Notes under the pieces: model-generated
The model's database searches: none
Seen by the model: only the letters and a program-made list of their open reading frames with translations
What the model was told of the DNA's origin: nothing
Position numbers and translations under genes: made by a program
Source of the DNA: Pseudodesulfovibrio sp. S3
GTDB taxonomy: Bacteria; Desulfobacterota; Desulfovibrionia; Desulfovibrionales; Desulfovibrionaceae
Direction of reading: 5' to 3'
Assembly: GCF_004025585.1 (NCBI RefSeq)
Contig: NZ_QTZO01000001.1
Location: 62,001-126,000, forward strand
Length of the DNA stretch: 64,000 bases
Part shown: positions 1 through 64,000 of the stretch, in pieces
Position numbering within the stretch: position 1 is the first letter of the stretch
Layout: each line of letters starts with the position of its first letter

Positions 1-1
1 C

Positions 2-1072
2 ATCACAGGGTGTGCGGCCCAGGTCATGCCGGACGAACTGGCCGCGCTTCCCGGCGTGGTTCGGGTGGTGGCCCAGGAAGACAAGGCGCAACTGCTGGAC
101 GGTCCCGGCGGACAGGTGGGTGCCAAGGGCGGGAAGGCCGGGTTCGCTCCCTTTTCCATATCCGGTTACGATCGGGCCAGGGCCGTGGTCAAGGTCCAGG
201 ACGGGTGCTCCCACTTTTGCACCTATTGCATCGTTCCCCTGACGCGCGGCCGGTCCGTGAGCCGTCCCGTGAACGAGGTTGTGGACGAGGTCGGGCGGCT
301 CCTGGCCGCCGGTTTCCGTGAATTCATATTGAGCGGCATCAACCTGCGCCATTTCGGTCGAGACCTCGACGGCAAGCCAGACTTTTGGGATCTGGTGGCC
401 CGGCTGGAAGCGGTGTTCGGGTTGGAGTGGACCGGACGGGCGCGCTTCCGCATTTCTTCGGTGGAGCCGGGGCAGCTCGATGACAAGGCGCTGGACGTGT
501 TGTCCGGTTCCTCAATGGTCTGTCCGCAACTGCATCTTTCCCTGCAAAGCGGCGACTCGGACGTGCTCAAGGCCATGGGACGGGGGCATTATTCCCCGCA
601 GTCCGCCGTGGACTTCATGGAACGGCTGGCCAAGGTCTGGCCGGTCATGGGGCTGGGCGCGGACCTGATTACCGGCTTTCCCGGCGAGACCGAGGCCCGG
701 TTCGAGAACACCTTGGAACTCTGCCGCGCCCTGCCGTTGACCTACGGCCATGTTTTCCCGTATTCCGAGCGGCCCGGCACGCGCGCAGTGGACCTGCCGG
801 ACCCGGTGGAGGTGCCGGTGCGCAAGGAGCGTGCCGCGAGGCTGCGCAAGCTCGTCAACGCGAAAAAGTCCGCTTTCCTCAAGAACCTGCTGACCTTGCC
901 GCACCTCGATGTCCTGGTTCAGGATGCCCAGGGTCGCGGGGTCAGTCAGTTCTATGCGGCCTGCCGGATCATCACTGCAATTGGCAACGCTCCCCGTTCC
1001 CTGGTCCGGACGCGGCCGGTGTGTATCGAAAAGGGCGTGGTGTTGGTGGAGCCGTTGGAGGATGCATCATGA
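2..1072 (+). CDS. mtaB: MtaB/MiaB-type tRNA methylthiotransferase, 5' end cut off
   Basis: Radical-SAM enzyme that adds a methylthio group to a modified adenosine at position 37 of tRNAs, in the cytoplasm. The open frame runs in from the window edge. The first visible residues (ITGCAAQ) are the last cysteine motif of the N-terminal methylthiotransferase domain, so about 80 residues are missing. The radical-SAM CxxxCxxC motif (CSHFCTYC) follows about 70 residues in. Late residues look like the shortened TRAM-type end of MtaB. The stop overlaps the next start (ATGA at 1069-1072), which implies translational coupling. MtaB (acting on t6A) is preferred over MiaB or RimO by overall likeness only; the radical-SAM methylthiotransferase family itself is certain. 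Confidence 0.8.
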   Translation: MTGCAAQVMPDELAALPGVVRVVAQEDKAQLLDGPGGQVGAKGGKAGFAPFSISGYDRARAVVKVQDGCSHFCTYCIVPLTRGRSVSRPVNEVVDEVGRLLAAGFREFILSGINLRHFGRDLDGKPDFWDLVARLEAVFGLEWTGRARFRISSVEPGQLDDKALDVLSGSSMVCPQLHLSLQSGDSDVLKAMGRGHYSPQSAVDFMERLAKVWPVMGLGADLITGFPGETEARFENTLELCRALPLTYGHVFPYSERPGTRAVDLPDPVEVPVRKERAARLRKLVNAKKSAFLKNLLTLPHLDVLVQDAQGRGVSQFYAACRIITAIGNAPRSLVRTRPVCIEKGVVLVEPLEDAS

Positions 1073-1602
1073 GTACGCCGAAGATTCCCGATCCCGGATT
1101 GCTGATCATCTCGGTTTTGAGTGCGAAATGGGATGCGTTCTGGCCCGGGCTGCTCTCTGAGCTGGAAGGGAGGTTCGGGAAGGCCGAGCCGTCCGAGCTG
1201 TTTGCCTTTGATCAGACCGATTATTATGACAAGGAGTTGGGAACCCCCATTACCCGGCGGATCGTGGCCTTTGATACCCTCCGCCCCTTGGATGAGTTGG
1301 CGGATATCAAGCTGTTTACCAATGGGCTGGAGGCCCGGTATGCAGTGGAGGGGAAGCGGCTCTTCAACCTCGATCCCGGCTTCATCACCATGCAGAGCCT
1401 GGTTCTGGCCACGGGCAAGAATTTTTCGCACCGCATCTATTTGAAGGACGGCATCTGGGCCGACCTGACCCTGATCTGGCAGAAAAAGCAGTGGGTCGAT
1501 TTTCCCTGGACCTTCCCGGATTACGCGGGCGAGGCCATGAAAACACGGCTGACAAAGTTGCGTCAGTCGTATAGAACCAAGCAGAGCAAGCCGCAAACGT
1601 GA
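1069..1602 (+). CDS. DUF4416 family protein
   Basis: A 177-residue soluble protein recognised as DUF4416 from its opening (STPKIPDPGLLIISVLSA), the FDQTDYYDKELG stretch and the NLDPGFITMQSLVLAT stretch. The function of the family is unknown; it is common in deltaproteobacteria and related sulfate reducers. The ATG at 1069 is chosen because it overlaps the upstream stop by four bases and gives the conserved N-terminus; a longer frame back to 1021 would lie inside the upstream gene. It precedes yicC and is probably transcribed with the methylthiotransferase. Confidence 0.8.
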   Translation: MSTPKIPDPGLLIISVLSAKWDAFWPGLLSELEGRFGKAEPSELFAFDQTDYYDKELGTPITRRIVAFDTLRPLDELADIKLFTNGLEARYAVEGKRLFNLDPGFITMQSLVLATGKNFSHRIYLKDGIWADLTLIWQKKQWVDFPWTFPDYAGEAMKTRLTKLRQSYRTKQSKPQT

Positions 1603-1644
1603 CGATTTCGCACAAACGCGGCTTTCAAACATAAGGATAAGTAT

Positions 1645-2526
1645 ATGCCCGTTAGCATGACCGGCTTTGGCCGGTTCGAGACCAATGATGACGCCTGGAC
1701 CCATGTGTGGGAGATCAAGAGCGTCAACGGCCGTTTCCTCGACGTCAAGTGGAGGATGCCCGGCTACCTGCGTTCCCTGGAAAACGGTTGGGAAAAGGTC
1801 CTTCGCGCCCATGCCTCGCGCGGTCGGGTGGACGTGTCCCTGAACCTGGAAGTCCTGGATGCGCGCATTCTCGGCGTCACCTTCAATGAAACCATGGCGC
1901 AGGCCATGTTCGATCAGATGGAAAAGCTGGCAGTGAGCCGCGGCGGTACTTTCGAACCTGACTACAACCGTGTACTCTCCATGTCGGCACTGTGGCGCGA
2001 CTGCGGCACCGAGCCGGACCCGGGTTTGGCAGACAGCCTGACCAAGGGACTGGAAGCCGCCCTCAAGGAGTGGGTGAGTTCCCGGGCCACGGAAGGTGAT
2101 GCCCTGGTTGCCGACCTTACGGAACGTATGCAGAATCTGCGTGATCTCACGGAAAAGGTGAAGCAGCGCATCCCGGATATCCTGGAAGCCAAGAAAGCGG
2201 CGCTCAGACAGCGCATCGTCGACATGCTGGAATCCGCCAATGCCGAATTTTCAGAGGACCGCATGCTTCAGGAAGTAGCCTACCTCACCGACAAGCTGGA
2301 TGTGTCCGAGGAGTTGACCCGTCTGGATGCCCACCTTGAACGGTTGGGCGAGGTCATGACCGAAAAGGCTGATGTGGGCAAGAAGCTCGATTTCTTGGTG
2401 CAGGAGACCTTCCGCGAGATCAATACCTGCGGCAACAAGGCACAGGATACCGAAGTCAGCCAGTTGGTTGTGGATTTCAAGGCAGAGCTGGAACGTTGTC
2501 GTGAACAGGTCCAGAACATCGAGTAA
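1645..2526 (+). CDS. yicC: YicC family endoribonuclease
   Basis: A 293-residue YicC homologue. The start MPVSMTGFGR and the C-terminal KLDFLVQETFREINTCGNKAQD block are the two signature ends of the family (YicC_N and DUF1732). In E. coli YicC is an endoribonuclease linked to small-RNA turnover and stationary-phase growth. An AAGGATAAG tract precedes the ATG. Placement immediately before a RemA-like gene and gmk is a widely conserved order. Full length, nothing odd seen. Confidence 0.93.
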   Translation: MPVSMTGFGRFETNDDAWTHVWEIKSVNGRFLDVKWRMPGYLRSLENGWEKVLRAHASRGRVDVSLNLEVLDARILGVTFNETMAQAMFDQMEKLAVSRGGTFEPDYNRVLSMSALWRDCGTEPDPGLADSLTKGLEAALKEWVSSRATEGDALVADLTERMQNLRDLTEKVKQRIPDILEAKKAALRQRIVDMLESANAEFSEDRMLQEVAYLTDKLDVSEELTRLDAHLERLGEVMTEKADVGKKLDFLVQETFREINTCGNKAQDTEVSQLVVDFKAELERCREQVQNIE

Positions 2527-2552
2527 ACAATCTGAAGAAGCGGTAGGAAACC

Positions 2553-2807
2553 ATGCAGAAACAGGGATTACTCAACGTCGGTTTCGGGAATTTCGTGGTC
2601 TTGGATCGGGTCATTTCCATCGTCAACCCATCCAGTGCGCCCATGCGGCGCCTCAGGGAGGACGCCCGTGCCGAAGGGCGGCTCATTGACGCCACTCAGG
2701 GGCGTAAGACCAGGGCGATCATTGTCACCGACTCCAACCATGTTGTCCTGTCGGCCATCCAGGCCGAGACCATCGGACAACGATTCAGCGCGGACGAGGG
2801 GGATTAG
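2553..2807 (+). CDS. RemA-like (DUF370) regulator
   Basis: A small 84-residue protein of the DUF370/RemA family, identified from [19 protein letters not shown] and the [18 protein letters not shown] block. In Bacillus RemA is a DNA-binding activator of matrix genes. In deltaproteobacteria the family sits between yicC and gmk, as here, and its role is not established. The ATG at 2553 follows a GAAGCGGTAGGA region. Tightly packed with gmk (three-base gap), so probably co-transcribed. Confidence 0.85.
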
Positions 2808-2810
2808 TAG

Positions 2811-3452
2811 GTGATTCAGGACGATCATAAATTCAGGCTGGGCCAGGTTCTTGTGGTCTGTGCGCCCAGCGGAACCGGCAAGAGCACGCTCATTGCCATG
2901 CTCCGGGAGGAGTATCCTGATTTTGGTTTTTCGGTGTCCTACACCACACGTGCCCCGCGCGGGAGTGAACAGGACGGTCGTGAGTACAATTTCGTCTCAC
3001 GGGAAGCCTTTGTGGCCATGCGCAGCAGAGGCGCTTTCTGTGAATGGGCCGAAGTTCACGGCAATTTTTACGGCACGGCTACCAAGCCGGTCGAAGAAAT
3101 GCTCGATTCCGGCCGGGACGTGTTGTTCGACATCGATGTCCAGGGTGCAAAGCAGCTCAGAAAGACCTTCTACAAGGGCACCTTCGTGTTCCTGCTGCCG
3201 CCCTCACGCGAAGAATTGGTGAGCAGGCTGCAAGGGCGCGGCACCGATTCGGAGGAGTCCATTTCCCGCCGTCTTGCCAATGCCTCCGGTGAACTTTCAC
3301 AGGCCGAATGGTTTGATTACTGGGTGGTCAACGACAGTCTTGATGAGGCGTATCAGGAGCTCAAGGCAGTATATCTGGCCGGTAGGTGCAAACCCTCGCT
3401 TCGGCCCGGCATCCTCGACAACATCATGAAGACCTGGGAAAACAATGGCTGA
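2811..3452 (+). CDS. gmk: Guanylate kinase
   Basis: Phosphorylates GMP to GDP with ATP in purine nucleotide metabolism. The P-loop APSGTGKST is at about residues 18-26, followed by the GMP-binding [19 protein letters not shown] block and [12 protein letters not shown]. Length (213 residues) is normal. The start is GTG at 2811, just after the upstream stop. The 3' end overlaps pyrF by eight bases, suggesting coupled translation. Confidence 0.95.
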
Positions 3453-4149
3453 TCTGGTTGTCGCCCTGGACTTCAGGGACGCAAAGACTGCAATGGCCAT
3501 GGCCCGGAACCTGAAGGGAACAGCCCCGTGGATGAAGGTCGGTTTGGAGCTGTTCACGGCCGAGGGGCCGCAGGTGGTTTCCGGCCTCAAGGACATGGGA
3601 TTCAAGGTTTTTCTGGACCTGAAATTCTTCGATATTCCCAACACAGTGCAGGGTGCGGTCCGTTCGGCGGTCCGGCTGGGTGCGGACATGGTCAACATCC
3701 ATGCCCTGGGCGGTGAACGCATGGCTCACGCCGCCATGGCAGGATGCCGCGAGGGGCTGACTTCGGGACAGGAAGCTCCCCTGGTTCTGGCTGTGACCGT
3801 GCTGACCAGCATGGCTGCCGGTGATTTCCCGGTGGAAGCGGCACCGTCGCCTTCCGAGATGGCCCTTGACCTGGCTGTTAAAGCCAAGCAATATGGCTTG
3901 AATGGGGTGGTTTGTTCCGGTCTGGAAGTGGAGCGGATCAAATCTGCCTGCGGCAGGGAATTCGCCTGCCTCACTCCGGGTATTCGTCCAGCATCGGTGG
4001 GCGCAGGAGATCAGAGGCGGGTGGTAACTCCGGCTCAGGCTGTACAGAGCGGCTCGGATTTCCTTGTGGTGGGACGACCCGTAACCGGAGCCGATGCGCC
4101 TCGGGAAGCAGCTCTGGTTATCCTCGGAGAGATGGAACAGGCCGGATAG
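3445..4149 (+). CDS. pyrF: Orotidine 5'-phosphate decarboxylase
   Basis: Decarboxylates OMP to UMP, the last step of de novo pyrimidine synthesis. The catalytic lysine/aspartate region is visible as [13 protein letters not shown] (DxKxxDIPNT motif), and the phosphate-binding end as [11 protein letters not shown]. 234 residues, full length. Starts inside the end of gmk, giving a purine/pyrimidine pair in one transcript. Confidence 0.95.
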
Positions 4150-4158
4150 GAGCATTTG

Positions 4159-5061
4159 ATGTCCGATCAGGAGCAGAAAGTCGGGGGCACACGAGAGATC
4201 GTGCGTGATGGTGCGGAGAAGATCAAAGGTATCTTTTCCACCCAGACAGTCGCCAAAGTCGGCACCGGCACGACCCAGCGCAAGACAATCCAGAAGACGT
4301 ACTGGGATGTCGAAGAGCTTTCGAACGGCGAAGTTTCCGTCCAGCCCCTGAACCGTAATTATGTTCCTTCCGGTCCCAAACGCACCATCGAGCGCGATGA
4401 TTTTCTCACCAAGTTCAATCCTGAACCGGAATTCTACGTTTCCACCGTGTACCCGGCCATCAAGGAAATGGACAGTGCCATAGTGCGCGGCGAACAGCAC
4501 CGTGAACGGGGCGCAGCCTACAGTGCCGAATTCGAATATAAGCAGGCCATGTCCATTGACGAGGAAAACGTCCGCGCCAACTTCGGGCTGGGGCTGACCT
4601 ATCTCGACCGTGGTGATCAGGTGAGGGCTAATGACATCTTTGAGCGGCTGGTAGATCTGGAAGCCGCATTCGCCGTCGAGCACAAGCATCTGTTCAATGA
4701 TTTCGGCATCAACATGCGGAAGAACAAGATGTACGACCAGGCCCTCCAATATTACCTACGGGCCGAGAAACTGGTGCAGAACGACGAACACCTCTTTCAC
4801 AATATTGCCCGGTGTTTTTTTGAGAAAGGGAATATCGATGGGTGCAAGGAGTATTTGCTCAAGAGTCTGGAGGTGAATCCGGAACTTGAGGCGAGCAAGA
4901 AGTTTTGGGGTTTTCTTGTCGAGCGAGGACATGTGGCCGAAGGAGAGGGGCTGAGCGTGACGGCCGAGGCCCAACCGAGTTCCCCGGAAAAGAAGCAGGA
5001 CACGGGCAAGCCTGAGGGCAACGAAAAGTCCGATGCGCCCATTTCGATAAATTTGGATTAA
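4159..5061 (+). CDS. Tetratricopeptide-repeat protein
   Basis: About 300 residues. A charged N-terminal part (DIHxx-free, no signal peptide) is followed by TPR helices from about residue 110 to 260 (for example GAAYSAEFEYKQAMSIDEEN and AEKLVQNDEHLFHNIARCFF), then a polar low-complexity tail. TPR arrays bind other proteins; the partner is unknown. ATG at 4159 is preferred over TTG at 4156 because AGGAG at 4148-4152 is then six bases upstream. It resembles another TPR protein encoded at 24991-25794 only in general architecture. Confidence 0.75.
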   Translation: MSDQEQKVGGTREIVRDGAEKIKGIFSTQTVAKVGTGTTQRKTIQKTYWDVEELSNGEVSVQPLNRNYVPSGPKRTIERDDFLTKFNPEPEFYVSTVYPAIKEMDSAIVRGEQHRERGAAYSAEFEYKQAMSIDEENVRANFGLGLTYLDRGDQVRANDIFERLVDLEAAFAVEHKHLFNDFGINMRKNKMYDQALQYYLRAEKLVQNDEHLFHNIARCFFEKGNIDGCKEYLLKSLEVNPELEASKKFWGFLVERGHVAEGEGLSVTAEAQPSSPEKKQDTGKPEGNEKSDAPISINLD

Positions 5062-5100
5062 CGGACATGGAACCCCGTCAGGCGGCGGGTAGGAGTTTTC

Positions 5101-5961
5101 ATGAACCAGAATAGTATTCAGGGATTCCTTCAAGAGCTTCCCAATATGCGGGAAGATTTGCCTTTTGCTCCGGAAGTCCTGAAGAAACTGTTCATTCAGA
5201 CCGGCGGCGGGTCTTTGGCGTCCCTTGAAGATGTGGGTGAGACCCTGAGCAGGGATCAGGGGCTGACCACTCGCATCCTGAGTCTGGCCAATTCCGCCTA
5301 TTACGGTTTGCAGGCCGAAGTCCAGTCCGTGCCGCGGGCGGCAGCCGTGCTCGGCATGTCCGAAATCCGCAATATAGTGCTTGCCCTGGGTGTAAAAGGA
5401 CTGACAAGGAAATATCCCATTCCGGCGGAGTTTGATCTTGGAGCCTACTGGACACATCAGTTTCTGGTGGCCATGGTCGCCAAGGAATTGTCCCACATGA
5501 TCGGTGTGGGCAAGCCGGACAATATGTTCACCTCGGGGTTGCTGCACGACATCGGCAAACTGATCACGGCCTTGAAACGACCGGATGACTGGCAGGCCAT
5601 TCGCGATCTGGCCGAGAACGACGAGATGCTCGACAGCGAAGCCGAGGAGGAATACTGGGGGTTGGACCACGCCGTGGTCGGCGCCCTGGTACTGAGGTCG
5701 TGGGATCTGCCCGCCGACCTGGTGGAGCCGGTCAATTGGCACCATTCGCCCGCGCTTGCACCGGACCATTCCAATGAATCCAACGTGATCTGCCTGGCCG
5801 ACGCCGTGACCCATGCTGTTGCCGATCCCGATGGACCCTATGTGCACAGGGTGGATCTCCTTTGCGAGGAGATTTCCGTGGATATGGACGACATTCTGGA
5901 AATCGCCGAAGAGCTTTTCGAGTCAGACGATGTCGAACAATTTGTAAGTATTCTTTCCTAA
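5101..5961 (+). CDS. HDOD domain protein
   Basis: A 286-residue HDOD-domain protein, an HD-fold relative that usually lacks nuclease activity and acts in signalling (GSU-type regulators, chemotaxis-linked proteins). Diagnostic stretches are LTTRILSLANSAYYG, the HQFLVAMVAKEL region and LHDIGKLI. AGGAG sits directly upstream of the ATG. It lies between a TPR gene and recJ, so a signalling role is inferred only from the family. Confidence 0.88.
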   Translation: MNQNSIQGFLQELPNMREDLPFAPEVLKKLFIQTGGGSLASLEDVGETLSRDQGLTTRILSLANSAYYGLQAEVQSVPRAAAVLGMSEIRNIVLALGVKGLTRKYPIPAEFDLGAYWTHQFLVAMVAKELSHMIGVGKPDNMFTSGLLHDIGKLITALKRPDDWQAIRDLAENDEMLDSEAEEEYWGLDHAVVGALVLRSWDLPADLVEPVNWHHSPALAPDHSNESNVICLADAVTHAVADPDGPYVHRVDLLCEEISVDMDDILEIAEELFESDDVEQFVSILS

Positions 5962-5978
5962 CATCCCGGGACGTTATA

Positions 5979-7688
5979 TTGCCCTTCATCTGGAAACCCC
6001 GCGGTGATGAAACCGCACCGCCCTCAGTCGTGGAAATGGCTGAGGCACTTTCCGTTTCGCCATTGATCGTGGAAATTCTCTGGAATCGGGGGTTGACCGA
6101 CATCGGAGAAATGGATCGGTTCCTCAGTCCGATGCTCCGGAATATGGCCAATCCAGCGGAGATTCCGGGGTTGACCGAGGCCGCCGAGACCCTGGCTCGG
6201 GGTGTGGCCGAAGGGCGAACCCTGGCCGTATGGGGCGACTACGATGTGGACGGCATCACGGCTACGGCCGTGGTCAAGGAGTTCTTTGCCATGCGGGGCA
6301 TGGATATCATGCACCATCTGCCCAACCGCATGGATGAAGGGTACGGCATGAACATTCCCGGAGTGGAACGGCTCTTTGAGCAGGGCGTGACCATGCTCCT
6401 GACCGTGGATTGCGGTATTTCCGACCTCGCGCCGGTGGCCCGTGCCCGAGAACTGGGCATGGTCGTGGTGGTCACGGATCACCATTTGCCCGGCGAGGAG
6501 TTGCCCAAGGCCCATGCGGTCTGCGATCCTCGACTGGCCGATGGCGGCCCCTGCGACGACCTGGCCGGAGTGGGGGTGGCCTTCATGCTCATGGTGGCCC
6601 TGAACCGGTTGTTGCCCGGCGAGCCTGTGGATGTGCGCTCCCTGCTCGATCTGGTGGCCCTCGGCACCATCGCGGATATCGTCAGCCTGACCGGTCAGAA
6701 TCGTATTCTGGTCAAGAACGGGCTTCTGGTTATCAAGGAGGCCAAGCGTCCGGGCATGGCCGCTCTGAAGGTGGTCAGCGATTTTGAACGGCAGGCGGAT
6801 CTGGGAGCTGGACAGATCGGTTTCCACCTTGCACCGCGCATCAATGCCGCCGGGCGCATGGGTGACCCGACCAAGGCGCTGAACCTGCTGTTGGCAAAGG
6901 ATTTCGATTCGGCCATGCCCATTGCCGAGGAACTGAACGCCATCAATTTGGAGCGCCGACGCCAGGAGCAGGAGATTTCGGATGAGGCCTTTGCACAAGC
7001 CGAAACCATGAAACACATGGCCGGGCTGGTACTCCATGCCGATCATTGGCATCCGGGCATCATCGGCATCGTGGCCTCGCGGGTTGTGGAGAAGTACTAC
7101 CGGCCCACGCTCCTGCTCTGTTCTTCCGAGGTTGGTGAAGGGATACTCAAGGGGTCCGGCCGCAGTATTTCCGAGTTCAACCTTTTCGAAGGGCTCACGG
7201 CGGTCAGTTCCGTGCTTGAAGGATTCGGCGGCCATAAGCAGGCAGCCGGGCTTACTCTCAAAAGGGAAAATCTGTCGGCCTTGCGCGAGCGGTTCAACGA
7301 CCATATCGTGGCAACCCTTGGCCCGGACCCGCTGACGCCCACTCTCAAACTCGATCACGAACTGAGTTTCGCCAATATCAACAACACCCTGCTCAAGGAA
7401 CTGGAGCTGTTGCAGCCTTTCGGCATGGGCAACCCCGAACCTGTTTTTGCCACAAAGCCGGTGACCGTGGCCGAACACAGTGTTTTTGGACGGGACCGCG
7501 AGCATGTCAAACTGGTGCTTGAGGACCAGGAGACCGGGGCCAGACTGCCGGGCAAGGCGTGGCGCATGGGGCACAGTCTGACCCGCGTTGTCCAGGGCAG
7601 GACCCTGCGGTTCGCCTTCACCCCGAAGATCGACCGTTTTCGGGGCATTCCCTCCATCGACCTGCGGATACGGGACTGGATGTTCTAG
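5979..7688 (+). CDS. recJ: Single-stranded-DNA-specific exonuclease RecJ
   Basis: 5'-3' single-strand exonuclease of recombination and mismatch repair. DHH-domain motifs are present: AVWGDYDVDGITATA (metal-binding DYDVDG), LTVDCGIS and VVVTDHHLPGE, then the DHHA1 end with GGHKQAAG. The proposed start is TTG at 5979, giving 569 residues, the usual RecJ length, with MPFIWKPRG as the N-terminus. No ATG exists in frame between this and the conserved region, and an upstream frame would overlap the HDOD gene by 100 bases. The start is therefore good but not certain. Confidence 0.92.
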   Translation: MPFIWKPRGDETAPPSVVEMAEALSVSPLIVEILWNRGLTDIGEMDRFLSPMLRNMANPAEIPGLTEAAETLARGVAEGRTLAVWGDYDVDGITATAVVKEFFAMRGMDIMHHLPNRMDEGYGMNIPGVERLFEQGVTMLLTVDCGISDLAPVARARELGMVVVVTDHHLPGEELPKAHAVCDPRLADGGPCDDLAGVGVAFMLMVALNRLLPGEPVDVRSLLDLVALGTIADIVSLTGQNRILVKNGLLVIKEAKRPGMAALKVVSDFERQADLGAGQIGFHLAPRINAAGRMGDPTKALNLLLAKDFDSAMPIAEELNAINLERRRQEQEISDEAFAQAETMKHMAGLVLHADHWHPGIIGIVASRVVEKYYRPTLLLCSSEVGEGILKGSGRSISEFNLFEGLTAVSSVLEGFGGHKQAAGLTLKRENLSALRERFNDHIVATLGPDPLTPTLKLDHELSFANINNTLLKELELLQPFGMGNPEPVFATKPVTVAEHSVFGRDREHVKLVLEDQETGARLPGKAWRMGHSLTRVVQGRTLRFAFTPKIDRFRGIPSIDLRIRDWMF

Positions 7689-7698
7689 CGCATTTCTT

Positions 7699-7800
7699 GG
7701 GGTGTGGCCTCCGGCGGTTCCTCGCCGGAGAGGCGTCTCCGACGGCCAGAGCACCCTTTGAAAAGGGTTCTCTGGACTCTCCCAAACTTTTTGTCGCGCC
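7699..7800. repeat. GC-rich hairpin-forming intergenic repeat
   Basis: Between recJ and lipA there is a non-coding run of successive short palindromes, including CCGGCG...CGCCGG near 7710-7730 and AGAGCACCC...GGGTTCTCT near 7748-7773. It resembles the dispersed hairpin repeats often seen downstream of genes in Desulfovibrio genomes. That likeness is from memory; no second copy was found in this window. Confidence 0.4.
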
Positions 7801-7832
7801 TTCGGCAAAATTGCGTATCCGCAACACAACGT

Positions 7833-7877
7833 TCAACCCCTCGAATACAGGAAATATTCGAGGGGGTTGAGTTTTTT
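7833..7877 (+). terminator. Rho-independent terminator of recJ
   Basis: Fifteen-base arms TCAACCCCTCGAATA (7833-7847) and their complement (7855-7870, one bulged G) are followed by a TTTTTT run at 7872-7877. It ends the recJ transcript and separates it from the convergent lipA gene. Confidence 0.85.
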
Positions 7878-7912
7878 AAGTAACGCCTTGGTCGTGCTTT
7901 CTTGACAGTCTG

Positions 7913-8782
7913 CTAGACGAAGTCCGCAGCGTTGTAGCTCGATCTGACCAGCGGCGCGCTGAACATGTGGCCAATGCCGCGCTTCATCCCTTCCTCCGCG
8001 TACCAATCAAACGTTGCCGGTTCCACATACCGCTTCACCATGGGGTGTTGGCGGCTGGGTTGCATGTACTGGCCGATGGTCACGATGTTGCAATCGACCG
8101 CGGCCAGATCGTCGAGGGTGACCATGATCTGTTCGTCGGTTTCGCCGAGGCCGACCATGATGCCGGATTTGGTCGGAATCTTCGGGGCGATCCGTTTGGC
8201 GTTTGCCAGAAGTTCGAGTGACTGGCGGTAGTCCGCCTGGGGCCGTATGTCGGCGTACAGGACGGGCACGGTCTCCAGGTTGTGGTTGAGCACGTCCGGC
8301 CGGGCGTCGAGCACGGTCCTGAGCGCGGCTTCATTGCCCTGGAAATCCGGGATGAGCACTTCAATGGTGCATTCGGGCATTGCGGCGCGCACGGCTCGGA
8401 TGGTCGCCGCGAAATGGGCGGAGCCTCCGTCCGCAAGATCGTCGCGGGTGACTGAAGTAATGACCACATGCTTGAGCTTCAGGCGTTTGGCGGCTTCGGC
8501 CACGCGGCCCGGTTCGGACGGGTCCAGAGGATCGAGATCGCCGGACACGATGTTGCAGAATGCGCAGTTGCGCGTGCAGATGGAGCCCATGATCAGGAAC
8601 GTGGCCACGTTTTTGGAAAAGCACTCCCATTTGTTGGGGCATTTGGCCGATTGGCAGACCGTGTTCAGGTTCAGGTCGCTTATCAGCCCGGATGTGCAGG
8701 CAAAATTTTCGTTATTGGGGAGTTTGATCCGAAGCCAGGGCGGTATCCGCAAAGGCTTTTCGGAAGGCTTTTTCAAAGACAT
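7913..8782 (-). CDS. lipA: Lipoyl synthase
   Basis: Radical-SAM enzyme that inserts two sulfurs into protein-bound octanoyl groups to make lipoate. Both iron-sulfur motifs are present: C43-x4-C48-x5-C54 (auxiliary cluster) and CxxxCxxC at C69, C73, C76. The C-terminal RSSY motif (VRSSYNA) that ligates the auxiliary cluster is intact. 289 residues with the ATG at 8782, which overlaps lipB by 71 bases. A TTG at about 8750, just before the conserved RIPPWLRIKLP, would reduce the overlap and cannot be excluded. Confidence 0.95.
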   Translation of the reverse strand: MSLKKPSEKPLRIPPWLRIKLPNNENFACTSGLISDLNLNTVCQSAKCPNKWECFSKNVATFLIMGSICTRNCAFCNIVSGDLDPLDPSEPGRVAEAAKRLKLKHVVITSVTRDDLADGGSAHFAATIRAVRAAMPECTIEVLIPDFQGNEAALRTVLDARPDVLNHNLETVPVLYADIRPQADYRQSLELLANAKRIAPKIPTKSGIMVGLGETDEQIMVTLDDLAAVDCNIVTIGQYMQPSRQHPMVKRYVEPATFDWYAEEGMKRGIGHMFSAPLVRSSYNAADFV

Positions 8783-9371
8783 ATTTGACTTCCTTCATGT
8801 CGATGTCGCGTCCGGTCTCTTTGGACAGGGAGGTGGGAACCGCCCCCTGGATGCCGCACAGGGTGATGGCGTTGAACAGGCTTACGTCGAACCCCACGTT
8901 GAGGGCCAGGCCGTGGTAGGTGACCCAGCGGCGCACGCCGATGCCCATTGAGCATATTTTCTTCACTTCGTCCACCCAAACGCCGGGGTGGCCGGGCCGC
9001 CGGACCGTGTTCACGCCGAAGTGCGCGCAGGTGCCGATGACCGCCTCTTCCATGTCGTGGAAGAATTTTCTCATGCCGCCGGTCCGTTTTTCCACCTGCC
9101 AGATGGGATAGGCCACCATCTGGCCGGGGAAGTGGCAGGTGATGTTGCCGCCGCGTGTGGTCTGGGCCACGGCAATACCCTGCGCGGCCAGCAGGGATGT
9201 GTCCATGAGCAGGTTCTCGGCCCCGCCCTGGCGTCCCAGAGTGATGACCTTGGGGTGTTCCAGGAGGAAGACCGTGTTTTCGGCCTGGCCGTTGGTCACG
9301 GCAGCCAGGGTCTCCAGTTGCAGGGCTTCGGCTTTTTCGTAGTCGATCAGTCCGAGGTCGATGATTTTCAT
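8712..9371 (-). CDS. lipB: Lipoyl(octanoyl) transferase
   Basis: Transfers octanoate from acyl carrier protein to lipoyl domains, giving the substrate of LipA. Family features: the RGGNITCHFPGQ motif, the lysine region KKICSMGIGVRRWVTYHG, and the catalytic cysteine in LCGIQGAVPTSL. The start at 9371 (MKIIDLGLIDYE) gives 219 residues, the usual length, and overlaps the upstream stop by four bases (ATGA at 9368-9371). Confidence 0.94.
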   Translation of the reverse strand: MKIIDLGLIDYEKAEALQLETLAAVTNGQAENTVFLLEHPKVITLGRQGGAENLLMDTSLLAAQGIAVAQTTRGGNITCHFPGQMVAYPIWQVEKRTGGMRKFFHDMEEAVIGTCAHFGVNTVRRPGHPGVWVDEVKKICSMGIGVRRWVTYHGLALNVGFDVSLFNAITLCGIQGAVPTSLSKETGRDIDMKEVKYVFEKAFRKAFADTALASDQTPQ

Positions 9372-10495
9372 TTTTTCTTGTCGGCCTTGAACGGCAGGAT
9401 GACGGCCTTGGATTTGAGGTCGGTTTTTGGGGTCTCCGGCCAGGTGGGAGCAAAGGCCTGGCCCGGGAAAAGGGTCCGGGTTCCCGGTGCGTAGTCGATC
9501 AGGGTCAGGCCATGGTCGGAGCAGGCATACTGGCCCCAACTGCCCTGTATCTTGAAGGTTTCGGAAATGGCCCGTACTGCGCCCCAGTCCGCTGCGCCCT
9601 TTTGCGAAAGGTAGAGGAAATTGAGGGTCACGTTGTCTTTTTCCAGGCTGGCTTCTTTGGAGATGGACTCCAGCCAGGAAGGCACTCCTTTGGTGGAAAA
9701 GTTGAAATGGCACCATGGCGAAGTCTGGCTCAGGGCGGGCATGGGACAGTCGCCGGAGTGGGGGCAGGGCGAAATGGGTTTGAACCCTTTCTGGAGCATC
9801 TGTGCGCGCATTTCGGCGATGATGCGTCCGGAGAGGCGCATGCCGGTTTCAACTATGAGCACCCGTCCCGTCTCCTTGGTGGAATTGATCAGGTGGGTGG
9901 ACAGGACATCCGCCTGACCGCGTGTGGTCCGGCCCGACCAGTCCAGTTCGTTGAAGGCGTTGGCCGCCAGGATCAGGTCAGCCTTGTTGCGCAGATGCTC
10001 GGTGAAGCTTCCCTTGACCGTCTTGATGCGCCAGGGGGAATTGTCTCCGGCCATGGCCTTGAAGAGTTTCAGCCCGGTCTGCATGGCCTTGGGCGCAAGG
10101 TCCACGCAGGTGAAGTTGAGCTTTCGCTCGCGCAGGTGGGGCCGCGACATCCACAGGGCCAGCACTGCGGTCAGGGAACCTGAGCCGAGATCCGCGACTT
10201 CGCCATTCTCGGGGATGTCCAGTTCCAGGCCGGAAAAGAGGCGGGACATGCGGTAGAGATTCCAGGGCAGGAAATAGTGCAGATAGGGCGACAGGTACTT
10301 GTCGTCGGTCATGTATTCCTTGCGCCGCTGCATCCGGTCGCTGGTCAGGCCGCGCGACATGTCCCGTATGTCGTATTTTAAATGATCGCGGTGCTTGGCC
10401 TTGAGCGGCCAGACGTGTTTGAGCAGACCGCCGAATTCTTCCAGCAGTTTGATGTTGTCCTCGGTGAGGTTGGGGAACAGGCCGTCAATCGACAT
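9368..10495 (-). CDS. Rsm22/METTL17-like SAM-dependent methyltransferase-fold protein
   Basis: A 375-residue protein with a class I SAM-binding motif (VADLGSGSLTAVLALW, about residue 100) and a late cysteine-rich block (CPHSGDCPMP followed by WCHF) typical of the Rsm22 family. Mitochondrial relatives (METTL17) bind a [4Fe-4S] cluster and assist small-ribosomal-subunit assembly; bacterial members are little studied. The start at 10495 (MSIDGLFPNL) is chosen because it overlaps the upstream stop by 11 bases. Lies in a four-gene overlapping set with lipB, lipA and a ferredoxin-domain ATPase. Confidence 0.75.
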   Translation of the reverse strand: MSIDGLFPNLTEDNIKLLEEFGGLLKHVWPLKAKHRDHLKYDIRDMSRGLTSDRMQRRKEYMTDDKYLSPYLHYFLPWNLYRMSRLFSGLELDIPENGEVADLGSGSLTAVLALWMSRPHLRERKLNFTCVDLAPKAMQTGLKLFKAMAGDNSPWRIKTVKGSFTEHLRNKADLILAANAFNELDWSGRTTRGQADVLSTHLINSTKETGRVLIVETGMRLSGRIIAEMRAQMLQKGFKPISPCPHSGDCPMPALSQTSPWCHFNFSTKGVPSWLESISKEASLEKDNVTLNFLYLSQKGAADWGAVRAISETFKIQGSWGQYACSDHGLTLIDYAPGTRTLFPGQAFAPTWPETPKTDLKSKAVILPFKADKKK

Positions 10496-12032
10496 AGGCA
10501 AACCGCATCCTTTGTATGAATTCATTGCCGAAATCGGCATCTCCGGTCAGGTCCAGCCGGGTCATGGTGCGGGACAAACCCTCGGCAAAGGTCCGGGCCG
10601 CGGTGTCCGTTACCAGTAGTTCAGTGCCTTTGAGCGAGGTGTTCCCCGCCTTGACCGTTTTGGCCGCACAGCCCGGGGGCAGGAAGCCCAGGGTTTCCAA
10701 GTCGGTTGAGCCGACATACTCGCCCAGTGCGCCCGCAATAAATATCTGTTTCAACGTGCCGGGGCCGAAGCCTGCCTTCCGGAGCAGGGCGGACATGGCC
10801 AGGTTGAAAGCCGCCTTGACCTTGAGAATCTCTTCCACGTCCGAGGCCGGGAGATGCACCGCGTTGTTGACGAGAAAGGCGGGTTCGCCATTGACCTCCG
10901 TTATCCGTTCGGCCAGCCGTGTTGCCAGCGGGGTGGACCCGGTGCCGAAGTGCCCGGTTTCGTCCAGCACGCCGTGGGTGCGCAGGATGGCGGCCAGGGA
11001 GAGGTAGCCGGTGCCGGTCATGCCGGATTTCCCGCCCGTGGAGTCGTCGAAATACTTGGCTTGAAGTCCCTTCGGCGTCAAGGTGAATCCGGTGATCGCG
11101 CCCGGTCCGGCAGTGCGTCCGAAGGTCAATCCCACGCCTTCCAGGGCCGGTCCCATGGGCACGCTGGCACAGAGCCGCTGCTCGGGGGACAGGGCCAGGA
11201 TGAATTCTCCGTTGGTGCCGAGATCGGCCAGCAGGAAAGGATATTTCGGTGAGCCGCCGTATTCGAGAAAGGTCAGGCCCGCACTCAGGTCAGCGCCGAC
11301 AAACGGGGCGAGCAGGGGCGGTATGTAGGCCGGGGGCAGACCCGCGCCGAGTTTTTTTTCGTCACCGCCGGTGTAGGAAAGGGTGTAGGGCGCTGTGGCC
11401 AGGTCGTCGGGCTTTTTGCCGAGCAGGATGTAGGTCATGGCCGGATTGCCCGAGACCGCAAGGCCTAGGCACTTCCCGCCCAGGTTGTGGGCGGTGAGTG
11501 TGGCCAGTTCCGCGATCCGGTCCGTGACCAGGGCGCGCAGGACGAACCTCCCTTCGGCAGTGGCGGCAGCGGCCAGCCGGGTCATGACCTCGGAGCCCAT
11601 CCCGGTCTGGGGGTTGAGCTCCCGGCCCGTGACTACGGGTTTGCCGTTTCTGAGCGCGGTCCAGTGGATGGAGGTGGTGCCCAGGTCCACAGCCAGGGTG
11701 AAGTCTCCGGAATTCTGAGCCAGGGTGCGCACGGCGCGAGGGCTGCGCACGGGTTCAGGCAGTTCGATTTCACACGGTTTTGACGGGTGCAGGCAGGCCA
11801 GCCTCCAGCCGAGCGCCACGGCCTCGTGGCCCAGCTTCCTGACTTCGTCCCGTCCCGGTTCCGGTGTGTCCTTGAGGAAGCGCACACGACACAATCCGCA
11901 TTTGCCCAGCCCGGAGCAGAGCGCAACCCCGTGCCACAGCCTGGACAGGAAAATGGTCCGGGCCAGGGTGTCGCCCGTCTTCGGTTCCAGGGCGAACCTG
12001 CCGCCGTCGTGTGTGTGTATGAGTATGCTCAT
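10485..12032 (-). CDS. 2Fe-2S ferredoxin/ASKHA ATPase, corrinoid-activator-like (RACo/RamA type)
   Basis: 515 residues. The N-terminal plant-type ferredoxin domain carries C39, C45, C48 (CSGLGKCGLC) and a fourth cysteine near 80 (LACLHP). It is followed by an ASKHA ATPase (DUF4445) with the phosphate loop AVDLGTTSIH and LADLGTNGEF. Such proteins use ATP to reduce inactive Co(II) corrinoid proteins (RACo, RamA). Whether this one serves a corrinoid methyltransferase is unknown, since no methyltransferase is adjacent. First gene of the set leading into Rsm22-like, lipB and lipA. Confidence 0.82.
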   Translation of the reverse strand: MSILIHTHDGGRFALEPKTGDTLARTIFLSRLWHGVALCSGLGKCGLCRVRFLKDTPEPGRDEVRKLGHEAVALGWRLACLHPSKPCEIELPEPVRSPRAVRTLAQNSGDFTLAVDLGTTSIHWTALRNGKPVVTGRELNPQTGMGSEVMTRLAAAATAEGRFVLRALVTDRIAELATLTAHNLGGKCLGLAVSGNPAMTYILLGKKPDDLATAPYTLSYTGGDEKKLGAGLPPAYIPPLLAPFVGADLSAGLTFLEYGGSPKYPFLLADLGTNGEFILALSPEQRLCASVPMGPALEGVGLTFGRTAGPGAITGFTLTPKGLQAKYFDDSTGGKSGMTGTGYLSLAAILRTHGVLDETGHFGTGSTPLATRLAERITEVNGEPAFLVNNAVHLPASDVEEILKVKAAFNLAMSALLRKAGFGPGTLKQIFIAGALGEYVGSTDLETLGFLPPGCAAKTVKAGNTSLKGTELLVTDTAARTFAEGLSRTMTRLDLTGDADFGNEFIQRMRFAYVD

Positions 12033-12149
12033 CGTGTCTCCGTCAATCCGAACAGATTAGCTCATGGACGGACCGCTGTAAATGTCGTTGGGTCGGCTTG
12101 GCAACGGCCCGGAGAGTTGCTAGAGAGGCAGTTCCGCAAGGAGTTGTTC

Positions 12150-12533
12150 ATGGCTCGAAATCCGTTTGACATATCGTTTGGGCAACCTTCCGGGAAGCGT
12201 GAAGCCTACCGGGCCAGCATTCCCGGTCTGCACGTCAAGGTGGCCGGGCGTCCGGCGGTCTATTCCGCCAGGGACATCAGCCCCAGCGGCGTGGGATTGT
12301 CCGGGGCAACGGCCATGCGCGAGGGGGAACGCTTCGAGATCGGCCTGTACTTCAAGGGTGGACAGGTGGCCTTGGGCATCCGGGCCAGGGTGGTCCGGGT
12401 CGCGGCCTCTTTTACCGGGCTGGTCTTTGAGGAGATGGACCGCCGGAGTCAGGACGCCGTTCACGGGTTGGTGCTCAAGGAGCAGAAGCGCCAGGCCGAA
12501 GAACGGAAACGGGATCGCTTGAAGAAGTCCTAG
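12150..12533 (+). CDS. PilZ domain protein
   Basis: A 127-residue PilZ-like protein, a fold that usually binds cyclic di-GMP. It shows ARDISPSGVGLSG (DxSxxG motif) preceded by REAYRASIPGLHV in place of the usual RxxxR. The arginine motif is therefore only partly present (KREAYR) and binding is uncertain. ATG at 12150 has AAGGAG six bases upstream at 12138-12143. Its last four bases overlap the end of the convergent cbiK. The C-terminus is a basic charged tail. Confidence 0.72.
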   Translation: MARNPFDISFGQPSGKREAYRASIPGLHVKVAGRPAVYSARDISPSGVGLSGATAMREGERFEIGLYFKGGQVALGIRARVVRVAASFTGLVFEEMDRRSQDAVHGLVLKEQKRQAEERKRDRLKKS

Positions 12534-13327
12534 CAGCGGTTCATGCGCTTGAGGGCGTCGTCCAGGTGTTTGAGCCAGATATTCACCAGCCGGTCGTATT
12601 CACCGGCCCCTTTCATCACGGCTTCGCACTCGATTCCGGCCATTTTCAGCCGGGTTTTCCAACTGGTCTCACTGTCGCCCACCATGTCGCGTGCCGCGTG
12701 CCAGCCCGCTCCGAACAGGAAAGGCAGCAGGCGGGCCTTCTTGACCCCGTCCTTCTGGAACCGTTCGATAATGGCGTCGATGCCCGGTTCGGCCTCCATG
12801 GCTCCCATGTGTACTGACGGGTCACGCCGTTGAAAGGCATGGTGCAGGGCTTCGTAGTAGACGTTGCCGTCGTGTTTGGTGCCGTGGCCCATGAAGAGCA
12901 CGGCGTCATTTGCGCCCTTGCCTTCTTCCGCTATGGACAAAATAGTGTCGGCCACCGCCTCCACGCCTGTTTCTCCGGCCACCAGAGGGAACCCGACCTC
13001 CACCCGGTTGAAGCCGCCATCCTTGAGCATGTGCGCATTGGCCAGGCTGAGCAGTTCGTGAAATTCCGTGCCGGGGATGAGGTGCAGGGACTGGATTACG
13101 ACGTGGGTGACACCCTCGGAGAGGAGATTGTCCAGGGCCGTCGGGACGGAATCCACTGCTTCGCCCGCGTCCTTCATATGGCCGCGGATGGTCTTGGAGG
13201 TGTAGGCCACGCGGATCAGGTGGTCCGGGTACGCTTTCCTGACCCGCTCGGTGATGTGGTCGAGGGAGGCCATGGCGTTTTTATTGCGGGAGCCGAACGC
13301 GGCCAGGATAATGGCGGTTTTCATCAT
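12530..13327 (-). CDS. cbiK: Cytoplasmic sirohydrochlorin cobaltochelatase CbiK
   Basis: Inserts cobalt into sirohydrochlorin in anaerobic B12 synthesis (or iron toward siroheme). CbiK features: AIILAAFGSRNKNA at the N-terminus, VVIQSLHLIPGTEF, the MGHGTKHDGN histidine motif and FLFGAGWHAARDM. No signal peptide, in contrast to the second CbiK at 16819-17799. ATG at 13327 (an in-frame ATG follows at 13324) overlaps the cobI stop. 265 residues. Last gene of the riboswitch operon. Confidence 0.9.
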   Translation of the reverse strand: MMKTAIILAAFGSRNKNAMASLDHITERVRKAYPDHLIRVAYTSKTIRGHMKDAGEAVDSVPTALDNLLSEGVTHVVIQSLHLIPGTEFHELLSLANAHMLKDGGFNRVEVGFPLVAGETGVEAVADTILSIAEEGKGANDAVLFMGHGTKHDGNVYYEALHHAFQRRDPSVHMGAMEAEPGIDAIIERFQKDGVKKARLLPFLFGAGWHAARDMVGDSETSWKTRLKMAGIECEAVMKGAGEYDRLVNIWLKHLDDALKRMNRC

Positions 13328-14037
13328 GTCTTGTTCTTTTTGACCAGCGCCAGCGAAAAATAGTGCGGCTTTTTGGGTGCGTCCTTGATGTCCATGAGAA
13401 TGGACTCGTCGTCCATTCCCAGCCGGGAGACCAGCACGGTCTTGTCCGCCAGCCTCAACCGGGTCAGGAGATCCCGGATTTCATCGAAATTCTTGTATGC
13501 TTTGAGAATAACTGCGTTGTCGCAGGAGTCAAGCTGTTCCTCCAACCGTGCGATGTCGGCAACTCCCGAGGTGATGAGCAGGGATTCCTTGGATTCGACC
13601 AGGACCAGGCCTATCTTGGACGCTGCGGCGTGGAAGGAGGTGATGCCGGGGACGGCCTGAAGGTGCAGGTTCGGATTTACCGAGAGCAAGGTGCGCTGAA
13701 GGTAGCCGTATGTGGAATAGGTCAGCGGGTCGCCCAGGGTCAGAAAGGCGGCGTCCATTCCCTTGTCCAGGACTTTGGCAACGATTTCGGCGTTGGCTTT
13801 CCAAGCCGTGTCAAGCTCTTGGGCATCCTTTGTCATGGGAAACCCCAATTGGATGACCTGGACGCCCTTTTTCAGATGCGGCCTGGCAATGGCATATGCG
13901 GTGGAATAGTCGTTCTTGGTGGAGGCGGCGGCAAAGATCACGTCCACCTCGCCCAGGATGCGGACCGCTTTGAGGGTGAGGAGTTCGGGATCGCCGGGGC
14001 CGACTCCTATGCCATAGAGAATGCCTGTTTTTGTCAC
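13324..14037 (-). CDS. cobI: Precorrin-2/cobalt-factor II C20-methyltransferase
   Basis: SAM-dependent tetrapyrrole methylase that acts right after CbiK in corrin synthesis. Motifs: YGIGVGPGDPELLTLKAV near the start, FLTLGDPLTYSTY, and QAVPGITSFHAAAS. 237 residues, usual length. The CobI/CbiL subfamily is inferred from the ASTKNDYSTAYAIA segment; the methylase family is certain. Overlaps cbiK by four bases and lies 69 bases downstream of the transporter genes. Confidence 0.88.
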   Translation of the reverse strand: MTKTGILYGIGVGPGDPELLTLKAVRILGEVDVIFAAASTKNDYSTAYAIARPHLKKGVQVIQLGFPMTKDAQELDTAWKANAEIVAKVLDKGMDAAFLTLGDPLTYSTYGYLQRTLLSVNPNLHLQAVPGITSFHAAASKIGLVLVESKESLLITSGVADIARLEEQLDSCDNAVILKAYKNFDEIRDLLTRLRLADKTVLVSRLGMDDESILMDIKDAPKKPHYFSLALVKKNKT

Positions 14038-14106
14038 TGAATGATCTCGTTCTTTTTTTGTCGGTGGCCGACTGTGTCTGTTTTCGAAAAATGCGTCAAT
14101 ACGTGA

Positions 14107-15000
14107 TCACGGATGGAGCAGCTGGTATATGATTTCGATACCTTGCAGCAGGCGCATGGTCGGGCGGGACACCAGGTGCTCGTCCACCAGGAAGACGTTT
14201 CCGCTGAGAACCGCCTTGATGCGGGACGATGCCGGGCCGTTCTTGATCTCGGGTATGGAGACCTCGTTCATGGTGCCGTACTGGGCCAGGTAGACATCGA
14301 TCCGGCTGCCTCTGGCAAGGAGCCGCTCCAGACCGTAGTCCGCTATGTTTGTTCCGTGTCTGGGCCTGGCGTCGTCGGCCACATTGATGCCGCCCGCCTT
14401 TTCCAGCACGAACAGCGGCATTGCTCCGGGCGAAAAAGTGGCGAGTTTGGCATGGATGGATTCGAAGAAGACGCCGGGCCGCCGGTCTTCAGTGAGGGAG
14501 GCAAGCCGTTGTTCCGTGCGGGAGATTCCTTCCTGAAAGTCCTCTATCATGTATTCGGCCTGCAACTCGCGGCCGGTCAGGTGGCCCAGGGTGCGCCAAT
14601 AATCGTACATCTGTTCCACCGAGTCCGGTTGCAGCGAGACCACGGTAATTCCGCGTTTTTCCAAAGCGGCCCAGAGTCCGGGATATCCCCGGCGCAGCAT
14701 GGGGCGGATGAGGATCAGGTCCGGTTCGGCTGCCAGGAATTTTTCCACGCCGTCGCGGGCGTTGAATGCGGGTTTTTCCATGACGGCCATGGGATAGTCT
14801 TCGCTGGTGGAGACGCCGACGATCTCTTCGTTCAGCCCGAGGCTGAAGAGGTTCTCGGTATGAGCGCCGTACAGGGAGATGATTCGGGTAAACGGGGCCT
14901 TGACTTCGATGGTCCGGCCGGAATGGTCTGTCAGGGTCTGGGAGTTGGCCGGGGAGTGCAGCAAGAGCGTGAAGAAGAGGGTGAACAAAAGCCGTTTCAA
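14107..15000 (-). CDS. Periplasmic cobalamin/metal-chelate binding protein of ABC importer (BtuF-like)
   Basis: 297 residues with an N-terminal signal peptide (MKRLLFTLFFTLLLHSPANS, cleavage near residue 20), then a BtuF/FepB-type binding fold: TLTDHSGRTIEVKAPFTRII, AEPDLILIRPM, SLQPDSVEQMYDYW. It would hand cobalamin, cobinamide or another chelate to the permease encoded by the adjacent genes. The ligand is inferred from the riboswitch and cbiK/cobI neighbours; an iron-siderophore ligand cannot be excluded from sequence alone. Confidence 0.82.
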   Translation of the reverse strand: MKRLLFTLFFTLLLHSPANSQTLTDHSGRTIEVKAPFTRIISLYGAHTENLFSLGLNEEIVGVSTSEDYPMAVMEKPAFNARDGVEKFLAAEPDLILIRPMLRRGYPGLWAALEKRGITVVSLQPDSVEQMYDYWRTLGHLTGRELQAEYMIEDFQEGISRTEQRLASLTEDRRPGVFFESIHAKLATFSPGAMPLFVLEKAGGINVADDARPRHGTNIADYGLERLLARGSRIDVYLAQYGTMNEVSIPEIKNGPASSRIKAVLSGNVFLVDEHLVSRPTMRLLQGIEIIYQLLHP

Positions 15001-15010
15001 AATGATTTCC

Positions 15011-15784
15011 TTAAATATAAGCGATGTATGGGCCGCTGGTGGTGTTCAGGATATGGACGTGCACGCCGAAAACCGCGTGGATGTTGTCCGGTGTGAGTGT
15101 GTGGGCAACGTTGCCATAGGCGTGAACGCGGCCTTTGTCCAGCAGGAACACCCGGTCGCAGAACCTGGCGGCCAGGTTGAGGTCGTGCAGGATGGTGATG
15201 ACGGTTCGGTTTTTTGTCTTTGCCAACCGCTGGAGTTCGGTCATGGCTGCCATGGTGTGGCGGATGTCCATGGACGACGTCGGCTCGTCCAGCAGCAGGA
15301 CGGGTGTATCCTGTGCCAGCCCGCGCGCCACGGCAGTGCGTTGTTGTTCGCCGCCGGACAGATCGGCCAGGATGCGGCCGCGCAACGGGTCGAGGTCCAT
15401 GGCGGCAAGGCTTTCCTCGACGGTGACCAGATCTTGGGCCGTGGGGCGGCTGAACCTGGGTATGTGGGGATGGCGGCCCATGAGCACGGTCTCGAATACG
15501 GTGAAGGGAAAGTTGAGGTCGGCCTGCTGGGGGACCAGGGCGCATAGCCTGGCAAGGGCCGCGGCGGAAAAGCCGCTTACGGGCCTGTCTCCCATGGTCG
15601 CCCGTCCGGCGGATGGACGGAGGTGCCCGGCAAGGACCGAAAGCAGGGTTGATTTGCCGCTGCCGTTGGGGCCGAGGATGCCGTGCAGTCTGCCCGGCTC
15701 AAAGGCGATGTCCAGGCCGTTCAGGACGGGCGTTTCGGCATAGGCAAAGTGCAGGCCTTGCAGGGAACAGGAGAGGCTATCCAC
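15011..15784 (-). CDS. ABC transporter ATPase of cobalamin/metal-chelate importer (BtuD/FecE-like)
   Basis: 257-residue ATPase with Walker A GPNGSGKSTLL, signature LSGGEQQRTAVARGLAQ, Walker B PVLLLDEPTSSMD and the H-loop TILHDLNLAARF. The FecCD/BtuCD class is shown by its pairing with the ten-helix permease. Its start overlaps the permease stop by eight bases; the binding-protein gene follows after ten bases. Confidence 0.9.
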   Translation of the reverse strand: MDSLSCSLQGLHFAYAETPVLNGLDIAFEPGRLHGILGPNGSGKSTLLSVLAGHLRPSAGRATMGDRPVSGFSAAALARLCALVPQQADLNFPFTVFETVLMGRHPHIPRFSRPTAQDLVTVEESLAAMDLDPLRGRILADLSGGEQQRTAVARGLAQDTPVLLLDEPTSSMDIRHTMAAMTELQRLAKTKNRTVITILHDLNLAARFCDRVFLLDKGRVHAYGNVAHTLTPDNIHAVFGVHVHILNTTSGPYIAYI

Positions 15785-16811
15785 GATACAGTCTCCTGCT
15801 GCGGCTGAAAATCCAGCAGAATATCGGACCGCCGATGAGGGCGGTCAGCACGCCGATGGGCACCTCGTGGGGCAGCACGGCCCGGGTCAGGGTGTCGGCA
15901 ATCAGGAGCAGGAGCGCCCCGCCCAGCCCCGAGGCAGGCAGGAGCCAGCGGTTGTCCGGGCCCACGATCATGCGCATGAGGTGGGGGACGATCAGCCCCA
16001 CAAAGCCGATGATTCCGCTGACGGCAACGCAGACCGCGCTGATCAGGGAGGCCGTGATCAGCAGCAGGAGACGCACGCGGGCCGTGTCCACGCCAAGGCT
16101 CCGGGCCGGACGGGCACCCAGGCTCATGATGTTCAGGTCTCGTCCGAAGAAAAGGCATACGGTGAAGCCGAGCAGGGCGACCGTGCCGGTGAGGGCAACG
16201 TCGGTCCAGGTGCGGCTCACAAAGCTGCCCATGAGCCAGAAAACGATGACCGAGACGCGCTCGTCCGCCAGATATTTGATGAAACTCAGGCCCGCCGACA
16301 GGATGGCGGAGACGATGACGCCCGCCAGGATCAGGTTGGCAGGGGCCAGTTCACCGTCGCGCCCGGCCATGGCCATGACCGCGAACAGGGTGGCCGCCGC
16401 CCCCAGAAAGGCCATGAGGAAGAGCGTGGCCGGTCCGAATACGGTCAGGCCCAGCAACAGGGTCAGCGCCGCGCCAAAGGCTGCACCCGAAGATACGCCC
16501 AGGGTGAACGGGTCGGCCAGGGGATTGAGGAGCAGCCCCTGGAAAACCACGCCCGCCACGGCCAGGCCGAATCCTACGGACAGGCTGGTCAGGATGCGGG
16601 GCAGCCTGACCTCGAAGATGACGCTGGATTTCAGTGTGGGCATTGTGTCCGCCGCCCCCCGCAGCCCGTCCAGCAGCCATGTGAGAATCTCGGCTGGTGA
16701 AACGGCTATGAAGCCCATGCCGCAGGCAATGATCGTCAGCCCTGCCGCGATGGCGGCAAGGAGCAACAGGATCAGTCCCTTGCGGGTGGCTTGGCGGGGA
16801 ACGGCGTTCAT
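15777..16811 (-). CDS. FecCD/BtuC-type ABC transporter permease
   Basis: 344 residues, about ten membrane helices. Signature stretches of the family include LPRILTSLSVGFGLAVAGVV, GVSSGAAFGAAL, FVGLIVPHLMRMIVGPDNR and DTLTRAVLPHEVPIGVLTALIG. The ATG at 16811 (MNAVPRQATRKG) leaves a seven-base gap from the upstream cbiK stop; an upstream extension to 16844 would overlap that gene. It forms the membrane channel for the ATPase and binding protein next to it. Confidence 0.9.
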   Translation of the reverse strand: MNAVPRQATRKGLILLLLAAIAAGLTIIACGMGFIAVSPAEILTWLLDGLRGAADTMPTLKSSVIFEVRLPRILTSLSVGFGLAVAGVVFQGLLLNPLADPFTLGVSSGAAFGAALTLLLGLTVFGPATLFLMAFLGAAATLFAVMAMAGRDGELAPANLILAGVIVSAILSAGLSFIKYLADERVSVIVFWLMGSFVSRTWTDVALTGTVALLGFTVCLFFGRDLNIMSLGARPARSLGVDTARVRLLLLITASLISAVCVAVSGIIGFVGLIVPHLMRMIVGPDNRWLLPASGLGGALLLLIADTLTRAVLPHEVPIGVLTALIGGPIFCWIFSRSRRLYRG

Positions 16812-16818
16812 GTCTTGC

Positions 16819-17799
16819 CTAGGGAAGCAGGTGGGTCTGCGCACGGGCGTCTTTCACGTGATCGACGTAGATATCCGCCCATGTGTCCACCATGCCCAGA
16901 CCGCGCAATTCGGTTTTCACATCGAATCCGGCCTTGGTCAGCATGGGCTTCCAGGCGTCGTCCTCGTCACCGGCCATATCGTTTGAGGCGTGGTCACCGG
17001 CAACGATCATGAACGGCTTGAGCAGGATGTGCTTCTTGCCGGAGGCCTTGAGATTGACCAGCAGTTCGTCAAAACCGGGGAATCCCTCCACACAGCCCAC
17101 GAAGACAGGATAGCTGAAATGCTGCTGCATGGCGTGCTGGAACTCGGAGTATATGCCCGTGGAGAAATAGTCGTTTCCATGGCCCATGTAGACCAGGGCT
17201 GCATCCATTTTTTTCGCTTCTTCCACGTCGTTCTTCATGGCCTTTGCTCCCACCTCAATGTCTTCGACGTAGGGATGGACATTTCCGGGCATGCCCAACG
17301 CCGGGCGACCGAGTCGAAGGCTTGCGAAGGGCAGGGATTTCGTTTTCACGGTGCGGATGGAACGCAGGCCGATCAGGGTGTTCTTGAGGTCCTCGAATTC
17401 TTCTCCGGCAAAGACGTGCAGGGATTGTACGGTGACGTCCTTGTAGCCCTGGTCGCTCAGGTCGGCCAGGGTGGCCAGAGGACTTTTCACGTACAGGACA
17501 TCTTCAGGTACATCGGGATTGGCCTCTTTCCAAGCAGCGTCGCCCTGTCGTTCCTGCCAGATGGACCGGATGATGCTTGAAGTGAAGGCCAGCTTCACCG
17601 GCACTTTGGGGTTGGCCGCCTGGACCCTGTCCCGGATGTGCAGGATGGATTTGAGCGCTTCCGGGTAGGAAGTGCCGAAGGCGGCCAGGACGATGGCCTC
17701 TTTGGCCGGACCTTCGTCGCCGTGTCCGGCATGTGCCGGGATGGTCAGAAACAGGAGCAGGAGCAGAGGCAGAAAAATGGCGTGTGTTCTTTGAAGCAT
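16819..17799 (-). CDS. Periplasmic cobaltochelatase CbiK with signal peptide (CbiK-P type)
   Basis: 326 residues. A classical signal peptide (residues 1 to about 24: hydrophobic FLPLLLLLFLTIPAHA) precedes a full CbiK domain with EAIVLAAFGTSYPEA, VTVQSLHVFAGEEFEDL and VYMGHGNDYFS. A periplasmic, heme-binding CbiK-P is described in Desulfovibrio vulgaris; its in vivo role (metal or heme handling) is unsettled. As first gene after the B12 riboswitch and just before a BtuCDF-like importer it is probably part of cobalt/corrinoid uptake. Confidence 0.9.
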   Translation of the reverse strand: MLQRTHAIFLPLLLLLFLTIPAHAGHGDEGPAKEAIVLAAFGTSYPEALKSILHIRDRVQAANPKVPVKLAFTSSIIRSIWQERQGDAAWKEANPDVPEDVLYVKSPLATLADLSDQGYKDVTVQSLHVFAGEEFEDLKNTLIGLRSIRTVKTKSLPFASLRLGRPALGMPGNVHPYVEDIEVGAKAMKNDVEEAKKMDAALVYMGHGNDYFSTGIYSEFQHAMQQHFSYPVFVGCVEGFPGFDELLVNLKASGKKHILLKPFMIVAGDHASNDMAGDEDDAWKPMLTKAGFDVKTELRGLGMVDTWADIYVDHVKDARAQTHLLP

Positions 17800-17803
17800 T
17801 GTT

Positions 17804-17818
17804 CCTCCGATACGGAGG
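17804..17818 (-). promoter_or_regulatory. Ribosome-site hairpin of periplasmic cbiK (riboswitch output)
   Basis: On the minus strand CCTCCG, loop TAT, CGGAGG form a perfect six-pair hairpin whose right arm is the Shine-Dalgarno GGAGG five bases before the ATG at 17799. Sequestration of the ribosome site is the expected translational output of a B12 riboswitch. A second, longer palindrome (CCCCTTCCTC/GAGGAAGGGG, about 17840-17872) lies between it and the aptamer and may be part of the switching structure. Confidence 0.6.
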
Positions 17819-17940
17819 GGCTGATTAAGGAAAATGAATATCCCCTTCCTCGACGAATTCTGAGGAAGGGGAACCGTTTTTTCCCTTCAAATCCATGGCG
17901 GCAAGCCCTCGTACCACCGTGGCAAGTCCGATATCGTTTC

Positions 17941-18082
17941 AGGCAGGTCTTCCGGCTGGTCCCTCCTGCCCTCGCCTTCCCGGTTTTATCCAGTGGCATT
18001 GTGAGAACAGTTCGTCAGGACGTCACGGCGGCGGGTCCGCTCCCGATTCACACGGGATTCCCTATTGAGTCAAAACACCTGA
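17941..18082 (-). promoter_or_regulatory. Cobalamin riboswitch
   Basis: Minus-strand aptamer upstream of cbiK. Conserved elements appear in order: AGGTGTTTTG (about 18080), AATAGGGAA then the AATCGGGAGCGG segment, GCCACTGG, GGGAAGGC, and the B12 box AGCCGGAAGACCTGCC (about 17942-17960). It lies just past the end of the upstream cheA gene and controls the six-gene cobalamin operon extending to 12530; B12 would repress. Confidence 0.95.
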
Positions 18083-18110
18083 AGGGCGAAAATTAGGCCG
18101 GTTACAGCGA

Positions 18111-19775
18111 CTATGTCAAGGAAGACTCTGCGTTCCTGGCTATGCGTTCCTGGAATTGCTGGATCATTTCCTCGGCGTTGATGACCAGGGCGTCGGATTC
18201 GCCCATCATGCCGTACCCGAGGATGGGGATGTGGAAGATTTCCTCCACGGGAACGGTGAAGCCGGTGATGACCACCTGCTGTTGCCTGAGGACTTCGTCT
18301 ACCAGGATGGCGCCCTTGTAGTCTCCCACACGGACCACAATGGCCTGGGCCATTTCGATGTTGTTGATTTCCGGGGTCAGTTCGAGAAGGTCGGCCAATC
18401 GGAGCAGGGAGTGTATTTCGCCACGCACGTCCACGGTTTCCCGTCCGTCGGGAAGCTGCACCACGTCCTGAAGGCGCGGCATGTAGATCTCTACCACGTC
18501 CCGGCTGGGCATGATGAACGTGTCGCCGCCCACCTTGCAGACCAGGGCGTCCACGATGCCTTCGTTGGCCGAGCGGTCCAGGGGAATGGTGATGGTGAAG
18601 GCCGCACCATGGCCCAGCGTGCTTTCTATTTCCACGTCACCGTCCAGAGTGACCTTGATCGCATTGACTACTGCATCCATGCCCACGCCTCGACCGGATA
18701 CGTCGGTGATTGTTTCGGCGGTGGAGAATCCGCTTTGGAGCACGAATTGAAGTATTTCCTGCTTGTTGTATTCCTTGTCCGCGTCCGCCAGTCCCTTTTC
18801 GAGAGCCTTGGACAGAATCCGGTCCGGGTCCAGGCCCCGGCCGTCGTCCTTGACCTGGATAAAGGCACTGTCGCCTTTACGCCAAGCGGACAAGGTGACA
18901 ACACCCGCTTCCGATTTCCCTGCGGCCTTTCGGCCCTCGGGATCTTCCAGGCCGTGATCCACAGCGTTTCTGAGCAGGTGAACAAGGGGTTCGTTGAGGC
19001 TTTCCACAATGGTCTTGTCCAGGGCCAAATCGTCGCCTCTGACATCGAATTCAAGCTTCTTGCCTATTTTCTGGCTCAGGCTCTTCACCAATCGGTGCAT
19101 GGGCGTGAAAATCTGTTTGAGCGGCACCAGACGGATGGCGTTTACTTCCTTCTGGAGTTTGCTGATGACATTATCCAGTTCGCGGAGGCTTGAGGCCACC
19201 TGGCTCATGTTGGTGGCACCGCCCTGGGCAATGACGGCATAGGTGACCATGAGTTTGCCCACCAGCTCGATGACCCGATCCAGGCGGTCCGTACCAACGC
19301 GGATGGATGAGATGGCCTGTGCCGAAGGTTTGGCTGCGGCCTTTTCCGGCTCGGCAGACTTCTCTTCTTCTAGCGCTGCCTTTGTCTCGGTCGGCGTGTC
19401 GTCTTCGGCTGTTGACGGTTCTTCAAAGGCCTTGGCAGCCTCTTCTTCGGACTCTTCAACCACTGCAGCGGCTTTTGGCCTGTTCGTGCCAATTCTAGCC
19501 AGGGCTTCCGCGCTTCCACCGAGCAGGCCGCCCAGGGCAAAGAAGAATTTTTTCTGGGCCTCACAGATGCCGAGCATGGCGGAAATGATGTCGTTGTTGA
19601 CCGGCGTGATGCCGTCCTTGAACATGTCCAGAAGGGCGATGACACCTGCGGATGAGAGCTGCATACAGGACAATCCGAGTGCATCTACGACCGTTTCGGC
19701 CCCCTGGCCGGTGGCGTCTACTTCGAGGATCTGTTTTTCAATGTCCTCAATGCACTGAATGATACTGTCTTGCAT
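18111..19775 (-). CDS. cheA: CheA-type histidine kinase lacking a phosphorylatable Hpt histidine
   Basis: 554 residues. Residues 1 to about 105 resemble an Hpt helical bundle but lack the HxxKG histidine motif. An acidic linker (about 110-150) leads to a dimerisation helix, the HATPase with N-box HLLRNAVDHG (about 270), G1 DDGRGLD and G2 GRGVGMD, and a C-terminal CheW-like domain. The kinase therefore probably phosphorylates the separate Hpt protein encoded directly upstream. Together with the receiver gene this is a chemotaxis-like cassette. Which output it controls is unknown. Confidence 0.87.
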   Translation of the reverse strand: MQDSIIQCIEDIEKQILEVDATGQGAETVVDALGLSCMQLSSAGVIALLDMFKDGITPVNNDIISAMLGICEAQKKFFFALGGLLGGSAEALARIGTNRPKAAAVVEESEEEAAKAFEEPSTAEDDTPTETKAALEEEKSAEPEKAAAKPSAQAISSIRVGTDRLDRVIELVGKLMVTYAVIAQGGATNMSQVASSLRELDNVISKLQKEVNAIRLVPLKQIFTPMHRLVKSLSQKIGKKLEFDVRGDDLALDKTIVESLNEPLVHLLRNAVDHGLEDPEGRKAAGKSEAGVVTLSAWRKGDSAFIQVKDDGRGLDPDRILSKALEKGLADADKEYNKQEILQFVLQSGFSTAETITDVSGRGVGMDAVVNAIKVTLDGDVEIESTLGHGAAFTITIPLDRSANEGIVDALVCKVGGDTFIMPSRDVVEIYMPRLQDVVQLPDGRETVDVRGEIHSLLRLADLLELTPEINNIEMAQAIVVRVGDYKGAILVDEVLRQQQVVITGFTVPVEEIFHIPILGYGMMGESDALVINAEEMIQQFQERIARNAESSLT

Positions 19776-19784
19776 GCGCTTTCC

Positions 19785-20510
19785 TTATTGTCTCGAAAAA
19801 TAGGTTTCTTGGTCTGCATAGACGGAGATGGTCTTGTCGAATCCCCAGGCGTAAAGCGTCTGTTTGACGTCTGCCGACAGTGTGCAGGCCGCGATCTTGA
19901 ACGTGGAGCCCATGCTTGCGATGGCACCCCAGGCACCGGACCCCAACGTGAGCACCTGTGCCAAATCCAGGAGAATGGAGTCGCCCGGTTCGACGCCCAG
20001 AATGGCGGAAATAATCGGTTTGAAATGGCCTTCCTGATGAACGCGGGGATCCTTGACTCGTATGACGGTCACTCCGTCCCGAATCTCCACGTCCACGCCC
20101 GCTCCCATTGCTACGGCCTCTACCTGACCGCCGCTGGAGGCCTCGGTGATGAGACTCAGTACTTCTTCCTGTTCCTCTGTGTCGAGATTGCCTTCACGCA
20201 GTTGTTCAAGAACCTGGAAAATCATGTTCACGCCACGGGAGAGCAGGGTGATGTTCATGTCGGTGGATTCCACCTCCCCTCCCTGTACCTTTTTCAGGAA
20301 ATCCTCAATCTTGTGCGTGAAATGGGAGGCTTCTTCAAATCCTGTCATGAAACCGGTCACACCTTTGATGGTGTGCAGCGGGCGAGCCAGAATCTCGATG
20401 CCTTCACTTCGGTCATCGCCTTCCAGCATCTCGAGTCCTTCCATGACCTGAGGGTAGTACTTGTCATTGACTTCGGAGAAGAACTCCTCAACCATCGGGT
20501 CTTCGCTCAT
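19785..20510 (-). CDS. Stand-alone Hpt protein with C-terminal STAS-like domain
   Basis: 241 residues. An N-terminal Hpt domain carries the phospho-acceptor motif LHTIKG (H46). The C-terminal half (about 135-241) looks like a STAS fold (DSILLDLAQVLTLGSGAWGAIASMG). It supplies the histidine missing from the CheA-like kinase ten bases downstream. Split CheA systems (for example CheA3/CheA4 of Rhodobacter sphaeroides) are the precedent; the STAS fusion is unusual. Domain calls are by eye. Confidence 0.75.
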   Translation of the reverse strand: MSEDPMVEEFFSEVNDKYYPQVMEGLEMLEGDDRSEGIEILARPLHTIKGVTGFMTGFEEASHFTHKIEDFLKKVQGGEVESTDMNITLLSRGVNMIFQVLEQLREGNLDTEEQEEVLSLITEASSGGQVEAVAMGAGVDVEIRDGVTVIRVKDPRVHQEGHFKPIISAILGVEPGDSILLDLAQVLTLGSGAWGAIASMGSTFKIAACTLSADVKQTLYAWGFDKTISVYADQETYFSRQ

Positions 20511-20523
20511 GAAATATCCTTGG

Positions 20524-20919
20524 CTACTTGTTCAAGAGTCCGAGTTTTTCGAGTTCATTGTAGAGTTTGTCCTTGGCCACTGGTTTGACTATGTAAGCCG
20601 AAGCCTCTCCATCGTAGAAAGTTTTTATTACTGTTTGCGGATCATCCAGGGCTGTGGTCATGATTATCTTCACCCTGGGGCGGTATTTGTTTTCCGTTTC
20701 AATGGCCCTGATTTTCTGCAGAGCCTCAATACCATCTACCTCCGGCATCATTATGTCCATGAGGATGAGGTCGTATGGTCTTTTTTCCGCATGGCTCAAC
20801 TTGAATGCTTCAACGGCCTCCCGTCCGTTGACGACAATATCAACTTCGAAGAGAGTCATCAGGAAAGACCGTAAAACTTTTCGACTGAGAAATTCGTCTT
20901 CGACTATGAGTGCACGCAT
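20524..20919 (-). CDS. CheY-like response regulator receiver
   Basis: 131 residues, a single receiver domain with no output domain. Acidic pocket VEDE (about 7-9), phospho-acceptor D55 in LILMDIMMPEVDG, threonine in IIMTTALDD and lysine in YIVKPVAKD. It is the first gene of the cassette, 13 bases from the Hpt gene, so the likely flow is kinase to Hpt to this receiver. Confidence 0.88.
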   Translation of the reverse strand: MRALIVEDEFLSRKVLRSFLMTLFEVDIVVNGREAVEAFKLSHAEKRPYDLILMDIMMPEVDGIEALQKIRAIETENKYRPRVKIIMTTALDDPQTVIKTFYDGEASAYIVKPVAKDKLYNELEKLGLLNK

Positions 20920-21086
20920 TCTTATCTCCGCTGCTTGGCGTGATGTTATGTATCCAATGTCCTTTTCCTACGAAAAAGAAAAAAATGTCAATATGATGAT
21001 ATTATTTTATTCCTGAAAATAATGGCACATTATGAAAAAAGAGGTGTTTCCGAAAGCGGTCTTCGGGGTTGCAAAACGTTTGCATA

Positions 21087-21695
21087 ATGGATACCAACCC
21101 CGCTATGTCACGCGATATCACCGAGAAAAGAAAGAAAAGAATCGATCAGGTCCTGGCCCACAGGCAAAAGGATTTGACCCTTGTCATGGACAATATATGG
21201 GATCCGCATAACGTGTCGGCAGTTCTGCGAAGCTGTGACGCGTTCGGAGTGTCTGGTGTGAATCTGTACTACACCACCGCACAGTGGCCCGATCTGGGAA
21301 AGAAGAGTTCCGGGTCGGCCAAGAAATGGATCGAGCTTTCTCGACATATCGATGCTGCTGATATGGTCGGCGGGTTGCGCCAAAAAGGTATGCAGATATT
21401 GCGGACCGGCTTTTCCGAAACGGCCCGGCCGGTCATGGATTTCGATTTTACCCTGCCCACGGCGATCATTCTGAGTAATGAGCATCGGGGAACAGCTCCG
21501 GAACTGGCCGAGCTTGTACCGGACGAGATATACATCCCGATGCAGGGCATGGTACAGAGTCTCAATGTGTCGGTAGCTGCGGCCATTATACTATACCAGG
21601 CCTTCACGCAGCGTCATGCTGCCGGTATGTACGCTGTGCCCTCTTTTACGGATGAAGAACTGGAAATACGCAAAACCGAATGGTATGCGAGGTAA
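21087..21695 (+). CDS. TrmH-family tRNA/rRNA (guanosine-2'-O) methyltransferase
   Basis: SPOUT methyltransferase of about 202 residues. The three family motifs are visible: NIWDPHNVSAVLRSCDAFGV, TAIILSNEHRGTAPEL and IPMQGMVQSLNVSVAAAI. Likely target is Gm18 of tRNA (TrmH), although other SpoU targets are possible. The start is uncertain: ATG at 21087 or 21105, neither with a clear ribosome site. It is followed by a Sua5/TsaC gene, giving two tRNA-modification genes in a row. Confidence 0.85.
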   Translation: MDTNPAMSRDITEKRKKRIDQVLAHRQKDLTLVMDNIWDPHNVSAVLRSCDAFGVSGVNLYYTTAQWPDLGKKSSGSAKKWIELSRHIDAADMVGGLRQKGMQILRTGFSETARPVMDFDFTLPTAIILSNEHRGTAPELAELVPDEIYIPMQGMVQSLNVSVAAAIILYQAFTQRHAAGMYAVPSFTDEELEIRKTEWYAR

Positions 21696-21705
21696 GGAGG
21701 CTTTC

Positions 21706-22317
21706 ATGCAAGATTTGCTCAAGGCTCTGCGCTCCGGCGGCATTGTCATATATCCTACGGAAACCTTGTACGCCGTGGGGTGCGATGCAACCAGCGAGGA
21801 GGCCTGCCTCAGGATCGGAAAGGTGAAGGGGCGCCCGGATGAATGTCCGCTGCCGCTGATCATCGGCGGGATGGATATGCTTGGTCTGGTCACGGCCGAG
21901 CAGCCGAAATCCCTGATCTCCCTGGCAAAGGCTTTCTGGCCCGGCCCGTTGTCCATTCTCGTCAAGGCGCTTCCCGAATTGCCTGGCTGTCTTTCCGACG
22001 AGCAAGGGTATACCTCTGTACGCTGGAGCGGTCATCCCTTTGCCTCCGAGTTGTCCCGAAGGCTGAAGAAGCCCATCGTAGCTACCAGTGCCAATATTTC
22101 CGGCAAGCCCCCAGTGGCCCTGCCGGAGGACATTGCTCCCGATCTGCTCGAAATGGTGGATGCCGCCTACATGGATCCGCCATGGCCGCGAGGGCACAAG
22201 CCGTCCACAGTGGTCCGCATTTTGGGGTCCGACAAATTGGAGATCCTCCGCGAGGGCGAGGTGTCCATCAAGAAATTGTGTGACAAGGGCTTTTCTGTGG
22301 CAGTGAAAGGTCTCTAA
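21706..22317 (+). CDS. Sua5/YciO/YrdC family threonylcarbamoyl-AMP synthase-like protein
   Basis: 203 residues. N-terminal GGIVIYPTETLYAVGCDAT and the KVKGRPDECPLPLII motif identify the family; TsaC makes the carbamoyl-AMP used for t6A37 of tRNA. The ATG at 21706 follows AAGGAGG (21694-21700) by five bases. YciO-type paralogues without known activity look similar, so no symbol is given. Confidence 0.85.
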   Translation: MQDLLKALRSGGIVIYPTETLYAVGCDATSEEACLRIGKVKGRPDECPLPLIIGGMDMLGLVTAEQPKSLISLAKAFWPGPLSILVKALPELPGCLSDEQGYTSVRWSGHPFASELSRRLKKPIVATSANISGKPPVALPEDIAPDLLEMVDAAYMDPPWPRGHKPSTVVRILGSDKLEILREGEVSIKKLCDKGFSVAVKGL

Positions 22318-22402
22318 CTATCAGTTTTACGGCCATGGGAACTATGGCCGTAAAAAAACTTGAACCCGGATACACCAGGAATGGGGCTTTACGGGCGGAA
22401 AG

Positions 22403-22442
22403 TAAAAAATCTTGTACCCCTTTGGGGCGCAGGATTTTTTTT
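22403..22442 (+). terminator. Terminator downstream of the Sua5-type gene
   Basis: AAAAAATC...TACCCC-TTT-GGGG...GGATTTTTTTT forms a stem-loop ending in a T run at 22433-22441. Another palindrome (TTTACGGCCAT/ATGGCCGTAAA) lies at 22326-22351 but lacks a downstream T run. Confidence 0.6.
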
Positions 22443-22515
22443 GTGTCGAAGGGTTGTTTATTTAACTATCTGATTTAATTGGAGATGTGTGAAAAATAGT
22501 TTTATCTTTCGTGTT

Positions 22516-22531
22516 TGGCACGGAGGTTGCT
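22516..22531 (+). promoter_or_regulatory. Sigma-54 (RpoN) promoter candidate
   Basis: TGGCAC, five bases, TTGCT, with GG-N10-GC spacing between 22517-22518 and 22529-22530, matches the RpoN consensus exactly in the core. Predicted start about 22542. The nearest downstream gene begins 283 bases later, so the product could be a long Nudix leader or a small RNA. Confidence 0.6.
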
Positions 22532-22565
22532 GTATACAATTTATCTTCTTCCTTTTTTTTGCACA

Positions 22566-22611
22566 CGAGAAATACAAGGCTTCACCGGATGGTCCGATGA
22601 AGCCTTTCTCG
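22566..22611 (+). ncRNA. Structured RNA candidate downstream of sigma-54 motif
   Basis: Arms CGAGA...AAGGCTTCA (22566-22584) pair with TGAAGCCTTTCTCG (about 22598-22611), with an AATAC bulge and a 13-base loop. It starts about 24 bases after the predicted sigma-54 start. No T run follows directly. No known family was recognised. Confidence 0.3.
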
Positions 22612-22824
22612 TATGGTCTGTTGTGAATAATTATTGTATATAAATTCAAATGGTTGAAAATTTCCCGATGATTTTTCTTTGCTTCTCGCCTGTGCTTTTT
22701 CGGTGTGAACGCATGGTTACTCTCCGCTGGGCCGGGGTAAAAAAAGTGGAATGTCACCTGATCTCGTTTGACTTGGAGGGCGTGTTTGTGGAGAGTTCCG
22801 TCATACACGTAAACGGAGAATCTG

Positions 22825-23289
22825 ATGATGAAAGTACGGCCTTGCCCCCATTGCGGAGAGGAAATAGAAGTCTATCGCAACCCGACCCCCACGGTGGATG
22901 TGGTCATTCTCATGCCCTGTCCTGAAGGAGAGGGGGTGGTGCTCATCGAGCGCGCAAATCCGCCTTTGGGATGGGCATTGCCCGGCGGTTTCGTTGACTA
23001 CGGTGAAAGTTGCGAGCAGGCGGCTGTCAGGGAGATGAAGGAGGAAACCGGCTTGGACGTGGTTTTGACCGGCTTGCTCGGCGTGTATTCCAACCCGGAG
23101 CGCGACCCCAGGCAGCATACCATGAGCGTGGTCTATGCGGGCATCCCCAGGGATCCGGCTGCATTGGCTGCTGGAGACGATGCGGCCGGAGTCGGTGTTT
23201 TTCCCTTGGGCAAGTGGCCCGAACTGGTTTTCGACCATGCCGTCATATTGGCGGATTTTCTGGCTCATCATGTCGAAGGGAAGGGGTGA
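22825..23289 (+). CDS. Nudix hydrolase with N-terminal zinc-ribbon-like CPHCG
   Basis: 154 residues. The Nudix box is complete (GGFVDYGESCEQAAVREMKE followed by ETGL, G-x5-E-x7-REuxEExGu). An N-terminal CPHCG may be half of a metal site. The substrate cannot be told; ADP-ribose or NADH pyrophosphatase-like enzymes have related layouts. GGAGAA is four bases before ATG 22825 and seven before ATG 22828; either may start. Confidence 0.85.
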   Translation: MMKVRPCPHCGEEIEVYRNPTPTVDVVILMPCPEGEGVVLIERANPPLGWALPGGFVDYGESCEQAAVREMKEETGLDVVLTGLLGVYSNPERDPRQHTMSVVYAGIPRDPAALAAGDDAAGVGVFPLGKWPELVFDHAVILADFLAHHVEGKG

Positions 23290-23374
23290 GCACATTGACT
23301 TGCAACCGGAGCGGGCGTATTTTCATTCGAGTGATTTGTTCTTCCAACATATTTATATTCAAGGTGAAATGTTG

Positions 23375-24385
23375 ATGCGATCCCTGTGTGTTACCCTTGG
23401 CGATCCCTGCGGACTCGGCCCGGAACTGGTGGTCCGTCATTTTCTCGATGCCCCGCCTGTGACCGACAAACTGTTGCTGATCGGTCCGGCGCCATCGCTG
23501 GACAGGGAGCTTGCGCGTTGTGATGCCCCCAGATTTTTTCATGTGATCGATTCTCTTGAAGACTTCGGGCAGCAAGGGGCGGGCGTGTTCCTGTTCGAAC
23601 CCGATGCGTTGGCAGGGATGGATTTTGTGCCGGGCGCACCGGCCGTCGAAGGGGGGCTGGCCGCTGGAGTCAGTCTGGATGCAGCCATAGAGGCACTGCA
23701 ATCCGGTATGGCCGAGGGGCTGCTCACCTGTCCGCTGAACAAGGCCATGCTCCATGCCGCCGGGTTCGATTTTCCGGGGCATACCGAATTTCTGGCGGAA
23801 AAACTCGGTGTGGGCGCGGACCGGGTCTGTATGCATCTGTGCGGTCATGACCCTGAGGACACATCCCCCAAACTGCGGGTCAGTCTGGTCACCACCCATC
23901 CCCGACTGCGGGATGTCCCTGAATTGATAACGCAGGAACGGGTACTGCACTGTCTGCGGCTGACCGCAGCCTTCGTCCGCACCCTCGGACTGGAGGGGCC
24001 GGTGGGCGTGTGCGGTCTCAACCCCCATGCAGGGGAGTCCGGCAGGATCGGTGACGAGGAGATTCTGACCATCATTCCGGCCCTGGAGCAGGCTGCTGCC
24101 GAAGGGCTTCAGGCTGTGGGGCCTATTCCGGGAGACACCATTTTCCATTTTGCGGCCAAGGGTGAATATCCGGCAGTGTTGGCCATGTATCATGACCAGG
24201 GGCTGGCTCCGCTCAAGCTGCTGCATTTCAGTCAGGCCGTGAACGTAACCCTGGGGTTGCCGTACCCGCGAACATCGCCCGACCATGGCACCGGGTATGA
24301 CCTGGTGGGAACGGGCAAGGCGTCAATTCAGAGTTTTCAAGCCGCTCTGGATATGCTGTTCAGACTGGTCGGCGAAGCGAGGTAG
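23375..24385 (+). CDS. pdxA: 4-hydroxythreonine-4-phosphate dehydrogenase
   Basis: NAD-dependent enzyme of pyridoxal phosphate synthesis. Family motifs: VTLGDPCGLGPELV at the start, TCPLNKAMLHAAGFDFPGHTEFLA, GLNPHAGESGRIGDEE and YHDQGLAPLKLL. The ATG at 23375 is eight bases from AAGGTGA (23361-23367) and gives the conserved MRSLCVTLGDP; an ATG six bases earlier is too close to that site. 336 residues. Followed after five bases by gmhB. Confidence 0.93.
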   Translation: MRSLCVTLGDPCGLGPELVVRHFLDAPPVTDKLLLIGPAPSLDRELARCDAPRFFHVIDSLEDFGQQGAGVFLFEPDALAGMDFVPGAPAVEGGLAAGVSLDAAIEALQSGMAEGLLTCPLNKAMLHAAGFDFPGHTEFLAEKLGVGADRVCMHLCGHDPEDTSPKLRVSLVTTHPRLRDVPELITQERVLHCLRLTAAFVRTLGLEGPVGVCGLNPHAGESGRIGDEEILTIIPALEQAAAEGLQAVGPIPGDTIFHFAAKGEYPAVLAMYHDQGLAPLKLLHFSQAVNVTLGLPYPRTSPDHGTGYDLVGTGKASIQSFQAALDMLFRLVGEAR

Positions 24386-24390
24386 GTCTC

Positions 24391-24930
24391 ATGTCAAAGC
24401 GGTATGTTCTGCTTGATCGTGACGGAACGATCATTGTCGACAAGCATTATCTGCATGACCCCGAGGGGGTGGAGCTGCTGCCCATGGCCGCAGAGGGCCT
24501 CAGGCGGATGCAGGGCCTGGGGTTCGGCCTGGCCGTATTGACCAATCAGAGCGGAATCGGGCGCGGCTATTATGATGAATCAGCAGTGCAGGCCTGCAAC
24601 GACCGCATGGTGGAACTGCTTCAGGCGGAAGGTGTGACCATTGACGGCATCTTTTTTTGTCCCCATGCACCCGAGGCCGGATGTAGCTGCCGCAAGCCCT
24701 TGACCGGGTTGATGGATCTGGCTGCCGAGGAATTGAGTTTCAGCCCAGCCCAGGGTTTCATGATCGGTGACAAATCTGCGGATATGGGCGTGGGCAAGGC
24801 CTCCGGGGCCACGACCATCCTGGTGCGGACCGGCAATGGGGCGGCGCAGGAGACGGTGTGCAGCGGGATCGCCGATTATGTGGCGGACGACCTGTTCGGC
24901 GCGGCCCTGTGTATCGAGAGCCTGTTGTAG
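24391..24930 (+). CDS. gmhB: D-glycero-beta-D-manno-heptose 1,7-bisphosphate 7-phosphatase
   Basis: HAD phosphatase of ADP-heptose synthesis for lipopolysaccharide core. DRDGT at residues 9-13 carries the catalytic aspartates, TNQSGIGRG is motif II, zinc-type cysteines appear in CPHAPEAGCSCRKP, and GDKSADMGVGKASG is the last motif. 179 residues, normal length. Supports a heptose-containing LPS together with kdsB and waaA nearby. Confidence 0.9.
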   Translation: MSKRYVLLDRDGTIIVDKHYLHDPEGVELLPMAAEGLRRMQGLGFGLAVLTNQSGIGRGYYDESAVQACNDRMVELLQAEGVTIDGIFFCPHAPEAGCSCRKPLTGLMDLAAEELSFSPAQGFMIGDKSADMGVGKASGATTILVRTGNGAAQETVCSGIADYVADDLFGAALCIESLL

Positions 24931-24934
24931 TTCG

Positions 24935-24967
24935 AAAAAAAAGGAACCCCGAACGGAGTCCCTTTTC
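24935..24967 (-). terminator. Terminator of the TPR/carA/kdsB/waaA minus-strand operon
   Basis: Minus strand: AAAGGGACTCC-GTTC-GGGGTTCCTTT followed by eight Ts (complement of the A run at 24935-24942). It faces the end of gmhB and may work on both strands. Confidence 0.8.
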
Positions 24968-24990
24968 CAAGAAGGCATGTTGTTGTTTGG

Positions 24991-25794
24991 CTATTCAGCC
25001 ATTTTTTTCTGGGCGAATTTGAGCATCTTGATTGCTTCGGCAAAGGCAGGATTGATTTCCACTGCGTTCTGGGCGGAAGTGGCCATTTTTGCCCATTTCC
25101 GCCAATCGAAATAGAGCCGACCCATGTTGTAGTGGAGGTATTCGTCGGTCGAAGTCAGCGTCAGGGCCTTGAGATAGTACTTCTCGGCTGTTTCGAAGTC
25201 CTGCATCTTGCGCAGGACCATGCCGATGCGGTTGTACAGGTGGATGGCGTTGGGATCGTCCTTGAGGGCGTCCTCCAACATGCTGTAGGCTTCCTTGTAC
25301 TGGCCTGCATTGAGATAGCGGTCCGCGATGTCGGCCTTGAGATCCGTGTCGCCGCCGAAGTCGCTGACAAGTTTATTGAATATCGTCTTGGCCTGGTCCC
25401 ATTCCCCGGCGTCCAGGTGCTTCTGCCCCTGTTCCAGAGCGGCCTTTTTCTGTGCCTGGATGGCCTCCAGGTCTCCCTGCACCTCTTCGTTCAGGGCCTT
25501 TTGCAGTTCCTGGAGCAGTTCGCGCATGGCGTCGAGCAGTTCACGCTCCTGTCCAGGCTCGTAACTGATGACCAAGGGGTAGATCTTGCGCAATTCCTTG
25601 TCCGAGTTGAGGGCATAGGTGACTTTTTTCAGTATGTCCTCGAACTCCTCGCGCTCGTTCTTCATGACCTGGTTTTTGAGAAAGAGAATGAGGCCGTCGT
25701 GAATTCCCTGAACGGCGGGCATGTACTTGCCCTTCTTCAGAAGGGTAGGCACGGAGTTCAGTTTCTTGCGGGATTTTATCAGATCGGTGGACAT
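24991..25794 (-). CDS. Tetratricopeptide-repeat protein
   Basis: 267 residues. The N-terminal half is helical and charged with a coiled-coil-like run (about 95-135, EELQKALNEEVQGDLEAIQ region); the C-terminal half has three to four TPR units (IADRYLNAGQYKEAYSMLED, HLYNRIGMVLRKMQDFETA). No signal peptide. A protein-binding role is all that can be said. Lies 32 bases downstream of carA, last gene of the minus-strand operon. Confidence 0.75.
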   Translation of the reverse strand: MSTDLIKSRKKLNSVPTLLKKGKYMPAVQGIHDGLILFLKNQVMKNEREEFEDILKKVTYALNSDKELRKIYPLVISYEPGQERELLDAMRELLQELQKALNEEVQGDLEAIQAQKKAALEQGQKHLDAGEWDQAKTIFNKLVSDFGGDTDLKADIADRYLNAGQYKEAYSMLEDALKDDPNAIHLYNRIGMVLRKMQDFETAEKYYLKALTLTSTDEYLHYNMGRLYFDWRKWAKMATSAQNAVEINPAFAEAIKMLKFAQKKMAE

Positions 25795-25826
25795 GCTGTA
25801 TTCCTGTCTGTGGTTCGTCCGTCGGG

Positions 25827-26951
25827 TTACAACCCAGTACTTTTCTGAACCATATCACGAAAACGCGCAAAGAAATAGCGGCTATCGTGAGGTCCTGGTC
25901 CCGCTTCCGGATGGTGCTGTATGGCCAGGATGGGCTTTTCTTTGTGCCGGAATCCTTCCAATGTGTCGTCATTGAGATTCCGGTGGGTGGTTTCCAGGAA
26001 ATCCAGGCCTTCGATATCAACGCAGAAACCGTGGTTCTGTGAGGAAATCTCGATCTTTTCCGTATGCAGGTCCATGACCGGATGGTTGCATCCGTGGTGG
26101 CCGAACTTGAGCTTGTAGGTCCTGCCTCCCATGGCCAGACCGAGAATCTGGTGGCCCAGGCAGATGCCCGCGACGGGGTAGTCTTTGCAGAGGTCCCTGG
26201 CTGCATCCACAGCCGTGGTCACGGCAGCGGGGTCGCCGGGGCCGTTGGACAGGAATACGGCATCGGGACCCAGTTCGCGCACTTGCGCAGCGGTGAAGTG
26301 GGAGGGGAGCACGAGCATGTCAAAACCCTGGGCTGCCATGAGGCGCAGGATGTTCCACTTGATGCCGAAGTCGTACACGGCCAGTTTCGGGCCCTTGCCC
26401 GACCATGCGAAATCCTTCAAGTCGTCTATGAAGACCGGTTTTTTTCCGTCCCAGGTGTACGGTTTGTCGCAGGAAACGCGGTCGGCCAGGTTCAGTCCCT
26501 CCATCTTTTCGATGGATTGGGCCCTTTTTACCAATTCCGCCGGGTCCACGTCGCCCGTGGCCATGAAACCGCGCTGGGCACCGTTGATGCGCAGGTGGCG
26601 GGTCAGGGCGCGGGTGTCTATGCCCTCGATGCCCATGACGCCCACTTCGGTCAGATAATCTGGCAGGGACATGGTGGACCGCCAGTTGCTCGGCTGCTTG
26701 CAACATTCCTTGACAATGAAGCCGCCCACCTGGACCTTGTGGGATTCAACGTCCTCGGGGTTGATGCCGTAATTGCCTATGAGCGGGTATGTCATGGTGA
26801 CCATCTGCCCGGTGTAGGACGGGTCTGTCAGGATTTCCTGATACCCGGTCATGCCGGTGTTGAAAATGACTTCGCCGGAGGCCTCGCCCTGGCCGGTGAA
26901 GCTTGTTCCCTTGAAAATCGTGCCGTCTTCGAGGGCAAGAATCGCTTTCAT
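25827..26951 (-). CDS. carA: Carbamoyl-phosphate synthase small subunit
   Basis: Glutamine amidotransferase subunit that passes ammonia to CarB for arginine and pyrimidine synthesis. Full length (374 residues): [15 protein letters not shown] start, catalytic cysteine in [15 protein letters not shown], histidine/glutamate in [13 protein letters not shown]. carB is not next to it in this window. Overlaps kdsB by four bases. Confidence 0.95.
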
Positions 26952-27691
26952 GAATTGTTCTCCAGAATGGTCTTCACTTTTTCGAGATCTTCGGGCCTGT
27001 CCACGCCGTGGCAGACATGCTGTGTCTCGGTCACATAAATATCGATACCGTCTTCAAGCAGTCGGAGTTGTTCCAGTTTTTCCCTCTTTTCCAGTGGGCT
27101 CGGCGGGAGTTGGCCGAATCGCTCAAGGGCTTCCATGCGAAAGGCGTACAGTCCGATGTGGAGCAGGAAGCCATGCACCTTTTCATCTCGGTCATGGGGC
27201 ACCAGTGCTCGCGAAAAGTACAATGCGCGTCCGTCCTTGGCCCGGACCACCTTGACCCTGTCCGGCGACAGTGCGTCAGCTTCGCCTATGGCAGTGGCCA
27301 ACGTGGTTACCCGAACCCTGCTGTCGGAAAAGGGGGCCAATAGCTCGGTGAGCATCTCCTGTTCCAGGCACGGTTCGTCTCCCTGGATGTTAACCACGAC
27401 GGCGTCGGAGTCAATGGAGAGAATTCGCGCCGCTTCGAGTACCCTGTCTGTGCCGCTGGAGTGGTCGGATCGGGTCATGACCGCGGGAACGTCGAGCTTC
27501 TCAGCGGCGTCGAATATCCGTTGGTCGTCGGTGGCCAGGGTGACGCTGGTCATCTGCGGGCATTGTGCGGCTCGGGAATAGACGTGCCAAAACATGGGCC
27601 TGCCGTTGATCTCGACCAGTGGCTTGCCCGGAAACCGGGAGGATTCATACCTCGCGGGGATTATGCCGTGACATTCGGGGAATTCGCTCAT
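26948..27691 (-). CDS. kdsB: 3-deoxy-manno-octulosonate cytidylyltransferase
   Basis: Activates Kdo as CMP-Kdo for lipid A-core synthesis. Motifs: [16 protein letters not shown] near the start, [10 protein letters not shown], and the [13 protein letters not shown] segment. 247 residues, usual length. Sits 18 bases from waaA, its pathway partner, and overlaps carA. Confidence 0.94.
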
Positions 27692-27709
27692 TTCGTATCG
27701 GGTGCGTTA

Positions 27710-28996
27710 TTAGTCTTTATTCAGGAAATCGGCAACCTGTTTGCATACCGCTTCCGTGCCGCCCCGGCGGTCCCTGATGTATTGGTTTGCCTTGGCTGCC
27801 ACAGCCTTTCTGGAAGGGGTGTCTGTCAGGATTTTATCAAGTGATTTCAAAGCATCCTGCCAGTCTGCAGCTTCAATGGCCAGGCCGGAGTCGATGATCT
27901 CGCGGCCCACCCAGTTGAAATTCTTCCAGTGGGGACCGGTTACGGGGGTGACTCCGCAGGTCAGCGGCTCAAGGAAATTCTGTCCGCCAAGGGGCGCCAG
28001 GCTGCCGCCCACAAAGGCCGCCTTGGCCAGTCCGTATGCCGGGACCAGTTCACCGAAGGAGTCCCAGAGAATGACGGTGCCGGGAGCGGCCTGTCCTTTG
28101 AGTTGTGAGCGGAGTGTCCATTTCAGTCCGACGGCATCCATGCTTTTGCGCCAGATCTCAAGGTGGTGCATGTGGCGCGGGAACAGGCCGAGTATGGTTC
28201 CGGGCCGTTTGGACATGAGTCCGGCGGCAAGCCGTGCCACCTCGGAATGCTCCTGTCTGCGCACCGAACCGAGGATGACGAAATCCTCTTTGGGGCCGAT
28301 AAGTTCCCTGAGGGGATTGTCCTTGCGGGCCACGGGACCGGCGTCGCCCATGCGGTCGAATTTGATGTTGGGCATGGTCCACACCCGATCGCGGCCGAAC
28401 AGGGTGCCGAAACGCTGCCCGTCGGTTTCCGATACGGCCATGATGCGGTCCGGGGCCAGGGCGCGGAATAAACCCGGCCAGGTCAGGTATCCGGCCAGGC
28501 TCTTGGTGGTCATGCGTCCGTTGGCAAGCAGGACGGGTACGTCGTGCCGTTTGCACGCGCGCAGGAAACCGGGCCAGATTTCGGTTTCCAGAATCAACGC
28601 CAGCTTCGGTTGCACCCGGCTAACCAGCTTTTGCATCATCTTGGGTGCATCAAAGGGGAAATACCACGGCTGAACCGCCAGTCCGGCCTTCTGTCCGTTG
28701 ATGTCTTCCGCAGCCCTGATCAGGGTTTGATATCCCTGCAAGGTGTTGGTGGTGACCAGGACGCGCAGGCTTTCCGGGAACGGGGATTCGAGACGTTTGA
28801 GCACCTCCCAGGCCAGGTAGGCCTCGCCGCCGCTGGCGGCTTGTATCCAGAGGTGGGCCGGAGCCGGCAATCCTTCGGACAAGGTGCGCTGATTCCAGCC
28901 TTCCTTGAGACGGGGGTTGAGTTTCAGGAGCGGCAGAATTCCCTTCCAGCCCAATCCATAGGCCGCGAGAGCCATGTCGACTGCGGTCTTGCCCAT
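27710..28996 (-). CDS. waaA: 3-deoxy-D-manno-octulosonic acid transferase (Kdo transferase)
   Basis: Transfers Kdo from CMP-Kdo to lipid A precursor at the inner membrane face. 428 residues of a GT30-like glycosyltransferase: ASGGEAYLAWEVL, LILETEIWPGFLRACK (conserved catalytic glutamate ETEIWP) and FVGGSLAPLGGQNFLEPL. Adjacent to ddl (no gap) and kdsB. The N-terminal hydrophobic anchor is short. Confidence 0.92.
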   Translation of the reverse strand: MGKTAVDMALAAYGLGWKGILPLLKLNPRLKEGWNQRTLSEGLPAPAHLWIQAASGGEAYLAWEVLKRLESPFPESLRVLVTTNTLQGYQTLIRAAEDINGQKAGLAVQPWYFPFDAPKMMQKLVSRVQPKLALILETEIWPGFLRACKRHDVPVLLANGRMTTKSLAGYLTWPGLFRALAPDRIMAVSETDGQRFGTLFGRDRVWTMPNIKFDRMGDAGPVARKDNPLRELIGPKEDFVILGSVRRQEHSEVARLAAGLMSKRPGTILGLFPRHMHHLEIWRKSMDAVGLKWTLRSQLKGQAAPGTVILWDSFGELVPAYGLAKAAFVGGSLAPLGGQNFLEPLTCGVTPVTGPHWKNFNWVGREIIDSGLAIEAADWQDALKSLDKILTDTPSRKAVAAKANQYIRDRRGGTEAVCKQVADFLNKD

Positions 28997-29911
28997 TTAT
29001 GCGTGCCTCGCTTCCAGTCCGAGGCGGACAAGCTCTGCGATGAGATCGTTGAAGGAGAGTCCCAGGTTGGCGGCGGCTCTGGGCAGCAGGCTGGTGGGCG
29101 TCATGCCGGGCAGCGTGTTCACTTCGAGAAGATAGGCTTCGCCTTCTGCCGTGACCATGAAATCGCCCCGGCTGTACCCGGTCAGGCCCAGTGCCTTGTG
29201 GGCCGTGACCATCTGTGCCTGGATGGACCGGGTCAGTGCGTCGTCAATCGGGGCAGGGCAGACTTCCTCGGCCCCGTCGATCGCGTACTTGTTTTCGTAG
29301 TCGAAGAACTCCGCACCAGGCTTGGGGGTGATCATGATCAGGGGAAGGGGTTTGTCCCCGAGGATGCCGCAGGTCAGTTCCACGCCCGGGATGAATGTTT
29401 CCACCAGAGCGGATTGGCACAGGTCAAAGACCTTTTTCAAAGCCGCAGGAAAATCTTCGGCCTTTTTGACCAGGGACATGCCAAGGGAAGACCCGCCCTT
29501 GTTGGGTTTGACGAATACCGGCAAGGGGAGTTCGAGTTCTGCATTCGTTCCCTGGGTGGGGGTGATGAACTGCCAGTCCGGGGTCCTGATGCCCTTGTCC
29601 TCGAAAACCAGTTTGGAGGCCGCCTTGTTCAGGGCCAGATAGGAGGCTGCCGGTCCGGCTCCCTGATATGGGCAATCCGCCTGGTCCAGAACCGCCTGAA
29701 TCAGGCCGTCCTCGCCGGGAGTGCCGTGCAGGTTGATAAAGGCGAAATCGGCATTTCTGGCCGTGTCGAGCAGATTCTTGAAATCCTTGGCCGGGTCAAA
29801 AAAGGTGATGTCGTGCCCCAGTTCTTCCAGGGCGGAACGGATCTTCCGGGCTCCGGACAGGGATACTTCCCGTTCATTAGACCAGCCGCCCGCTATCAAA
29901 ATCACATGCAT
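28997..29911 (-). CDS. ddl: D-alanine--D-alanine ligase
   Basis: ATP-grasp enzyme making the peptidoglycan precursor D-Ala-D-Ala. Motifs: AGGWSNEREVSLSGA at the start, VKPNKGGSSLGMSLV (ATP-binding lysine) and FMVTAEGEAYLLEVNTLPG (metal ligands). 304 residues, usual length. Its start overlaps the end of the HD-domain gene by 35 bases. Confidence 0.94.
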   Translation of the reverse strand: MHVILIAGGWSNEREVSLSGARKIRSALEELGHDITFFDPAKDFKNLLDTARNADFAFINLHGTPGEDGLIQAVLDQADCPYQGAGPAASYLALNKAASKLVFEDKGIRTPDWQFITPTQGTNAELELPLPVFVKPNKGGSSLGMSLVKKAEDFPAALKKVFDLCQSALVETFIPGVELTCGILGDKPLPLIMITPKPGAEFFDYENKYAIDGAEEVCPAPIDDALTRSIQAQMVTAHKALGLTGYSRGDFMVTAEGEAYLLEVNTLPGMTPTSLLPRAAANLGLSFNDLIAELVRLGLEARHA

Positions 29912-30518
29912 TGAGGTCCACCTCGAGTGTGTCGCATAAGAGTTTTTCCAGATCGATGGCCTGATTTTCAGTGACCTTGATGCGGTCCTGAAGATTCAGG
30001 GGAATACCGTACCGCTTGATCAGGTCGCGGAAGCGGTCCTTGATGGTTACCAGGTCGCTGTGGTTGACCCGCTTGTCGGCATAGATCACTGCCAGAGGTG
30101 TGAAATAGCGTTCAAGGTCCAGGGCGAAAGGCCAGTATACGTGATGCGTGACGCCCGAAGCTATGATGGGGTTGCCCGTCAGTTCCGCTGTCCATGCTCC
30201 GCCCAGTTGGCTGTGGTTGCCCCCGTGGCGGATGCAGTAGGTTTTGGCGATATCGTGAAGCAGTGCCGAGGCGCGAACGGTCGGGACATCCACCCTCAAG
30301 CCCACCGTCTTGGCCCGTCTGGCCAGGAAGGTGGCTACGTCCGCCACCAGATGGCTGTGCGCGGCCACGTTGTCCAATATGTCGAATCGTTCCCAGTACT
30401 CGGCGCACCGGGCATCGTCAGGCACCGGCAGGCCCGGATCGAAATGCATGCCCGGAGGAGTTGGAAGCGTTGAGCCTTTTGGGCTGGCGGCTTTATATGA
30501 GTTAGTATTCACTGGCAT
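29877..30518 (-). CDS. HD-domain phosphohydrolase-like protein
   Basis: About 213 residues with an HD metal site: AHSHLVADVATFL (first histidine), ASALLHDIAKTYCIR (HD pair), then HHVYWPFALDLERYF and VIYADKRVNH. Such proteins hydrolyse phosphomonoesters or nucleotides; the substrate is unknown. The start is uncertain: ATG at 30518 is used, but GTG at 30566 or a later ATG (MHFDPGLPV) would also fit and no clear ribosome site is seen. First gene of the minus-strand operon ending at 24991. Confidence 0.72.
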   Translation of the reverse strand: MPVNTNSYKAASPKGSTLPTPPGMHFDPGLPVPDDARCAEYWERFDILDNVAAHSHLVADVATFLARRAKTVGLRVDVPTVRASALLHDIAKTYCIRHGGNHSQLGGAWTAELTGNPIIASGVTHHVYWPFALDLERYFTPLAVIYADKRVNHSDLVTIKDRFRDLIKRYGIPLNLQDRIKVTENQAIDLEKLLCDTLEVDLNACDFDSGRLV

Positions 30519-30742
30519 CGTTGAAAGCGCGGGAGCGTGTCCGGTTGGTTGGATGCCCAAGTGCACCCGATGGATTGTTCCTAACAGCCCGTTGGGAAAA
30601 AATAAAGCGGGTGTCTATGGGAAAAAGGTGTATGTTCCGGGAGGGAACGGCTTCGGAGCGATTTGTCTGGTTCTCGAATACTACCTATGGTTGTGGTACG
30701 GATTGAGAAATAATGAGTTGCATAAAAAGACTTGGTGTCGAC

Positions 30743-31408
30743 ATGTCCTATTTGCAGGTGACTTTTTATCTGACTTTTCTGTGCACCGGGAGCATGGTCT
30801 GGAGGATGTGGCTTTTATATCGGGAATACCGACTGCCGGGTGTGCTTTGGTTGGTGATCGGCTACAGCGCCATCAGTCTGACTGCGCTGGCGGCCGCTGT
30901 AAGCGGTCTGGTCGGTGAATGGACCAAGACCTTCCTGGCTCATCTGTTTTTCATGGGCGGATTCGGAGCCATCTGGCTTGGGACGCGTCTTTTCCTTGGT
31001 GAACTGGTGGGGCGTCGGCATTATCTCTTTGTTGCGGCCGTCCTGGGCCTCTCCGGCTTCGGGATTTTCTGGTTTTGGCTGATCGATCCGGTGTATCAAA
31101 TCCGTATAGCCATCGGCTGCATCGTGTTGTTGGCGTTTTCCCTGGTCCTGTCGCAAAAGCTCTTTTCCGTCAGATTCGAACAACGGGCGGTCACCATTGC
31201 CGGGTCGTTCTACAGTCTTTTTGCCTTCATCAACGGAGTGCGGACCATCGACATACTTCTCAATCCCGCCCCGGATGAAGAATTTATTTCGGGGAGCGTT
31301 GCGACGGCACTGACATCCGTAATGATTATCAGCCTTTTTGCTGCCCAGGCAGCCACGATATTCATGATCCGTGAAGAGGCGCGTATTTCGACAAATAACC
31401 CCGAATAA
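30743..31408 (+). CDS. Seven-helix integral membrane protein, unknown function
   Basis: About 221 residues, almost entirely hydrophobic helices (roughly seven) separated by short polar loops, with a charged C-terminal tail (REEARISTNNPE). No catalytic or transporter motif recognised. ATG at 30743 is used; ATG at 30713 in the same frame is possible and neither has a clear ribosome site. Divergent from the HD-domain gene; 144 bases separate it from hypD. Confidence 0.6.
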   Translation: MSYLQVTFYLTFLCTGSMVWRMWLLYREYRLPGVLWLVIGYSAISLTALAAAVSGLVGEWTKTFLAHLFFMGGFGAIWLGTRLFLGELVGRRHYLFVAAVLGLSGFGIFWFWLIDPVYQIRIAIGCIVLLAFSLVLSQKLFSVRFEQRAVTIAGSFYSLFAFINGVRTIDILLNPAPDEEFISGSVATALTSVMIISLFAAQAATIFMIREEARISTNNPE

Positions 31409-31552
31409 ATCCGGATGATTTTTGGGACCGAGCTTCTTCCCCGTCGGGTGGTTCACGGCGTGGGTTTTTCATTTGCCCACATCTTTCAGAAGGTATATGA
31501 CTGTCGCTGATCAAAAGAAATCGGTCTCACCTATTACGATAAGGATATTGAT

Positions 31553-32647
31553 TTGAGCCTTGAATTCCTGCAAAAATTCCGTGATCCGGACATGTGCCGG
31601 AAAATTCTCGACAAGATGGAATCAGAACTGGACCGGGATCTGCGCTTCATGGAAGTCTGCGGCACCCATACCGTGGCCATTTTTCAGAGCGGCCTGCGGT
31701 CTCTGTTGCCCGAGCGCATCGTCCACCTGTCCGGTCCCGGCTGTCCGGTCTGCGTTACCCACGAGTCGGAAGTCAATGCCTTCCTGGATTTGGCGGGCAG
31801 GGCAGGGATCATCATGGCTACCTTCGGTGATCTCATGCGTGTGCCCGGAGACGGCGGGCGCAATCTGAAGAAGGCCACGGCTGACGGGGCACGGGTCAAG
31901 GTGGTTTATTCCCCCTTCGACACCCTCAAGCTGGCCAAGGAGAATCCCGGCGATCTGGTGATCTTCATCGGCGTGGGCTTCGAGACCACGGCCCCGACCA
32001 TCGCCGCGACCATGAAAATGGCCCGGGAGCAAGGCGTCGACAATCTGCGCATCCTCTGCTTCCACAAGACCGTACCCCCGGCCCTGGATGCGCTCCTGTC
32101 CGATGAGGCCATCAACATCGACGGCTTCATTCTGCCCGGTCATGTGTCGGCCATTATTGGCGTTAAACCCTATGATTTCATTGCTGAAAAGTACAGTAAG
32201 TCCGCTGTTGTCACCGGGTTTGAGCCCTTGGATATTCTTCAGTCATTGATGCAGATGATTGACTGGCGCAAAAAGGGTGAGGCCCATGTTGTCAACAATT
32301 ATACCCGCATCGTGGGCGCGAACGGCAATCAAAAGGCTTTGGAGATTATGTATGAAGTCTTTGAGCCTGCCGATGCACTGTGGCGCGGCATCGGGCTGAT
32401 CCCCGGCTCCGGTCTGGAAATCCGGCCCGAGTGGGAACAGTTCGACGCCAAAAAGGAATTTGGTATCGTCATCAAGGATTGCCCTCCCTTGAAGGGATGC
32501 AAGTGCGGCGACATCCTCAAGGGCATCAAACAGCCCAATGAATGTCCGCTTTTCGGCAAGGCATGTACCCCGGCCAACCCGGTCGGTCCCTGCATGGTTT
32601 CCACCGAGGGCAGTTGCGCAGCCTACTACAAATACAAATTGGATTAA
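31553..32647 (+). CDS. hypD: Hydrogenase maturation protein HypD
   Basis: Iron-sulfur scaffold, with HypC, for assembly of the Fe(CN)2CO part of [NiFe]-hydrogenase. Diagnostic blocks: FMEVCGTHTVAIFQSGLRSLLP, HLSGPGCPVCVTHESEV, GVGFETTAPT and the late cysteines DCPPLKGCKCGDIL. 364 residues. The start is TTG at 31553 with AAGGA seven bases upstream; MSLEFLQKFRDP is the expected HypD opening. Two bases separate it from hypE. Confidence 0.95.
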   Translation: MSLEFLQKFRDPDMCRKILDKMESELDRDLRFMEVCGTHTVAIFQSGLRSLLPERIVHLSGPGCPVCVTHESEVNAFLDLAGRAGIIMATFGDLMRVPGDGGRNLKKATADGARVKVVYSPFDTLKLAKENPGDLVIFIGVGFETTAPTIAATMKMAREQGVDNLRILCFHKTVPPALDALLSDEAINIDGFILPGHVSAIIGVKPYDFIAEKYSKSAVVTGFEPLDILQSLMQMIDWRKKGEAHVVNNYTRIVGANGNQKALEIMYEVFEPADALWRGIGLIPGSGLEIRPEWEQFDAKKEFGIVIKDCPPLKGCKCGDILKGIKQPNECPLFGKACTPANPVGPCMVSTEGSCAAYYKYKLD

Positions 32648-32649
32648 GC

Positions 32650-33654
32650 ATGTCAGACAAGGTATTACTCGATTACGGCAGTGGCGGCCGCGCTTCCCAG
32701 CGTCTTATTTCCGAGTTGTTTCTCAAGTACTTGGGCAACGACGAACTCAACCGGCTCAATGATGCCGCTGAACTGTCCGTGTCCGGACGGGTGGCCATGT
32801 CCACCGATTCCTTTACCGTGGACCCCATTTTCTTTCCGGGAGGCAATATCGGTTCCCTGGCCGTACACGGTACGGTCAACGATGTGGCCATGATGGGGGC
32901 CATCCCCCGCTACATCACCTGCGCCTATATCATCGAGGAAGGGCTCCCCATGGATGACCTGGAGCGCATCGTGTCCGCCATGGGCGAGGCCGTGAAGACC
33001 GCGGGCGTGACCGTGGTTTCCGGGGATACCAAGGTGGTTCCCAAGGGCGCTGTGGACAAGATCTTCATCAATACCACCGGCATCGGCGATATCATCGTGG
33101 ACCCGGCCCCCAGCGGCGATGCTGCCCGTTCCGGTGACGCGGTGCTTATCTCCGGCACCATCGGAGACCACGGTTTGACCGTGCTCGGCACCCGCGAAGG
33201 ACTGGATTTCGAGGCCAAGGTAGAGTCGGACTCCGCCGCCCTCAACCATCTGCTGGTCAAGCTGGTCCGGGAGCTGCCCGAGGTGCATGTCCTGCGCGAT
33301 CCGACCCGGGGCGGTCTGGCTACCACCCTCAATGAAATTACCACCAGCTCCAATGTGTGTTGTGAACTTGATGAGAACAGCATTCCCGTGAAACCCGAGG
33401 TCAAGGGCGGCTGTTCCATCCTCGGTCTGGATCCGCTGTATCTGGCCAACGAAGGCAAGTTCCTCTGCGTCCTGCCCGAAGCTCATGCGGAAAAGGCCCT
33501 GGAAATCATGCGTGCTGATCCGTTGGGAAAGGATGCCTGCCGAATCGGCACCATGACCGACGCCAACCCCGGCAAGGTCGTGATGCTTACCCAACTCGGC
33601 GGCAAGAGGCTGCTGGGCATGCTCGAAGGGGAGCAGTTGCCGCGCATTTGTTAG
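32650..33654 (+). CDS. hypE: Hydrogenase maturation protein HypE
   Basis: Dehydrates the carbamoyl group on its own C-terminal cysteine to thiocyanate, the cyanide source for [NiFe]-hydrogenase. The C-terminus ends in PRIC, with the modifiable cysteine last, as required. N-terminal LLDYGSGGRASQRLI and PTRGGLATTLNEI identify the PurM-like fold. 334 residues. ATG at 32650 is chosen by the conserved start. The downstream flank is the transposon insertion site. Confidence 0.96.
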   Translation: MSDKVLLDYGSGGRASQRLISELFLKYLGNDELNRLNDAAELSVSGRVAMSTDSFTVDPIFFPGGNIGSLAVHGTVNDVAMMGAIPRYITCAYIIEEGLPMDDLERIVSAMGEAVKTAGVTVVSGDTKVVPKGAVDKIFINTTGIGDIIVDPAPSGDAARSGDAVLISGTIGDHGLTVLGTREGLDFEAKVESDSAALNHLLVKLVRELPEVHVLRDPTRGGLATTLNEITTSSNVCCELDENSIPVKPEVKGGCSILGLDPLYLANEGKFLCVLPEAHAEKALEIMRADPLGKDACRIGTMTDANPGKVVMLTQLGGKRLLGMLEGEQLPRIC

Positions 33655-33674
33655 TTTTTTCTATGCATGAATAC

Positions 33675-33708
33675 GAAAAAGGCCTCCGGTTCTCCGGGGG
33701 CCTTTTAC
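33675..33708 (+). terminator. Terminator of hypE
   Basis: AAAAAGGCCTCCGG-TTCT-CCGGGGGCCTTTTA hairpin with T run, ending at the base before the transposon target duplication. Near-symmetrical A and T runs suggest it also stopped the convergent cheV transcript before the insertion. Confidence 0.88.
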
Positions 33709-33716
33709 TTATGCGG
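33709..33716. repeat. Left copy of 8-bp target-site duplication
   Basis: TTATGCGG, identical to 53200-53207. Directly adjoins the left terminal inverted repeat. Confidence 0.93.
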
Positions 33717-33739
33717 CGGCATTATGTAGGAAACGCACA
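33717..33739 (+). repeat. Left terminal inverted repeat (23 bp)
   Basis: Begins CGGCATTATGTAGG and ends AAACGCACA. Exact inverted match to 53177-53199; beyond 33739 the match stops. Confidence 0.93.
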
Positions 33740-33759
33740 TAAGCCATATTGAAATCAAG

Positions 33760-33787
33760 CATGCCCACGTCGTAAGATGTGGGCATG
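33760..33787 (+). promoter_or_regulatory. Nine-pair hairpin near transposon left end
   Basis: CATGCCCAC (33760-33768), a ten-base loop, GTGGGCATG (33779-33787). It includes the start codon (33785) of the first small gene, so could block translation from external read-through transcripts. Hairpins of this sort protect several insertion sequences from outside transcription; the role here is inferred. Confidence 0.5.
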
Positions 33788-34246
33788 TCTTTTAGAGCAC
33801 GCAAATCGCCAGTGTTAGTGGCCCTCTCCAAGAAGAGGTCTGTGTTAAGTAGAGAACTGCTAAGCCTCCAGGAACAATTGAAGCACAAGCAGGCCGAAAT
33901 CAACACACTTGATTGTACGATGTTGATGCTTGGCATTTCATGCGACATGGAACTGGCTAGGCCAAGGAAAGTCCACACGCGTACATTTCACTATGGAGAG
34001 CTGAAAAGGTTGATCATAGAGATTTTGAAGGCTTCGGATGGCCCCATGACCACAAGGCAAGTTATCGATGAAGTACGAAGGCGTAAACGCCTATTGCAAG
34101 ACTGCAAGGGGCCTGTGAGTAAAGCGCTTAGGAACTACCGACTAACTGTCAAGGTAGGCGAAACTGACACTGGCGAATCGTTGTGGACATTGAAGGCTTA
34201 CGCAGCCAAGACCAAGTCTTCTGCCCCACGATTACGTCTTGTGTAG
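33785..34246 (+). CDS. Small helix-turn-helix-like protein of the transposon left end
   Basis: 153 residues, basic. The N-terminal third (about 12-50) is a coiled-coil-like helix (SRELLSLQEQLKHKQAEINTL); the C-terminal half resembles a winged helix (KRLIIEILKASDGPMTTRQV, then KALRNYRLTVKVGE). Its last 49 bases overlap the convergent transposase gene. Start is ATG at 33785 (GTG at 33779 possible), both within a hairpin. No function recognised; accessory to transposition is a guess from position. Confidence 0.55.
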   Translation: MSFRARKSPVLVALSKKRSVLSRELLSLQEQLKHKQAEINTLDCTMLMLGISCDMELARPRKVHTRTFHYGELKRLIIEILKASDGPMTTRQVIDEVRRRKRLLQDCKGPVSKALRNYRLTVKVGETDTGESLWTLKAYAAKTKSSAPRLRLV

Positions 34247-35226
34247 TTCCAGTATCCCCGAAAGCGAGACTTTTTGCCGTTGTCTTCATCAGAGAGCATG
34301 CGTGAAAGCATATCGAAGGTGATCCGCTGGTTATCCCACCGCCTTGTGTCTTCACGGTAGGCTACTTCGTTGGCGTACAGTTCGAGATATTCAGGCCCGA
34401 CCTGGTGGGTTTGGCCACGGATGAGACGACGGAACCGGCTGAAGAACGATTCGGCCTGATTTGTGTTCTCCCCATTTGGCCCTATGAAACAAACGTCATG
34501 ATTCACTGTGGTGTGGTCGAAGCTGACCATAAGATCTGAATAACCGGAATGGCAGTCAGTAAAGATTTCGGTTCCAGGAACAATGTCTTGCTCCGCTATA
34601 TCGGTTATGTCCTCAGCCCTTTCGGTTTCGACTACATACGTTAACGTCCTGCAAGCTCCCAAACCGTCAGTACTGCGCATGCGCTCAACAATCACGCATT
34701 GCTTTGGCCGATTGGAAAGCTTCGTCTTCTCCCGACGATCTGCAACCTTGTTTGGGAACCGCTTGGACGGGTTGATGTATGCCCCATCCATTTCGACCTG
34801 TCCCTTCAGGGCTGGTTGATCATGGCGAGTTTGATGAAGCGCGTCTCTGAGCTTGTGGTAGAAAATATATGCTGTTTTGTACTGCACGCCCATGTATCTC
34901 ATGAGCTGGAGGGCAGACATGCCTTTAGCGGCATTTGCAAGGGCCACGACACCTATCAGGATCGTGCGCAACGGCAGCTTGGTGGAACCAAGCCATGTTC
35001 CGCTTGTGACTGAGAAAGTGTGATTGCAGAACTTGCAACGCCACTGTTTCCTTGCCTTAATATAGTAGTGTTCCTCGCATTCACACTGAGGACAAACCGG
35101 TTCGCCGTTCGTCTTACCCCAACGCATTTGCCGAAACAGCCCAAAGATATCCTCATCACTCATGGTGAATACCTCCGTGAGCGATAAGGTTCTGGCTTGG
35201 GCTGATAGCAAAAAATGTTGGGACAC
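34198..35226 (-). CDS. IS1595-family transposase (ISXO2-like DDE domain)
   Basis: 342 residues. The N-terminal zinc ribbon (VCPQCECEEHYYI and WRCKFCNHTFS) is followed by the ISXO2-like catalytic domain beginning near EMDGAYINPSKR, with TDCHSGYSDL and FIGPNGENTNQAESFFSRF. The start is GTG at 35226, giving the family-typical MSQHFLLSAQARTLSL opening; ATG at 35163 with GGAGGT upstream is an alternative. Intact and probably the enzyme that moves the whole element. Confidence 0.92.
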   Translation of the reverse strand: MSQHFLLSAQARTLSLTEVFTMSDEDIFGLFRQMRWGKTNGEPVCPQCECEEHYYIKARKQWRCKFCNHTFSVTSGTWLGSTKLPLRTILIGVVALANAAKGMSALQLMRYMGVQYKTAYIFYHKLRDALHQTRHDQPALKGQVEMDGAYINPSKRFPNKVADRREKTKLSNRPKQCVIVERMRSTDGLGACRTLTYVVETERAEDITDIAEQDIVPGTEIFTDCHSGYSDLMVSFDHTTVNHDVCFIGPNGENTNQAESFFSRFRRLIRGQTHQVGPEYLELYANEVAYREDTRRWDNQRITFDMLSRMLSDEDNGKKSRFRGYWNYTRRNRGAEDLVLAA

Positions 35227-35258
35227 TTCGACCTCGTTGTTTCGTTTACGAGTCTAAG

Positions 35259-35319
35259 GTTTCACATTCAGAACCATTATGTCAACATAAATCTACAACA
35301 AAAGTTTCACTTGCAGAAC
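35259..35319. promoter_or_regulatory. Paired direct repeats between divergent genes
   Basis: GTTTCAC-N3-CAGAAC occurs at 35259-35274 and 35304-35319, 45 bases apart, between the transposase and the DUF6471 gene. Spacing of about four helical turns fits two bound protein dimers. Probably an operator controlling transposase or the small gene. Confidence 0.5.
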
Positions 35320-35345
35320 TTTGGTTTGTGTTCTACTCAGTCTGT

Positions 35346-35573
35346 ATGAGTAATCCCAATGAAAAATGGCAGGAAGATTCCAGCCGAATTATCAAATCAG
35401 TTTTGGCCCGAAGCGGCGTTACCTACAGCGAACTTGTTTCCCGGCTCTCGGTGATTGGAGTTGAGGAAACGGTTCAGGGCATCAAGGGAAAACTCCATCG
35501 AGGCACTTTTAGCTTCTTTTGGGTGCTACAATGCTGCCGTGCGTTGGATATCAAAGAGCTACGCCTAGACTAG
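35346..35573 (+). CDS. DUF6471-like small protein
   Basis: 75 residues: SRIIKSVLARSGVTYSELV, then LSVIGVEETVQGIKGKL and RGTFSFFWVLQCCRALDI. This layout resembles the DUF6471 helix-turn-helix-like proteins, which are small and frequently encoded next to insertion sequences. ATG at 35346 is used; a frame back to 35328 exists. The end overlaps the convergent WYL-regulator gene by nine bases. Confidence 0.6.
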   Translation: MSNPNEKWQEDSSRIIKSVLARSGVTYSELVSRLSVIGVEETVQGIKGKLHRGTFSFFWVLQCCRALDIKELRLD

Positions 35574-36413
35574 ATCCGACCGGATCAATTTCAGCAAACC
35601 CGTATTGAGCAACACAACCTGTTGCTCTTTGGCAGGTATCTTCATCTCCTTCTGCTCTTTTTCAGTCCGGTGCAGGCCGAGTTGCTTCAATACGTAAAAG
35701 AGCATGGCTCTTCGCACTTCAAAGACAGCCTCTCCGTCTTCCATTCCATAATCCATTTCAATGGTTGTTCTCTGGTTCTCATTCAAACCAGGATGAGGCC
35801 CTATCCGGACGAAAAGGATTTCATCCCACTCCTCATCAATCTGATCTTCGATCTTCGAGTAACCACGATCGCCAGTCTCAACGATTCGTCCAAGGACGAA
35901 ATCTCTGAATTCTCCACGCAGAGAACAGTATGCTCGTACATGCCATCTAAAACCGTCATGGCCGAAGGCGTGCGGAGTAATGCGCCTCCATGTCGGCTCT
36001 GAGCTGGACATTGAGCGGTACAGGATATCAATAGACTGATCTGCAGCCATCGTTGAAAGCAATGTTCTGAGGATGTCTGTCGGGATTGCCCTTTTGGGAA
36101 CGGGAAGCCGCATCATATCCGGCATTGGGCACAAAAAACCATCATCGAGCAGAAGGTGGCCCAACACCTGGTCAGGTGTTGGATTAATAATCATCGGCAC
36201 GAAGTCTCTGGTTGGCTTGTAAACCTTGTCAGACGGATCATAGTGAGCGTTGTCAGGCGCAAGCTTCAAGTATTCCCTGATGGCTGCGGACGCTCGCTCA
36301 AGTGAGATGTCCAGATACTCGGCCATATCTTTCCTGCTGGATCTGCCAAGCCAGAAAAGGCGAGCCTCAAAAAAAGAGAGGCGCAAATAGTTACTGCTAT
36401 ACTTGACCATCAT
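35565..36413 (-). CDS. WYL-domain transcriptional regulator (CapW/BrxR type)
   Basis: 282 residues. An N-terminal winged helix (about 12-55: RLFWLGRSSRKDMAEYLDIS) precedes a WYL domain (about 120-200: DILYRSMSSSEPTWRRITPHAF, WHVRAYCSLRGEFRDFVLGRI) and a C-terminal WCX-type region. WYL proteins of this layout repress CBASS, BREX and other defence operons and are de-repressed by a ligand. It is divergent from jetA with 120 bases between them, so control of the Wadjet-like operon is the natural reading. Confidence 0.85.
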   Translation of the reverse strand: MMVKYSSNYLRLSFFEARLFWLGRSSRKDMAEYLDISLERASAAIREYLKLAPDNAHYDPSDKVYKPTRDFVPMIINPTPDQVLGHLLLDDGFLCPMPDMMRLPVPKRAIPTDILRTLLSTMAADQSIDILYRSMSSSEPTWRRITPHAFGHDGFRWHVRAYCSLRGEFRDFVLGRIVETGDRGYSKIEDQIDEEWDEILFVRIGPHPGLNENQRTTIEMDYGMEDGEAVFEVRRAMLFYVLKQLGLHRTEKEQKEMKIPAKEQQVVLLNTGLLKLIRSDLV

Positions 36414-36424
36414 AATATCCGTGT

Positions 36425-36439
36425 GTTAGAAATTCTAAC
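36425..36439. promoter_or_regulatory. Perfect 15-bp palindrome, WYL operator candidate
   Basis: GTTAGAA-A-TTCTAAC lies 12 bases upstream of the WYL regulator start and 95 bases before jetA. Placement suits autoregulation and control of the divergent defence operon. Confidence 0.6.
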
Positions 36440-36533
36440 AGTCTAATCAATTCAAACGCAGGCCAACCATCACACAAACCTTCGGGTTAGTCAATGTGGG
36501 CCCGTATTCCTTACCAAGACAAGGAACTGATTT

Positions 36534-37901
36534 ATGCAATTTGACGCCCCCCTTATCAAACTCCTCGCGATGACGGCGCGGCTGCATGACCTGTATGTGC
36601 TTGGTGGTTCCCCTTCCGAATGCTCCCAAGCCTTCGCCCCCCAAGACCGGAGACGAAACAATAGGAATGGACAATGGTTGGAGGTCGGTGCGACGATTCT
36701 TTATCTTCTCTTTCTCCGAGACGAACTCTCGCCCGAATCTTTCGTTCCTCTGGATGAAATTTCCGAACAGGTTTCACAGGATTTTCCCGTATCAAGGGAA
36801 GGCGTCCTGACCGCGCTCAAGCATTTACACACGCCTTGTCGAATGACCTTTGAGGCTTTTCGGCCGTCCTCTGTCTTCGAGCAGACCGCACTAGTCGAAC
36901 AAGCCGTGGCTGGAAGTGGTTTCCGCATTAGCATGTCCGGACGAGACCTCTTCTACCAACTGAACAGACCCTCCCGATTAGAATACACTCCTGAATTCGT
37001 TTCCATGATGGAAAAGGATCTCGCAGACGGAAAGTTGCCGCAGTTTCTTGAGAACTGTGAAAGTCTCATACAAATGATCCGGGACCACTCCCTCAAGGTG
37101 ACCAAGATCCGGGAACGAAACGCCGTCTATCAGAAATACCGAGCCGAGATTCTTGAATCCTCGGATCGCCATCTGGAGCTTCTCAAGGAACTCAGAGAAA
37201 GACTGCTTGAGATATCCAATCAATTACGCTCTCCCGCCGTTGCCCAAATGATCGAAGAATACTCACCCTGGAGTGCAAATGATCCTGACGAGATTTCGCT
37301 TTTCGAGTTGGTTTCGGCCTTGAAGAAGGTCCATGCGGCAAATGGATCGCTCATCCGAAATCTGACGCTACTCTTTCAGTCCTTCCATGATGCAAAAGGG
37401 AGTGGTGTTGCTAAGTTCAGTATCCAGCGAGTGGTAGACCATTTTTGGGAAGGGAAATTGACCGTGCTCGACATTCGAAGGGCACAATCCAGACACGGCA
37501 TATGGTCGCCCAGACATATTTGCTGCAGCCTTTACGATGTCCCTCGGAAACTGCGCCAACAGGCACTTCCCGAAAGAGATGTCGTCTTAGACAAGCTGGA
37601 ATCAACGACCGTTGGCGACGTTTTCTATCAACTCCTCTCGCAAAAGGTCGACGATGTCAGGAAAGCCCTGGCAGTCGGGCCTGTGAGACTTTCCGAAATG
37701 GTTGACGCCGGTTCCCTTTGTTTGGAGGACATCTCTGCCTCAGTGGGGGTCTGTTTTAACTCCGGCATCTTGTGCGGAGGCGACGTCGGAGAAAAGATCA
37801 TCGTGAAGAGGGCGGAGGGTGCCAAGCTGTCCATTGCATTGGGGCGGGGAAGGGTTCTGTCCTCCGATGATGTGCAACTCGAAATCGCAGAGGAGAAGTG
37901 A
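36534..37901 (+). CDS. jetA: Wadjet-like JetA (kleisin/MukF-like) subunit
   Basis: 455 residues. Soluble, alpha-helical: an N-terminal winged-helix-like part with LEVGATILYLLFL and SREGVLTALKHLHTP, a helical middle (about 170-260) with coiled-coil character (DRHLELLKELRERLLEISNQL), and a C-terminal beta-rich end. This is the kleisin-like protein expected beside an SMC ATPase. Primary similarity to described JetA is too weak to assign by eye; the call rests on order (A-B-C-D) and partner genes. ATG 36534 has AAGGA eight bases upstream. Confidence 0.7.
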   Translation: MQFDAPLIKLLAMTARLHDLYVLGGSPSECSQAFAPQDRRRNNRNGQWLEVGATILYLLFLRDELSPESFVPLDEISEQVSQDFPVSREGVLTALKHLHTPCRMTFEAFRPSSVFEQTALVEQAVAGSGFRISMSGRDLFYQLNRPSRLEYTPEFVSMMEKDLADGKLPQFLENCESLIQMIRDHSLKVTKIRERNAVYQKYRAEILESSDRHLELLKELRERLLEISNQLRSPAVAQMIEEYSPWSANDPDEISLFELVSALKKVHAANGSLIRNLTLLFQSFHDAKGSGVAKFSIQRVVDHFWEGKLTVLDIRRAQSRHGIWSPRHICCSLYDVPRKLRQQALPERDVVLDKLESTTVGDVFYQLLSQKVDDVRKALAVGPVRLSEMVDAGSLCLEDISASVGVCFNSGILCGGDVGEKIIVKRAEGAKLSIALGRGRVLSSDDVQLEIAEEK

Positions 37902-37902
37902 G

Positions 37903-38724
37903 ATGCGCGGATGGGAAATAGGCTTGGTGTTCGCCTTCTTGTCGGACCAACGGATGATTCGTTCGGCAGCGGAGCAGGGACAGCGCCTACGGAAGAACGA
38001 GCAGGATCTGGCCAAGTTCCTGGAATATGAAGCGACCTCGGAAGAGAAGGCATGTCTCGACCATTTTCTCCAGGCACAAGGGTTCCGGCTTCATCGATAC
38101 GATTCCTACGATATGCCCGGCATAAAGCGGGATCAATATGTCTTTCTCCTCCTACGAGACGGAGAGGGGGTCTTGACGCCCTGGGCTGATGCGGAAGAGG
38201 CCGTGGATTGCGTCCGACATCGCCACGGCACGTCCAGCGAACCCAAGGATCATGCAAGAGTGTGGCTTTGCCAAATATGGTTCTCCATGCTGTATCTTCA
38301 ATACCCCAAACTGGGCCGGAGCTTCAGCGAGGTCTCAAGGTATCAGGAGGCCGCGTTTACACGCGATCATCTTGCGGACGCCATCCGGGAGACTCTGGAT
38401 AGTCGGCGGCAGGAAAACGTTGCGGAACCGTCCCTGGCCAGGACGATCTTGCTTGATTCCGAATCCCCTCGCATCAGCGACAGGGTTCGCTCCTTTCTAC
38501 AGTACATGGTCAAAATTGGGCACCTTGTGGAGGTTGAGAAGAACGTTTTCCGGCAGACGCTGCTCGCATCGGCCGAACTTGGGGTCAACTTCAATGACGG
38601 CCTCGGTCTGTTGGTTGATCTGGACCCTGCGGAGGAGGAAGATGCTCCCATTTCGATGAGGCACACCGAACAAGCCTTTGAATTGGCCGATAACGATGAA
38701 ATCGGCCAAGAACAGGAGATGTAA
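37903..38724 (+). CDS. jetB: Wadjet-like JetB (MukE-like) subunit
   Basis: 273 residues, start ATG at 37903 one base after the jetA stop, with GGAGAAG just upstream. Helical with probable winged helices (EVSRYQEAAFTRDHLADAIRE and ISDRVRSFLQYMVKIGHLVE) and an acidic C-terminus. Equivalent to the kleisin-associated MukE/JetB that loads onto the SMC. Name given from operon position. Confidence 0.7.
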   Translation: MRGWEIGLVFAFLSDQRMIRSAAEQGQRLRKNEQDLAKFLEYEATSEEKACLDHFLQAQGFRLHRYDSYDMPGIKRDQYVFLLLRDGEGVLTPWADAEEAVDCVRHRHGTSSEPKDHARVWLCQIWFSMLYLQYPKLGRSFSEVSRYQEAAFTRDHLADAIRETLDSRRQENVAEPSLARTILLDSESPRISDRVRSFLQYMVKIGHLVEVEKNVFRQTLLASAELGVNFNDGLGLLVDLDPAEEEDAPISMRHTEQAFELADNDEIGQEQEM

Positions 38725-38728
38725 AACT

Positions 38729-41700
38729 ATGAGCGCTTTGATCAATCGTGTTCAGGTGGTGAACTTCATTCGCAATAAATACGGCGAAAAGTGGTCCCCT
38801 CGTTTCCGTGAGCAAACGTATGACTTCGAGGAGAACTCTTCCATCGTCCAGGCCGTAAACGGCGTAGGCAAGACGACGATCTCAAATGCCTTCAACGCCC
38901 TGTTGAGCCGCAATAAAGAACTTCTCAAGATGGTTCGAAGGGCGATGGCCCCGGACAAATTCGATGCGTATTCCCATTTCCGGGTAGAATTCATTTCCAA
39001 AAGATTTCTCGGGCTGGTCTCCACCCCAGGGGAAACCCATGTTTTCGGAATGTACGGGACCCAAAGTAAAGGCTCGATCCAGTTCTACCACTATGCAGGG
39101 AAGCTGGAGGATCTCCCCCTCTGTGAACGGAACGAGCATGGCGACTTGACCATCTATTCGAAGAAGCGGTTCAATGATCTCATTTCAGAGTTTCCGGGGA
39201 TCTTGAAGCGAAACCAGCGGTGGGACGAATGGCGGGCTGCCATTGGTCAAATGGTTCCCAACCACATCGTCGAACGCATGGCCAGGTTCCAACTTCGCGG
39301 AGGCGGAGAGGATCACGACAACAACCTCTTCCAGGTGAAGAAGATCCGTGGTGAGCGTCTGGATCAGACCTTCTTCTGGGAAGTCCTTGCTCCAGAAATC
39401 ATGGCCAACCCCATGGGGGCCTTTGCCGAGGAAGACGAATACCATTTCGAGGACACCATCCTTCAGACGGCCGGTCGCGCCGTGGCAGCGCAGATTGCGG
39501 CCGAGGAAGAGATGGAGGGGCTGGCCAGGCAAAATGAGGCCCTGGGACATCTGGATGCCTTGGTACTGTCCGGAGCACAGGTGGTCGACTCCAAGAAAAG
39601 GCTGTCGGGACACCTGGACAAGCTTCGACAGGCCATGGCCGCGACGAGGTACATCGTGGATGAAGCGCTTCTGCCGGGCTTCCCCCGTTTTGTCTCCAGC
39701 GGTGAGAACAAGGTGGACCTGTTGGTGACCAACATGGTGGTAGATCCCAACCTCGGCGTTCTGCTTCGCGACCGTGGCCTGGCGGAGCTATTAGGCAAAG
39801 AGGCAAAGCACGTAAATCGAGATGCGAGTAGCCGTGGCATAAATGGGGCCGTTTCGCCGCAAGTCATTGAAATTATTGTGGACCAAAAATTTCTAAAAGA
39901 CGAAAGGGGGCGTTCGCCACGATATTACTCCCAAAAGCATTGCTTAACATTTCTTAGTGCGTGTACCGACTCCTATCTCCCCGCTCCGCGAGAAGAGCTT
40001 GTCGAAATCATTTGCAAGGCGTTCCGGCACTTCGCGACAAAGGTGGACAGCAACCCGTTCAGGCAATTTGTTCGGAGGCTGGGCAATGACACCGCCAAGG
40101 CGGAGCAGCTCCTCAAGGCGGAATGGGAACTCGCTGACTCTCTTCGCAAGGAAGTAGAAGGCTTGGAGCAGGGGTTTAAGGAGTTCAAGGAAAACGAAGG
40201 TCTTTACCGAGAAATGGTCGATTCCGGACTGTTCTCGACCGCAGAACTCGCTGAACCGGCCGGGACGGGCAAGGCCCTTGAAGACCAGAAACAACAGGCC
40301 ACGGCCAAACTTGAAGCCCTTCGAGAAAAGCAGCTTCGACTCCAGCCCGTGCATACCCTGTATGAGAGATTCATCGCGGCCTTCCCGGATTCGTCCCCAA
40401 CACAAAAAAAGGACGAATGGCGAGCAAGGGAGACCTATCTTAAAGCCGCAGAGGCCATCGCCGCAGAATTGGACCGCACCGCTCACGCAACCGAAACAAC
40501 GGCCCTCAAGGCCCTAGGGGAGGCACAGAGGAAGGAGACGACCGCTCAGACCCACCATTCCCGCCTTGACGAGCTAAATCGGGATTCGGCTCCATTTTAT
40601 GAGGCCTTCCCAAATGAAAGCCCTGCGGGATTTGCTGGTCGCGCTCGTAATGAAATCTCGGTGAGCGAGAAAGGACTGGGTGATCTTCAGGGTCAGATGA
40701 AGGAGATCAAAGACCAGGTCGACCACCTGGACAAATGGGTTGCAAACCACCCCGGGGAGACTCCTGCCGAGGCTGTTGCCCGACTCTTGACGGAACAGCA
40801 GGAACTCGCCGAATCGCTTCGCTTGAAACAGGCGGAACTAGGCACGGCAAAGCAGGATCTTGCGTTTCTCTCTCAGAAGAAGATCGCGCCTGGACCCGAC
40901 GTGGCGGAAGCATTGACGGCCGGGGCGGTCATCTGCGGGTTTACCTCCCTGCACGAAGCCATCAGATCTTTCGAGTTGTCCGACGAGCGCCGCGTAGAGC
41001 TTTTCACACTATTTTCGACTGTCCTCTTTGCACCGGTAGTTCCTTCGCTTGAGAGTGTGTCAGCACTGCTGGAGCTGTTCGAAGAGCGACGGCTCTCCGT
41101 GCCGGTCTTTCTCAAGGACGAGCTCGAATCATTCTGCATCGATGGAGAACTGCATTCCGAGGCCGTAAACGGGATTGTGTACACCTACCTCGTCGGCAGA
41201 CGGTCCTTCGCCGTCGAATGCCTGCTTGACCCGGGCAAACTCGCCGCCGAACGAGAGCGGCTTAAACGTTTTGTGGCCTCGCTTGAGATCGAGGAGGCGA
41301 AGCTCAAGGAGCTTTTAAGGGAAGCATCCGACGATAGCCCGGCGCTTGTCTCGGCAAGGAAGGCCAAAGACGCCGTGAACGCGAAGAGCAGATTTGAAGA
41401 GATGTTGCAGGCGCAGAGCCGGATGCAAAAGAGTCACGATGCGCTTTTGGAAAAGTATACCGAGAAGGTGCTTTACGCCTCCCAGCGCGCCGAACGACTG
41501 GAAACAGAAGGGGGCAAAGAAGCCCTGGCTAAAGCCAAGGCAGCACTTCTCACGGCTCAAAGGCAGCTTGAGAACGCAAAAAGTGATTTGGCCGCCGCCG
41601 AGCGAGAGCGGCCAGCCGCCTCCGAAGCACTCCGGAAGGCAAAGGGGGAATTGGAAACTTTCCTGGAAGGGCCCTCAAAACCGTTCAGGCAAGACATTGA

Positions 41701-43264
41701 GAACCTAGTCGAGCATGTACATAAGGGGGATCATGCTTTCATGAAAACCGCCCAGGCGGATGCCGCCAGCATTCGGGAATCCCTGGATAGACTGGAGAAA
41801 CGGCTGAAATATAGATTTGACCGAGCTCAATCCTATGTATCGAGTCTCGATAGCTCCGAAGAGCAACGAAGAGAAAAAATCGACGCCAAGATGATGGACC
41901 ATGCAAAGGCGGCTAAAGCTGTAATAGAGCGGGAAGAAATAATTCGATCCTTGTCCGCGAGAGCCGGGGCCCTTCAAGGGCCAATCGTGTCCTACGATAA
42001 TGCCGTGGCGCAGATGCTTCCGGCGTACCGGGCCCTTGCCGTTTTGATCCATGACGACGAAATGTCCACCCTTCTCGGCCCTTCGTCCGGCGCACCGGAC
42101 GAGGTTGCCCAGGCACAGGTAGCTCAAATACTTGACGGCCTTTCCGATGTTGAATCGTGCAAGGACGAGATCCTTGTCGCATTGAACACGCTGAAGGGGC
42201 ATCTTGAAAGTGAGTTGAGCCTGAAGAGCTACGACGAAAAGGCCCGAAGTGAACGCAGGGCACTTCATTCCGCACAGCAGGGATACGTGAAGGCCTGTGG
42301 CGCATTGCTGCAAACGCCCCCGAAGGGACTGACCCAGGGAGAGATTGAGATCCTTGAGCGGTTCCGTAATGATCCTGACGGTCTTGAAACCTTTGTCAAC
42401 GGCAAGCGGCAACGTGTCGAAGACGCGGAGGCGGACTGCATTGAGGCCCAGCAGAAGGAAGAGACCCTCTACAAGGAACTTTTGGGGAACTTGCAGAGCC
42501 TCGCAGAGACTAGCGCAAGCGGTTTGAGCGAGTTGAAAAAGGTCCTCCGCGCCCACAAGGGGGCGACGTTCCAGATCGACGTCGAGCTGGCTGACGATTT
42601 TTCCGTGGTCATCGGCAAACTGGTCCAGGACCTCCGGAGAACCCAGATGGCTCTCAAAAGGGAGACCGGCCAAGATCTACTCGGCGACGATGGTCCTGAG
42701 GCTGCGAAGGCCCGGAAAAGCGTCCGGGACAACTTGCGGACCGAACTGTACCGCAATGTGTTCCGTAATCCACGTATCACCGTGGATTACCCGCACATTT
42801 GCGGCGACCGAAAGAGGCTGTACAACGACGGTTTCAGTTCGGGAGAGCGAATGGCGCTTTCGCTTCTCTGGCTGACTCTCCTGGCGGAATACTCCATCAA
42901 AATGGAAGCCCGGATCAACTCCGGAGGACGCCGAAAGGCTGTGAAAGAAATCGGCCCCAGCGTGTTCTGGATTGACGGGTTGTTTTCCAATCTGTCCAGC
43001 CCGGAAATGGTCAAAACCTCCCTGCAGCTCAAAGAAAGCCTGGGACGGTTCCAGCTTATCGGGTTGATGCACAACCCAGAAGCGTTGTTCCGGCACGACT
43101 TCGACAGCTTCCCAAAGCTGTTTGTAACGATGGTCAGGAACTCGCCGGATCTTGCCTCCCCGAACGAATGGGCCGACAGCAAGGAATTTCACAAAGGAGA
43201 AGCCGACAGCATTGTGGCGTTTGTCTCTGGTGAGATTCCTGTCACCCAGGAGGAGGACCTGTGA
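38729..43264 (+). CDS. jetC: Wadjet-like JetC SMC ATPase, unusually long
   Basis: 1511 residues. Walker A AVNGVGKTT at about 42-50; long coiled coils from roughly 420 to 700 and 860 to 1080; a hinge-like globular region about 720-860; ABC signature SSGERMALSL near 1369-1380; and a Walker B-like VFWIDGLFSN near 1411. The usual DE of Walker B is replaced by DG. MukB-type SMC that extrudes DNA and, with JetD, destroys small circular plasmids in Wadjet systems. Described JetC proteins are shorter (about 1100). GTG of jetD overlaps its stop. Confidence 0.85.
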   Translation: MSALINRVQVVNFIRNKYGEKWSPRFREQTYDFEENSSIVQAVNGVGKTTISNAFNALLSRNKELLKMVRRAMAPDKFDAYSHFRVEFISKRFLGLVSTPGETHVFGMYGTQSKGSIQFYHYAGKLEDLPLCERNEHGDLTIYSKKRFNDLISEFPGILKRNQRWDEWRAAIGQMVPNHIVERMARFQLRGGGEDHDNNLFQVKKIRGERLDQTFFWEVLAPEIMANPMGAFAEEDEYHFEDTILQTAGRAVAAQIAAEEEMEGLARQNEALGHLDALVLSGAQVVDSKKRLSGHLDKLRQAMAATRYIVDEALLPGFPRFVSSGENKVDLLVTNMVVDPNLGVLLRDRGLAELLGKEAKHVNRDASSRGINGAVSPQVIEIIVDQKFLKDERGRSPRYYSQKHCLTFLSACTDSYLPAPREELVEIICKAFRHFATKVDSNPFRQFVRRLGNDTAKAEQLLKAEWELADSLRKEVEGLEQGFKEFKENEGLYREMVDSGLFSTAELAEPAGTGKALEDQKQQATAKLEALREKQLRLQPVHTLYERFIAAFPDSSPTQKKDEWRARETYLKAAEAIAAELDRTAHATETTALKALGEAQRKETTAQTHHSRLDELNRDSAPFYEAFPNESPAGFAGRARNEISVSEKGLGDLQGQMKEIKDQVDHLDKWVANHPGETPAEAVARLLTEQQELAESLRLKQAELGTAKQDLAFLSQKKIAPGPDVAEALTAGAVICGFTSLHEAIRSFELSDERRVELFTLFSTVLFAPVVPSLESVSALLELFEERRLSVPVFLKDELESFCIDGELHSEAVNGIVYTYLVGRRSFAVECLLDPGKLAAERERLKRFVASLEIEEAKLKELLREASDDSPALVSARKAKDAVNAKSRFEEMLQAQSRMQKSHDALLEKYTEKVLYASQRAERLETEGGKEALAKAKAALLTAQRQLENAKSDLAAAERERPAASEALRKAKGELETFLEGPSKPFRQDIENLVEHVHKGDHAFMKTAQADAASIRESLDRLEKRLKYRFDRAQSYVSSLDSSEEQRREKIDAKMMDHAKAAKAVIEREEIIRSLSARAGALQGPIVSYDNAVAQMLPAYRALAVLIHDDEMSTLLGPSSGAPDEVAQAQVAQILDGLSDVESCKDEILVALNTLKGHLESELSLKSYDEKARSERRALHSAQQGYVKACGALLQTPPKGLTQGEIEILERFRNDPDGLETFVNGKRQRVEDAEADCIEAQQKEETLYKELLGNLQSLAETSASGLSELKKVLRAHKGATFQIDVELADDFSVVIGKLVQDLRRTQMALKRETGQDLLGDDGPEAAKARKSVRDNLRTELYRNVFRNPRITVDYPHICGDRKRLYNDGFSSGERMALSLLWLTLLAEYSIKMEARINSGGRRKAVKEIGPSVFWIDGLFSNLSSPEMVKTSLQLKESLGRFQLIGLMHNPEALFRHDFDSFPKLFVTMVRNSPDLASPNEWADSKEFHKGEADSIVAFVSGEIPVTQEEDL

Positions 43265-44379
43265 GCGTGACAAAAAAAATAGTCCTTGAGGCACTCTACC
43301 ATTTATCCGATGGCGGGAAACACAAACTGCGTCCTACAGGTTTGTTTCAAAGGCTCATCAAGTGGACCAAACTTTCACAACTTGACGTTGGTTTGGCTTT
43401 GCAAACCCTCCGGGAGGAGGGGGTAGTAAAAAGTGCCTCATGGGGATCGAGTCCAACCTGTCCGCAGGCAATGGTTGAAATTCAACTTCGCGAGAAGGAC
43501 GTACCCGAATGGGCGCAGGAATGGAACAATGTGCTTGCGTCCAATGACCGCATCTCTGATGCGGACAGGCAAGCCCTCGACTCGGCCGGGGAAGCGCTTC
43601 AAGAATTCCCTCAAGAGATGAAAGCCAGGCTGCTACAGGGCCTTGTTGACTTGCGCAACAATCAGCAGCGATTTCAGGGGAAACCACAATATCTTGTGAG
43701 TGCGAGGCACCTTCTCGGGGCCTCAAAGCTGCTAGACCGGCTGAAAGGTCCCGCCCGCGAATTCGGAATCGACATTGATTCCTTCCAGCCTTCACCCAAA
43801 TACCTTGCAGTGGCAGGCCCGCCGCAGCCTTTAGCTGTAATTTTGGTTGAAAACCCGAACTGCTTCGAAACCGCAATCCGGGCCGGAGCCTCAAAGCAGT
43901 TCGCCTGGATTTGCACGTATGGTTTCGGTGTGGCCAATGAAAAATCCGATCACGATGGGGCCATGCTTCAAGCGAATTTAACTCACAGAGTAACCCATGT
44001 GCTTACTCGTGAAGGTAACCCGCCAAAGAATCCAAGCCTTCTCCTGCGTCACTCGAACCTCTTTTTCTGGGGAGATCTTGATCTGATGGGCATGGCCATC
44101 TTTGATCGTCTGAAAAGACATTTCCCGCAACTCAAGCTGTCGGCTCTCTATGAGCCAATGATCAAAGAGCTGTTCGCTGGCCGGAGTCATCCGTATGTTG
44201 GATGCGTTGGTAAGAAAGGGCAGAAGGCCCAAAGGTTGAATGACCCAATGGCTCAACGTCTTGCCGCACTTTGCCGTGGCCGGGCGGTAGATCAAGAAAT
44301 TGTCTACGACGGTTTTGATAAATTGGGCATGCACCCGTTGCCTGCATCCGCACTTGACGGGGTGGAGAGCATCTCATGA
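43261..44379 (+). CDS. jetD: Wadjet-like JetD TOPRIM nuclease subunit
   Basis: 372 residues. An N-terminal winged-helix part (1-75), a helical middle, then a TOPRIM-like domain: ILVENPNCFET with the first acidic residue near 196, and FFWGDLDLMG with D271 and D273 as the metal-binding DxD. A late VDQEIVYDGF follows. In Wadjet the JetD dimer cuts the looped plasmid. GTG start at 43261 overlaps jetC stop; ATGA overlap with the phosphoesterase gene at 44376. Confidence 0.85.
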   Translation: MSVTKKIVLEALYHLSDGGKHKLRPTGLFQRLIKWTKLSQLDVGLALQTLREEGVVKSASWGSSPTCPQAMVEIQLREKDVPEWAQEWNNVLASNDRISDADRQALDSAGEALQEFPQEMKARLLQGLVDLRNNQQRFQGKPQYLVSARHLLGASKLLDRLKGPAREFGIDIDSFQPSPKYLAVAGPPQPLAVILVENPNCFETAIRAGASKQFAWICTYGFGVANEKSDHDGAMLQANLTHRVTHVLTREGNPPKNPSLLLRHSNLFFWGDLDLMGMAIFDRLKRHFPQLKLSALYEPMIKELFAGRSHPYVGCVGKKGQKAQRLNDPMAQRLAALCRGRAVDQEIVYDGFDKLGMHPLPASALDGVESIS

Positions 44380-45074
44380 TCCTTGTTGTCGGAGATATCC
44401 ACGGAGATTGGGCTTCATTGAATGCTCTTATTGAGCAACGCAAGCCCAACATGATCCTTCAGTGTGGCGACTTCGGTTTCTGGCCAGGTCACAAATGGCG
44501 TGATCCTGCCAAAAAACTCAAACCGGGCTCGGCGCATATCCATTGGATAGACGGCAACCACGAGGACCTAAAAAGCCTTCAAGCACTCGTAGAATCTGGT
44601 AAGCGCACTTTCTCTGACGGCATGCCCAACGTAATCTATCAGCCGCGAGGTTCCACTCTTGAGCTGCCTGACGGACGCAATGTGCTTTTTGCTGGCGGGG
44701 CTTTCTCGGTAGACAACTATGCGCGGTTGCCTGGCAAAGACTGGTTTCCAGATCATGAGATTTTGACCGAAGAGGATTTGGAGAATTCCCCTGACCCTTC
44801 TCTGGTTCAGATTGATGTTGTCATCAGCCATACAGCCCCACGAGAATTCAACGTCAAAGGCCTCCCCTACGAACAATGGCCTGTTTGGTGGGACCGAGAT
44901 CCTGATCCTTCCGAAGAAGTGCTCAGCGAGATTCTCAGGCGTTATCAACCCAAACAGTGGTATCTTGGTCACTTTCACAGATTCCAGCAAGACGAGTTTG
45001 ACGGATGCAGGTGGACGGCTTTGGATTACGCCGGAAGTGGCAGGCAGTGGTGGATTGAGCTGGAGAACGAATAA
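44376..45074 (+). CDS. Calcineurin-like metallophosphoesterase coupled to jetD
   Basis: 232 residues with the full metal-binding motif series: GDIHGD (6-11), GDFGFW (31-36), GNHED (60-64), SHTAPRE (about 150) and GHFHRF (about 204). No signal peptide, so cytoplasmic. The substrate is unknown; phosphodiester, nucleotide or protein phosphate are all possible. The start overlaps jetD by ATGA, so it is translated with the Wadjet-like operon, which normally has only four genes. Confidence 0.88.
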   Translation: MILVVGDIHGDWASLNALIEQRKPNMILQCGDFGFWPGHKWRDPAKKLKPGSAHIHWIDGNHEDLKSLQALVESGKRTFSDGMPNVIYQPRGSTLELPDGRNVLFAGGAFSVDNYARLPGKDWFPDHEILTEEDLENSPDPSLVQIDVVISHTAPREFNVKGLPYEQWPVWWDRDPDPSEEVLSEILRRYQPKQWYLGHFHRFQQDEFDGCRWTALDYAGSGRQWWIELENE

Positions 45075-45085
45075 GGAGTCTCCTC

Positions 45086-45493
45086 ATGAGCAAGCACATA
45101 GCCATGGAAATGAACTACCCTGGATGGATCGAAAAGCTCATCGAGAACAAGGATGAGATCCAGGCAAAAGAAGCCGTGAGAGCCGAGTTTGAAAAACTTG
45201 TGGAGGGGCTTGAACTGGCGTTGCCGCAAACGGCAATTTGTGAATCTCACATGCAGGGAGATTGTCGAGAGTTCAAGAGGCTGAGCTTATTTGTAAAATA
45301 TCACTCAACCTACTGGATTAGAGAGGGCGGCTGCAGTCTGTGCAGCAAGCGCCACTGGCTTGCGACATGGTGCATTCTGCCTGGTCACTTTGAAGAAGAG
45401 ATCGAGATAGCCAAACAAGTGGCTGAAGACTTTGACCGGCATTATCCTTATCTGGGCATCCTTTCGATGCCCTATGAATGGTGGCAGATATGA
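45086..45493 (+). CDS. Small cysteine-containing protein of unknown function
   Basis: 135 residues, no recognised family. Acidic N-terminal half; GGCSLCSKRHWLATWCILPGH in the middle gives CxxC plus one more cysteine, possibly metal-binding together with C near residue 53. AAGGAG lies seven bases before ATG 45086. Follows the phosphoesterase by 11 bases and overlaps the next gene by ATGA, so part of the same operon. Confidence 0.6.
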   Translation: MSKHIAMEMNYPGWIEKLIENKDEIQAKEAVRAEFEKLVEGLELALPQTAICESHMQGDCREFKRLSLFVKYHSTYWIREGGCSLCSKRHWLATWCILPGHFEEEIEIAKQVAEDFDRHYPYLGILSMPYEWWQI

Positions 45494-46686
45494 CTTTACC
45501 AGCGACATATTACGATTTTATTCGAGAAGTGCGCCCCTTTGTGCTTGATCTGACAGAGCGGGATGCCAAGGACTTGAGGCGCAGGCCAGAGCCACCGACC
45601 TCAATCCAAAGCGTTGACGATTACGACAGCCGCTTTGAAGAGTGCGTTGAACAGGTTGATTTGGGTATTCTGAATTATGCAGCACAAGAAACTGGGTACA
45701 GCATTGAACAACTCAGACCACATCTGCATGATGCGTTACCACAGATGCGTGCAGAGTATGCAAGCTTGTATGGCATCGTGAATCAGGAATACCATGTGGC
45801 TCTAAATTTTGCCTTGGCAGGTAAGAAAACTTTCCATTTTAGCGACAACCTTGCTGAACACTTGGCAAATACGGAGATCAACCTCAAAGGTCCTCTGATT
45901 CAATTACCATTCCCGACCTGTCTCTTTACCTTTACGTCAAGGACAGTTGTGGATGCCATGCACAGCATAAATGGTAAAGAAAATCATGGCCTAGATTACT
46001 CGGCTCCAATTTCAGCCTTCCTCACCATGCTTCCTGCGGACGAAGGTTTTGTTGGCAGAAAGCTTATTATCTGTGCATGGCACGCACGTTGCCCGGACAC
46101 ATCTTATTTGATGCTTAAGCGAGAACTGTTTTTAGGGGACGACTGGACATTGGAACAAGCTTTACACACAGACTGGGAAACGCTTACGCCGGACAATCTC
46201 GGGCCAGGAATCAGTGTTGACATTGAAAGCAAGGAAATAAACTCAGAACACGACGATGTTTTTTATACCGATGGCCTTGCGTTCTATCGGATCGTGTTGA
46301 ACGCAGTGTTGTACTTGTCTTCCGATGAGGTTGAGTTGATTCCCCAGGACAGTCCTCGTAAAGAAATGGAAGCACGCCTTGAAGGGCTTTCATCGAAGTC
46401 CAAAAGGAGAAAGCTTCTCCAAAGGGCTGAGCGACATTCCAGCCTTGATTACAACGAAGTAGGCGCTTCAGTTGGAACCATTGTAATCAAGAAAGACAAC
46501 GCTGAAGATGGATCTGGGCCAGATATCCCAAAAGGCAAGCCTCTGGTCCGTTTCATGGTGCGTGGTCATTGGCGGAATCAGCCTTGTGGCCCTGCTCGGC
46601 AAGACCGAAAGCTAACCTGGATTCGGCCGTATTATAAGGGGTCTGATCTCGCAGCCACGATTAACAAACCATATGTGGTGAAATGA
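45490..46686 (+). CDS. Unknown protein with C-terminal VRGHWRNQ motif
   Basis: 398 residues, predicted cytoplasmic. N-terminal half is helical and beta mixed (TYYDFIREVRPFVLDLTERD). The C-terminus, FMVRGHWRNQPCGPARQDRK then WIRPYYKG, resembles the conserved end of a family of phage and mobile-element proteins of unknown role, which includes the AcrVA2-like anti-CRISPR group; that link is tentative. Start at 45490 gives an ATGA overlap; ATG 45478 is also in frame. Last gene of the jet operon before a 118-base gap. Confidence 0.55.
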   Translation: MTLPATYYDFIREVRPFVLDLTERDAKDLRRRPEPPTSIQSVDDYDSRFEECVEQVDLGILNYAAQETGYSIEQLRPHLHDALPQMRAEYASLYGIVNQEYHVALNFALAGKKTFHFSDNLAEHLANTEINLKGPLIQLPFPTCLFTFTSRTVVDAMHSINGKENHGLDYSAPISAFLTMLPADEGFVGRKLIICAWHARCPDTSYLMLKRELFLGDDWTLEQALHTDWETLTPDNLGPGISVDIESKEINSEHDDVFYTDGLAFYRIVLNAVLYLSSDEVELIPQDSPRKEMEARLEGLSSKSKRRKLLQRAERHSSLDYNEVGASVGTIVIKKDNAEDGSGPDIPKGKPLVRFMVRGHWRNQPCGPARQDRKLTWIRPYYKGSDLAATINKPYVVK

Positions 46687-46804
46687 TTTCAGTTCGGTGC
46701 TATGGTCGAGTCCGTAACCAATGCCCAAGCATCTCAATCTTATCCTCAAGAGGAGGCATGACATGACATTTCTATAGGTAAAATAAAACCATAGGAGGTC
46801 TGTC

Positions 46805-47350
46805 ATGCCTGACTATCGCTGGTCGCACTACCTCACCGCTCCGTGGGAGCTGGTGGATGAATGGTATCGTGCGGTCAAATTCGGTATCCGTAATCTGTTC
46901 CAGTGGTTTCCTGTCGTGTGGCCCGACCGGCACTACACGTCCTGGGGATTGTTCAACGTCATGCGCTACAAGCTCGTGCTGATGCAGCGCGAGTTGAGCC
47001 GTAATCCGGACTACGTGGGCGCTGAGTGCGACCTGCACTTGATGCACGTCTGCGAATTGCTCATCGACCGCTACTTCGCTGACGAGTACAGCGAGCATTG
47101 TTTCAAGTGCCATGAGGAAAAGTGGGGCGAAATGCGTAGCTTCTGGGAGCCGTCCTATGACCACGAAACCGGCGACATCGATCCGGATTACTGCATGTCG
47201 TTCACGGATTGGCCAAACGCCACCACCCCAGAGTTGGAGATGAAGGCTTGGAAGGAACTGCGTGCCTGTTATGAGCATGAGCACAAGCTCGCAGATCAGG
47301 ACATCCAGTACCTGTTCAAGCTCCTGAGCAAGCACTGCCGCCGTTGGTAG
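46805..47350 (+). CDS. Unknown phage-type protein
   Basis: 181 residues, aromatic- and tryptophan-rich (DYRWSHYLTAPWELVDEWY, SFWEPSYDHETGDIDPDYC). No domain recognised; similar unannotated proteins occur in phage genomes. AGGAGGT directly precedes the ATG, a strong ribosome site. It is monocistronic, with its own 118-base upstream region and the terminator at 47361-47385 behind it. Base composition is closer to the host than the Gabija-like genes that follow. Confidence 0.55.
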   Translation: MPDYRWSHYLTAPWELVDEWYRAVKFGIRNLFQWFPVVWPDRHYTSWGLFNVMRYKLVLMQRELSRNPDYVGAECDLHLMHVCELLIDRYFADEYSEHCFKCHEEKWGEMRSFWEPSYDHETGDIDPDYCMSFTDWPNATTPELEMKAWKELRACYEHEHKLADQDIQYLFKLLSKHCRRW

Positions 47351-47360
47351 GCAAAAAGAA

Positions 47361-47385
47361 AGGGACGGTCTGATTGACCGTCCCT
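47361..47385. terminator. Bidirectional terminator between the unknown gene and the helicase gene
   Basis: AGGGACGGTC-TGATT-GACCGTCCCT perfect ten-pair stem. The minus-strand tail is TTCTTTTTG (complement of 47352-47360), so it best serves the helicase gene. Confidence 0.85.
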
Positions 47386-47399
47386 TCAACCAACAATCT

Positions 47400-49274
47400 C
47401 TACGCTATATCAGCAGCCGTAAATACGGCTTCAGCAGAAAAGAGCCTAGCGCCCTTCACTTTCTCAACCGCACTTTCAACATCTTGCGTAAAGAGCACAA
47501 CAACAAGATCCTTCAGAGCTCTAGAGCAACAGACATAAAACAAGCGGCGAGTGCGATCGATAGAAGAATCAATTCCGTTGGCCAAATTGTTTTTATCGGT
47601 GGCTGTCAGTTCTTTTATCCCCAATAGTTTCTCGTATGAAAATAATTTATGGGCACTTCCTTCTTCTTCGTCCAGGACAACTAGCACTCTTTCAAACTCG
47701 GCTCCCTTTATTCCTTGATGGGTATCATATGGGGATTCTTCGTTTATGTATCTATGGTATCCCCACAGTTCTTTGGCTTGGCAATTATAGTAATTAGCAA
47801 GGGCAGCTTTGTCCTTTTCCAACTCCTCTGGGCTAAACTCCCCACCTATCGGAACCAACGCAAACCTATCGTCCAAATCGACCAGGTTATTGTCGTCGGC
47901 ATATTTTAAAACGTCTGAAACAGTAGCCTTATCGTCAAGTAACAACTGCGCCAATGAACTAACGTTCTCTTTGATTGCTGCCAACAATTCTGGCTTATTG
48001 GGAGCTTTCTCAAATTTCGCTTTTGACAGCAATGGGCATTTCTGCCGGAGCAGTTGCATTACTGAAAAATTGTCACCATCAGTAAATGCTGCAACTAGCG
48101 GCAGCAAGTAATCTCTGAATGGCCGCAAAGACCAATGCGAGTCTTCTGTGAATCCAATGCTAAAGGACTCCGGAGTTCTGTCATTGAAGGCTGCATAAAG
48201 ATTCGCAAAGTCGAGTCGTTTTGCCGCCATTCGATGAACAAGCACTAGAATCTTTACATCCGATTCCTCTGTGTCCTGGGTCCACAACGGATCATTTCCC
48301 TCTTGGGCCAGCCACTCTCGAACCTGTTGTAAGTAGGCTCCTCTATTCTCATCAGCAGGAAGGATGACAAGTTGCGCAGTGCCATCCGCCTGTTCTTTAC
48401 CAGGGATTTGAACCAAATCGCCCACGTCTGCACGGATATTGTTTATCACTGACAACACGCTGTCCGGGCTTCGGAAATTCTCAGGCTTTGTAACTTTTTC
48501 CCAAGTGTTCTCTTGACGGATATCACCAACTCCGGTCGCATAAATCTTTTGCATCGGGTCGCCAAAAAAGCCTAAACAAAAGTTCTTTGATTCTTGGATA
48601 AAAATAGCCCTTAAGGCCTCCACAAAGACTTCGAAAGTGTCTTGGCTCTCATCAACAAAAAAAAATGGATATTTACGAGCAACGATATTTCTAAAAAGAG
48701 TACTTCCCAGCATGATTTCAGGAACAAGTTTGATTATGTCTGAATGCCCCAATATGCCATTGGCATAATCACTTCCTGTCCCATAATCGAATTGATCAAT
48801 GCTGCCTATGACACCACAAAGCGCTTTGTAGTGCTCAATTTTTTCGGAATCTTTATCTTTTGTCTTTTGCTGAACTTTAGGACCATAGTTTGCCTGTTTT
48901 TCAGTGAGCTCATCAATGTCCAGACCAACTTTGTTTTCAACCCACTTCTTGATGTCGCTCTGAAAAGGCCTCACCAACTCCCAAAGAAAACTATGAATCG
49001 TTGAAACATGAAAAAGGGGGTCGTTTCCGACGTCCTTCCATATCTCTTGAGTCGCAACCTCGGTGTAGGTAATACATGCCACTTTTTGACCATTTTTTCG
49101 TAAAGAGCCACCGAATGCATTCTTGATGTGTTGCAAGGCTTTAATCAGCGAGGTTGTCTTGCCCGAACCGGCACCAGCAACCATGCTGAAGCTAACAGGT
49201 GGGATTGAGTCAAGATATTCCCTAATGCTGACGTCGGTAGGAGTATCAGGCTTCCCAGCTCTACTGATCAGCAT
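47400..49274 (-). CDS. GajB-like UvrD/Rep-type helicase of a Gabija-like system
   Basis: 624 residues. SF1A helicase motifs: AGAGSGKTT (33-41), FFFVDESQD (about 207), GFFGDPMQKIY, HQGIKGAEFERVLVV (motif V-like), and RRLFYVCCSRA (motif VI-like). Longer than the described GajB (about 490), with an insert before motif II (QQKTKDKDSEKIEHY region). In Gabija GajB senses or uses nucleotides and works with GajA against phage DNA. Translationally coupled to the OLD nuclease gene (14-base overlap). Confidence 0.8.
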   Translation of the reverse strand: MLISRAGKPDTPTDVSIREYLDSIPPVSFSMVAGAGSGKTTSLIKALQHIKNAFGGSLRKNGQKVACITYTEVATQEIWKDVGNDPLFHVSTIHSFLWELVRPFQSDIKKWVENKVGLDIDELTEKQANYGPKVQQKTKDKDSEKIEHYKALCGVIGSIDQFDYGTGSDYANGILGHSDIIKLVPEIMLGSTLFRNIVARKYPFFFVDESQDTFEVFVEALRAIFIQESKNFCLGFFGDPMQKIYATGVGDIRQENTWEKVTKPENFRSPDSVLSVINNIRADVGDLVQIPGKEQADGTAQLVILPADENRGAYLQQVREWLAQEGNDPLWTQDTEESDVKILVLVHRMAAKRLDFANLYAAFNDRTPESFSIGFTEDSHWSLRPFRDYLLPLVAAFTDGDNFSVMQLLRQKCPLLSKAKFEKAPNKPELLAAIKENVSSLAQLLLDDKATVSDVLKYADDNNLVDLDDRFALVPIGGEFSPEELEKDKAALANYYNCQAKELWGYHRYINEESPYDTHQGIKGAEFERVLVVLDEEEGSAHKLFSYEKLLGIKELTATDKNNLANGIDSSIDRTRRLFYVCCSRALKDLVVVLFTQDVESAVEKVKGARLFSAEAVFTAADIA

Positions 49275-51516
49275 CTGTCACCTCAACATCAGTCCGAGGT
49301 TCGCCCTGCAAGCTTTCGCCCGAGAAAACCAGATTTGATGCTAACCACTTCAGCCCTTCATCAATGTATACAGGCACGTCCCACCCTTCACCTTCAAGCA
49401 AAAGGCCAAGCGCAAAATTTGTTTTTTTAAATGAGTTACCGCTCACTCGTATGAAGAGCTTTTGGGCAACTTCATCCAGTGTAAACCGATTCATTTTAGT
49501 GATCACTCTCAGGCCAAGATGCTTCCGGCTTAAGTCCTGGCTCCATTCCAAGTTTTCCAAAGCAAAAGTTTCTTCTAGGGTTCGCCCGACCAATTTCTCC
49601 TCTTGCCCTTCCCATGCGACTGTTTGCAGAGTCTGATAGGCGATACGGACTTTCGCAGGACAATCTTCTGACAACACAATCTCTTTCTTTGCTTCATCAA
49701 CTGCAAGAAGATCGGCTATATTGGTAAGGCCGGGGATCCACTGCTTCAAAGCTTCATTGGAAGTGACTGCTCCTTCCTCCGAAGTCCTACATGCGCCTGC
49801 CTTGATCTCCTCATCTCCTTCCTCAGCCTTTTCCTCGATATCCTTTTTGAGCCTCACGCTATCAATATCCGTAATCACCAACGTAGTTATCCCCAGGAAG
49901 TCAATCAACTCTTTGAAACGATGAGCATAGGCTCCACCGACTTCCAGAATGCTTAAATATGCAGATCTTAGCTCTTTAGCAGATTTTTCAATCATAATTG
50001 GCAGCAACAACCTTTCAACATTGCCTTCAACCAAGATTGCTCCATCAGCGAAAAACAGATCACAGTGGGTCAATTTCATATATCGCTGGAGGAACTCCAA
50101 AGCTTCATGACGCGCTGTGTCGATATCATCGTAACCCTCGATTTCAACATCATGAATCTTAAACAACGATAAGTTCAGAACAGTTGATTTTTGTTCAATG
50201 GCCGGGCAGATGCTCCTGCGGAAATATCGGATAGGCGTAAAGCCACTTTCATATATAATATGAGGAGAATGAGTCGTCACAACCAACTGGCTTTCGTAAC
50301 CGAAATCATCTTGGCCAGGTTGTCTTAAAATATTCTGGACCTGACGGATGAACACCTGCTGAAGCTGGACATGAAGGTGAGCCTCGGGCTCTTCGACAAA
50401 AACTAAATGTAGTGGAGGACGGACTTCAGAGGCTATCCAATGTTCATGAAAATCCAACAATTCCACAGCCATATATATCAAGTTCTTGTAACCCAATCCA
50501 TTGTAGTGATCTGGCAAAGAGAAATTCTGTTCAAAGCCACTAGGAAAATTCGGATTATTGATAGTATAATGTACTTGAGCACCTTGGTTCAGGAGGCTTT
50601 TGGGATTGAGAGCCGATTTGATTTCTAGTTGAGGGTCATCAAATCCAGGATACTTTAGCTTAGCTAAGCTATCCATCATCGGTTTAAACACACTTTTCAG
50701 GTGTGAATTCAAACGTTCCTCTGAATCAACCAGAGCCTTCATAGCCTCGTGATCATCTTCATGTTTTTCTAAATTACGTTCATAGAATCGACTAAACCGA
50801 GTGGAAAGATTTTCGGCTCGACCACCGGAGGAGTGTTCATCTGTCAGATGTCGCTGTGCATTAAGAAAATCAACCCTTAACAAAGAGCCAACAACCTTCG
50901 ATCCCGATTTTGTTCCAGTGCCTCCAAGTGGAGCCGGCTGGTACCCTGCTATGGGACTAAATTTTTCATCAAATTGTTCATGATCGAGAACATAGTAAAA
51001 AAGGGCATACTCTGAATCTAGTTGCTTCTTTAGGAAATCAGTGAGTGTTTGGGGCCAAGGGCGGTACTTGGAGTCCTCCTTTATTCCTTCTTGAGCTTTA
51101 GTTATTGCCTCATTGAATCGATCAATCAGTCCAGCCGGATCTTTGGGTGCATATTCGATCCTCACCCCAATAGGAGCATCTTTCCAGTCCAAGCTTGGGA
51201 GTAGGTCGATCACCCTATGAATATCCTGAGACTCAACCTCAAACCAGAGGTCAAGACTGATTTTTGGCATCTCCAGTTCTTCACCCTTATCTCCCCAGTT
51301 GACTCCTATGATGTCAAAAGTTTTCCAGCACTCGACATGAAAATCATAAAGATTAAACCGCTCCTTAGATTGGCCTAAGAAGAGTTTAAAGGCCTGCGTT
51401 GCTGATGTTTTGCCACTGTTATTAGCTCCTACAAAAATCGAGGTCTTGGGATCCAGTTCAACATGAACATCTTTGAGTCGACGAAAGTTCTTTAATTGAA
51501 AAGATTTTATCAGCAT
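49261..51516 (-). CDS. GajA-like OLD-family ATPase/TOPRIM nuclease
   Basis: 751 residues. ATPase part: Walker A FVGANNSGKTSA (28-39), a signature-like YNGLGYKNLIYMAVELL, Walker B LVFVEEPEAHLH (about 374), and H-loop TTHSPHI (about 414). TOPRIM part: ILVEGNVERLLLP (EG motif, about 495) and LVITDIDS (DxD, about 549). Described GajA is about 580, so this one has extra C-terminal sequence. The start at 51516 (MLIKSFQLKNFRRLKD) has AAGGAT nine bases upstream. With the adjacent helicase it makes a class-2 OLD pair. Confidence 0.85.
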   Translation of the reverse strand: MLIKSFQLKNFRRLKDVHVELDPKTSIFVGANNSGKTSATQAFKLFLGQSKERFNLYDFHVECWKTFDIIGVNWGDKGEELEMPKISLDLWFEVESQDIHRVIDLLPSLDWKDAPIGVRIEYAPKDPAGLIDRFNEAITKAQEGIKEDSKYRPWPQTLTDFLKKQLDSEYALFYYVLDHEQFDEKFSPIAGYQPAPLGGTGTKSGSKVVGSLLRVDFLNAQRHLTDEHSSGGRAENLSTRFSRFYERNLEKHEDDHEAMKALVDSEERLNSHLKSVFKPMMDSLAKLKYPGFDDPQLEIKSALNPKSLLNQGAQVHYTINNPNFPSGFEQNFSLPDHYNGLGYKNLIYMAVELLDFHEHWIASEVRPPLHLVFVEEPEAHLHVQLQQVFIRQVQNILRQPGQDDFGYESQLVVTTHSPHIIYESGFTPIRYFRRSICPAIEQKSTVLNLSLFKIHDVEIEGYDDIDTARHEALEFLQRYMKLTHCDLFFADGAILVEGNVERLLLPIMIEKSAKELRSAYLSILEVGGAYAHRFKELIDFLGITTLVITDIDSVRLKKDIEEKAEEGDEEIKAGACRTSEEGAVTSNEALKQWIPGLTNIADLLAVDEAKKEIVLSEDCPAKVRIAYQTLQTVAWEGQEEKLVGRTLEETFALENLEWSQDLSRKHLGLRVITKMNRFTLDEVAQKLFIRVSGNSFKKTNFALGLLLEGEGWDVPVYIDEGLKWLASNLVFSGESLQGEPRTDVEVTDADQ

Positions 51517-51659
51517 TCGCAGTAATCCTTCATAGGGTTCTCCAAAAATAATAAGCAGTTGCCTCACCATATGCCTATTCAGCTTAACACTCAACAGAAT
51601 GTTTGATAAATGTATTTAAGTATGACGGTGTTCAAATTCTACAAAACGAAGGAATGGTC

Positions 51660-52460
51660 ATGAAATTTGGAGCTACGACTGAAAAATTTGTCTTGAATTG
51701 TTCAAATGGAGAGACAACCCTGCGAAGCCTATCAATCGCGTATAGATGTCGAATAAAAAAACTTAGAAAAGTTTTAAAAAGCATAGACATTGAAGCTATA
51801 TACAAGAAGAATTTTGATGATATCGACATACAGCAACCAGAGTATTTGTATAATTACGTTGAGCAGCATTTAGGCACCCCAAAGAAGACAAGCTCTCGAT
51901 ACTGGTTCCACCTTACAAGGACAAAGAAGAATAACATGTTTGAAGAAGGGCTTTATCCGCTTTCCAATGTCCTCGATACCCTTTGGAACACCCTTGAATC
52001 AATATTTGATGATGCGGAAATCAGAGACAGGCTCAGAGCAATGCGCGACGGAAGCGTCAAAAGTGATCACTATAACCATAAGAAGCGCAGCGAGGTTGAC
52101 CAAGGCCCATTTGGAATTGTTGTTCGAGAAGTCGCATTTCACCTTAAAGACCTGGGGCATCACGATTACTTGGAATTTCCAGAAATATTACAGGACATCT
52201 GCGATGGCTATTACAAGCAGCACAATGAGATGATCTACGACAAAGTTATTCAGGCGTTGCACCCATGTATAGTCGCAATAAAAAGCAATCACGAGGCGAG
52301 CAAAGCTTGTATCATTGGAGCCTTGTACTATGCGTACACACACGCCAATAATAAGCCTGTAAGCGGAGCGTCTGTCATTGACGTAAACTGTGGAGGCCAG
52401 CCTGTTCCTAGTCCCAATGAGAGACCCCCCAGCTCTGCTGGGGCGGCCATAGAAGTTTGA
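51660..52460 (+). CDS. Unknown protein next to the Gabija-like pair, 3' end probably altered by IS200 insertion
   Basis: 266 residues, no recognised family, A+T-rich. Helical with charged segments (RLRAMRDGSVKSDHYNHKK); the part about 150-190 could bind metal or nucleic acid (HHDYLEFPEILQD). Start ATG 51660 has GAAGGA six bases upstream; longer forms begin at 51654 or 51603. The last dozen residues (RPPSSAGAAIEV) are coded by the IS200 left-end hairpin, so the original C-terminus is probably lost. Divergent from the OLD nuclease gene. Confidence 0.55.
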   Translation: MKFGATTEKFVLNCSNGETTLRSLSIAYRCRIKKLRKVLKSIDIEAIYKKNFDDIDIQQPEYLYNYVEQHLGTPKKTSSRYWFHLTRTKKNNMFEEGLYPLSNVLDTLWNTLESIFDDAEIRDRLRAMRDGSVKSDHYNHKKRSEVDQGPFGIVVREVAFHLKDLGHHDYLEFPEILQDICDGYYKQHNEMIYDKVIQALHPCIVAIKSNHEASKACIIGALYYAYTHANNKPVSGASVIDVNCGGQPVPSPNERPPSSAGAAIEV

Positions 52461-52478
52461 CTTATGCGGGAGTAGCAT

Positions 52479-52527
52479 GAAGCCTCCCCCCTTGTGAGCT
52501 GCTCTAAGTGAGCAAGGGAGAGGCTTC
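52479..52527 (+). promoter_or_regulatory. Ribosome-site-sequestering hairpin of IS200-type tnpA
   Basis: GAAGCCTCCCCCCTTG (52479-52494) pairs nearly fully with CAAGGGAGAGGCTTC (52513-52527). The right arm contains GGGAGAGG, the ribosome site of tnpA (ATG 52529). The same arrangement keeps IS200 TnpA translation low in Salmonella. Confidence 0.75.
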
Positions 52528-52528
52528 A

Positions 52529-52960
52529 ATGAAGTGCAATTCAAGCCTATGTCATACAAAATGGGACTGCAAGTACCATATCGTTTGGATACCTAAGTAT
52601 CGGCGTAAGGTGCTGTTTGGAAAGCTGAGAAACTACTTGGGAGATGTGTTCCATAAGTTGGCAGCACAACGCGAAAGTAAAATATTGGAAGGGCATCTGT
52701 GTGTCGATCATGTGCACATGTATATTGCAATTCCGCCTAAATATGCTGTGTCCCAAGTGGTTGGGTACATAAAGGGCAAAAGTGCGATTCACATAGCTCA
52801 TGAAGTCCAAGGCCGCGCAAGAGGGTTTGCAGGGCAGAACTTCTGGGCGCGTGGTTATTATGTCACGACAGTGGGTCGGGACGAAAAGGTGATAAGAGAA
52901 TACATCCGTAAGCAAGAGCACGAAGACAAGCGGATAGAACAATTGAAATTCCGCCTTTAG
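52529..52960 (+). CDS. tnpA: IS200/IS605-family TnpA transposase (HUH, Y1)
   Basis: 143 residues. Opening MKCNSSLCHTKWDCKYHIVW and KYRRKVLFGKL are typical; the HUH motif is HVH in the VDHVHMYIAIPP stretch; the catalytic tyrosine is expected in IREYIRKQEH. Complete. Single-strand, peel-and-paste transposition. ATG at 52529 is preceded by GGGAGAGG. Confidence 0.92.
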   Translation: MKCNSSLCHTKWDCKYHIVWIPKYRRKVLFGKLRNYLGDVFHKLAAQRESKILEGHLCVDHVHMYIAIPPKYAVSQVVGYIKGKSAIHIAHEVQGRARGFAGQNFWARGYYVTTVGRDEKVIREYIRKQEHEDKRIEQLKFRL

Positions 52961-53104
52961 GCGGTTCTTAAAGCCACTTTGAGTGGCTCACAAACTCAAG
53001 CCCCCGGCTTTGCCGGGGGTACTATGACTTCGGAAATTGTTGACATCTCTTTTGTTTAAGGAGTCATACGATTAGTGTGTTCACCAGGGGGTGCATAACC
53101 CAGC

Positions 53105-53145
53105 AAAAAAGCGAAAGGTCCCCTTGCATCCTGCAAAGGGACCTT
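53105..53145 (-). terminator. Terminator inside the transposon right end
   Basis: Arms AAGGTCCCCTTGCA (53115-53128) and TGCAAAGGGACCTT (53132-53145) make a near-perfect stem. On the minus strand it is followed by TTTTTT (complement of 53105-53110), so it stops transcription arriving from cheV. Confidence 0.75.
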
Positions 53146-53176
53146 CTACGTTGTACTGACTTGATATTATTTATTT

Positions 53177-53199
53177 TGTGCGTTTCCTACATAATGCCG
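53177..53199 (-). repeat. Right terminal inverted repeat (23 bp)
   Basis: Reverse complement identical to 33717-33739 over all 23 bases; reads TGTGCGTTTCC...ATGCCG on the plus strand. Confidence 0.93.
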
Positions 53200-53207
53200 T
53201 TATGCGG
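53200..53207. repeat. Right copy of 8-bp target-site duplication
   Basis: TTATGCGG directly after the right inverted repeat, matching 33709-33716. The chance of this at both exact boundaries is small. Confidence 0.93.
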
Positions 53208-53225
53208 TTTGGAAGCGCTTGCCGC

Positions 53226-54245
53226 CTATCCGGCAATCCTTGCTTCGGCCTTGCGGGATTCGATGAGCGAGGCGGCGCGTTGGGCAAGGTAGGTGATCTC
53301 GGGCTTGGACACCTGGTCGTCCGCGCCTACGGTCTCACCCCGGTGGCGGAGTTTTTCCGTGATGAGCGAGGAAAAGAGGATGACGGGCAGGTCCTTCAGC
53401 GCGGGGTCTTCCTTGATGCGTTTGCACAGGTGGTGGCCGTCCATCATGGGCATCTCTATGTCCGATACGACGACCTGCACATAGTCTGTGACAGGGCGGT
53501 TGTCGTCGAGCGCCAGTTTTTTGATTTCTTGCAGACGGTCCCAGCACTCTCTTCCGTTGTTGGTCTTTTCCACCTGAAATCCGGCCTGGCCGAGCATGTC
53601 GCGGATCATTTCGCGGATGAGCGGCGAGTCGTCGGCGATCAGGGCCTTGTAGCCGCTGTTGCCGTCGAAGATCACGTTGTCATCGAACTTGAGCCGCATG
53701 TCAGGATTGAGTTCCGAGACAATGCGTTCCAGGTCGAGGATGAACACGATGCGGTCGTCGAATTTTACCACGCCGGTGATGGAGTCGGAGGACAGGGCGG
53801 AAACATATTTGTTGGGGGCGTCGACGTCTTCCCAGGAAATACGGTGGATGCGGGTCACCCCGGAGACCATGAAGGCGGAGGTGACCTGGTTGAATTCGGT
53901 GACGATGACCTTGGGCGGTTCGTTTTCAACACGCTTCTTCTTGAGCCAGATGGACAGATCGAGCAGGGGGATGATGCGGGACCGCAAGTTGAAGGCTCCG
54001 AGCACTGCTTGGTGTGAAACTTCCGGCATCTCGGTGACTTGCGGCATTCGAATGATTTCAAGAACCTTGGCGACGTTGACGCCGTAGTATCCCTTGCGGC
54101 TCGGCTTGAGAGCGCCTTCGACGGGGTGGACTTCCTGATTCAGTTCCATGTCTCCGGATTTGGGCTCTTCTTCCAGATAGAACTCAACGATTTCAAGTTC
54201 ATTGGTGCCCGCTTCAAGCAGGATGTCGGTCGACTCAGTGGCCAT
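53226..54245 (-). CDS. cheV: CheV chemotaxis adaptor/receiver protein
   Basis: 339 residues. The N-terminal CheW-like domain (about 20-190: LEIVEFYLEEE, YGVNVAKVLEIIRMP, GAFNLRSRIIPLLDL) is followed by a receiver domain with VVVSDIEMPMMDG carrying the phospho-acceptor (about 266) and the lysine in DQVSKPE. CheV links receptors to CheA and is tuned by phosphorylation. It lies immediately past the transposon; its own terminator function is probably now supplied by the transposon end. Confidence 0.92.
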   Translation of the reverse strand: MATESTDILLEAGTNELEIVEFYLEEEPKSGDMELNQEVHPVEGALKPSRKGYYGVNVAKVLEIIRMPQVTEMPEVSHQAVLGAFNLRSRIIPLLDLSIWLKKKRVENEPPKVIVTEFNQVTSAFMVSGVTRIHRISWEDVDAPNKYVSALSSDSITGVVKFDDRIVFILDLERIVSELNPDMRLKFDDNVIFDGNSGYKALIADDSPLIREMIRDMLGQAGFQVEKTNNGRECWDRLQEIKKLALDDNRPVTDYVQVVVSDIEMPMMDGHHLCKRIKEDPALKDLPVILFSSLITEKLRHRGETVGADDQVSKPEITYLAQRAASLIESRKAEARIAG

Positions 54246-54307
54246 GGCACTACCGTTTCCTTGTCAAAGGTACGAAATGATTAAGGACGACTGGGCCGTT
54301 GTAAACG

Positions 54308-55327
54308 TTATTGGTGAATTACGTCAACCGGGGAGGTTTCCGCGTCCGTTTCAGCGGGTTCCATCTCTGCTATGGCCCCGACAGTCTGTTCCAGGATTTC
54401 CCATGTCTTGCATTGCAGCAGTGAGCCGCGCAGGGTTCGAATACCTCTGAGTCCCTTGGCGTAGCGGGGAATGATGGAGCGAATCTTGCGGAAGGACCGA
54501 CCATCGCCTTCGTATTCACGGGTGAGTCGGATATGTTCGAGGATGATGGCGGCCAAGGATGTGCCGTCACGGGCCGGAAGGGCAGTCCCCTGGCGCAGGG
54601 CCACGTACCTGGCGAAAATGGAGGGATCGTAGAGTGCGCCTCGTGCGAACATGATGGTGTCAATGCCGGTTTCCTCAACGCAACGAAGCCCGTCTTCAGC
54701 CGTGAACAGGTCGCCTGACCCGATCACGGGTATGGATACGGCTTTTTTCAGTTCCGCGAGTTTGGACCAGTCCGCCGTTCCGGCGAACATCTGTTTGCCG
54801 TACCTCGGGTGCAGCGTGACCCAATTCACACCGACGTCTTGAAGCCGTTTTGCCAGGTCGATGAAGACTTCTTCACCCTTGTTGAAGCCCAGGCGGAATT
54901 TGACGCCGACCCGGCCGCCCTGGGGATGTTCGGCCGCTTTCTCCACCATGATGGAGGCGAGGTTCACCAGCTTGTCGAGATCTTGCATGAGCTGCACGCC
55001 GGAGCCGGATTTGAGGACCTTGCGTACCGGGCAGCCGGCGTTGAGGTCGAAGTTCCGATACCCCATGGACACCAGCTTTTCCATGACTGGTTGGAAATAG
55101 TCGGCTTCGGAACCGAAGAGCTGGAGAACCATGGGATCGTCTTCTGGGCAGGTGGCCAGCAGGCGGCGTGTCCCCGCATTCTTGAAAGCCATGCCTTTGA
55201 CGGAAATCATCTCGGAGCAGGCCACTTTGCAGCCGTTTTTCTTGGCCAGAATCCGGAAGGGGAGATCCGAGTAACCGGCCAGCGGGGCAAGCCACGGGGA
55301 ATCAGGGGTAATTGAAAATGTCGTCAT
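54308..55327 (-). CDS. tRNA dihydrouridine synthase
   Basis: 339 residues of a Dus-family flavoenzyme. Signature blocks: WLAPLAGYSDLPFR, FDLNAGCPVRKVLKSGSG (catalytic cysteine in AGCPV), VKFRLGF and IMFARGALYDP. The DusB-like subclass cannot be set by eye. The start at 55327 (MTTFSITPDSP) is preferred to the extension reaching 55435, whose composition is not protein-like. No clear ribosome site. Confidence 0.9.
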   Translation of the reverse strand: MTTFSITPDSPWLAPLAGYSDLPFRILAKKNGCKVACSEMISVKGMAFKNAGTRRLLATCPEDDPMVLQLFGSEADYFQPVMEKLVSMGYRNFDLNAGCPVRKVLKSGSGVQLMQDLDKLVNLASIMVEKAAEHPQGGRVGVKFRLGFNKGEEVFIDLAKRLQDVGVNWVTLHPRYGKQMFAGTADWSKLAELKKAVSIPVIGSGDLFTAEDGLRCVEETGIDTIMFARGALYDPSIFARYVALRQGTALPARDGTSLAAIILEHIRLTREYEGDGRSFRKIRSIIPRYAKGLRGIRTLRGSLLQCKTWEILEQTVGAIAEMEPAETDAETSPVDVIHQ

Positions 55328-55612
55328 GGTGGGAAGCTCATACGAACTCCAAGGAAGGGAGTCAAAGGGAAATGGGGGGGGCTGTCCCGGCTTTCGACTA
55401 CGAAGTGCCGACGGTCGCGAAGTGCCGAGGTGCAAAGGGGCGTGTGTGTGGTTTGCGTGTCATTGGTTTTGACTCTGAATGTACACAGTGCAGTTGCGGA
55501 ATGGGTTGCGGCCTGGCCGAAAGTATGCGCATGATCAGGGCCGATGCGGTAATTCGAGTCTGTTGAGGCGTGTGTGCATTGGGAAATAATTTAAAAAAAA
55601 ACAGGATCAGGG
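55328..55612. other. Intergenic stretch, no feature seen
   Basis: About 285 bases between the dihydrouridine synthase start and the tRNA promoter. No supportable gene, strong hairpin or repeat was found. Confidence 0.6.
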
Positions 55613-55641
55613 TTGACAAACAACTGCTTTTATCATTACAC
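55613..55641 (+). promoter_or_regulatory. Promoter candidate of the tRNA-tuf operon
   Basis: Perfect TTGACA at 55613-55618, 17 bases, then TTACAC at 55636-55641. The -10 is weak but the spacing and the position about 108 bases before the first tRNA fit a sigma-70 promoter. Confidence 0.5.
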
Positions 55642-55749
55642 CGGCCCGTCTTCAAGCGCAAGGCGGCTCCAACCCGAGTTCGGGAAAAAAGGTCGTTGAA
55701 AACTCTTGATTTTTGAAATAGCGGCGTATATAGACTTCGTTCCCAGTGA

Positions 55750-55825
55750 GCTGGCGTAGCTCAATTGGTAGAGCAGCTGATTTGTAATCAGCAGGTTGCG
55801 GGTTCAAGTCCCATCGCCAGCTCCA
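55750..55825 (+). tRNA. tRNA-Thr (TGT)
   Basis: 76 bases, acceptor GCTGGCG/CGCCAGC closed, D, anticodon and T arms complete, CCA encoded. Anticodon TGT in CTGATTTGTAATCAG. First of the cluster before tuf. Confidence 0.96.
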
Positions 55826-55837
55826 TATGATATTAAT

Positions 55838-55923
55838 GGTGGGGTTCCCGAGTGGCCAAAGGGAACAGACTGTAAATCTGTCGGCGTACGCCTTCGGAGG
55901 TTCAAATCCTCCCCCCACCACCA
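55838..55923 (+). tRNA. tRNA-Tyr (GTA)
   Basis: 86 bases with the long variable arm of class II. Acceptor GGTGGGG/CCCCACC pairs fully; anticodon GTA in GACTGTAAATC; CCA encoded. Confidence 0.96.
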
Positions 55924-55985
55924 TTTTTTTGAATCACGCTGTAGGAGGCCGGTCCGAGAGACTGCTGATGGACTACAGGGAGTGA

Positions 55986-56061
55986 GCGGGAATAGCTCAA
56001 TGGCTAGAGCATCAGCCTTCCAAGCTGAGGGTTGCGGGTTCGAGTCCCGTTTCCCGCTCCA
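55986..56061 (+). tRNA. tRNA-Gly (TCC)
   Basis: 76 bases. Acceptor GCGGGAA/TTCCCGC, anticodon TCC in CAGCCTTCCAAGCTG, CCA encoded. Confidence 0.96.
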
Positions 56062-56114
56062 TTTTTAGCCGTCCCTCCATCCATCATCATAAATAAATAC
56101 AGCGTGAGCAATTG

Positions 56115-56190
56115 GTTCGCGTAGCTCAGTCGGCAGAGTGCATCCTTGGTTAAGGATGAAGTCCAGGTTCAAATCCGGTCATGAGCTTCA
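56115..56190 (+). pseudogene. Degenerate tRNA-Thr (GGT)
   Basis: Sits where the order Thr-Tyr-Gly-Thr-tuf would place tRNA-Thr(GGT), and its anticodon region CATCCTTGGTTAAGGATG is recognisable. The anticodon loop is eight bases instead of seven (an extra T), the 5' acceptor GTTCGCG pairs poorly with the 3' half CATGAGC, the T stem has two mismatches (CCAGG/CCGGT), and the end reads TCA instead of CCA. It is therefore probably not a functional tRNA. Alternatively it could be a divergent tRNA; a scan would decide. Confidence 0.65.
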
Positions 56191-56278
56191 TAGGCGTTTT
56201 TTTTGTTTGTATTGACTTGTCAGCAAGTATTTAGAAATAGAAACCTACATAACTTTATTGATCCAGGGGGTTATTGAA

Positions 56279-57472
56279 ATGGGTAAAGCTAAATTTGAAC
56301 GTAGCAAGCCTCACGTTAACATCGGCACCATCGGTCACATCGACCATGGTAAGACCACTCTGACCGCTGCCATCACCAAACTGGCTCACATGGCCGGTCA
56401 CGGCGAATACGTCGCTTTCGATCAGATCGACAAGGCTCCCGAGGAGAAAGAGCGCGGCATCACCATCGCCACCGCCCACGTCGAGTACGAGACCAACAAT
56501 CGCCACTACGCCCACGTGGACTGCCCCGGTCACGCCGACTACATCAAGAACATGATCACCGGTGCCGCCCAGATGGACGGCGCTATTCTGGTCTGCGCAG
56601 CCACCGACGGTCCCATGCCCCAGACCCGTGAGCACATCCTGCTTGCCCGTCAGGTCGGCGTGCCCGCCATGGTCGTCTTCATGAACAAATGCGACATGGT
56701 CGACGACGAAGAGTTGCTCGAACTGGTCGAACTCGAAATCCGCGAGCTGCTTTCCAAGTACGAATTCCCCGGCGACGACATTCCGGTCATCCAGGGTTCC
56801 GCCCTGAAGGCCCTGGAATGCGATGACATCAACGATCCTGCTGCCAAGCCCGTTCTTGATCTGCTGGAAGCTTGCGACTCCTACATCCCCGAGCCGCAGC
56901 GCGACATCGACATGCCCTTCCTGATGCCCGTCGAGGACGTCTTCTCCATTTCCGGTCGTGGTACCGTTATCACCGGTCGTGTGGAGCGCGGTATCATCAA
57001 GGTCGGTGAAGAGCTTGAAATCGTCGGCATCAAGGACACCATCAAGACCACCTGCACCGGTGTCGAGATGTTCCGCAAGCTGCTCGACCAGGGCCAGGCC
57101 GGTGACAACGTCGGTCTCCTGATCCGCGGCGTGAAGCGTGAAGAAGTGGAACGCGGCCAGGTTGCTGCCAAGCCCAAATCCATCAACCCGCACACCAAGT
57201 TCAAGGCCGAGGTCTACGTCCTCTCCAAAGACGAAGGTGGCCGTCACACCCCGTTCTTCTCCGGCTACCGTCCGCAGTTCTACTTCCGTACCACTGACAT
57301 CACCGGTGTGGTTACCCTGGAAGAGGGCGTCGAGATGGTCATGCCCGGCGATAACGCCACTTTCAACGTCGAGATGATTCACCCCATCGCCATGGAAGTC
57401 GGTCTGCGCTTCGCTATTCGCGAAGGTGGCCGTACCGTCGGCGCCGGTGTTGTCACCGAGATCGTGGAGTAA
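56279..57472 (+). CDS. tuf: Elongation factor Tu
   Basis: 397-residue GTPase that delivers aminoacyl-tRNA to the ribosome. G motifs: [18 protein letters not shown] and SALKAL. The start at 56279 ([16 protein letters not shown]) is conserved; GGGGG with an AT-rich spacer precedes it. Embedded in tRNA-tuf-rpmG order. A TTGACT sequence at 56212 might be an extra promoter. Confidence 0.99.
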
Positions 57473-57474
57473 TC

Positions 57475-57624
57475 ATGCGAATCAATATTCAGCTGCAGTG
57501 CACCGAGTGCAAGCGTAAGAATTACGCAACGCAGAAGAACAAGAAGAATACTACCGGTCGCCTGGAAGTGAAGAAGTATTGTCCTTGGGACAAGAAACAC
57601 ACTGTCCACAAAGAGTCCAAGTAG
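57475..57624 (+). CDS. rpmG: 50S ribosomal protein L33
   Basis: 49-residue protein ([20 protein letters not shown] start, ending HTVHKESK). The ATG follows the tuf stop by two bases. The zinc-type pair CxxC is seen at 9-12, and the second pair is only partly kept (YCPWD), as in mixed C+/C- forms. Found by eye as it is too short for standard ORF calls. Confidence 0.95.
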
Positions 57625-57636
57625 TTTCGATAGTGC

Positions 57637-57713
57637 AGGGGTATAGTTCCAACGGCTAGAACGCCGGTCTCCAAAACCGGATGTTGGGGGTTCGAATCCC
57701 TCTACCCCTGCCA
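57637..57713 (+). tRNA. tRNA-Trp (CCA)
   Basis: 77 bases, acceptor AGGGGTA/TACCCCT, anticodon CCA in CCGGTCTCCAAAACCGG, CCA encoded. Between rpmG and secE, the common bacterial position. Confidence 0.96.
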
Positions 57714-57733
57714 ATATGAGTCTTTGAAAGCGG

Positions 57734-57770
57734 TGCGGGGTCTTGCCCTAAACAGCAAGGCCCCGCCCAA
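57734..57770 (+). other. Hairpin between tRNA-Trp and secE
   Basis: GCGGGGTCTTGC and GCAAGGCCCCGC pair over 12 bases (one G-T) with an eight-base loop. No T run follows, so RNA processing or a mild attenuator is more likely than termination. Confidence 0.45.
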
Positions 57771-57796
57771 CCGCTCAATAATTTGGGAAAAGAGAT

Positions 57797-58054
57797 ATGG
57801 CCAAAAAGAAAGGCAAGAAGGCCGCTGAAAAGCAGGCCACACAGAGTCTGGCAGCCGGGCCGATGGGCAAGATCAAGGAATTCCTGGAATTCTTTGAGGA
57901 GTCCAAGGTCGAGATCAAGAAAGTGGTCTGGCCGACCCGCAAGGAAACTGTCACCACGTGCATCGCCGTGCTGGTCGTTTCCGTGGTCATCGCTCTTTAT
58001 CTGGGTGTGGTTGATCTCGCGTTCTCCAAGATCGTCGAGACCATCCTCTCCTAG
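57797..58054 (+). CDS. secE: Preprotein translocase subunit SecE
   Basis: 85 residues. Lysine-rich N-terminus, then the conserved FFEESKVEIKKVVWPTRKET segment and a single membrane helix (about 56-80). Short single-helix SecE form common outside Enterobacteria. Clamps SecY in the membrane. Followed by nusG after 33 bases. Confidence 0.95.
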   Translation: MAKKKGKKAAEKQATQSLAAGPMGKIKEFLEFFEESKVEIKKVVWPTRKETVTTCIAVLVVSVVIALYLGVVDLAFSKIVETILS

Positions 58055-58087
58055 GACCAAAGCTACCTGCAAAGGCTGGAACACAAC

Positions 58088-58645
58088 ATGGATGCCACAT
58101 TGGAACAAGCTGCACCTCGCACCCGCTGGTACATCGTTCACACCTACTCTGGATTTGAGCAGCGTGTCGAACAGACCGTCCGCGAGATGATGCGCACAGG
58201 ACAGGACAAGGGCCTCATTGAAGAGGTCGTCATGCCCACCGAAAAGATCGTCGAAATGGTCAAGGGTGAGCGCAAGACGTCTACACGCAAGTTCTATCCT
58301 GGATACATCATGATCAAGATGATTCTGACTGATGATTCCTGGCATCTCATCCAGTCCATTCCGCGTGTGACCGGATTCGTTGGCGGTAAGAACCGTCCGA
58401 CCCCCATGCGTGATAGTGAGGCGGAGAATATCCTCAACATGATGGAAAGCCGCCAGGAGAAACCCCGTCCCAAGTTCAATTTCGAACGAGGTGACGAGGT
58501 GAGGGTCATCGACGGCCCATTCAGCGGCTTCAACGGTGTTGTGGAAGAAGTCAATTACGACAAGGGTAAACTCAAAGTATCCGTCTCTATCTTCGGGCGT
58601 CAGACTCCAGTGGAGCTGGATTTTGTCCAGGTGGACAAGGGATAG
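58088..58645 (+). CDS. nusG: Transcription antitermination protein NusG
   Basis: 185 residues. N-terminal NGN domain starting RWYIVHTYSGFEQRVEQ, flexible link, and C-terminal KOW domain (RGDEVRVIDGPFSGFNGVV). Binds RNA polymerase and joins it to ribosome or Rho. Full length. Confidence 0.97.
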   Translation: MDATLEQAAPRTRWYIVHTYSGFEQRVEQTVREMMRTGQDKGLIEEVVMPTEKIVEMVKGERKTSTRKFYPGYIMIKMILTDDSWHLIQSIPRVTGFVGGKNRPTPMRDSEAENILNMMESRQEKPRPKFNFERGDEVRVIDGPFSGFNGVVEEVNYDKGKLKVSVSIFGRQTPVELDFVQVDKG

Positions 58646-58688
58646 CCCATATTGTCGCTAACAGCGAAATTTCTCATCGAGGAATACA

Positions 58689-59114
58689 ATGGCCAAGAAA
58701 GAATTAGGAAAGATTAAACTGCAGATTCCCGCTGGCAGTGCAAACCCCTCCCCGCCGGTCGGTCCGGCTTTGGGTCAGCACGGCGTGAACATCATGGAAT
58801 TCTGCAAGGCGTTCAACGCCAGGACACAGGACCAGAAAGGTCTCATCATCCCGGTGGTCATCACCGTGTATGCAGACCGTTCCTTCGATTTTATCACCAA
58901 GACCCCTCCGGCGGCCGTACTGTTGCTCAAGGCAGCCAAGCTGGAAAAGGGCTCCAGTGAACCCAACAAGGAAAAAGTCGGCAAGGTCACCAAGGCTCAG
59001 CTCAAGGAGATCGCCGAACTGAAGATGGTTGATTTGAATGCCAATGATCTCGAACACGCCATGCTTCAGATTGAGGGTACAGCCCGCAGCATGGGTATCG
59101 AAGTCAAGGGTTAG
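58689..59114 (+). CDS. rplK: 50S ribosomal protein L11
   Basis: 141 residues. Opens [20 protein letters not shown] and has [17 protein letters not shown], the rRNA- and GTPase-centre-binding signature. First of rplKAJL; two-component stalk base. Confidence 0.98.
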
Positions 59115-59127
59115 TGAGGAAATAAAA

Positions 59128-59835
59128 ATGCCTAAGCATGGAAAAAAATACCGCAACGCTGTTGGTGACCGTGATATCGCTTTGCGTGTTGATGTCGAAG
59201 AGGGCGTGAAGGCCGCTGTCGCAGCAGCCTTTGCCAAGTTCGACGAGACCGTTGATGTCGCCATCAACCTCGGCGTGGATCCCAAGTATTCCGATCAGAT
59301 GATCCGTGGCGCTGTCAGCCTGCCCAATGGGCTTGGCAAAGACATACGTGTCGCTGTCTTCTGTAAGGGTGAAAAGGAAAATGAGGCCAAGGAAGCCGGT
59401 GCCGATTTCTACGGTTCCGACGAACTGGTCGAGAAGATCCAGGGCGGCTGGTTGGATTTCGACAAGGCTGTCGCCACCCCTGACATGATGGCCGTGGTCG
59501 GTAAGATCGGTCGTGTGCTCGGACCCCGTGGCATGATGCCCAACGCCAAGACCGGCACCGTGACCATGGATGTGGCCAAGGCCGTCACCGAACTCAAGGC
59601 CGGTAAGGTCGAGTTCAAGGTTGACAAGGCCGGTGTGCTGCACGCCCCCATTGGTAAGGTCTCCTTTGGCCCGGAAAAGCTCCTTGAGAATCTCAGGGCG
59701 CTGCTGGACACCGTCATGCGTCTCAAACCTTCCTCTGCGAAGGGAACGTACATGAAGGCGATGGCTGTTTCGTCCACCATGGGACCTGGTGTCAAGGTTG
59801 ATCCCTTGACCATCCGGAAATTCCTGGAAGTTTAA
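59128..59835 (+). CDS. rplA: 50S ribosomal protein L1
   Basis: 235 residues, start ATG 59128 with GAGGA upstream ([12 protein letters not shown]). Conserved [19 protein letters not shown] block. Binds 23S rRNA in the L1 stalk and commonly represses its own operon. Confidence 0.98.
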
Positions 59836-59987
59836 CAGTATTGGAATGCCGGACTTCCTCTTGGAAGTCCTGTAGATAATTGCACGGAAGGTTGAGTCAG
59901 AGACGGCAGGTGGGGCTGTGATCCCTTAATATCCTGCTCAGACAAAGCTTTGACCTGCTTTCCGGGCCGAACGACGAGGAGTGGTAG
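59836..59987 (+). promoter_or_regulatory. L10-type leader (autoregulatory region) of rplJL
   Basis: 152 bases between rplA and rplJ with GGACTTCCTCTTGGAAGTCC near the start, a purine-rich kink-turn-like middle and GAGGAGTGG before the ATG. Position and structure match the L10(L12) binding leader that represses rplJ/rplL. Recognised by location and hairpins. Confidence 0.6.
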
Positions 59988-60509
59988 ATGAACAGGCAAG
60001 AAAAGGCCCAGATCATCGAGCAGCTGCACGAAAAAGCTTCGCGCGCCAGCATCGCCGTCGTCACCGATTTCAAGGGGATTTCCGTCGAGGAAATCACCAA
60101 ATTGCGCTCCAAGTGCTTTGAAGTCGGCGTCGACTACCAAGTCGTCAAGAATACCCTGGCCCGGTTGGCTCTCAAGGATACCGATCACGGTGAATTGAGC
60201 GAACACCTTAAAGAGAACTGCGCTATTGCGCTTGGGTACGACGATCCCGTCGCCCTTGCCAAGGCGTTGGCCGACTACGCAAAGACGAACAAGAAGTTCG
60301 CCCTGCGTTTCGGTACTCTGGAAGGCCAGTTTCTTGACAGCGATGCAGTAAAGGAACTTTCCAAGATGCCCAGCAAGCCTGAGCTCTTGAGTTCCGTACT
60401 CGGCACTATGCAGGCAGTACCCCGCAATTTCGTGTGCTTGTTCGCAAACATCGAACGCAAGTTCCTGTACGCCTTGACCGCAATCAAGGAACAGAAAGAA
60501 GCTGCGTAA
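59988..60509 (+). CDS. rplJ: 50S ribosomal protein L10
   Basis: 173 residues, start [13 protein letters not shown] with AGGAG upstream. Conserved [17 protein letters not shown] and [10 protein letters not shown]. Anchors L7/L12 dimers to the stalk. 39 bases before rplL. Confidence 0.97.
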
Positions 60510-60548
60510 AAACAGGTTCAAAGCGAATCAATTTTAAGGAGATTTACA

Positions 60549-60935
60549 ATGGCTGATATCACCAAAGAACAGGTTGTCGAATTCATTGGCAACATGACCG
60601 TCCTGGAGCTTTCCGCATTCATCAAAGAGCTGGAAGAAGTCTTCGGCGTGGAAGCTGCCGCTCCGGCCGCTGCCATGATGATGGCTCCCGCTGCCGGCGG
60701 CGAAGCTGCTGCCGATGAAGAGCAGACCGAATTCAACGTTGTGCTGACCAATGCCGGTGGCAACAAGATCGCCGTCATCAAGGCTGTCCGCGCCCTCACC
60801 GGCCTGGGCCTGAAAGAAGCCAAGGCAGTTGTCGACGAAGCCCCCAAGGCAATCAAGGAAGGCGTTTCCAAGGATGAGGCTGACGAGGCCGCCAAGCAGC
60901 TTCAAGAAGCTGGCGCCGAAGTTGAAGTTAAGTAA
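60549..60935 (+). CDS. rplL: 50S ribosomal protein L7/L12
   Basis: 128 residues. N-terminal dimerisation part ([20 protein letters not shown]), alanine/glycine hinge ([16 protein letters not shown] region), C-terminal factor-binding domain ([20 protein letters not shown]). AAGGAG before the ATG. Confidence 0.98.
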
Positions 60936-60955
60936 CTTCAGCACTTTAAGCTAAC

Positions 60956-61003
60956 AAAGCGAAGAGCGCTCGCCCTCGTAATAAGGGCGTTGCGCTCTTT
61001 GCT
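60956..61003 (+). other. rplL-rpoB intergenic hairpin
   Basis: GCGAAGAGCGC...CGCCCT pairs with AGGGCG...GCGCTCTTTGC, a long interrupted stem (60959-61001). In E. coli the same gap has an attenuator and RNase III site; a like role is inferred. No T run follows. The rest of the 289-base gap up to rpoB shows nothing else. Confidence 0.5.
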
Positions 61004-61224
61004 CTGTATGTATTATACTGGTTAAATCGCCTTACGCTTTTGGGTTTTCACGCTGTATGATGAAAGTCTGCTCCTCGTCGGTGTGCCGGGGTTTTGGTTC
61101 CGGCTACAGCTTATCTACCCAATTATCGCACCGGTCGCGTTCATAGGCCGATGCGTCGACAGAGGGTAAGGGCTTCCCATAAGCCCCGCGCCCCAACCAT
61201 CAACCGCTCATGCATGAGGGTACA

Positions 61225-64000
<2,776 letters not shown>

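Follow-up and report, generated by a model that had tools for sequence, protein, structure and literature searches.

A 19.5-kb passenger-carrying IS1595-type element with Wadjet-like and Gabija systems in Pseudodesulfovibrio sp. S3

Boundaries and gene content

Within the window analysed here, a stretch of 64,000 nucleotides from the chromosome of Pseudodesulfovibrio sp. S3, positions 33717-53199 are occupied by what looks like a single intact transposon of 19.5 kb. On direct reading its left terminal inverted repeat (33717..33739, + strand) reads CGGCATTATGTAGGAAACGCACA from 33717 and is exact over 23 bp, or 26 bp long with one mismatch, and the right repeat (53177..53199, − strand) is the exact reverse complement of these 23 bp. 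Both ends are directly flanked by the octamer TTATGCGG, read at 33709..33716 and again at 53200..53207 as the two copies of a target duplication. A search of 32500-54500 for inverted repeats (seed 12, minimum 18) returned one pair, with 26-nt arms that are 96% complementary and 19,431 nt between them. Ends and duplication agree with those reported in an earlier note on this DNA. The 23-mer end occurs at just these two sites in the whole genome (3.68 Mb; ≤3 mismatches), and a pair of 12-bp inverted ends bordered by 8-bp direct repeats was found once in the window and never in 20 mononucleotide shuffles taken together. The probability that ends and duplication arose by chance is thus negligible. 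Neither the 23-mer search nor a transposase search detected a second copy of the element in the 3.68-Mb genome, where the two further transposase matches give partial alignments with 30% and 22% identity.

The left part of the element holds three core genes. The IS1595-type DDE transposase with a zinc ribbon (342 aa; 34198..35226, − strand) matches the Pfam models DDE_Tnp_IS1595 (119 bits) and zinc ribbon (52 bits) above their cut-offs, and its residues C45, C48, C64, C67, D147, D224 and E259 are invariant between the window protein and four relatives, the catalytic roles being presumptively assigned among the acidic ones. Judged from its sequence the gene is undamaged, with both IS1595 domains present, and the 8-bp duplication beside short inverted ends that characterises the IS1595 family is found here as well as in related elements. 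Convergent with the transposase gene lies the gene of accessory protein A (155 aa; 33779..34246, + strand), composed of a long N-terminal helix and a winged helix, for which a fold search gave generic winged-helix matches only, none at E ≤ 0.001. An 81-aa DUF6471 protein (35328..35573, + strand) is encoded by the other core gene that recurs, which points away from the transposase gene in divergent orientation. To these three genes are added 13 cargo genes, an IS200-type gene included. As an insertion sequence in the strict sense consists of a single transposase gene and little else, these 13 genes lead us to class the element among the passenger-carrying transposons (tIS) of the IS1595 family and not as an IS.

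The first cargo block is an operon that adjoins the gene of a WYL-domain regulator (282 aa; 35565..36413, − strand). It comprises, all on the + strand, genes for a JetA-like protein (455 aa; 36534..37901), a JetB-like protein (37903..38724, start set at residue 29 of the ORF from 37819), a JetC-like SMC-type ATPase (38729..43264, start set at residue 18 of the ORF from 38678) and the nuclease JetD (43261..44379). JetD is identified by models (PADLOC JetD, 4e-21; Pfam JetD_C) and, in three homologues, its motifs LVENP and WGDLD and its TOPRIM-type acidic residues E197, D272 and D274 are invariant, as expected of a Wadjet nuclease. JetC has the size and head motifs of SMC-type proteins, with Walker A NGVGKT and a C-terminal DGLFSNLS, and is homologous to its counterpart in another such operon, its sole model match being a weak one to LmuB (2.7e-6). 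JetA and JetB gave no significant match to defence-system or Pfam models and are assigned by position and by homology to other such operons, in which their places are conserved; JetA is 26% identical to the same-position protein of a Gallionella element, and the AlphaFold model of JetB is unusable (pLDDT 41.7). Searches of PDB sequences gave no match for JetC, none or insignificant ones for JetA, and an insignificant match of JetD to MksG (E 0.31); no relatives of JetC and JetD were found in viral contigs, nor JetD in phage records. The four-gene order, the putative SMC-type ATPase and the TOPRIM-type nuclease in last position resemble Wadjet (JetABCD), whereas the lack of Wadjet model matches for JetA, B and C, the adjacent WYL gene and the C-terminal DGLFSNLS of JetC set the operon apart. 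The label "Wadjet-like" in the earlier note therefore holds in part, on models for JetD, on motifs and homology for JetC, and only on position and homology for the other two. We regard the operon as a divergent Wadjet-like system that, by analogy with Wadjet, would be expected to act on small circular plasmids by extruding and cutting them.

The second defence system, claimed as Gabija-like, is a complete and unambiguous GajAB pair on the − strand, in which the UvrD-type helicase GajB (624 aa; 47400..49274) is adjacent to the OLD-type ATPase/TOPRIM nuclease GajA (49261..51516, start set at residue 27 of the ORF ending at 51594). GajA and GajB match their own models over nearly their full length (866 and 744 bits, respectively), the Pfam domains agree, and both proteins fit the known Gabija system with no notable difference; the pair would be expected to cut phage DNA. 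Between the two systems lie, on the + strand, a gene for a calcineurin-like phosphoesterase recognised by Pfam (44376..45074), which overlaps jetD by 4 nt, and three ORFs without assigned function encoding 135 aa (45086..45493), 402 aa (45478..46686) and 181 aa (46805..47350, this strand being chosen over an opposite ORF). The 402-aa protein has a 51% homologue on a Citrobacter plasmid, near a Tn3-family transposase. Right of gajA follow, also on the + strand, a 285-aa ORF without assigned function (51603..52460), whose product has homologues on 767 plasmid records, and, nested near the right end, an IS200-type Y1 transposase gene (52508..52960). A "HEPN family nuclease" label near a plasmid homologue of 51603-52460 was discarded, as it belongs to a neighbouring gene that overlaps. 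The GC content of the Jet part (0.544) differs from that of the Gabija part (0.439), which makes a stepwise build-up of the cargo probable, and in its present form the unit may have transposed no more than a single time.

Insertion site and related elements

In 22 of the 24 same-genus genomes hypE and cheV are neighbours without the element, separated by 88-1168 nt, and in 11 of these genomes by 88-123 nt. The empty site that the earlier note had proposed to look for is therefore present as a neighbourhood, while the target octamer TTATGCGG occurs in 0 of the 22 spacers. Formally, a shared hypE-cheV segment lacking the octamer is an outcome that the earlier note had named as speaking against a unit transposon; we do not take it so, because the spacer fails to align between these species.

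Its other suggestion, that the same ends might surround different cargo elsewhere, was borne out many times over. Matching ends with an exact 8-bp duplication were found at 52 of 97 loci with a related transposase and at 0/97 in the control, the remaining 45 lacking a strict end pair with duplication in many cases because the contig or the 10-kb flank ends. Ten of these (L069 and L070 among them) have end pairs without an exact duplication and were left out. L080, on the contig of L072, was removed ahead of the count, as were L093 and L097, which nearly duplicate L091 and L095; the 97 loci still hold repeats, as L109 and L159 share one contig and L167-L169 are alike. The end pairs of L074 and L077 (15/20) were judged to be chance or to belong to other elements. 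The ends of L051, L053 and L054 differ, and L234 is without a transposase. Relatives of accessory protein A are present at 92 of the 97 loci, and DUF6471 at 58. A degenerate end pattern (≤1 mismatch) was detected in 15 of 288 genomes of the host family, the reversed pattern being absent among the matches listed. Insertion sites in the group show no preference for hairpins (122 near against 114 far flanks, p = 0.78; stronger side 61 against 54, p = 0.42).

Delimited elements number 61, with a median of 5.3 kb, and none exceeds the window element in size; four others of the same group have 12.0-15.5 kb and exact duplications. Of the 28 pairs that eight Desulfovibrionaceae elements form, none shares cargo, and overall 49 of 1711 element pairs do. 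The largest cargo ORF matches restriction, PglX, Ssp, Mokosh, GmrSD, McrBC or Abi models in 26 of the 57 elements scanned (the 61 minus the window element, L155, L091 and L067); since related cargo makes these elements non-independent, 26/57 becomes 12/43 after single-linkage clustering of the scanned ORFs (E ≤ 1e-10). In a Pfam comparison of 20 against 20 ORFs, the flank control covering 20 of the 57 loci by Pfam only, defence matches were obtained for 11 cargo ORFs and for 0 flanking ORFs; clustering turns 11/20 into 7/16 (7/16 against 0/20, one-sided p = 0.0014). These counts are probably low, because ORFs were called mechanically and at least one pick, that of L078, is on our reading a shadow ORF lying across a cytosine-methylase-like frame. 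Defence cargo as such is not unusual in the group; the size and the double cargo of the window element are.

Origin, relatives and significance

We read the locus, with a probability of about 0.9, as one passenger-carrying IS1595-family transposon that belongs to a widespread group with defence cargo and was inserted between hypE and cheV as a unit. Its transposition is what we infer from the ends, the duplication, the undamaged transposase, the single copy and the element-free hypE-cheV region of relatives, all of which uphold the unit-transposon reading of the earlier note. The element's own DDE transposase would recognise the 23-26-bp ends and, through an 8-bp staggered insertion, would have placed the element between the two genes in one piece. 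The transposase, the winged-helix accessory protein A and often DUF6471 would form a common core, and the middle of the element would serve as a bay for exchangeable cargo, often a host-defence system. Mobility and immunity are both predicted from sequence. Counted against this reading were the lack of a second copy, the octamer missing in relatives, the GC mosaic and a size far above that of related elements.

The GC mosaic of the cargo and the IS200-type gene nested in it would also fit a defence island enlarged on the spot through unrelated insertions, where an IS1595 element borders one side and the opposite end is a chance likeness or a decayed remnant. We reject this scenario as highly improbable, contradicted as it already is by the identical 23-bp ends, the exact 8-bp duplication, the restriction of such ends to two genomic sites, the element-free hypE-cheV region of relatives and the dozens of similarly built elements found at other loci. 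Hardly more probable is an integrative and mobilisable element like MTnSag1 or tISCpe8, which have IS1595-type transposases, 25-bp ends and 8-bp repeats and are mobilisable, the title cited for tISCpe8 naming it a lincomycin resistance element (PMC5704250). The transposase family, the similar length of the ends and the 8-bp repeats are shared with these elements; in contrast, no relaxase, conjugation or other mobilisation gene was recognised by Pfam among the 16 proteins of the element, several of which have no assigned function, and this reading was rejected on that ground. For the same reason, movement of the transposon from cell to cell would have to occur through other vehicles. Less remote, yet still unlikely, is that the element transposed once as a unit and then became immobile through its size or a silent transposase. 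Its single copy and its size relative to the 61 delimited elements fit such a history, whereas the perfect ends, the undamaged transposase and accessory genes and the exact duplication suggest a recent insertion, and the four elements of 12.0-15.5 kb have exact duplications too.

Elements of this kind are already known as "transporter IS", the passenger-carrying members of the IS1595 family; what is new here is the size, the pairing of two defence systems and the abundance of defence genes in the cargo across the group. The earlier note was right that size and paired systems are unusual, and passenger-carrying IS1595 elements are closer relatives than it implied. Elements of the ISNha5 group range from 3.5 to 7.9 kb, in contrast to the 19.5 kb and two defence systems found here; we take the element to resemble this group, and it shares with IS1595-family tIS such as ISNha5 the transposase type, the short ends, the 8-bp duplication and the presence of passenger genes. 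Tn7-like transposons, which produce a 5-bp target duplication, are likewise delimited and loaded with defence genes, but the element described here has a single IS1595-type DDE protein, simple 23-26-bp ends, an 8-bp duplication and no fixed attachment site that could be seen, and no TnsA/B/C-type proteins were recognised by Pfam among its 16 proteins. ISNha5 is named in a review as a tIS with a transcription-regulator passenger (PMC11891212) and elsewhere as one of seven IS1595 groups (PMC8101967), and Tn7-like transposons are described as carriers of restriction systems, of Gabija and of JetD-type Wadjet in various hosts (PMC8649781).

By what means defence islands move is a long-standing question, and the element offers a simple vehicle with one DDE transposase and 23-bp ends, whose readable boundary allows the cargo to be defined gene by gene. 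We tentatively suggest, at a little under even odds, that this IS1595 subgroup is a dedicated defence-moving class with members in Desulfovibrionales, in Beta-, Gamma- and Alphaproteobacteria and in still other lineages, and that its accessory protein, often with DUF6471, supports the mobilisation of large exchangeable immunity cargo. If so, the unrecognised cargo of the group would amount to an inventory of novel defence systems, one of them WYL-JetABCD, a Wadjet type not yet described, and unnamed genes could be assigned by vehicle instead of by neighbourhood. Transposition of 12-20 kb units and the immunity role of unnamed cargo between the same ends have become testable. The same WYL-JetABCD system is found in a Gallionella element of 12,666 bp, whose ends are perfect and whose duplication is CAAAAAGA; the phosphoesterases adjoining the two Jet operons have no recognisable kinship, and the system was probably captured independently.

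Element ends and insertion site

The left end of the element is CGGCATTATGTAGGAAACGCACA (33717-33739), the sequence at 53177-53199 is its exact reverse complement, and TTATGCGG borders both ends on the outer side. A repeat search of 32500-54500 (seed 12, length ≥18) returned this region's sole inverted pair (26 nt, 96%), and the 23-mer has two sites only in the 3.68-Mb genome when ≤3 mismatches are allowed. Inverted ends of 12 bp with flanking 8-bp repeats occur as one pair in the window versus none in 20 mononucleotide shuffles. The exact 23-bp terminal inverted repeats and the 8-bp direct repeat at both boundaries, as described in the earlier note, are read directly from the DNA. The transposase (34198-35226) contains both the zinc ribbon and the DDE domain of IS1595; its other matches in this genome are two, both weak.

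The insertion site was compared in 24 same-genus genomes, each with a cheV match and one locus (L009-L032). In 22 of them hypE lies in the same locus as cheV; in the other two (L023, L025) hypE is absent from the short locus retrieved. The distance between aligned gene ends is 88-123 nt in 11 genomes, 279-546 nt in seven and 1050-1168 nt in four, the last class probably having other coding sequence in between. Subtracting the element and one octamer from the hypE-cheV gap of the window leaves, from the coordinates, ~80 nt. The hypE-cheV place is thus found without the element in relatives, but the octamer by which the earlier note would recognise the empty site is absent from all 22 spacers on both strands. 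These spacers contain a terminator-like hairpin and align poorly between species.

Relatives of the transposon

A first survey of 197 related genomes, followed by inspection of twelve stretches of ≤20 kb around close transposase matches, identified six elements of 2.1-7.3 kb that have both matching ends and an exact 8-bp duplication, two in one genome (G007) with both ends and without an exact duplication, and one (G045) with one end seen. Among 288 genomes of the family, a close transposase (E ≤ 1e-45) is present in 11, the window's own included, and the degenerate end pattern (≤1 mismatch) in 15, with zero reversed patterns among the matches listed. The search was extended to 97 loci (the best 80 of 289 from a genome collection and 17 from a viral collection), which by record titles belong to Desulfovibrionales, Beta-, Gamma- and Alphaproteobacteria, Campylobacterota and a few others. 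Ends (17-22 of 22 positions matching) with an exact 8-bp duplication surround the transposase in 52 of the 97, compared with 0/97 in a control in which the right half of each locus was reversed but not complemented.

In total 61 elements were delimited, five being later additions and one lacking a transposase. Their end consensus is CGGnATTATGTAGCAnncGCACaaag, and their target duplication is A+T-rich in the middle. Sizes range from 1,586 to 19,483 bp (median 5,285); the window's element is the largest, followed by elements of 15.5, 13.9, 12.7 and 12.0 kb, in a survey that its 10-kb flanks bias against large elements.

Several members have unusual arrangements. Two different elements of one Gallionella genome (L087:381-11989 and L232:1033-14903) are each inserted in the loop of a copy of the same palindrome, GTTACCTTTCTT-GGCAAGAC-AAGAAAGGTAAC, which gives them an identical duplicated octamer; such a repeat may serve as insertion target. 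The 1.6-kb L234:518-2103, with matching ends and duplication ATTAATCC, has one Schlafen/AlbA_2-type gene and no transposase, and is a non-autonomous cargo element. The two termini of contig L113:1-5119 are exactly the two element ends, as expected of a repeated or circular element. Two elements abut at L073:3335-8762 and at L121:8411-8420, sharing the single 8-bp repeat between them. In Pasteurellaceae (L131, L133, L137, L140, L142, L155) two related transposase ORFs lie within one end pair. In the Muribacter muris genome of L143 (G730), sequences resembling the ends (≤1 mismatch) occur 38 times, 18 in forward and 20 in reverse orientation and several at contig edges: an amplified relative.

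Defence cargo

In the window's element, GajA and GajB give near full-length PADLOC model matches (866 and 744 bits), which upholds the Gabija-like assignment of the earlier note. Its Wadjet-like assignment stands in part. A WYL regulator faces four co-directed genes of 455, ~273, ~1511 and 372 aa; the fourth is JetD by both PADLOC and Pfam, the third, in which a Walker A motif and an ABC-type C-terminal head can be read, matches LmuB weakly, and the products of the first two match none of the models significantly. JetC of this branch (window 38729-43264; L230:4595-9604; L219:7971-8915) reads DGLFSNLS at the place where the Walker B aspartate of ABC ATPases is usually followed by an acidic residue. 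A phosphoesterase gene shares 4 nt with the end of jetD, a gene for an IS200-type transposase is situated close to the right end, and further cargo proteins of 135, 402, 181 and 285 aa have no recognised identity, the 402-aa protein having a 51% homologue on a Citrobacter plasmid near a Tn3-family transposase. GC content is 0.498 in the element and 0.576 in the rest of the window; because it differs between the Jet part (0.544) and the Gabija part (0.439), the cargo is probably of several origins.

In a Gallionella metagenome genome (L099/L230), a 12,666-bp element bounded by identical 26-bp ends and by the duplication CAAAAAGA carries as recognised cargo WYL, JetA, B, C and D and a phosphoesterase that has no recognisable relationship to that of the window. 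Identity to the window's proteins is 39% for WYL, 36-40% for JetD, 28% for JetC, 27-28% for JetB and 26% for JetA. By coordinates, the two elements have the module in opposite orientations relative to the transposase. Another genome of Gallionella's order (L242) has a Jet operon, with no ends recognised within the 20 kb examined. The JetB, JetA and JetC proteins of Gallionella are more similar to those of this operon (60%, 50% and 40%) than to the window's; JetD does not discriminate (41% to L242, 40% to the window). Since the module is inverted and these three proteins are closer to L242, the simplest reading of the sequences is that such transposons captured the WYL-Jet module twice independently. 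JetD relatives are rare: they occur in one of 395 genomes of the phylum, the window's own (E ≤ 1e-12), in six of 389 genomes of Gallionella's order, counting the one with this element (E ≤ 1e-20), and in two of 72,556 plasmid records, as a JetC remnant and JetD near a Tn3-family transposase. In P. aeruginosa plasmid pPUV-6 (L219), a JetC C-terminal remnant and JetD of this branch lie near such a transposase and a mercury-resistance region.

Across the group, the largest cargo ORF was scanned in 57 of the 61 elements, 17 with PADLOC (E ≤ 1e-20) and 40 with Pfam (E ≤ 1e-5). PADLOC matched 14 of the 17: type IIG (L231, L111, L114, L090, L117, L128), type III (L095, L096, L233), PglX/methylase (L110, L094, L123), SspC (L119) and Mokosh (L232); those of L230, L133 and L134 had no match at this threshold. 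Among the 40, restriction, DNA-methylase, GmrSD or McrBC domains were found in 11 of the 20 larger; of the 20 smaller, one had Abi_C and 16 had zero Pfam matches. The largest cargo ORF is thus of defence type in 26/57 elements, leaving out HEPN (L068), Schlafen/AlbA_2 (L234), RhuM, ImmA-like, Bro-N and amidase proteins; the Wadjet-like system of L230, recognised by homology, comes on top. The largest flanking ORF at the same 20 larger loci, scanned with Pfam only, was never a restriction or other defence protein (0/20; one UvrA had a passing AAA_21 match), versus 11/20 for cargo (one-sided Fisher p = 7e-5). Because related cargo recurs, the elements are not independent; by sequence clusters, the 26 matches become 12/43 and the 11 become 7/16 (p = 0.0014 against 0/20 flanks).

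Of the 1,711 pairs formed by the 59 elements whose cargo includes an ORF of ≥150 aa, 49 have a cargo ORF in common (E ≤ 1e-10); of the 28 pairs formed by eight Desulfovibrionaceae elements, none does. Such ends enclose different cargo elsewhere, in line with the earlier reading as a unit transposon, and the cargo of the group is exchangeable. The phosphoesterase-type proteins L111:3225-4622 and L230:12787-13554 are related (39% identity) and belong to elements with different defence systems.

Precedents, proposed mechanism and core genes

Passenger-carrying IS1595 elements (PMC11891212, PMC5704250) and defence genes as cargo of Tn7-like elements (PMC8649781) are already known. Among the open-licence PMC titles listed, none concerned IS1595-type transposons as defence-system carriers; such carriage is absent from passages on IS1595 in PMC7371123, PMC10667641, PMC9148166, PMC3339403, PMC6211672, PMC11092175 and PMC6579920, and PMC12242098 does not mention IS1595.

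The window's element has both ends, the duplication, an undamaged transposase gene, the core and cargo. In the proposed mechanism, the transposase would act at the 23-bp ends to cut out or copy the unit and would join it to an 8-bp staggered target, as in the IS1595 family; a circular intermediate has been described for MTnSag1 in E. coli (PMC5704250). To move between cells, the element would have to hitch-hike. BrxR, a protein with a WYL domain, is the repressor of a defence island (PMC9122601), so the WYL protein of the element may control the Jet operon. By analogy with Wadjet systems, which block small plasmids (PMC12287153), this divergent operon would be expected to do the same.

Two core genes accompany the transposase. 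DUF6471 (35328-35573, + strand) is present in 58 of the 97 related loci, always upstream of and divergent from the transposase. Accessory protein A (33779-34246, + strand; 155 aa) is present in 92 of the 97, always downstream, and is convergent with the transposase in 101 of 114 ORFs. Its AlphaFold model, built on 52 sequences (mean pLDDT 88.4), has a helix of 40 residues and after it a winged helix, and Foldseek returned generic winged-helix matches only, none at E ≤ 0.001. Accessory protein A is predicted to bind DNA, perhaps at the element ends or the transposase promoter.
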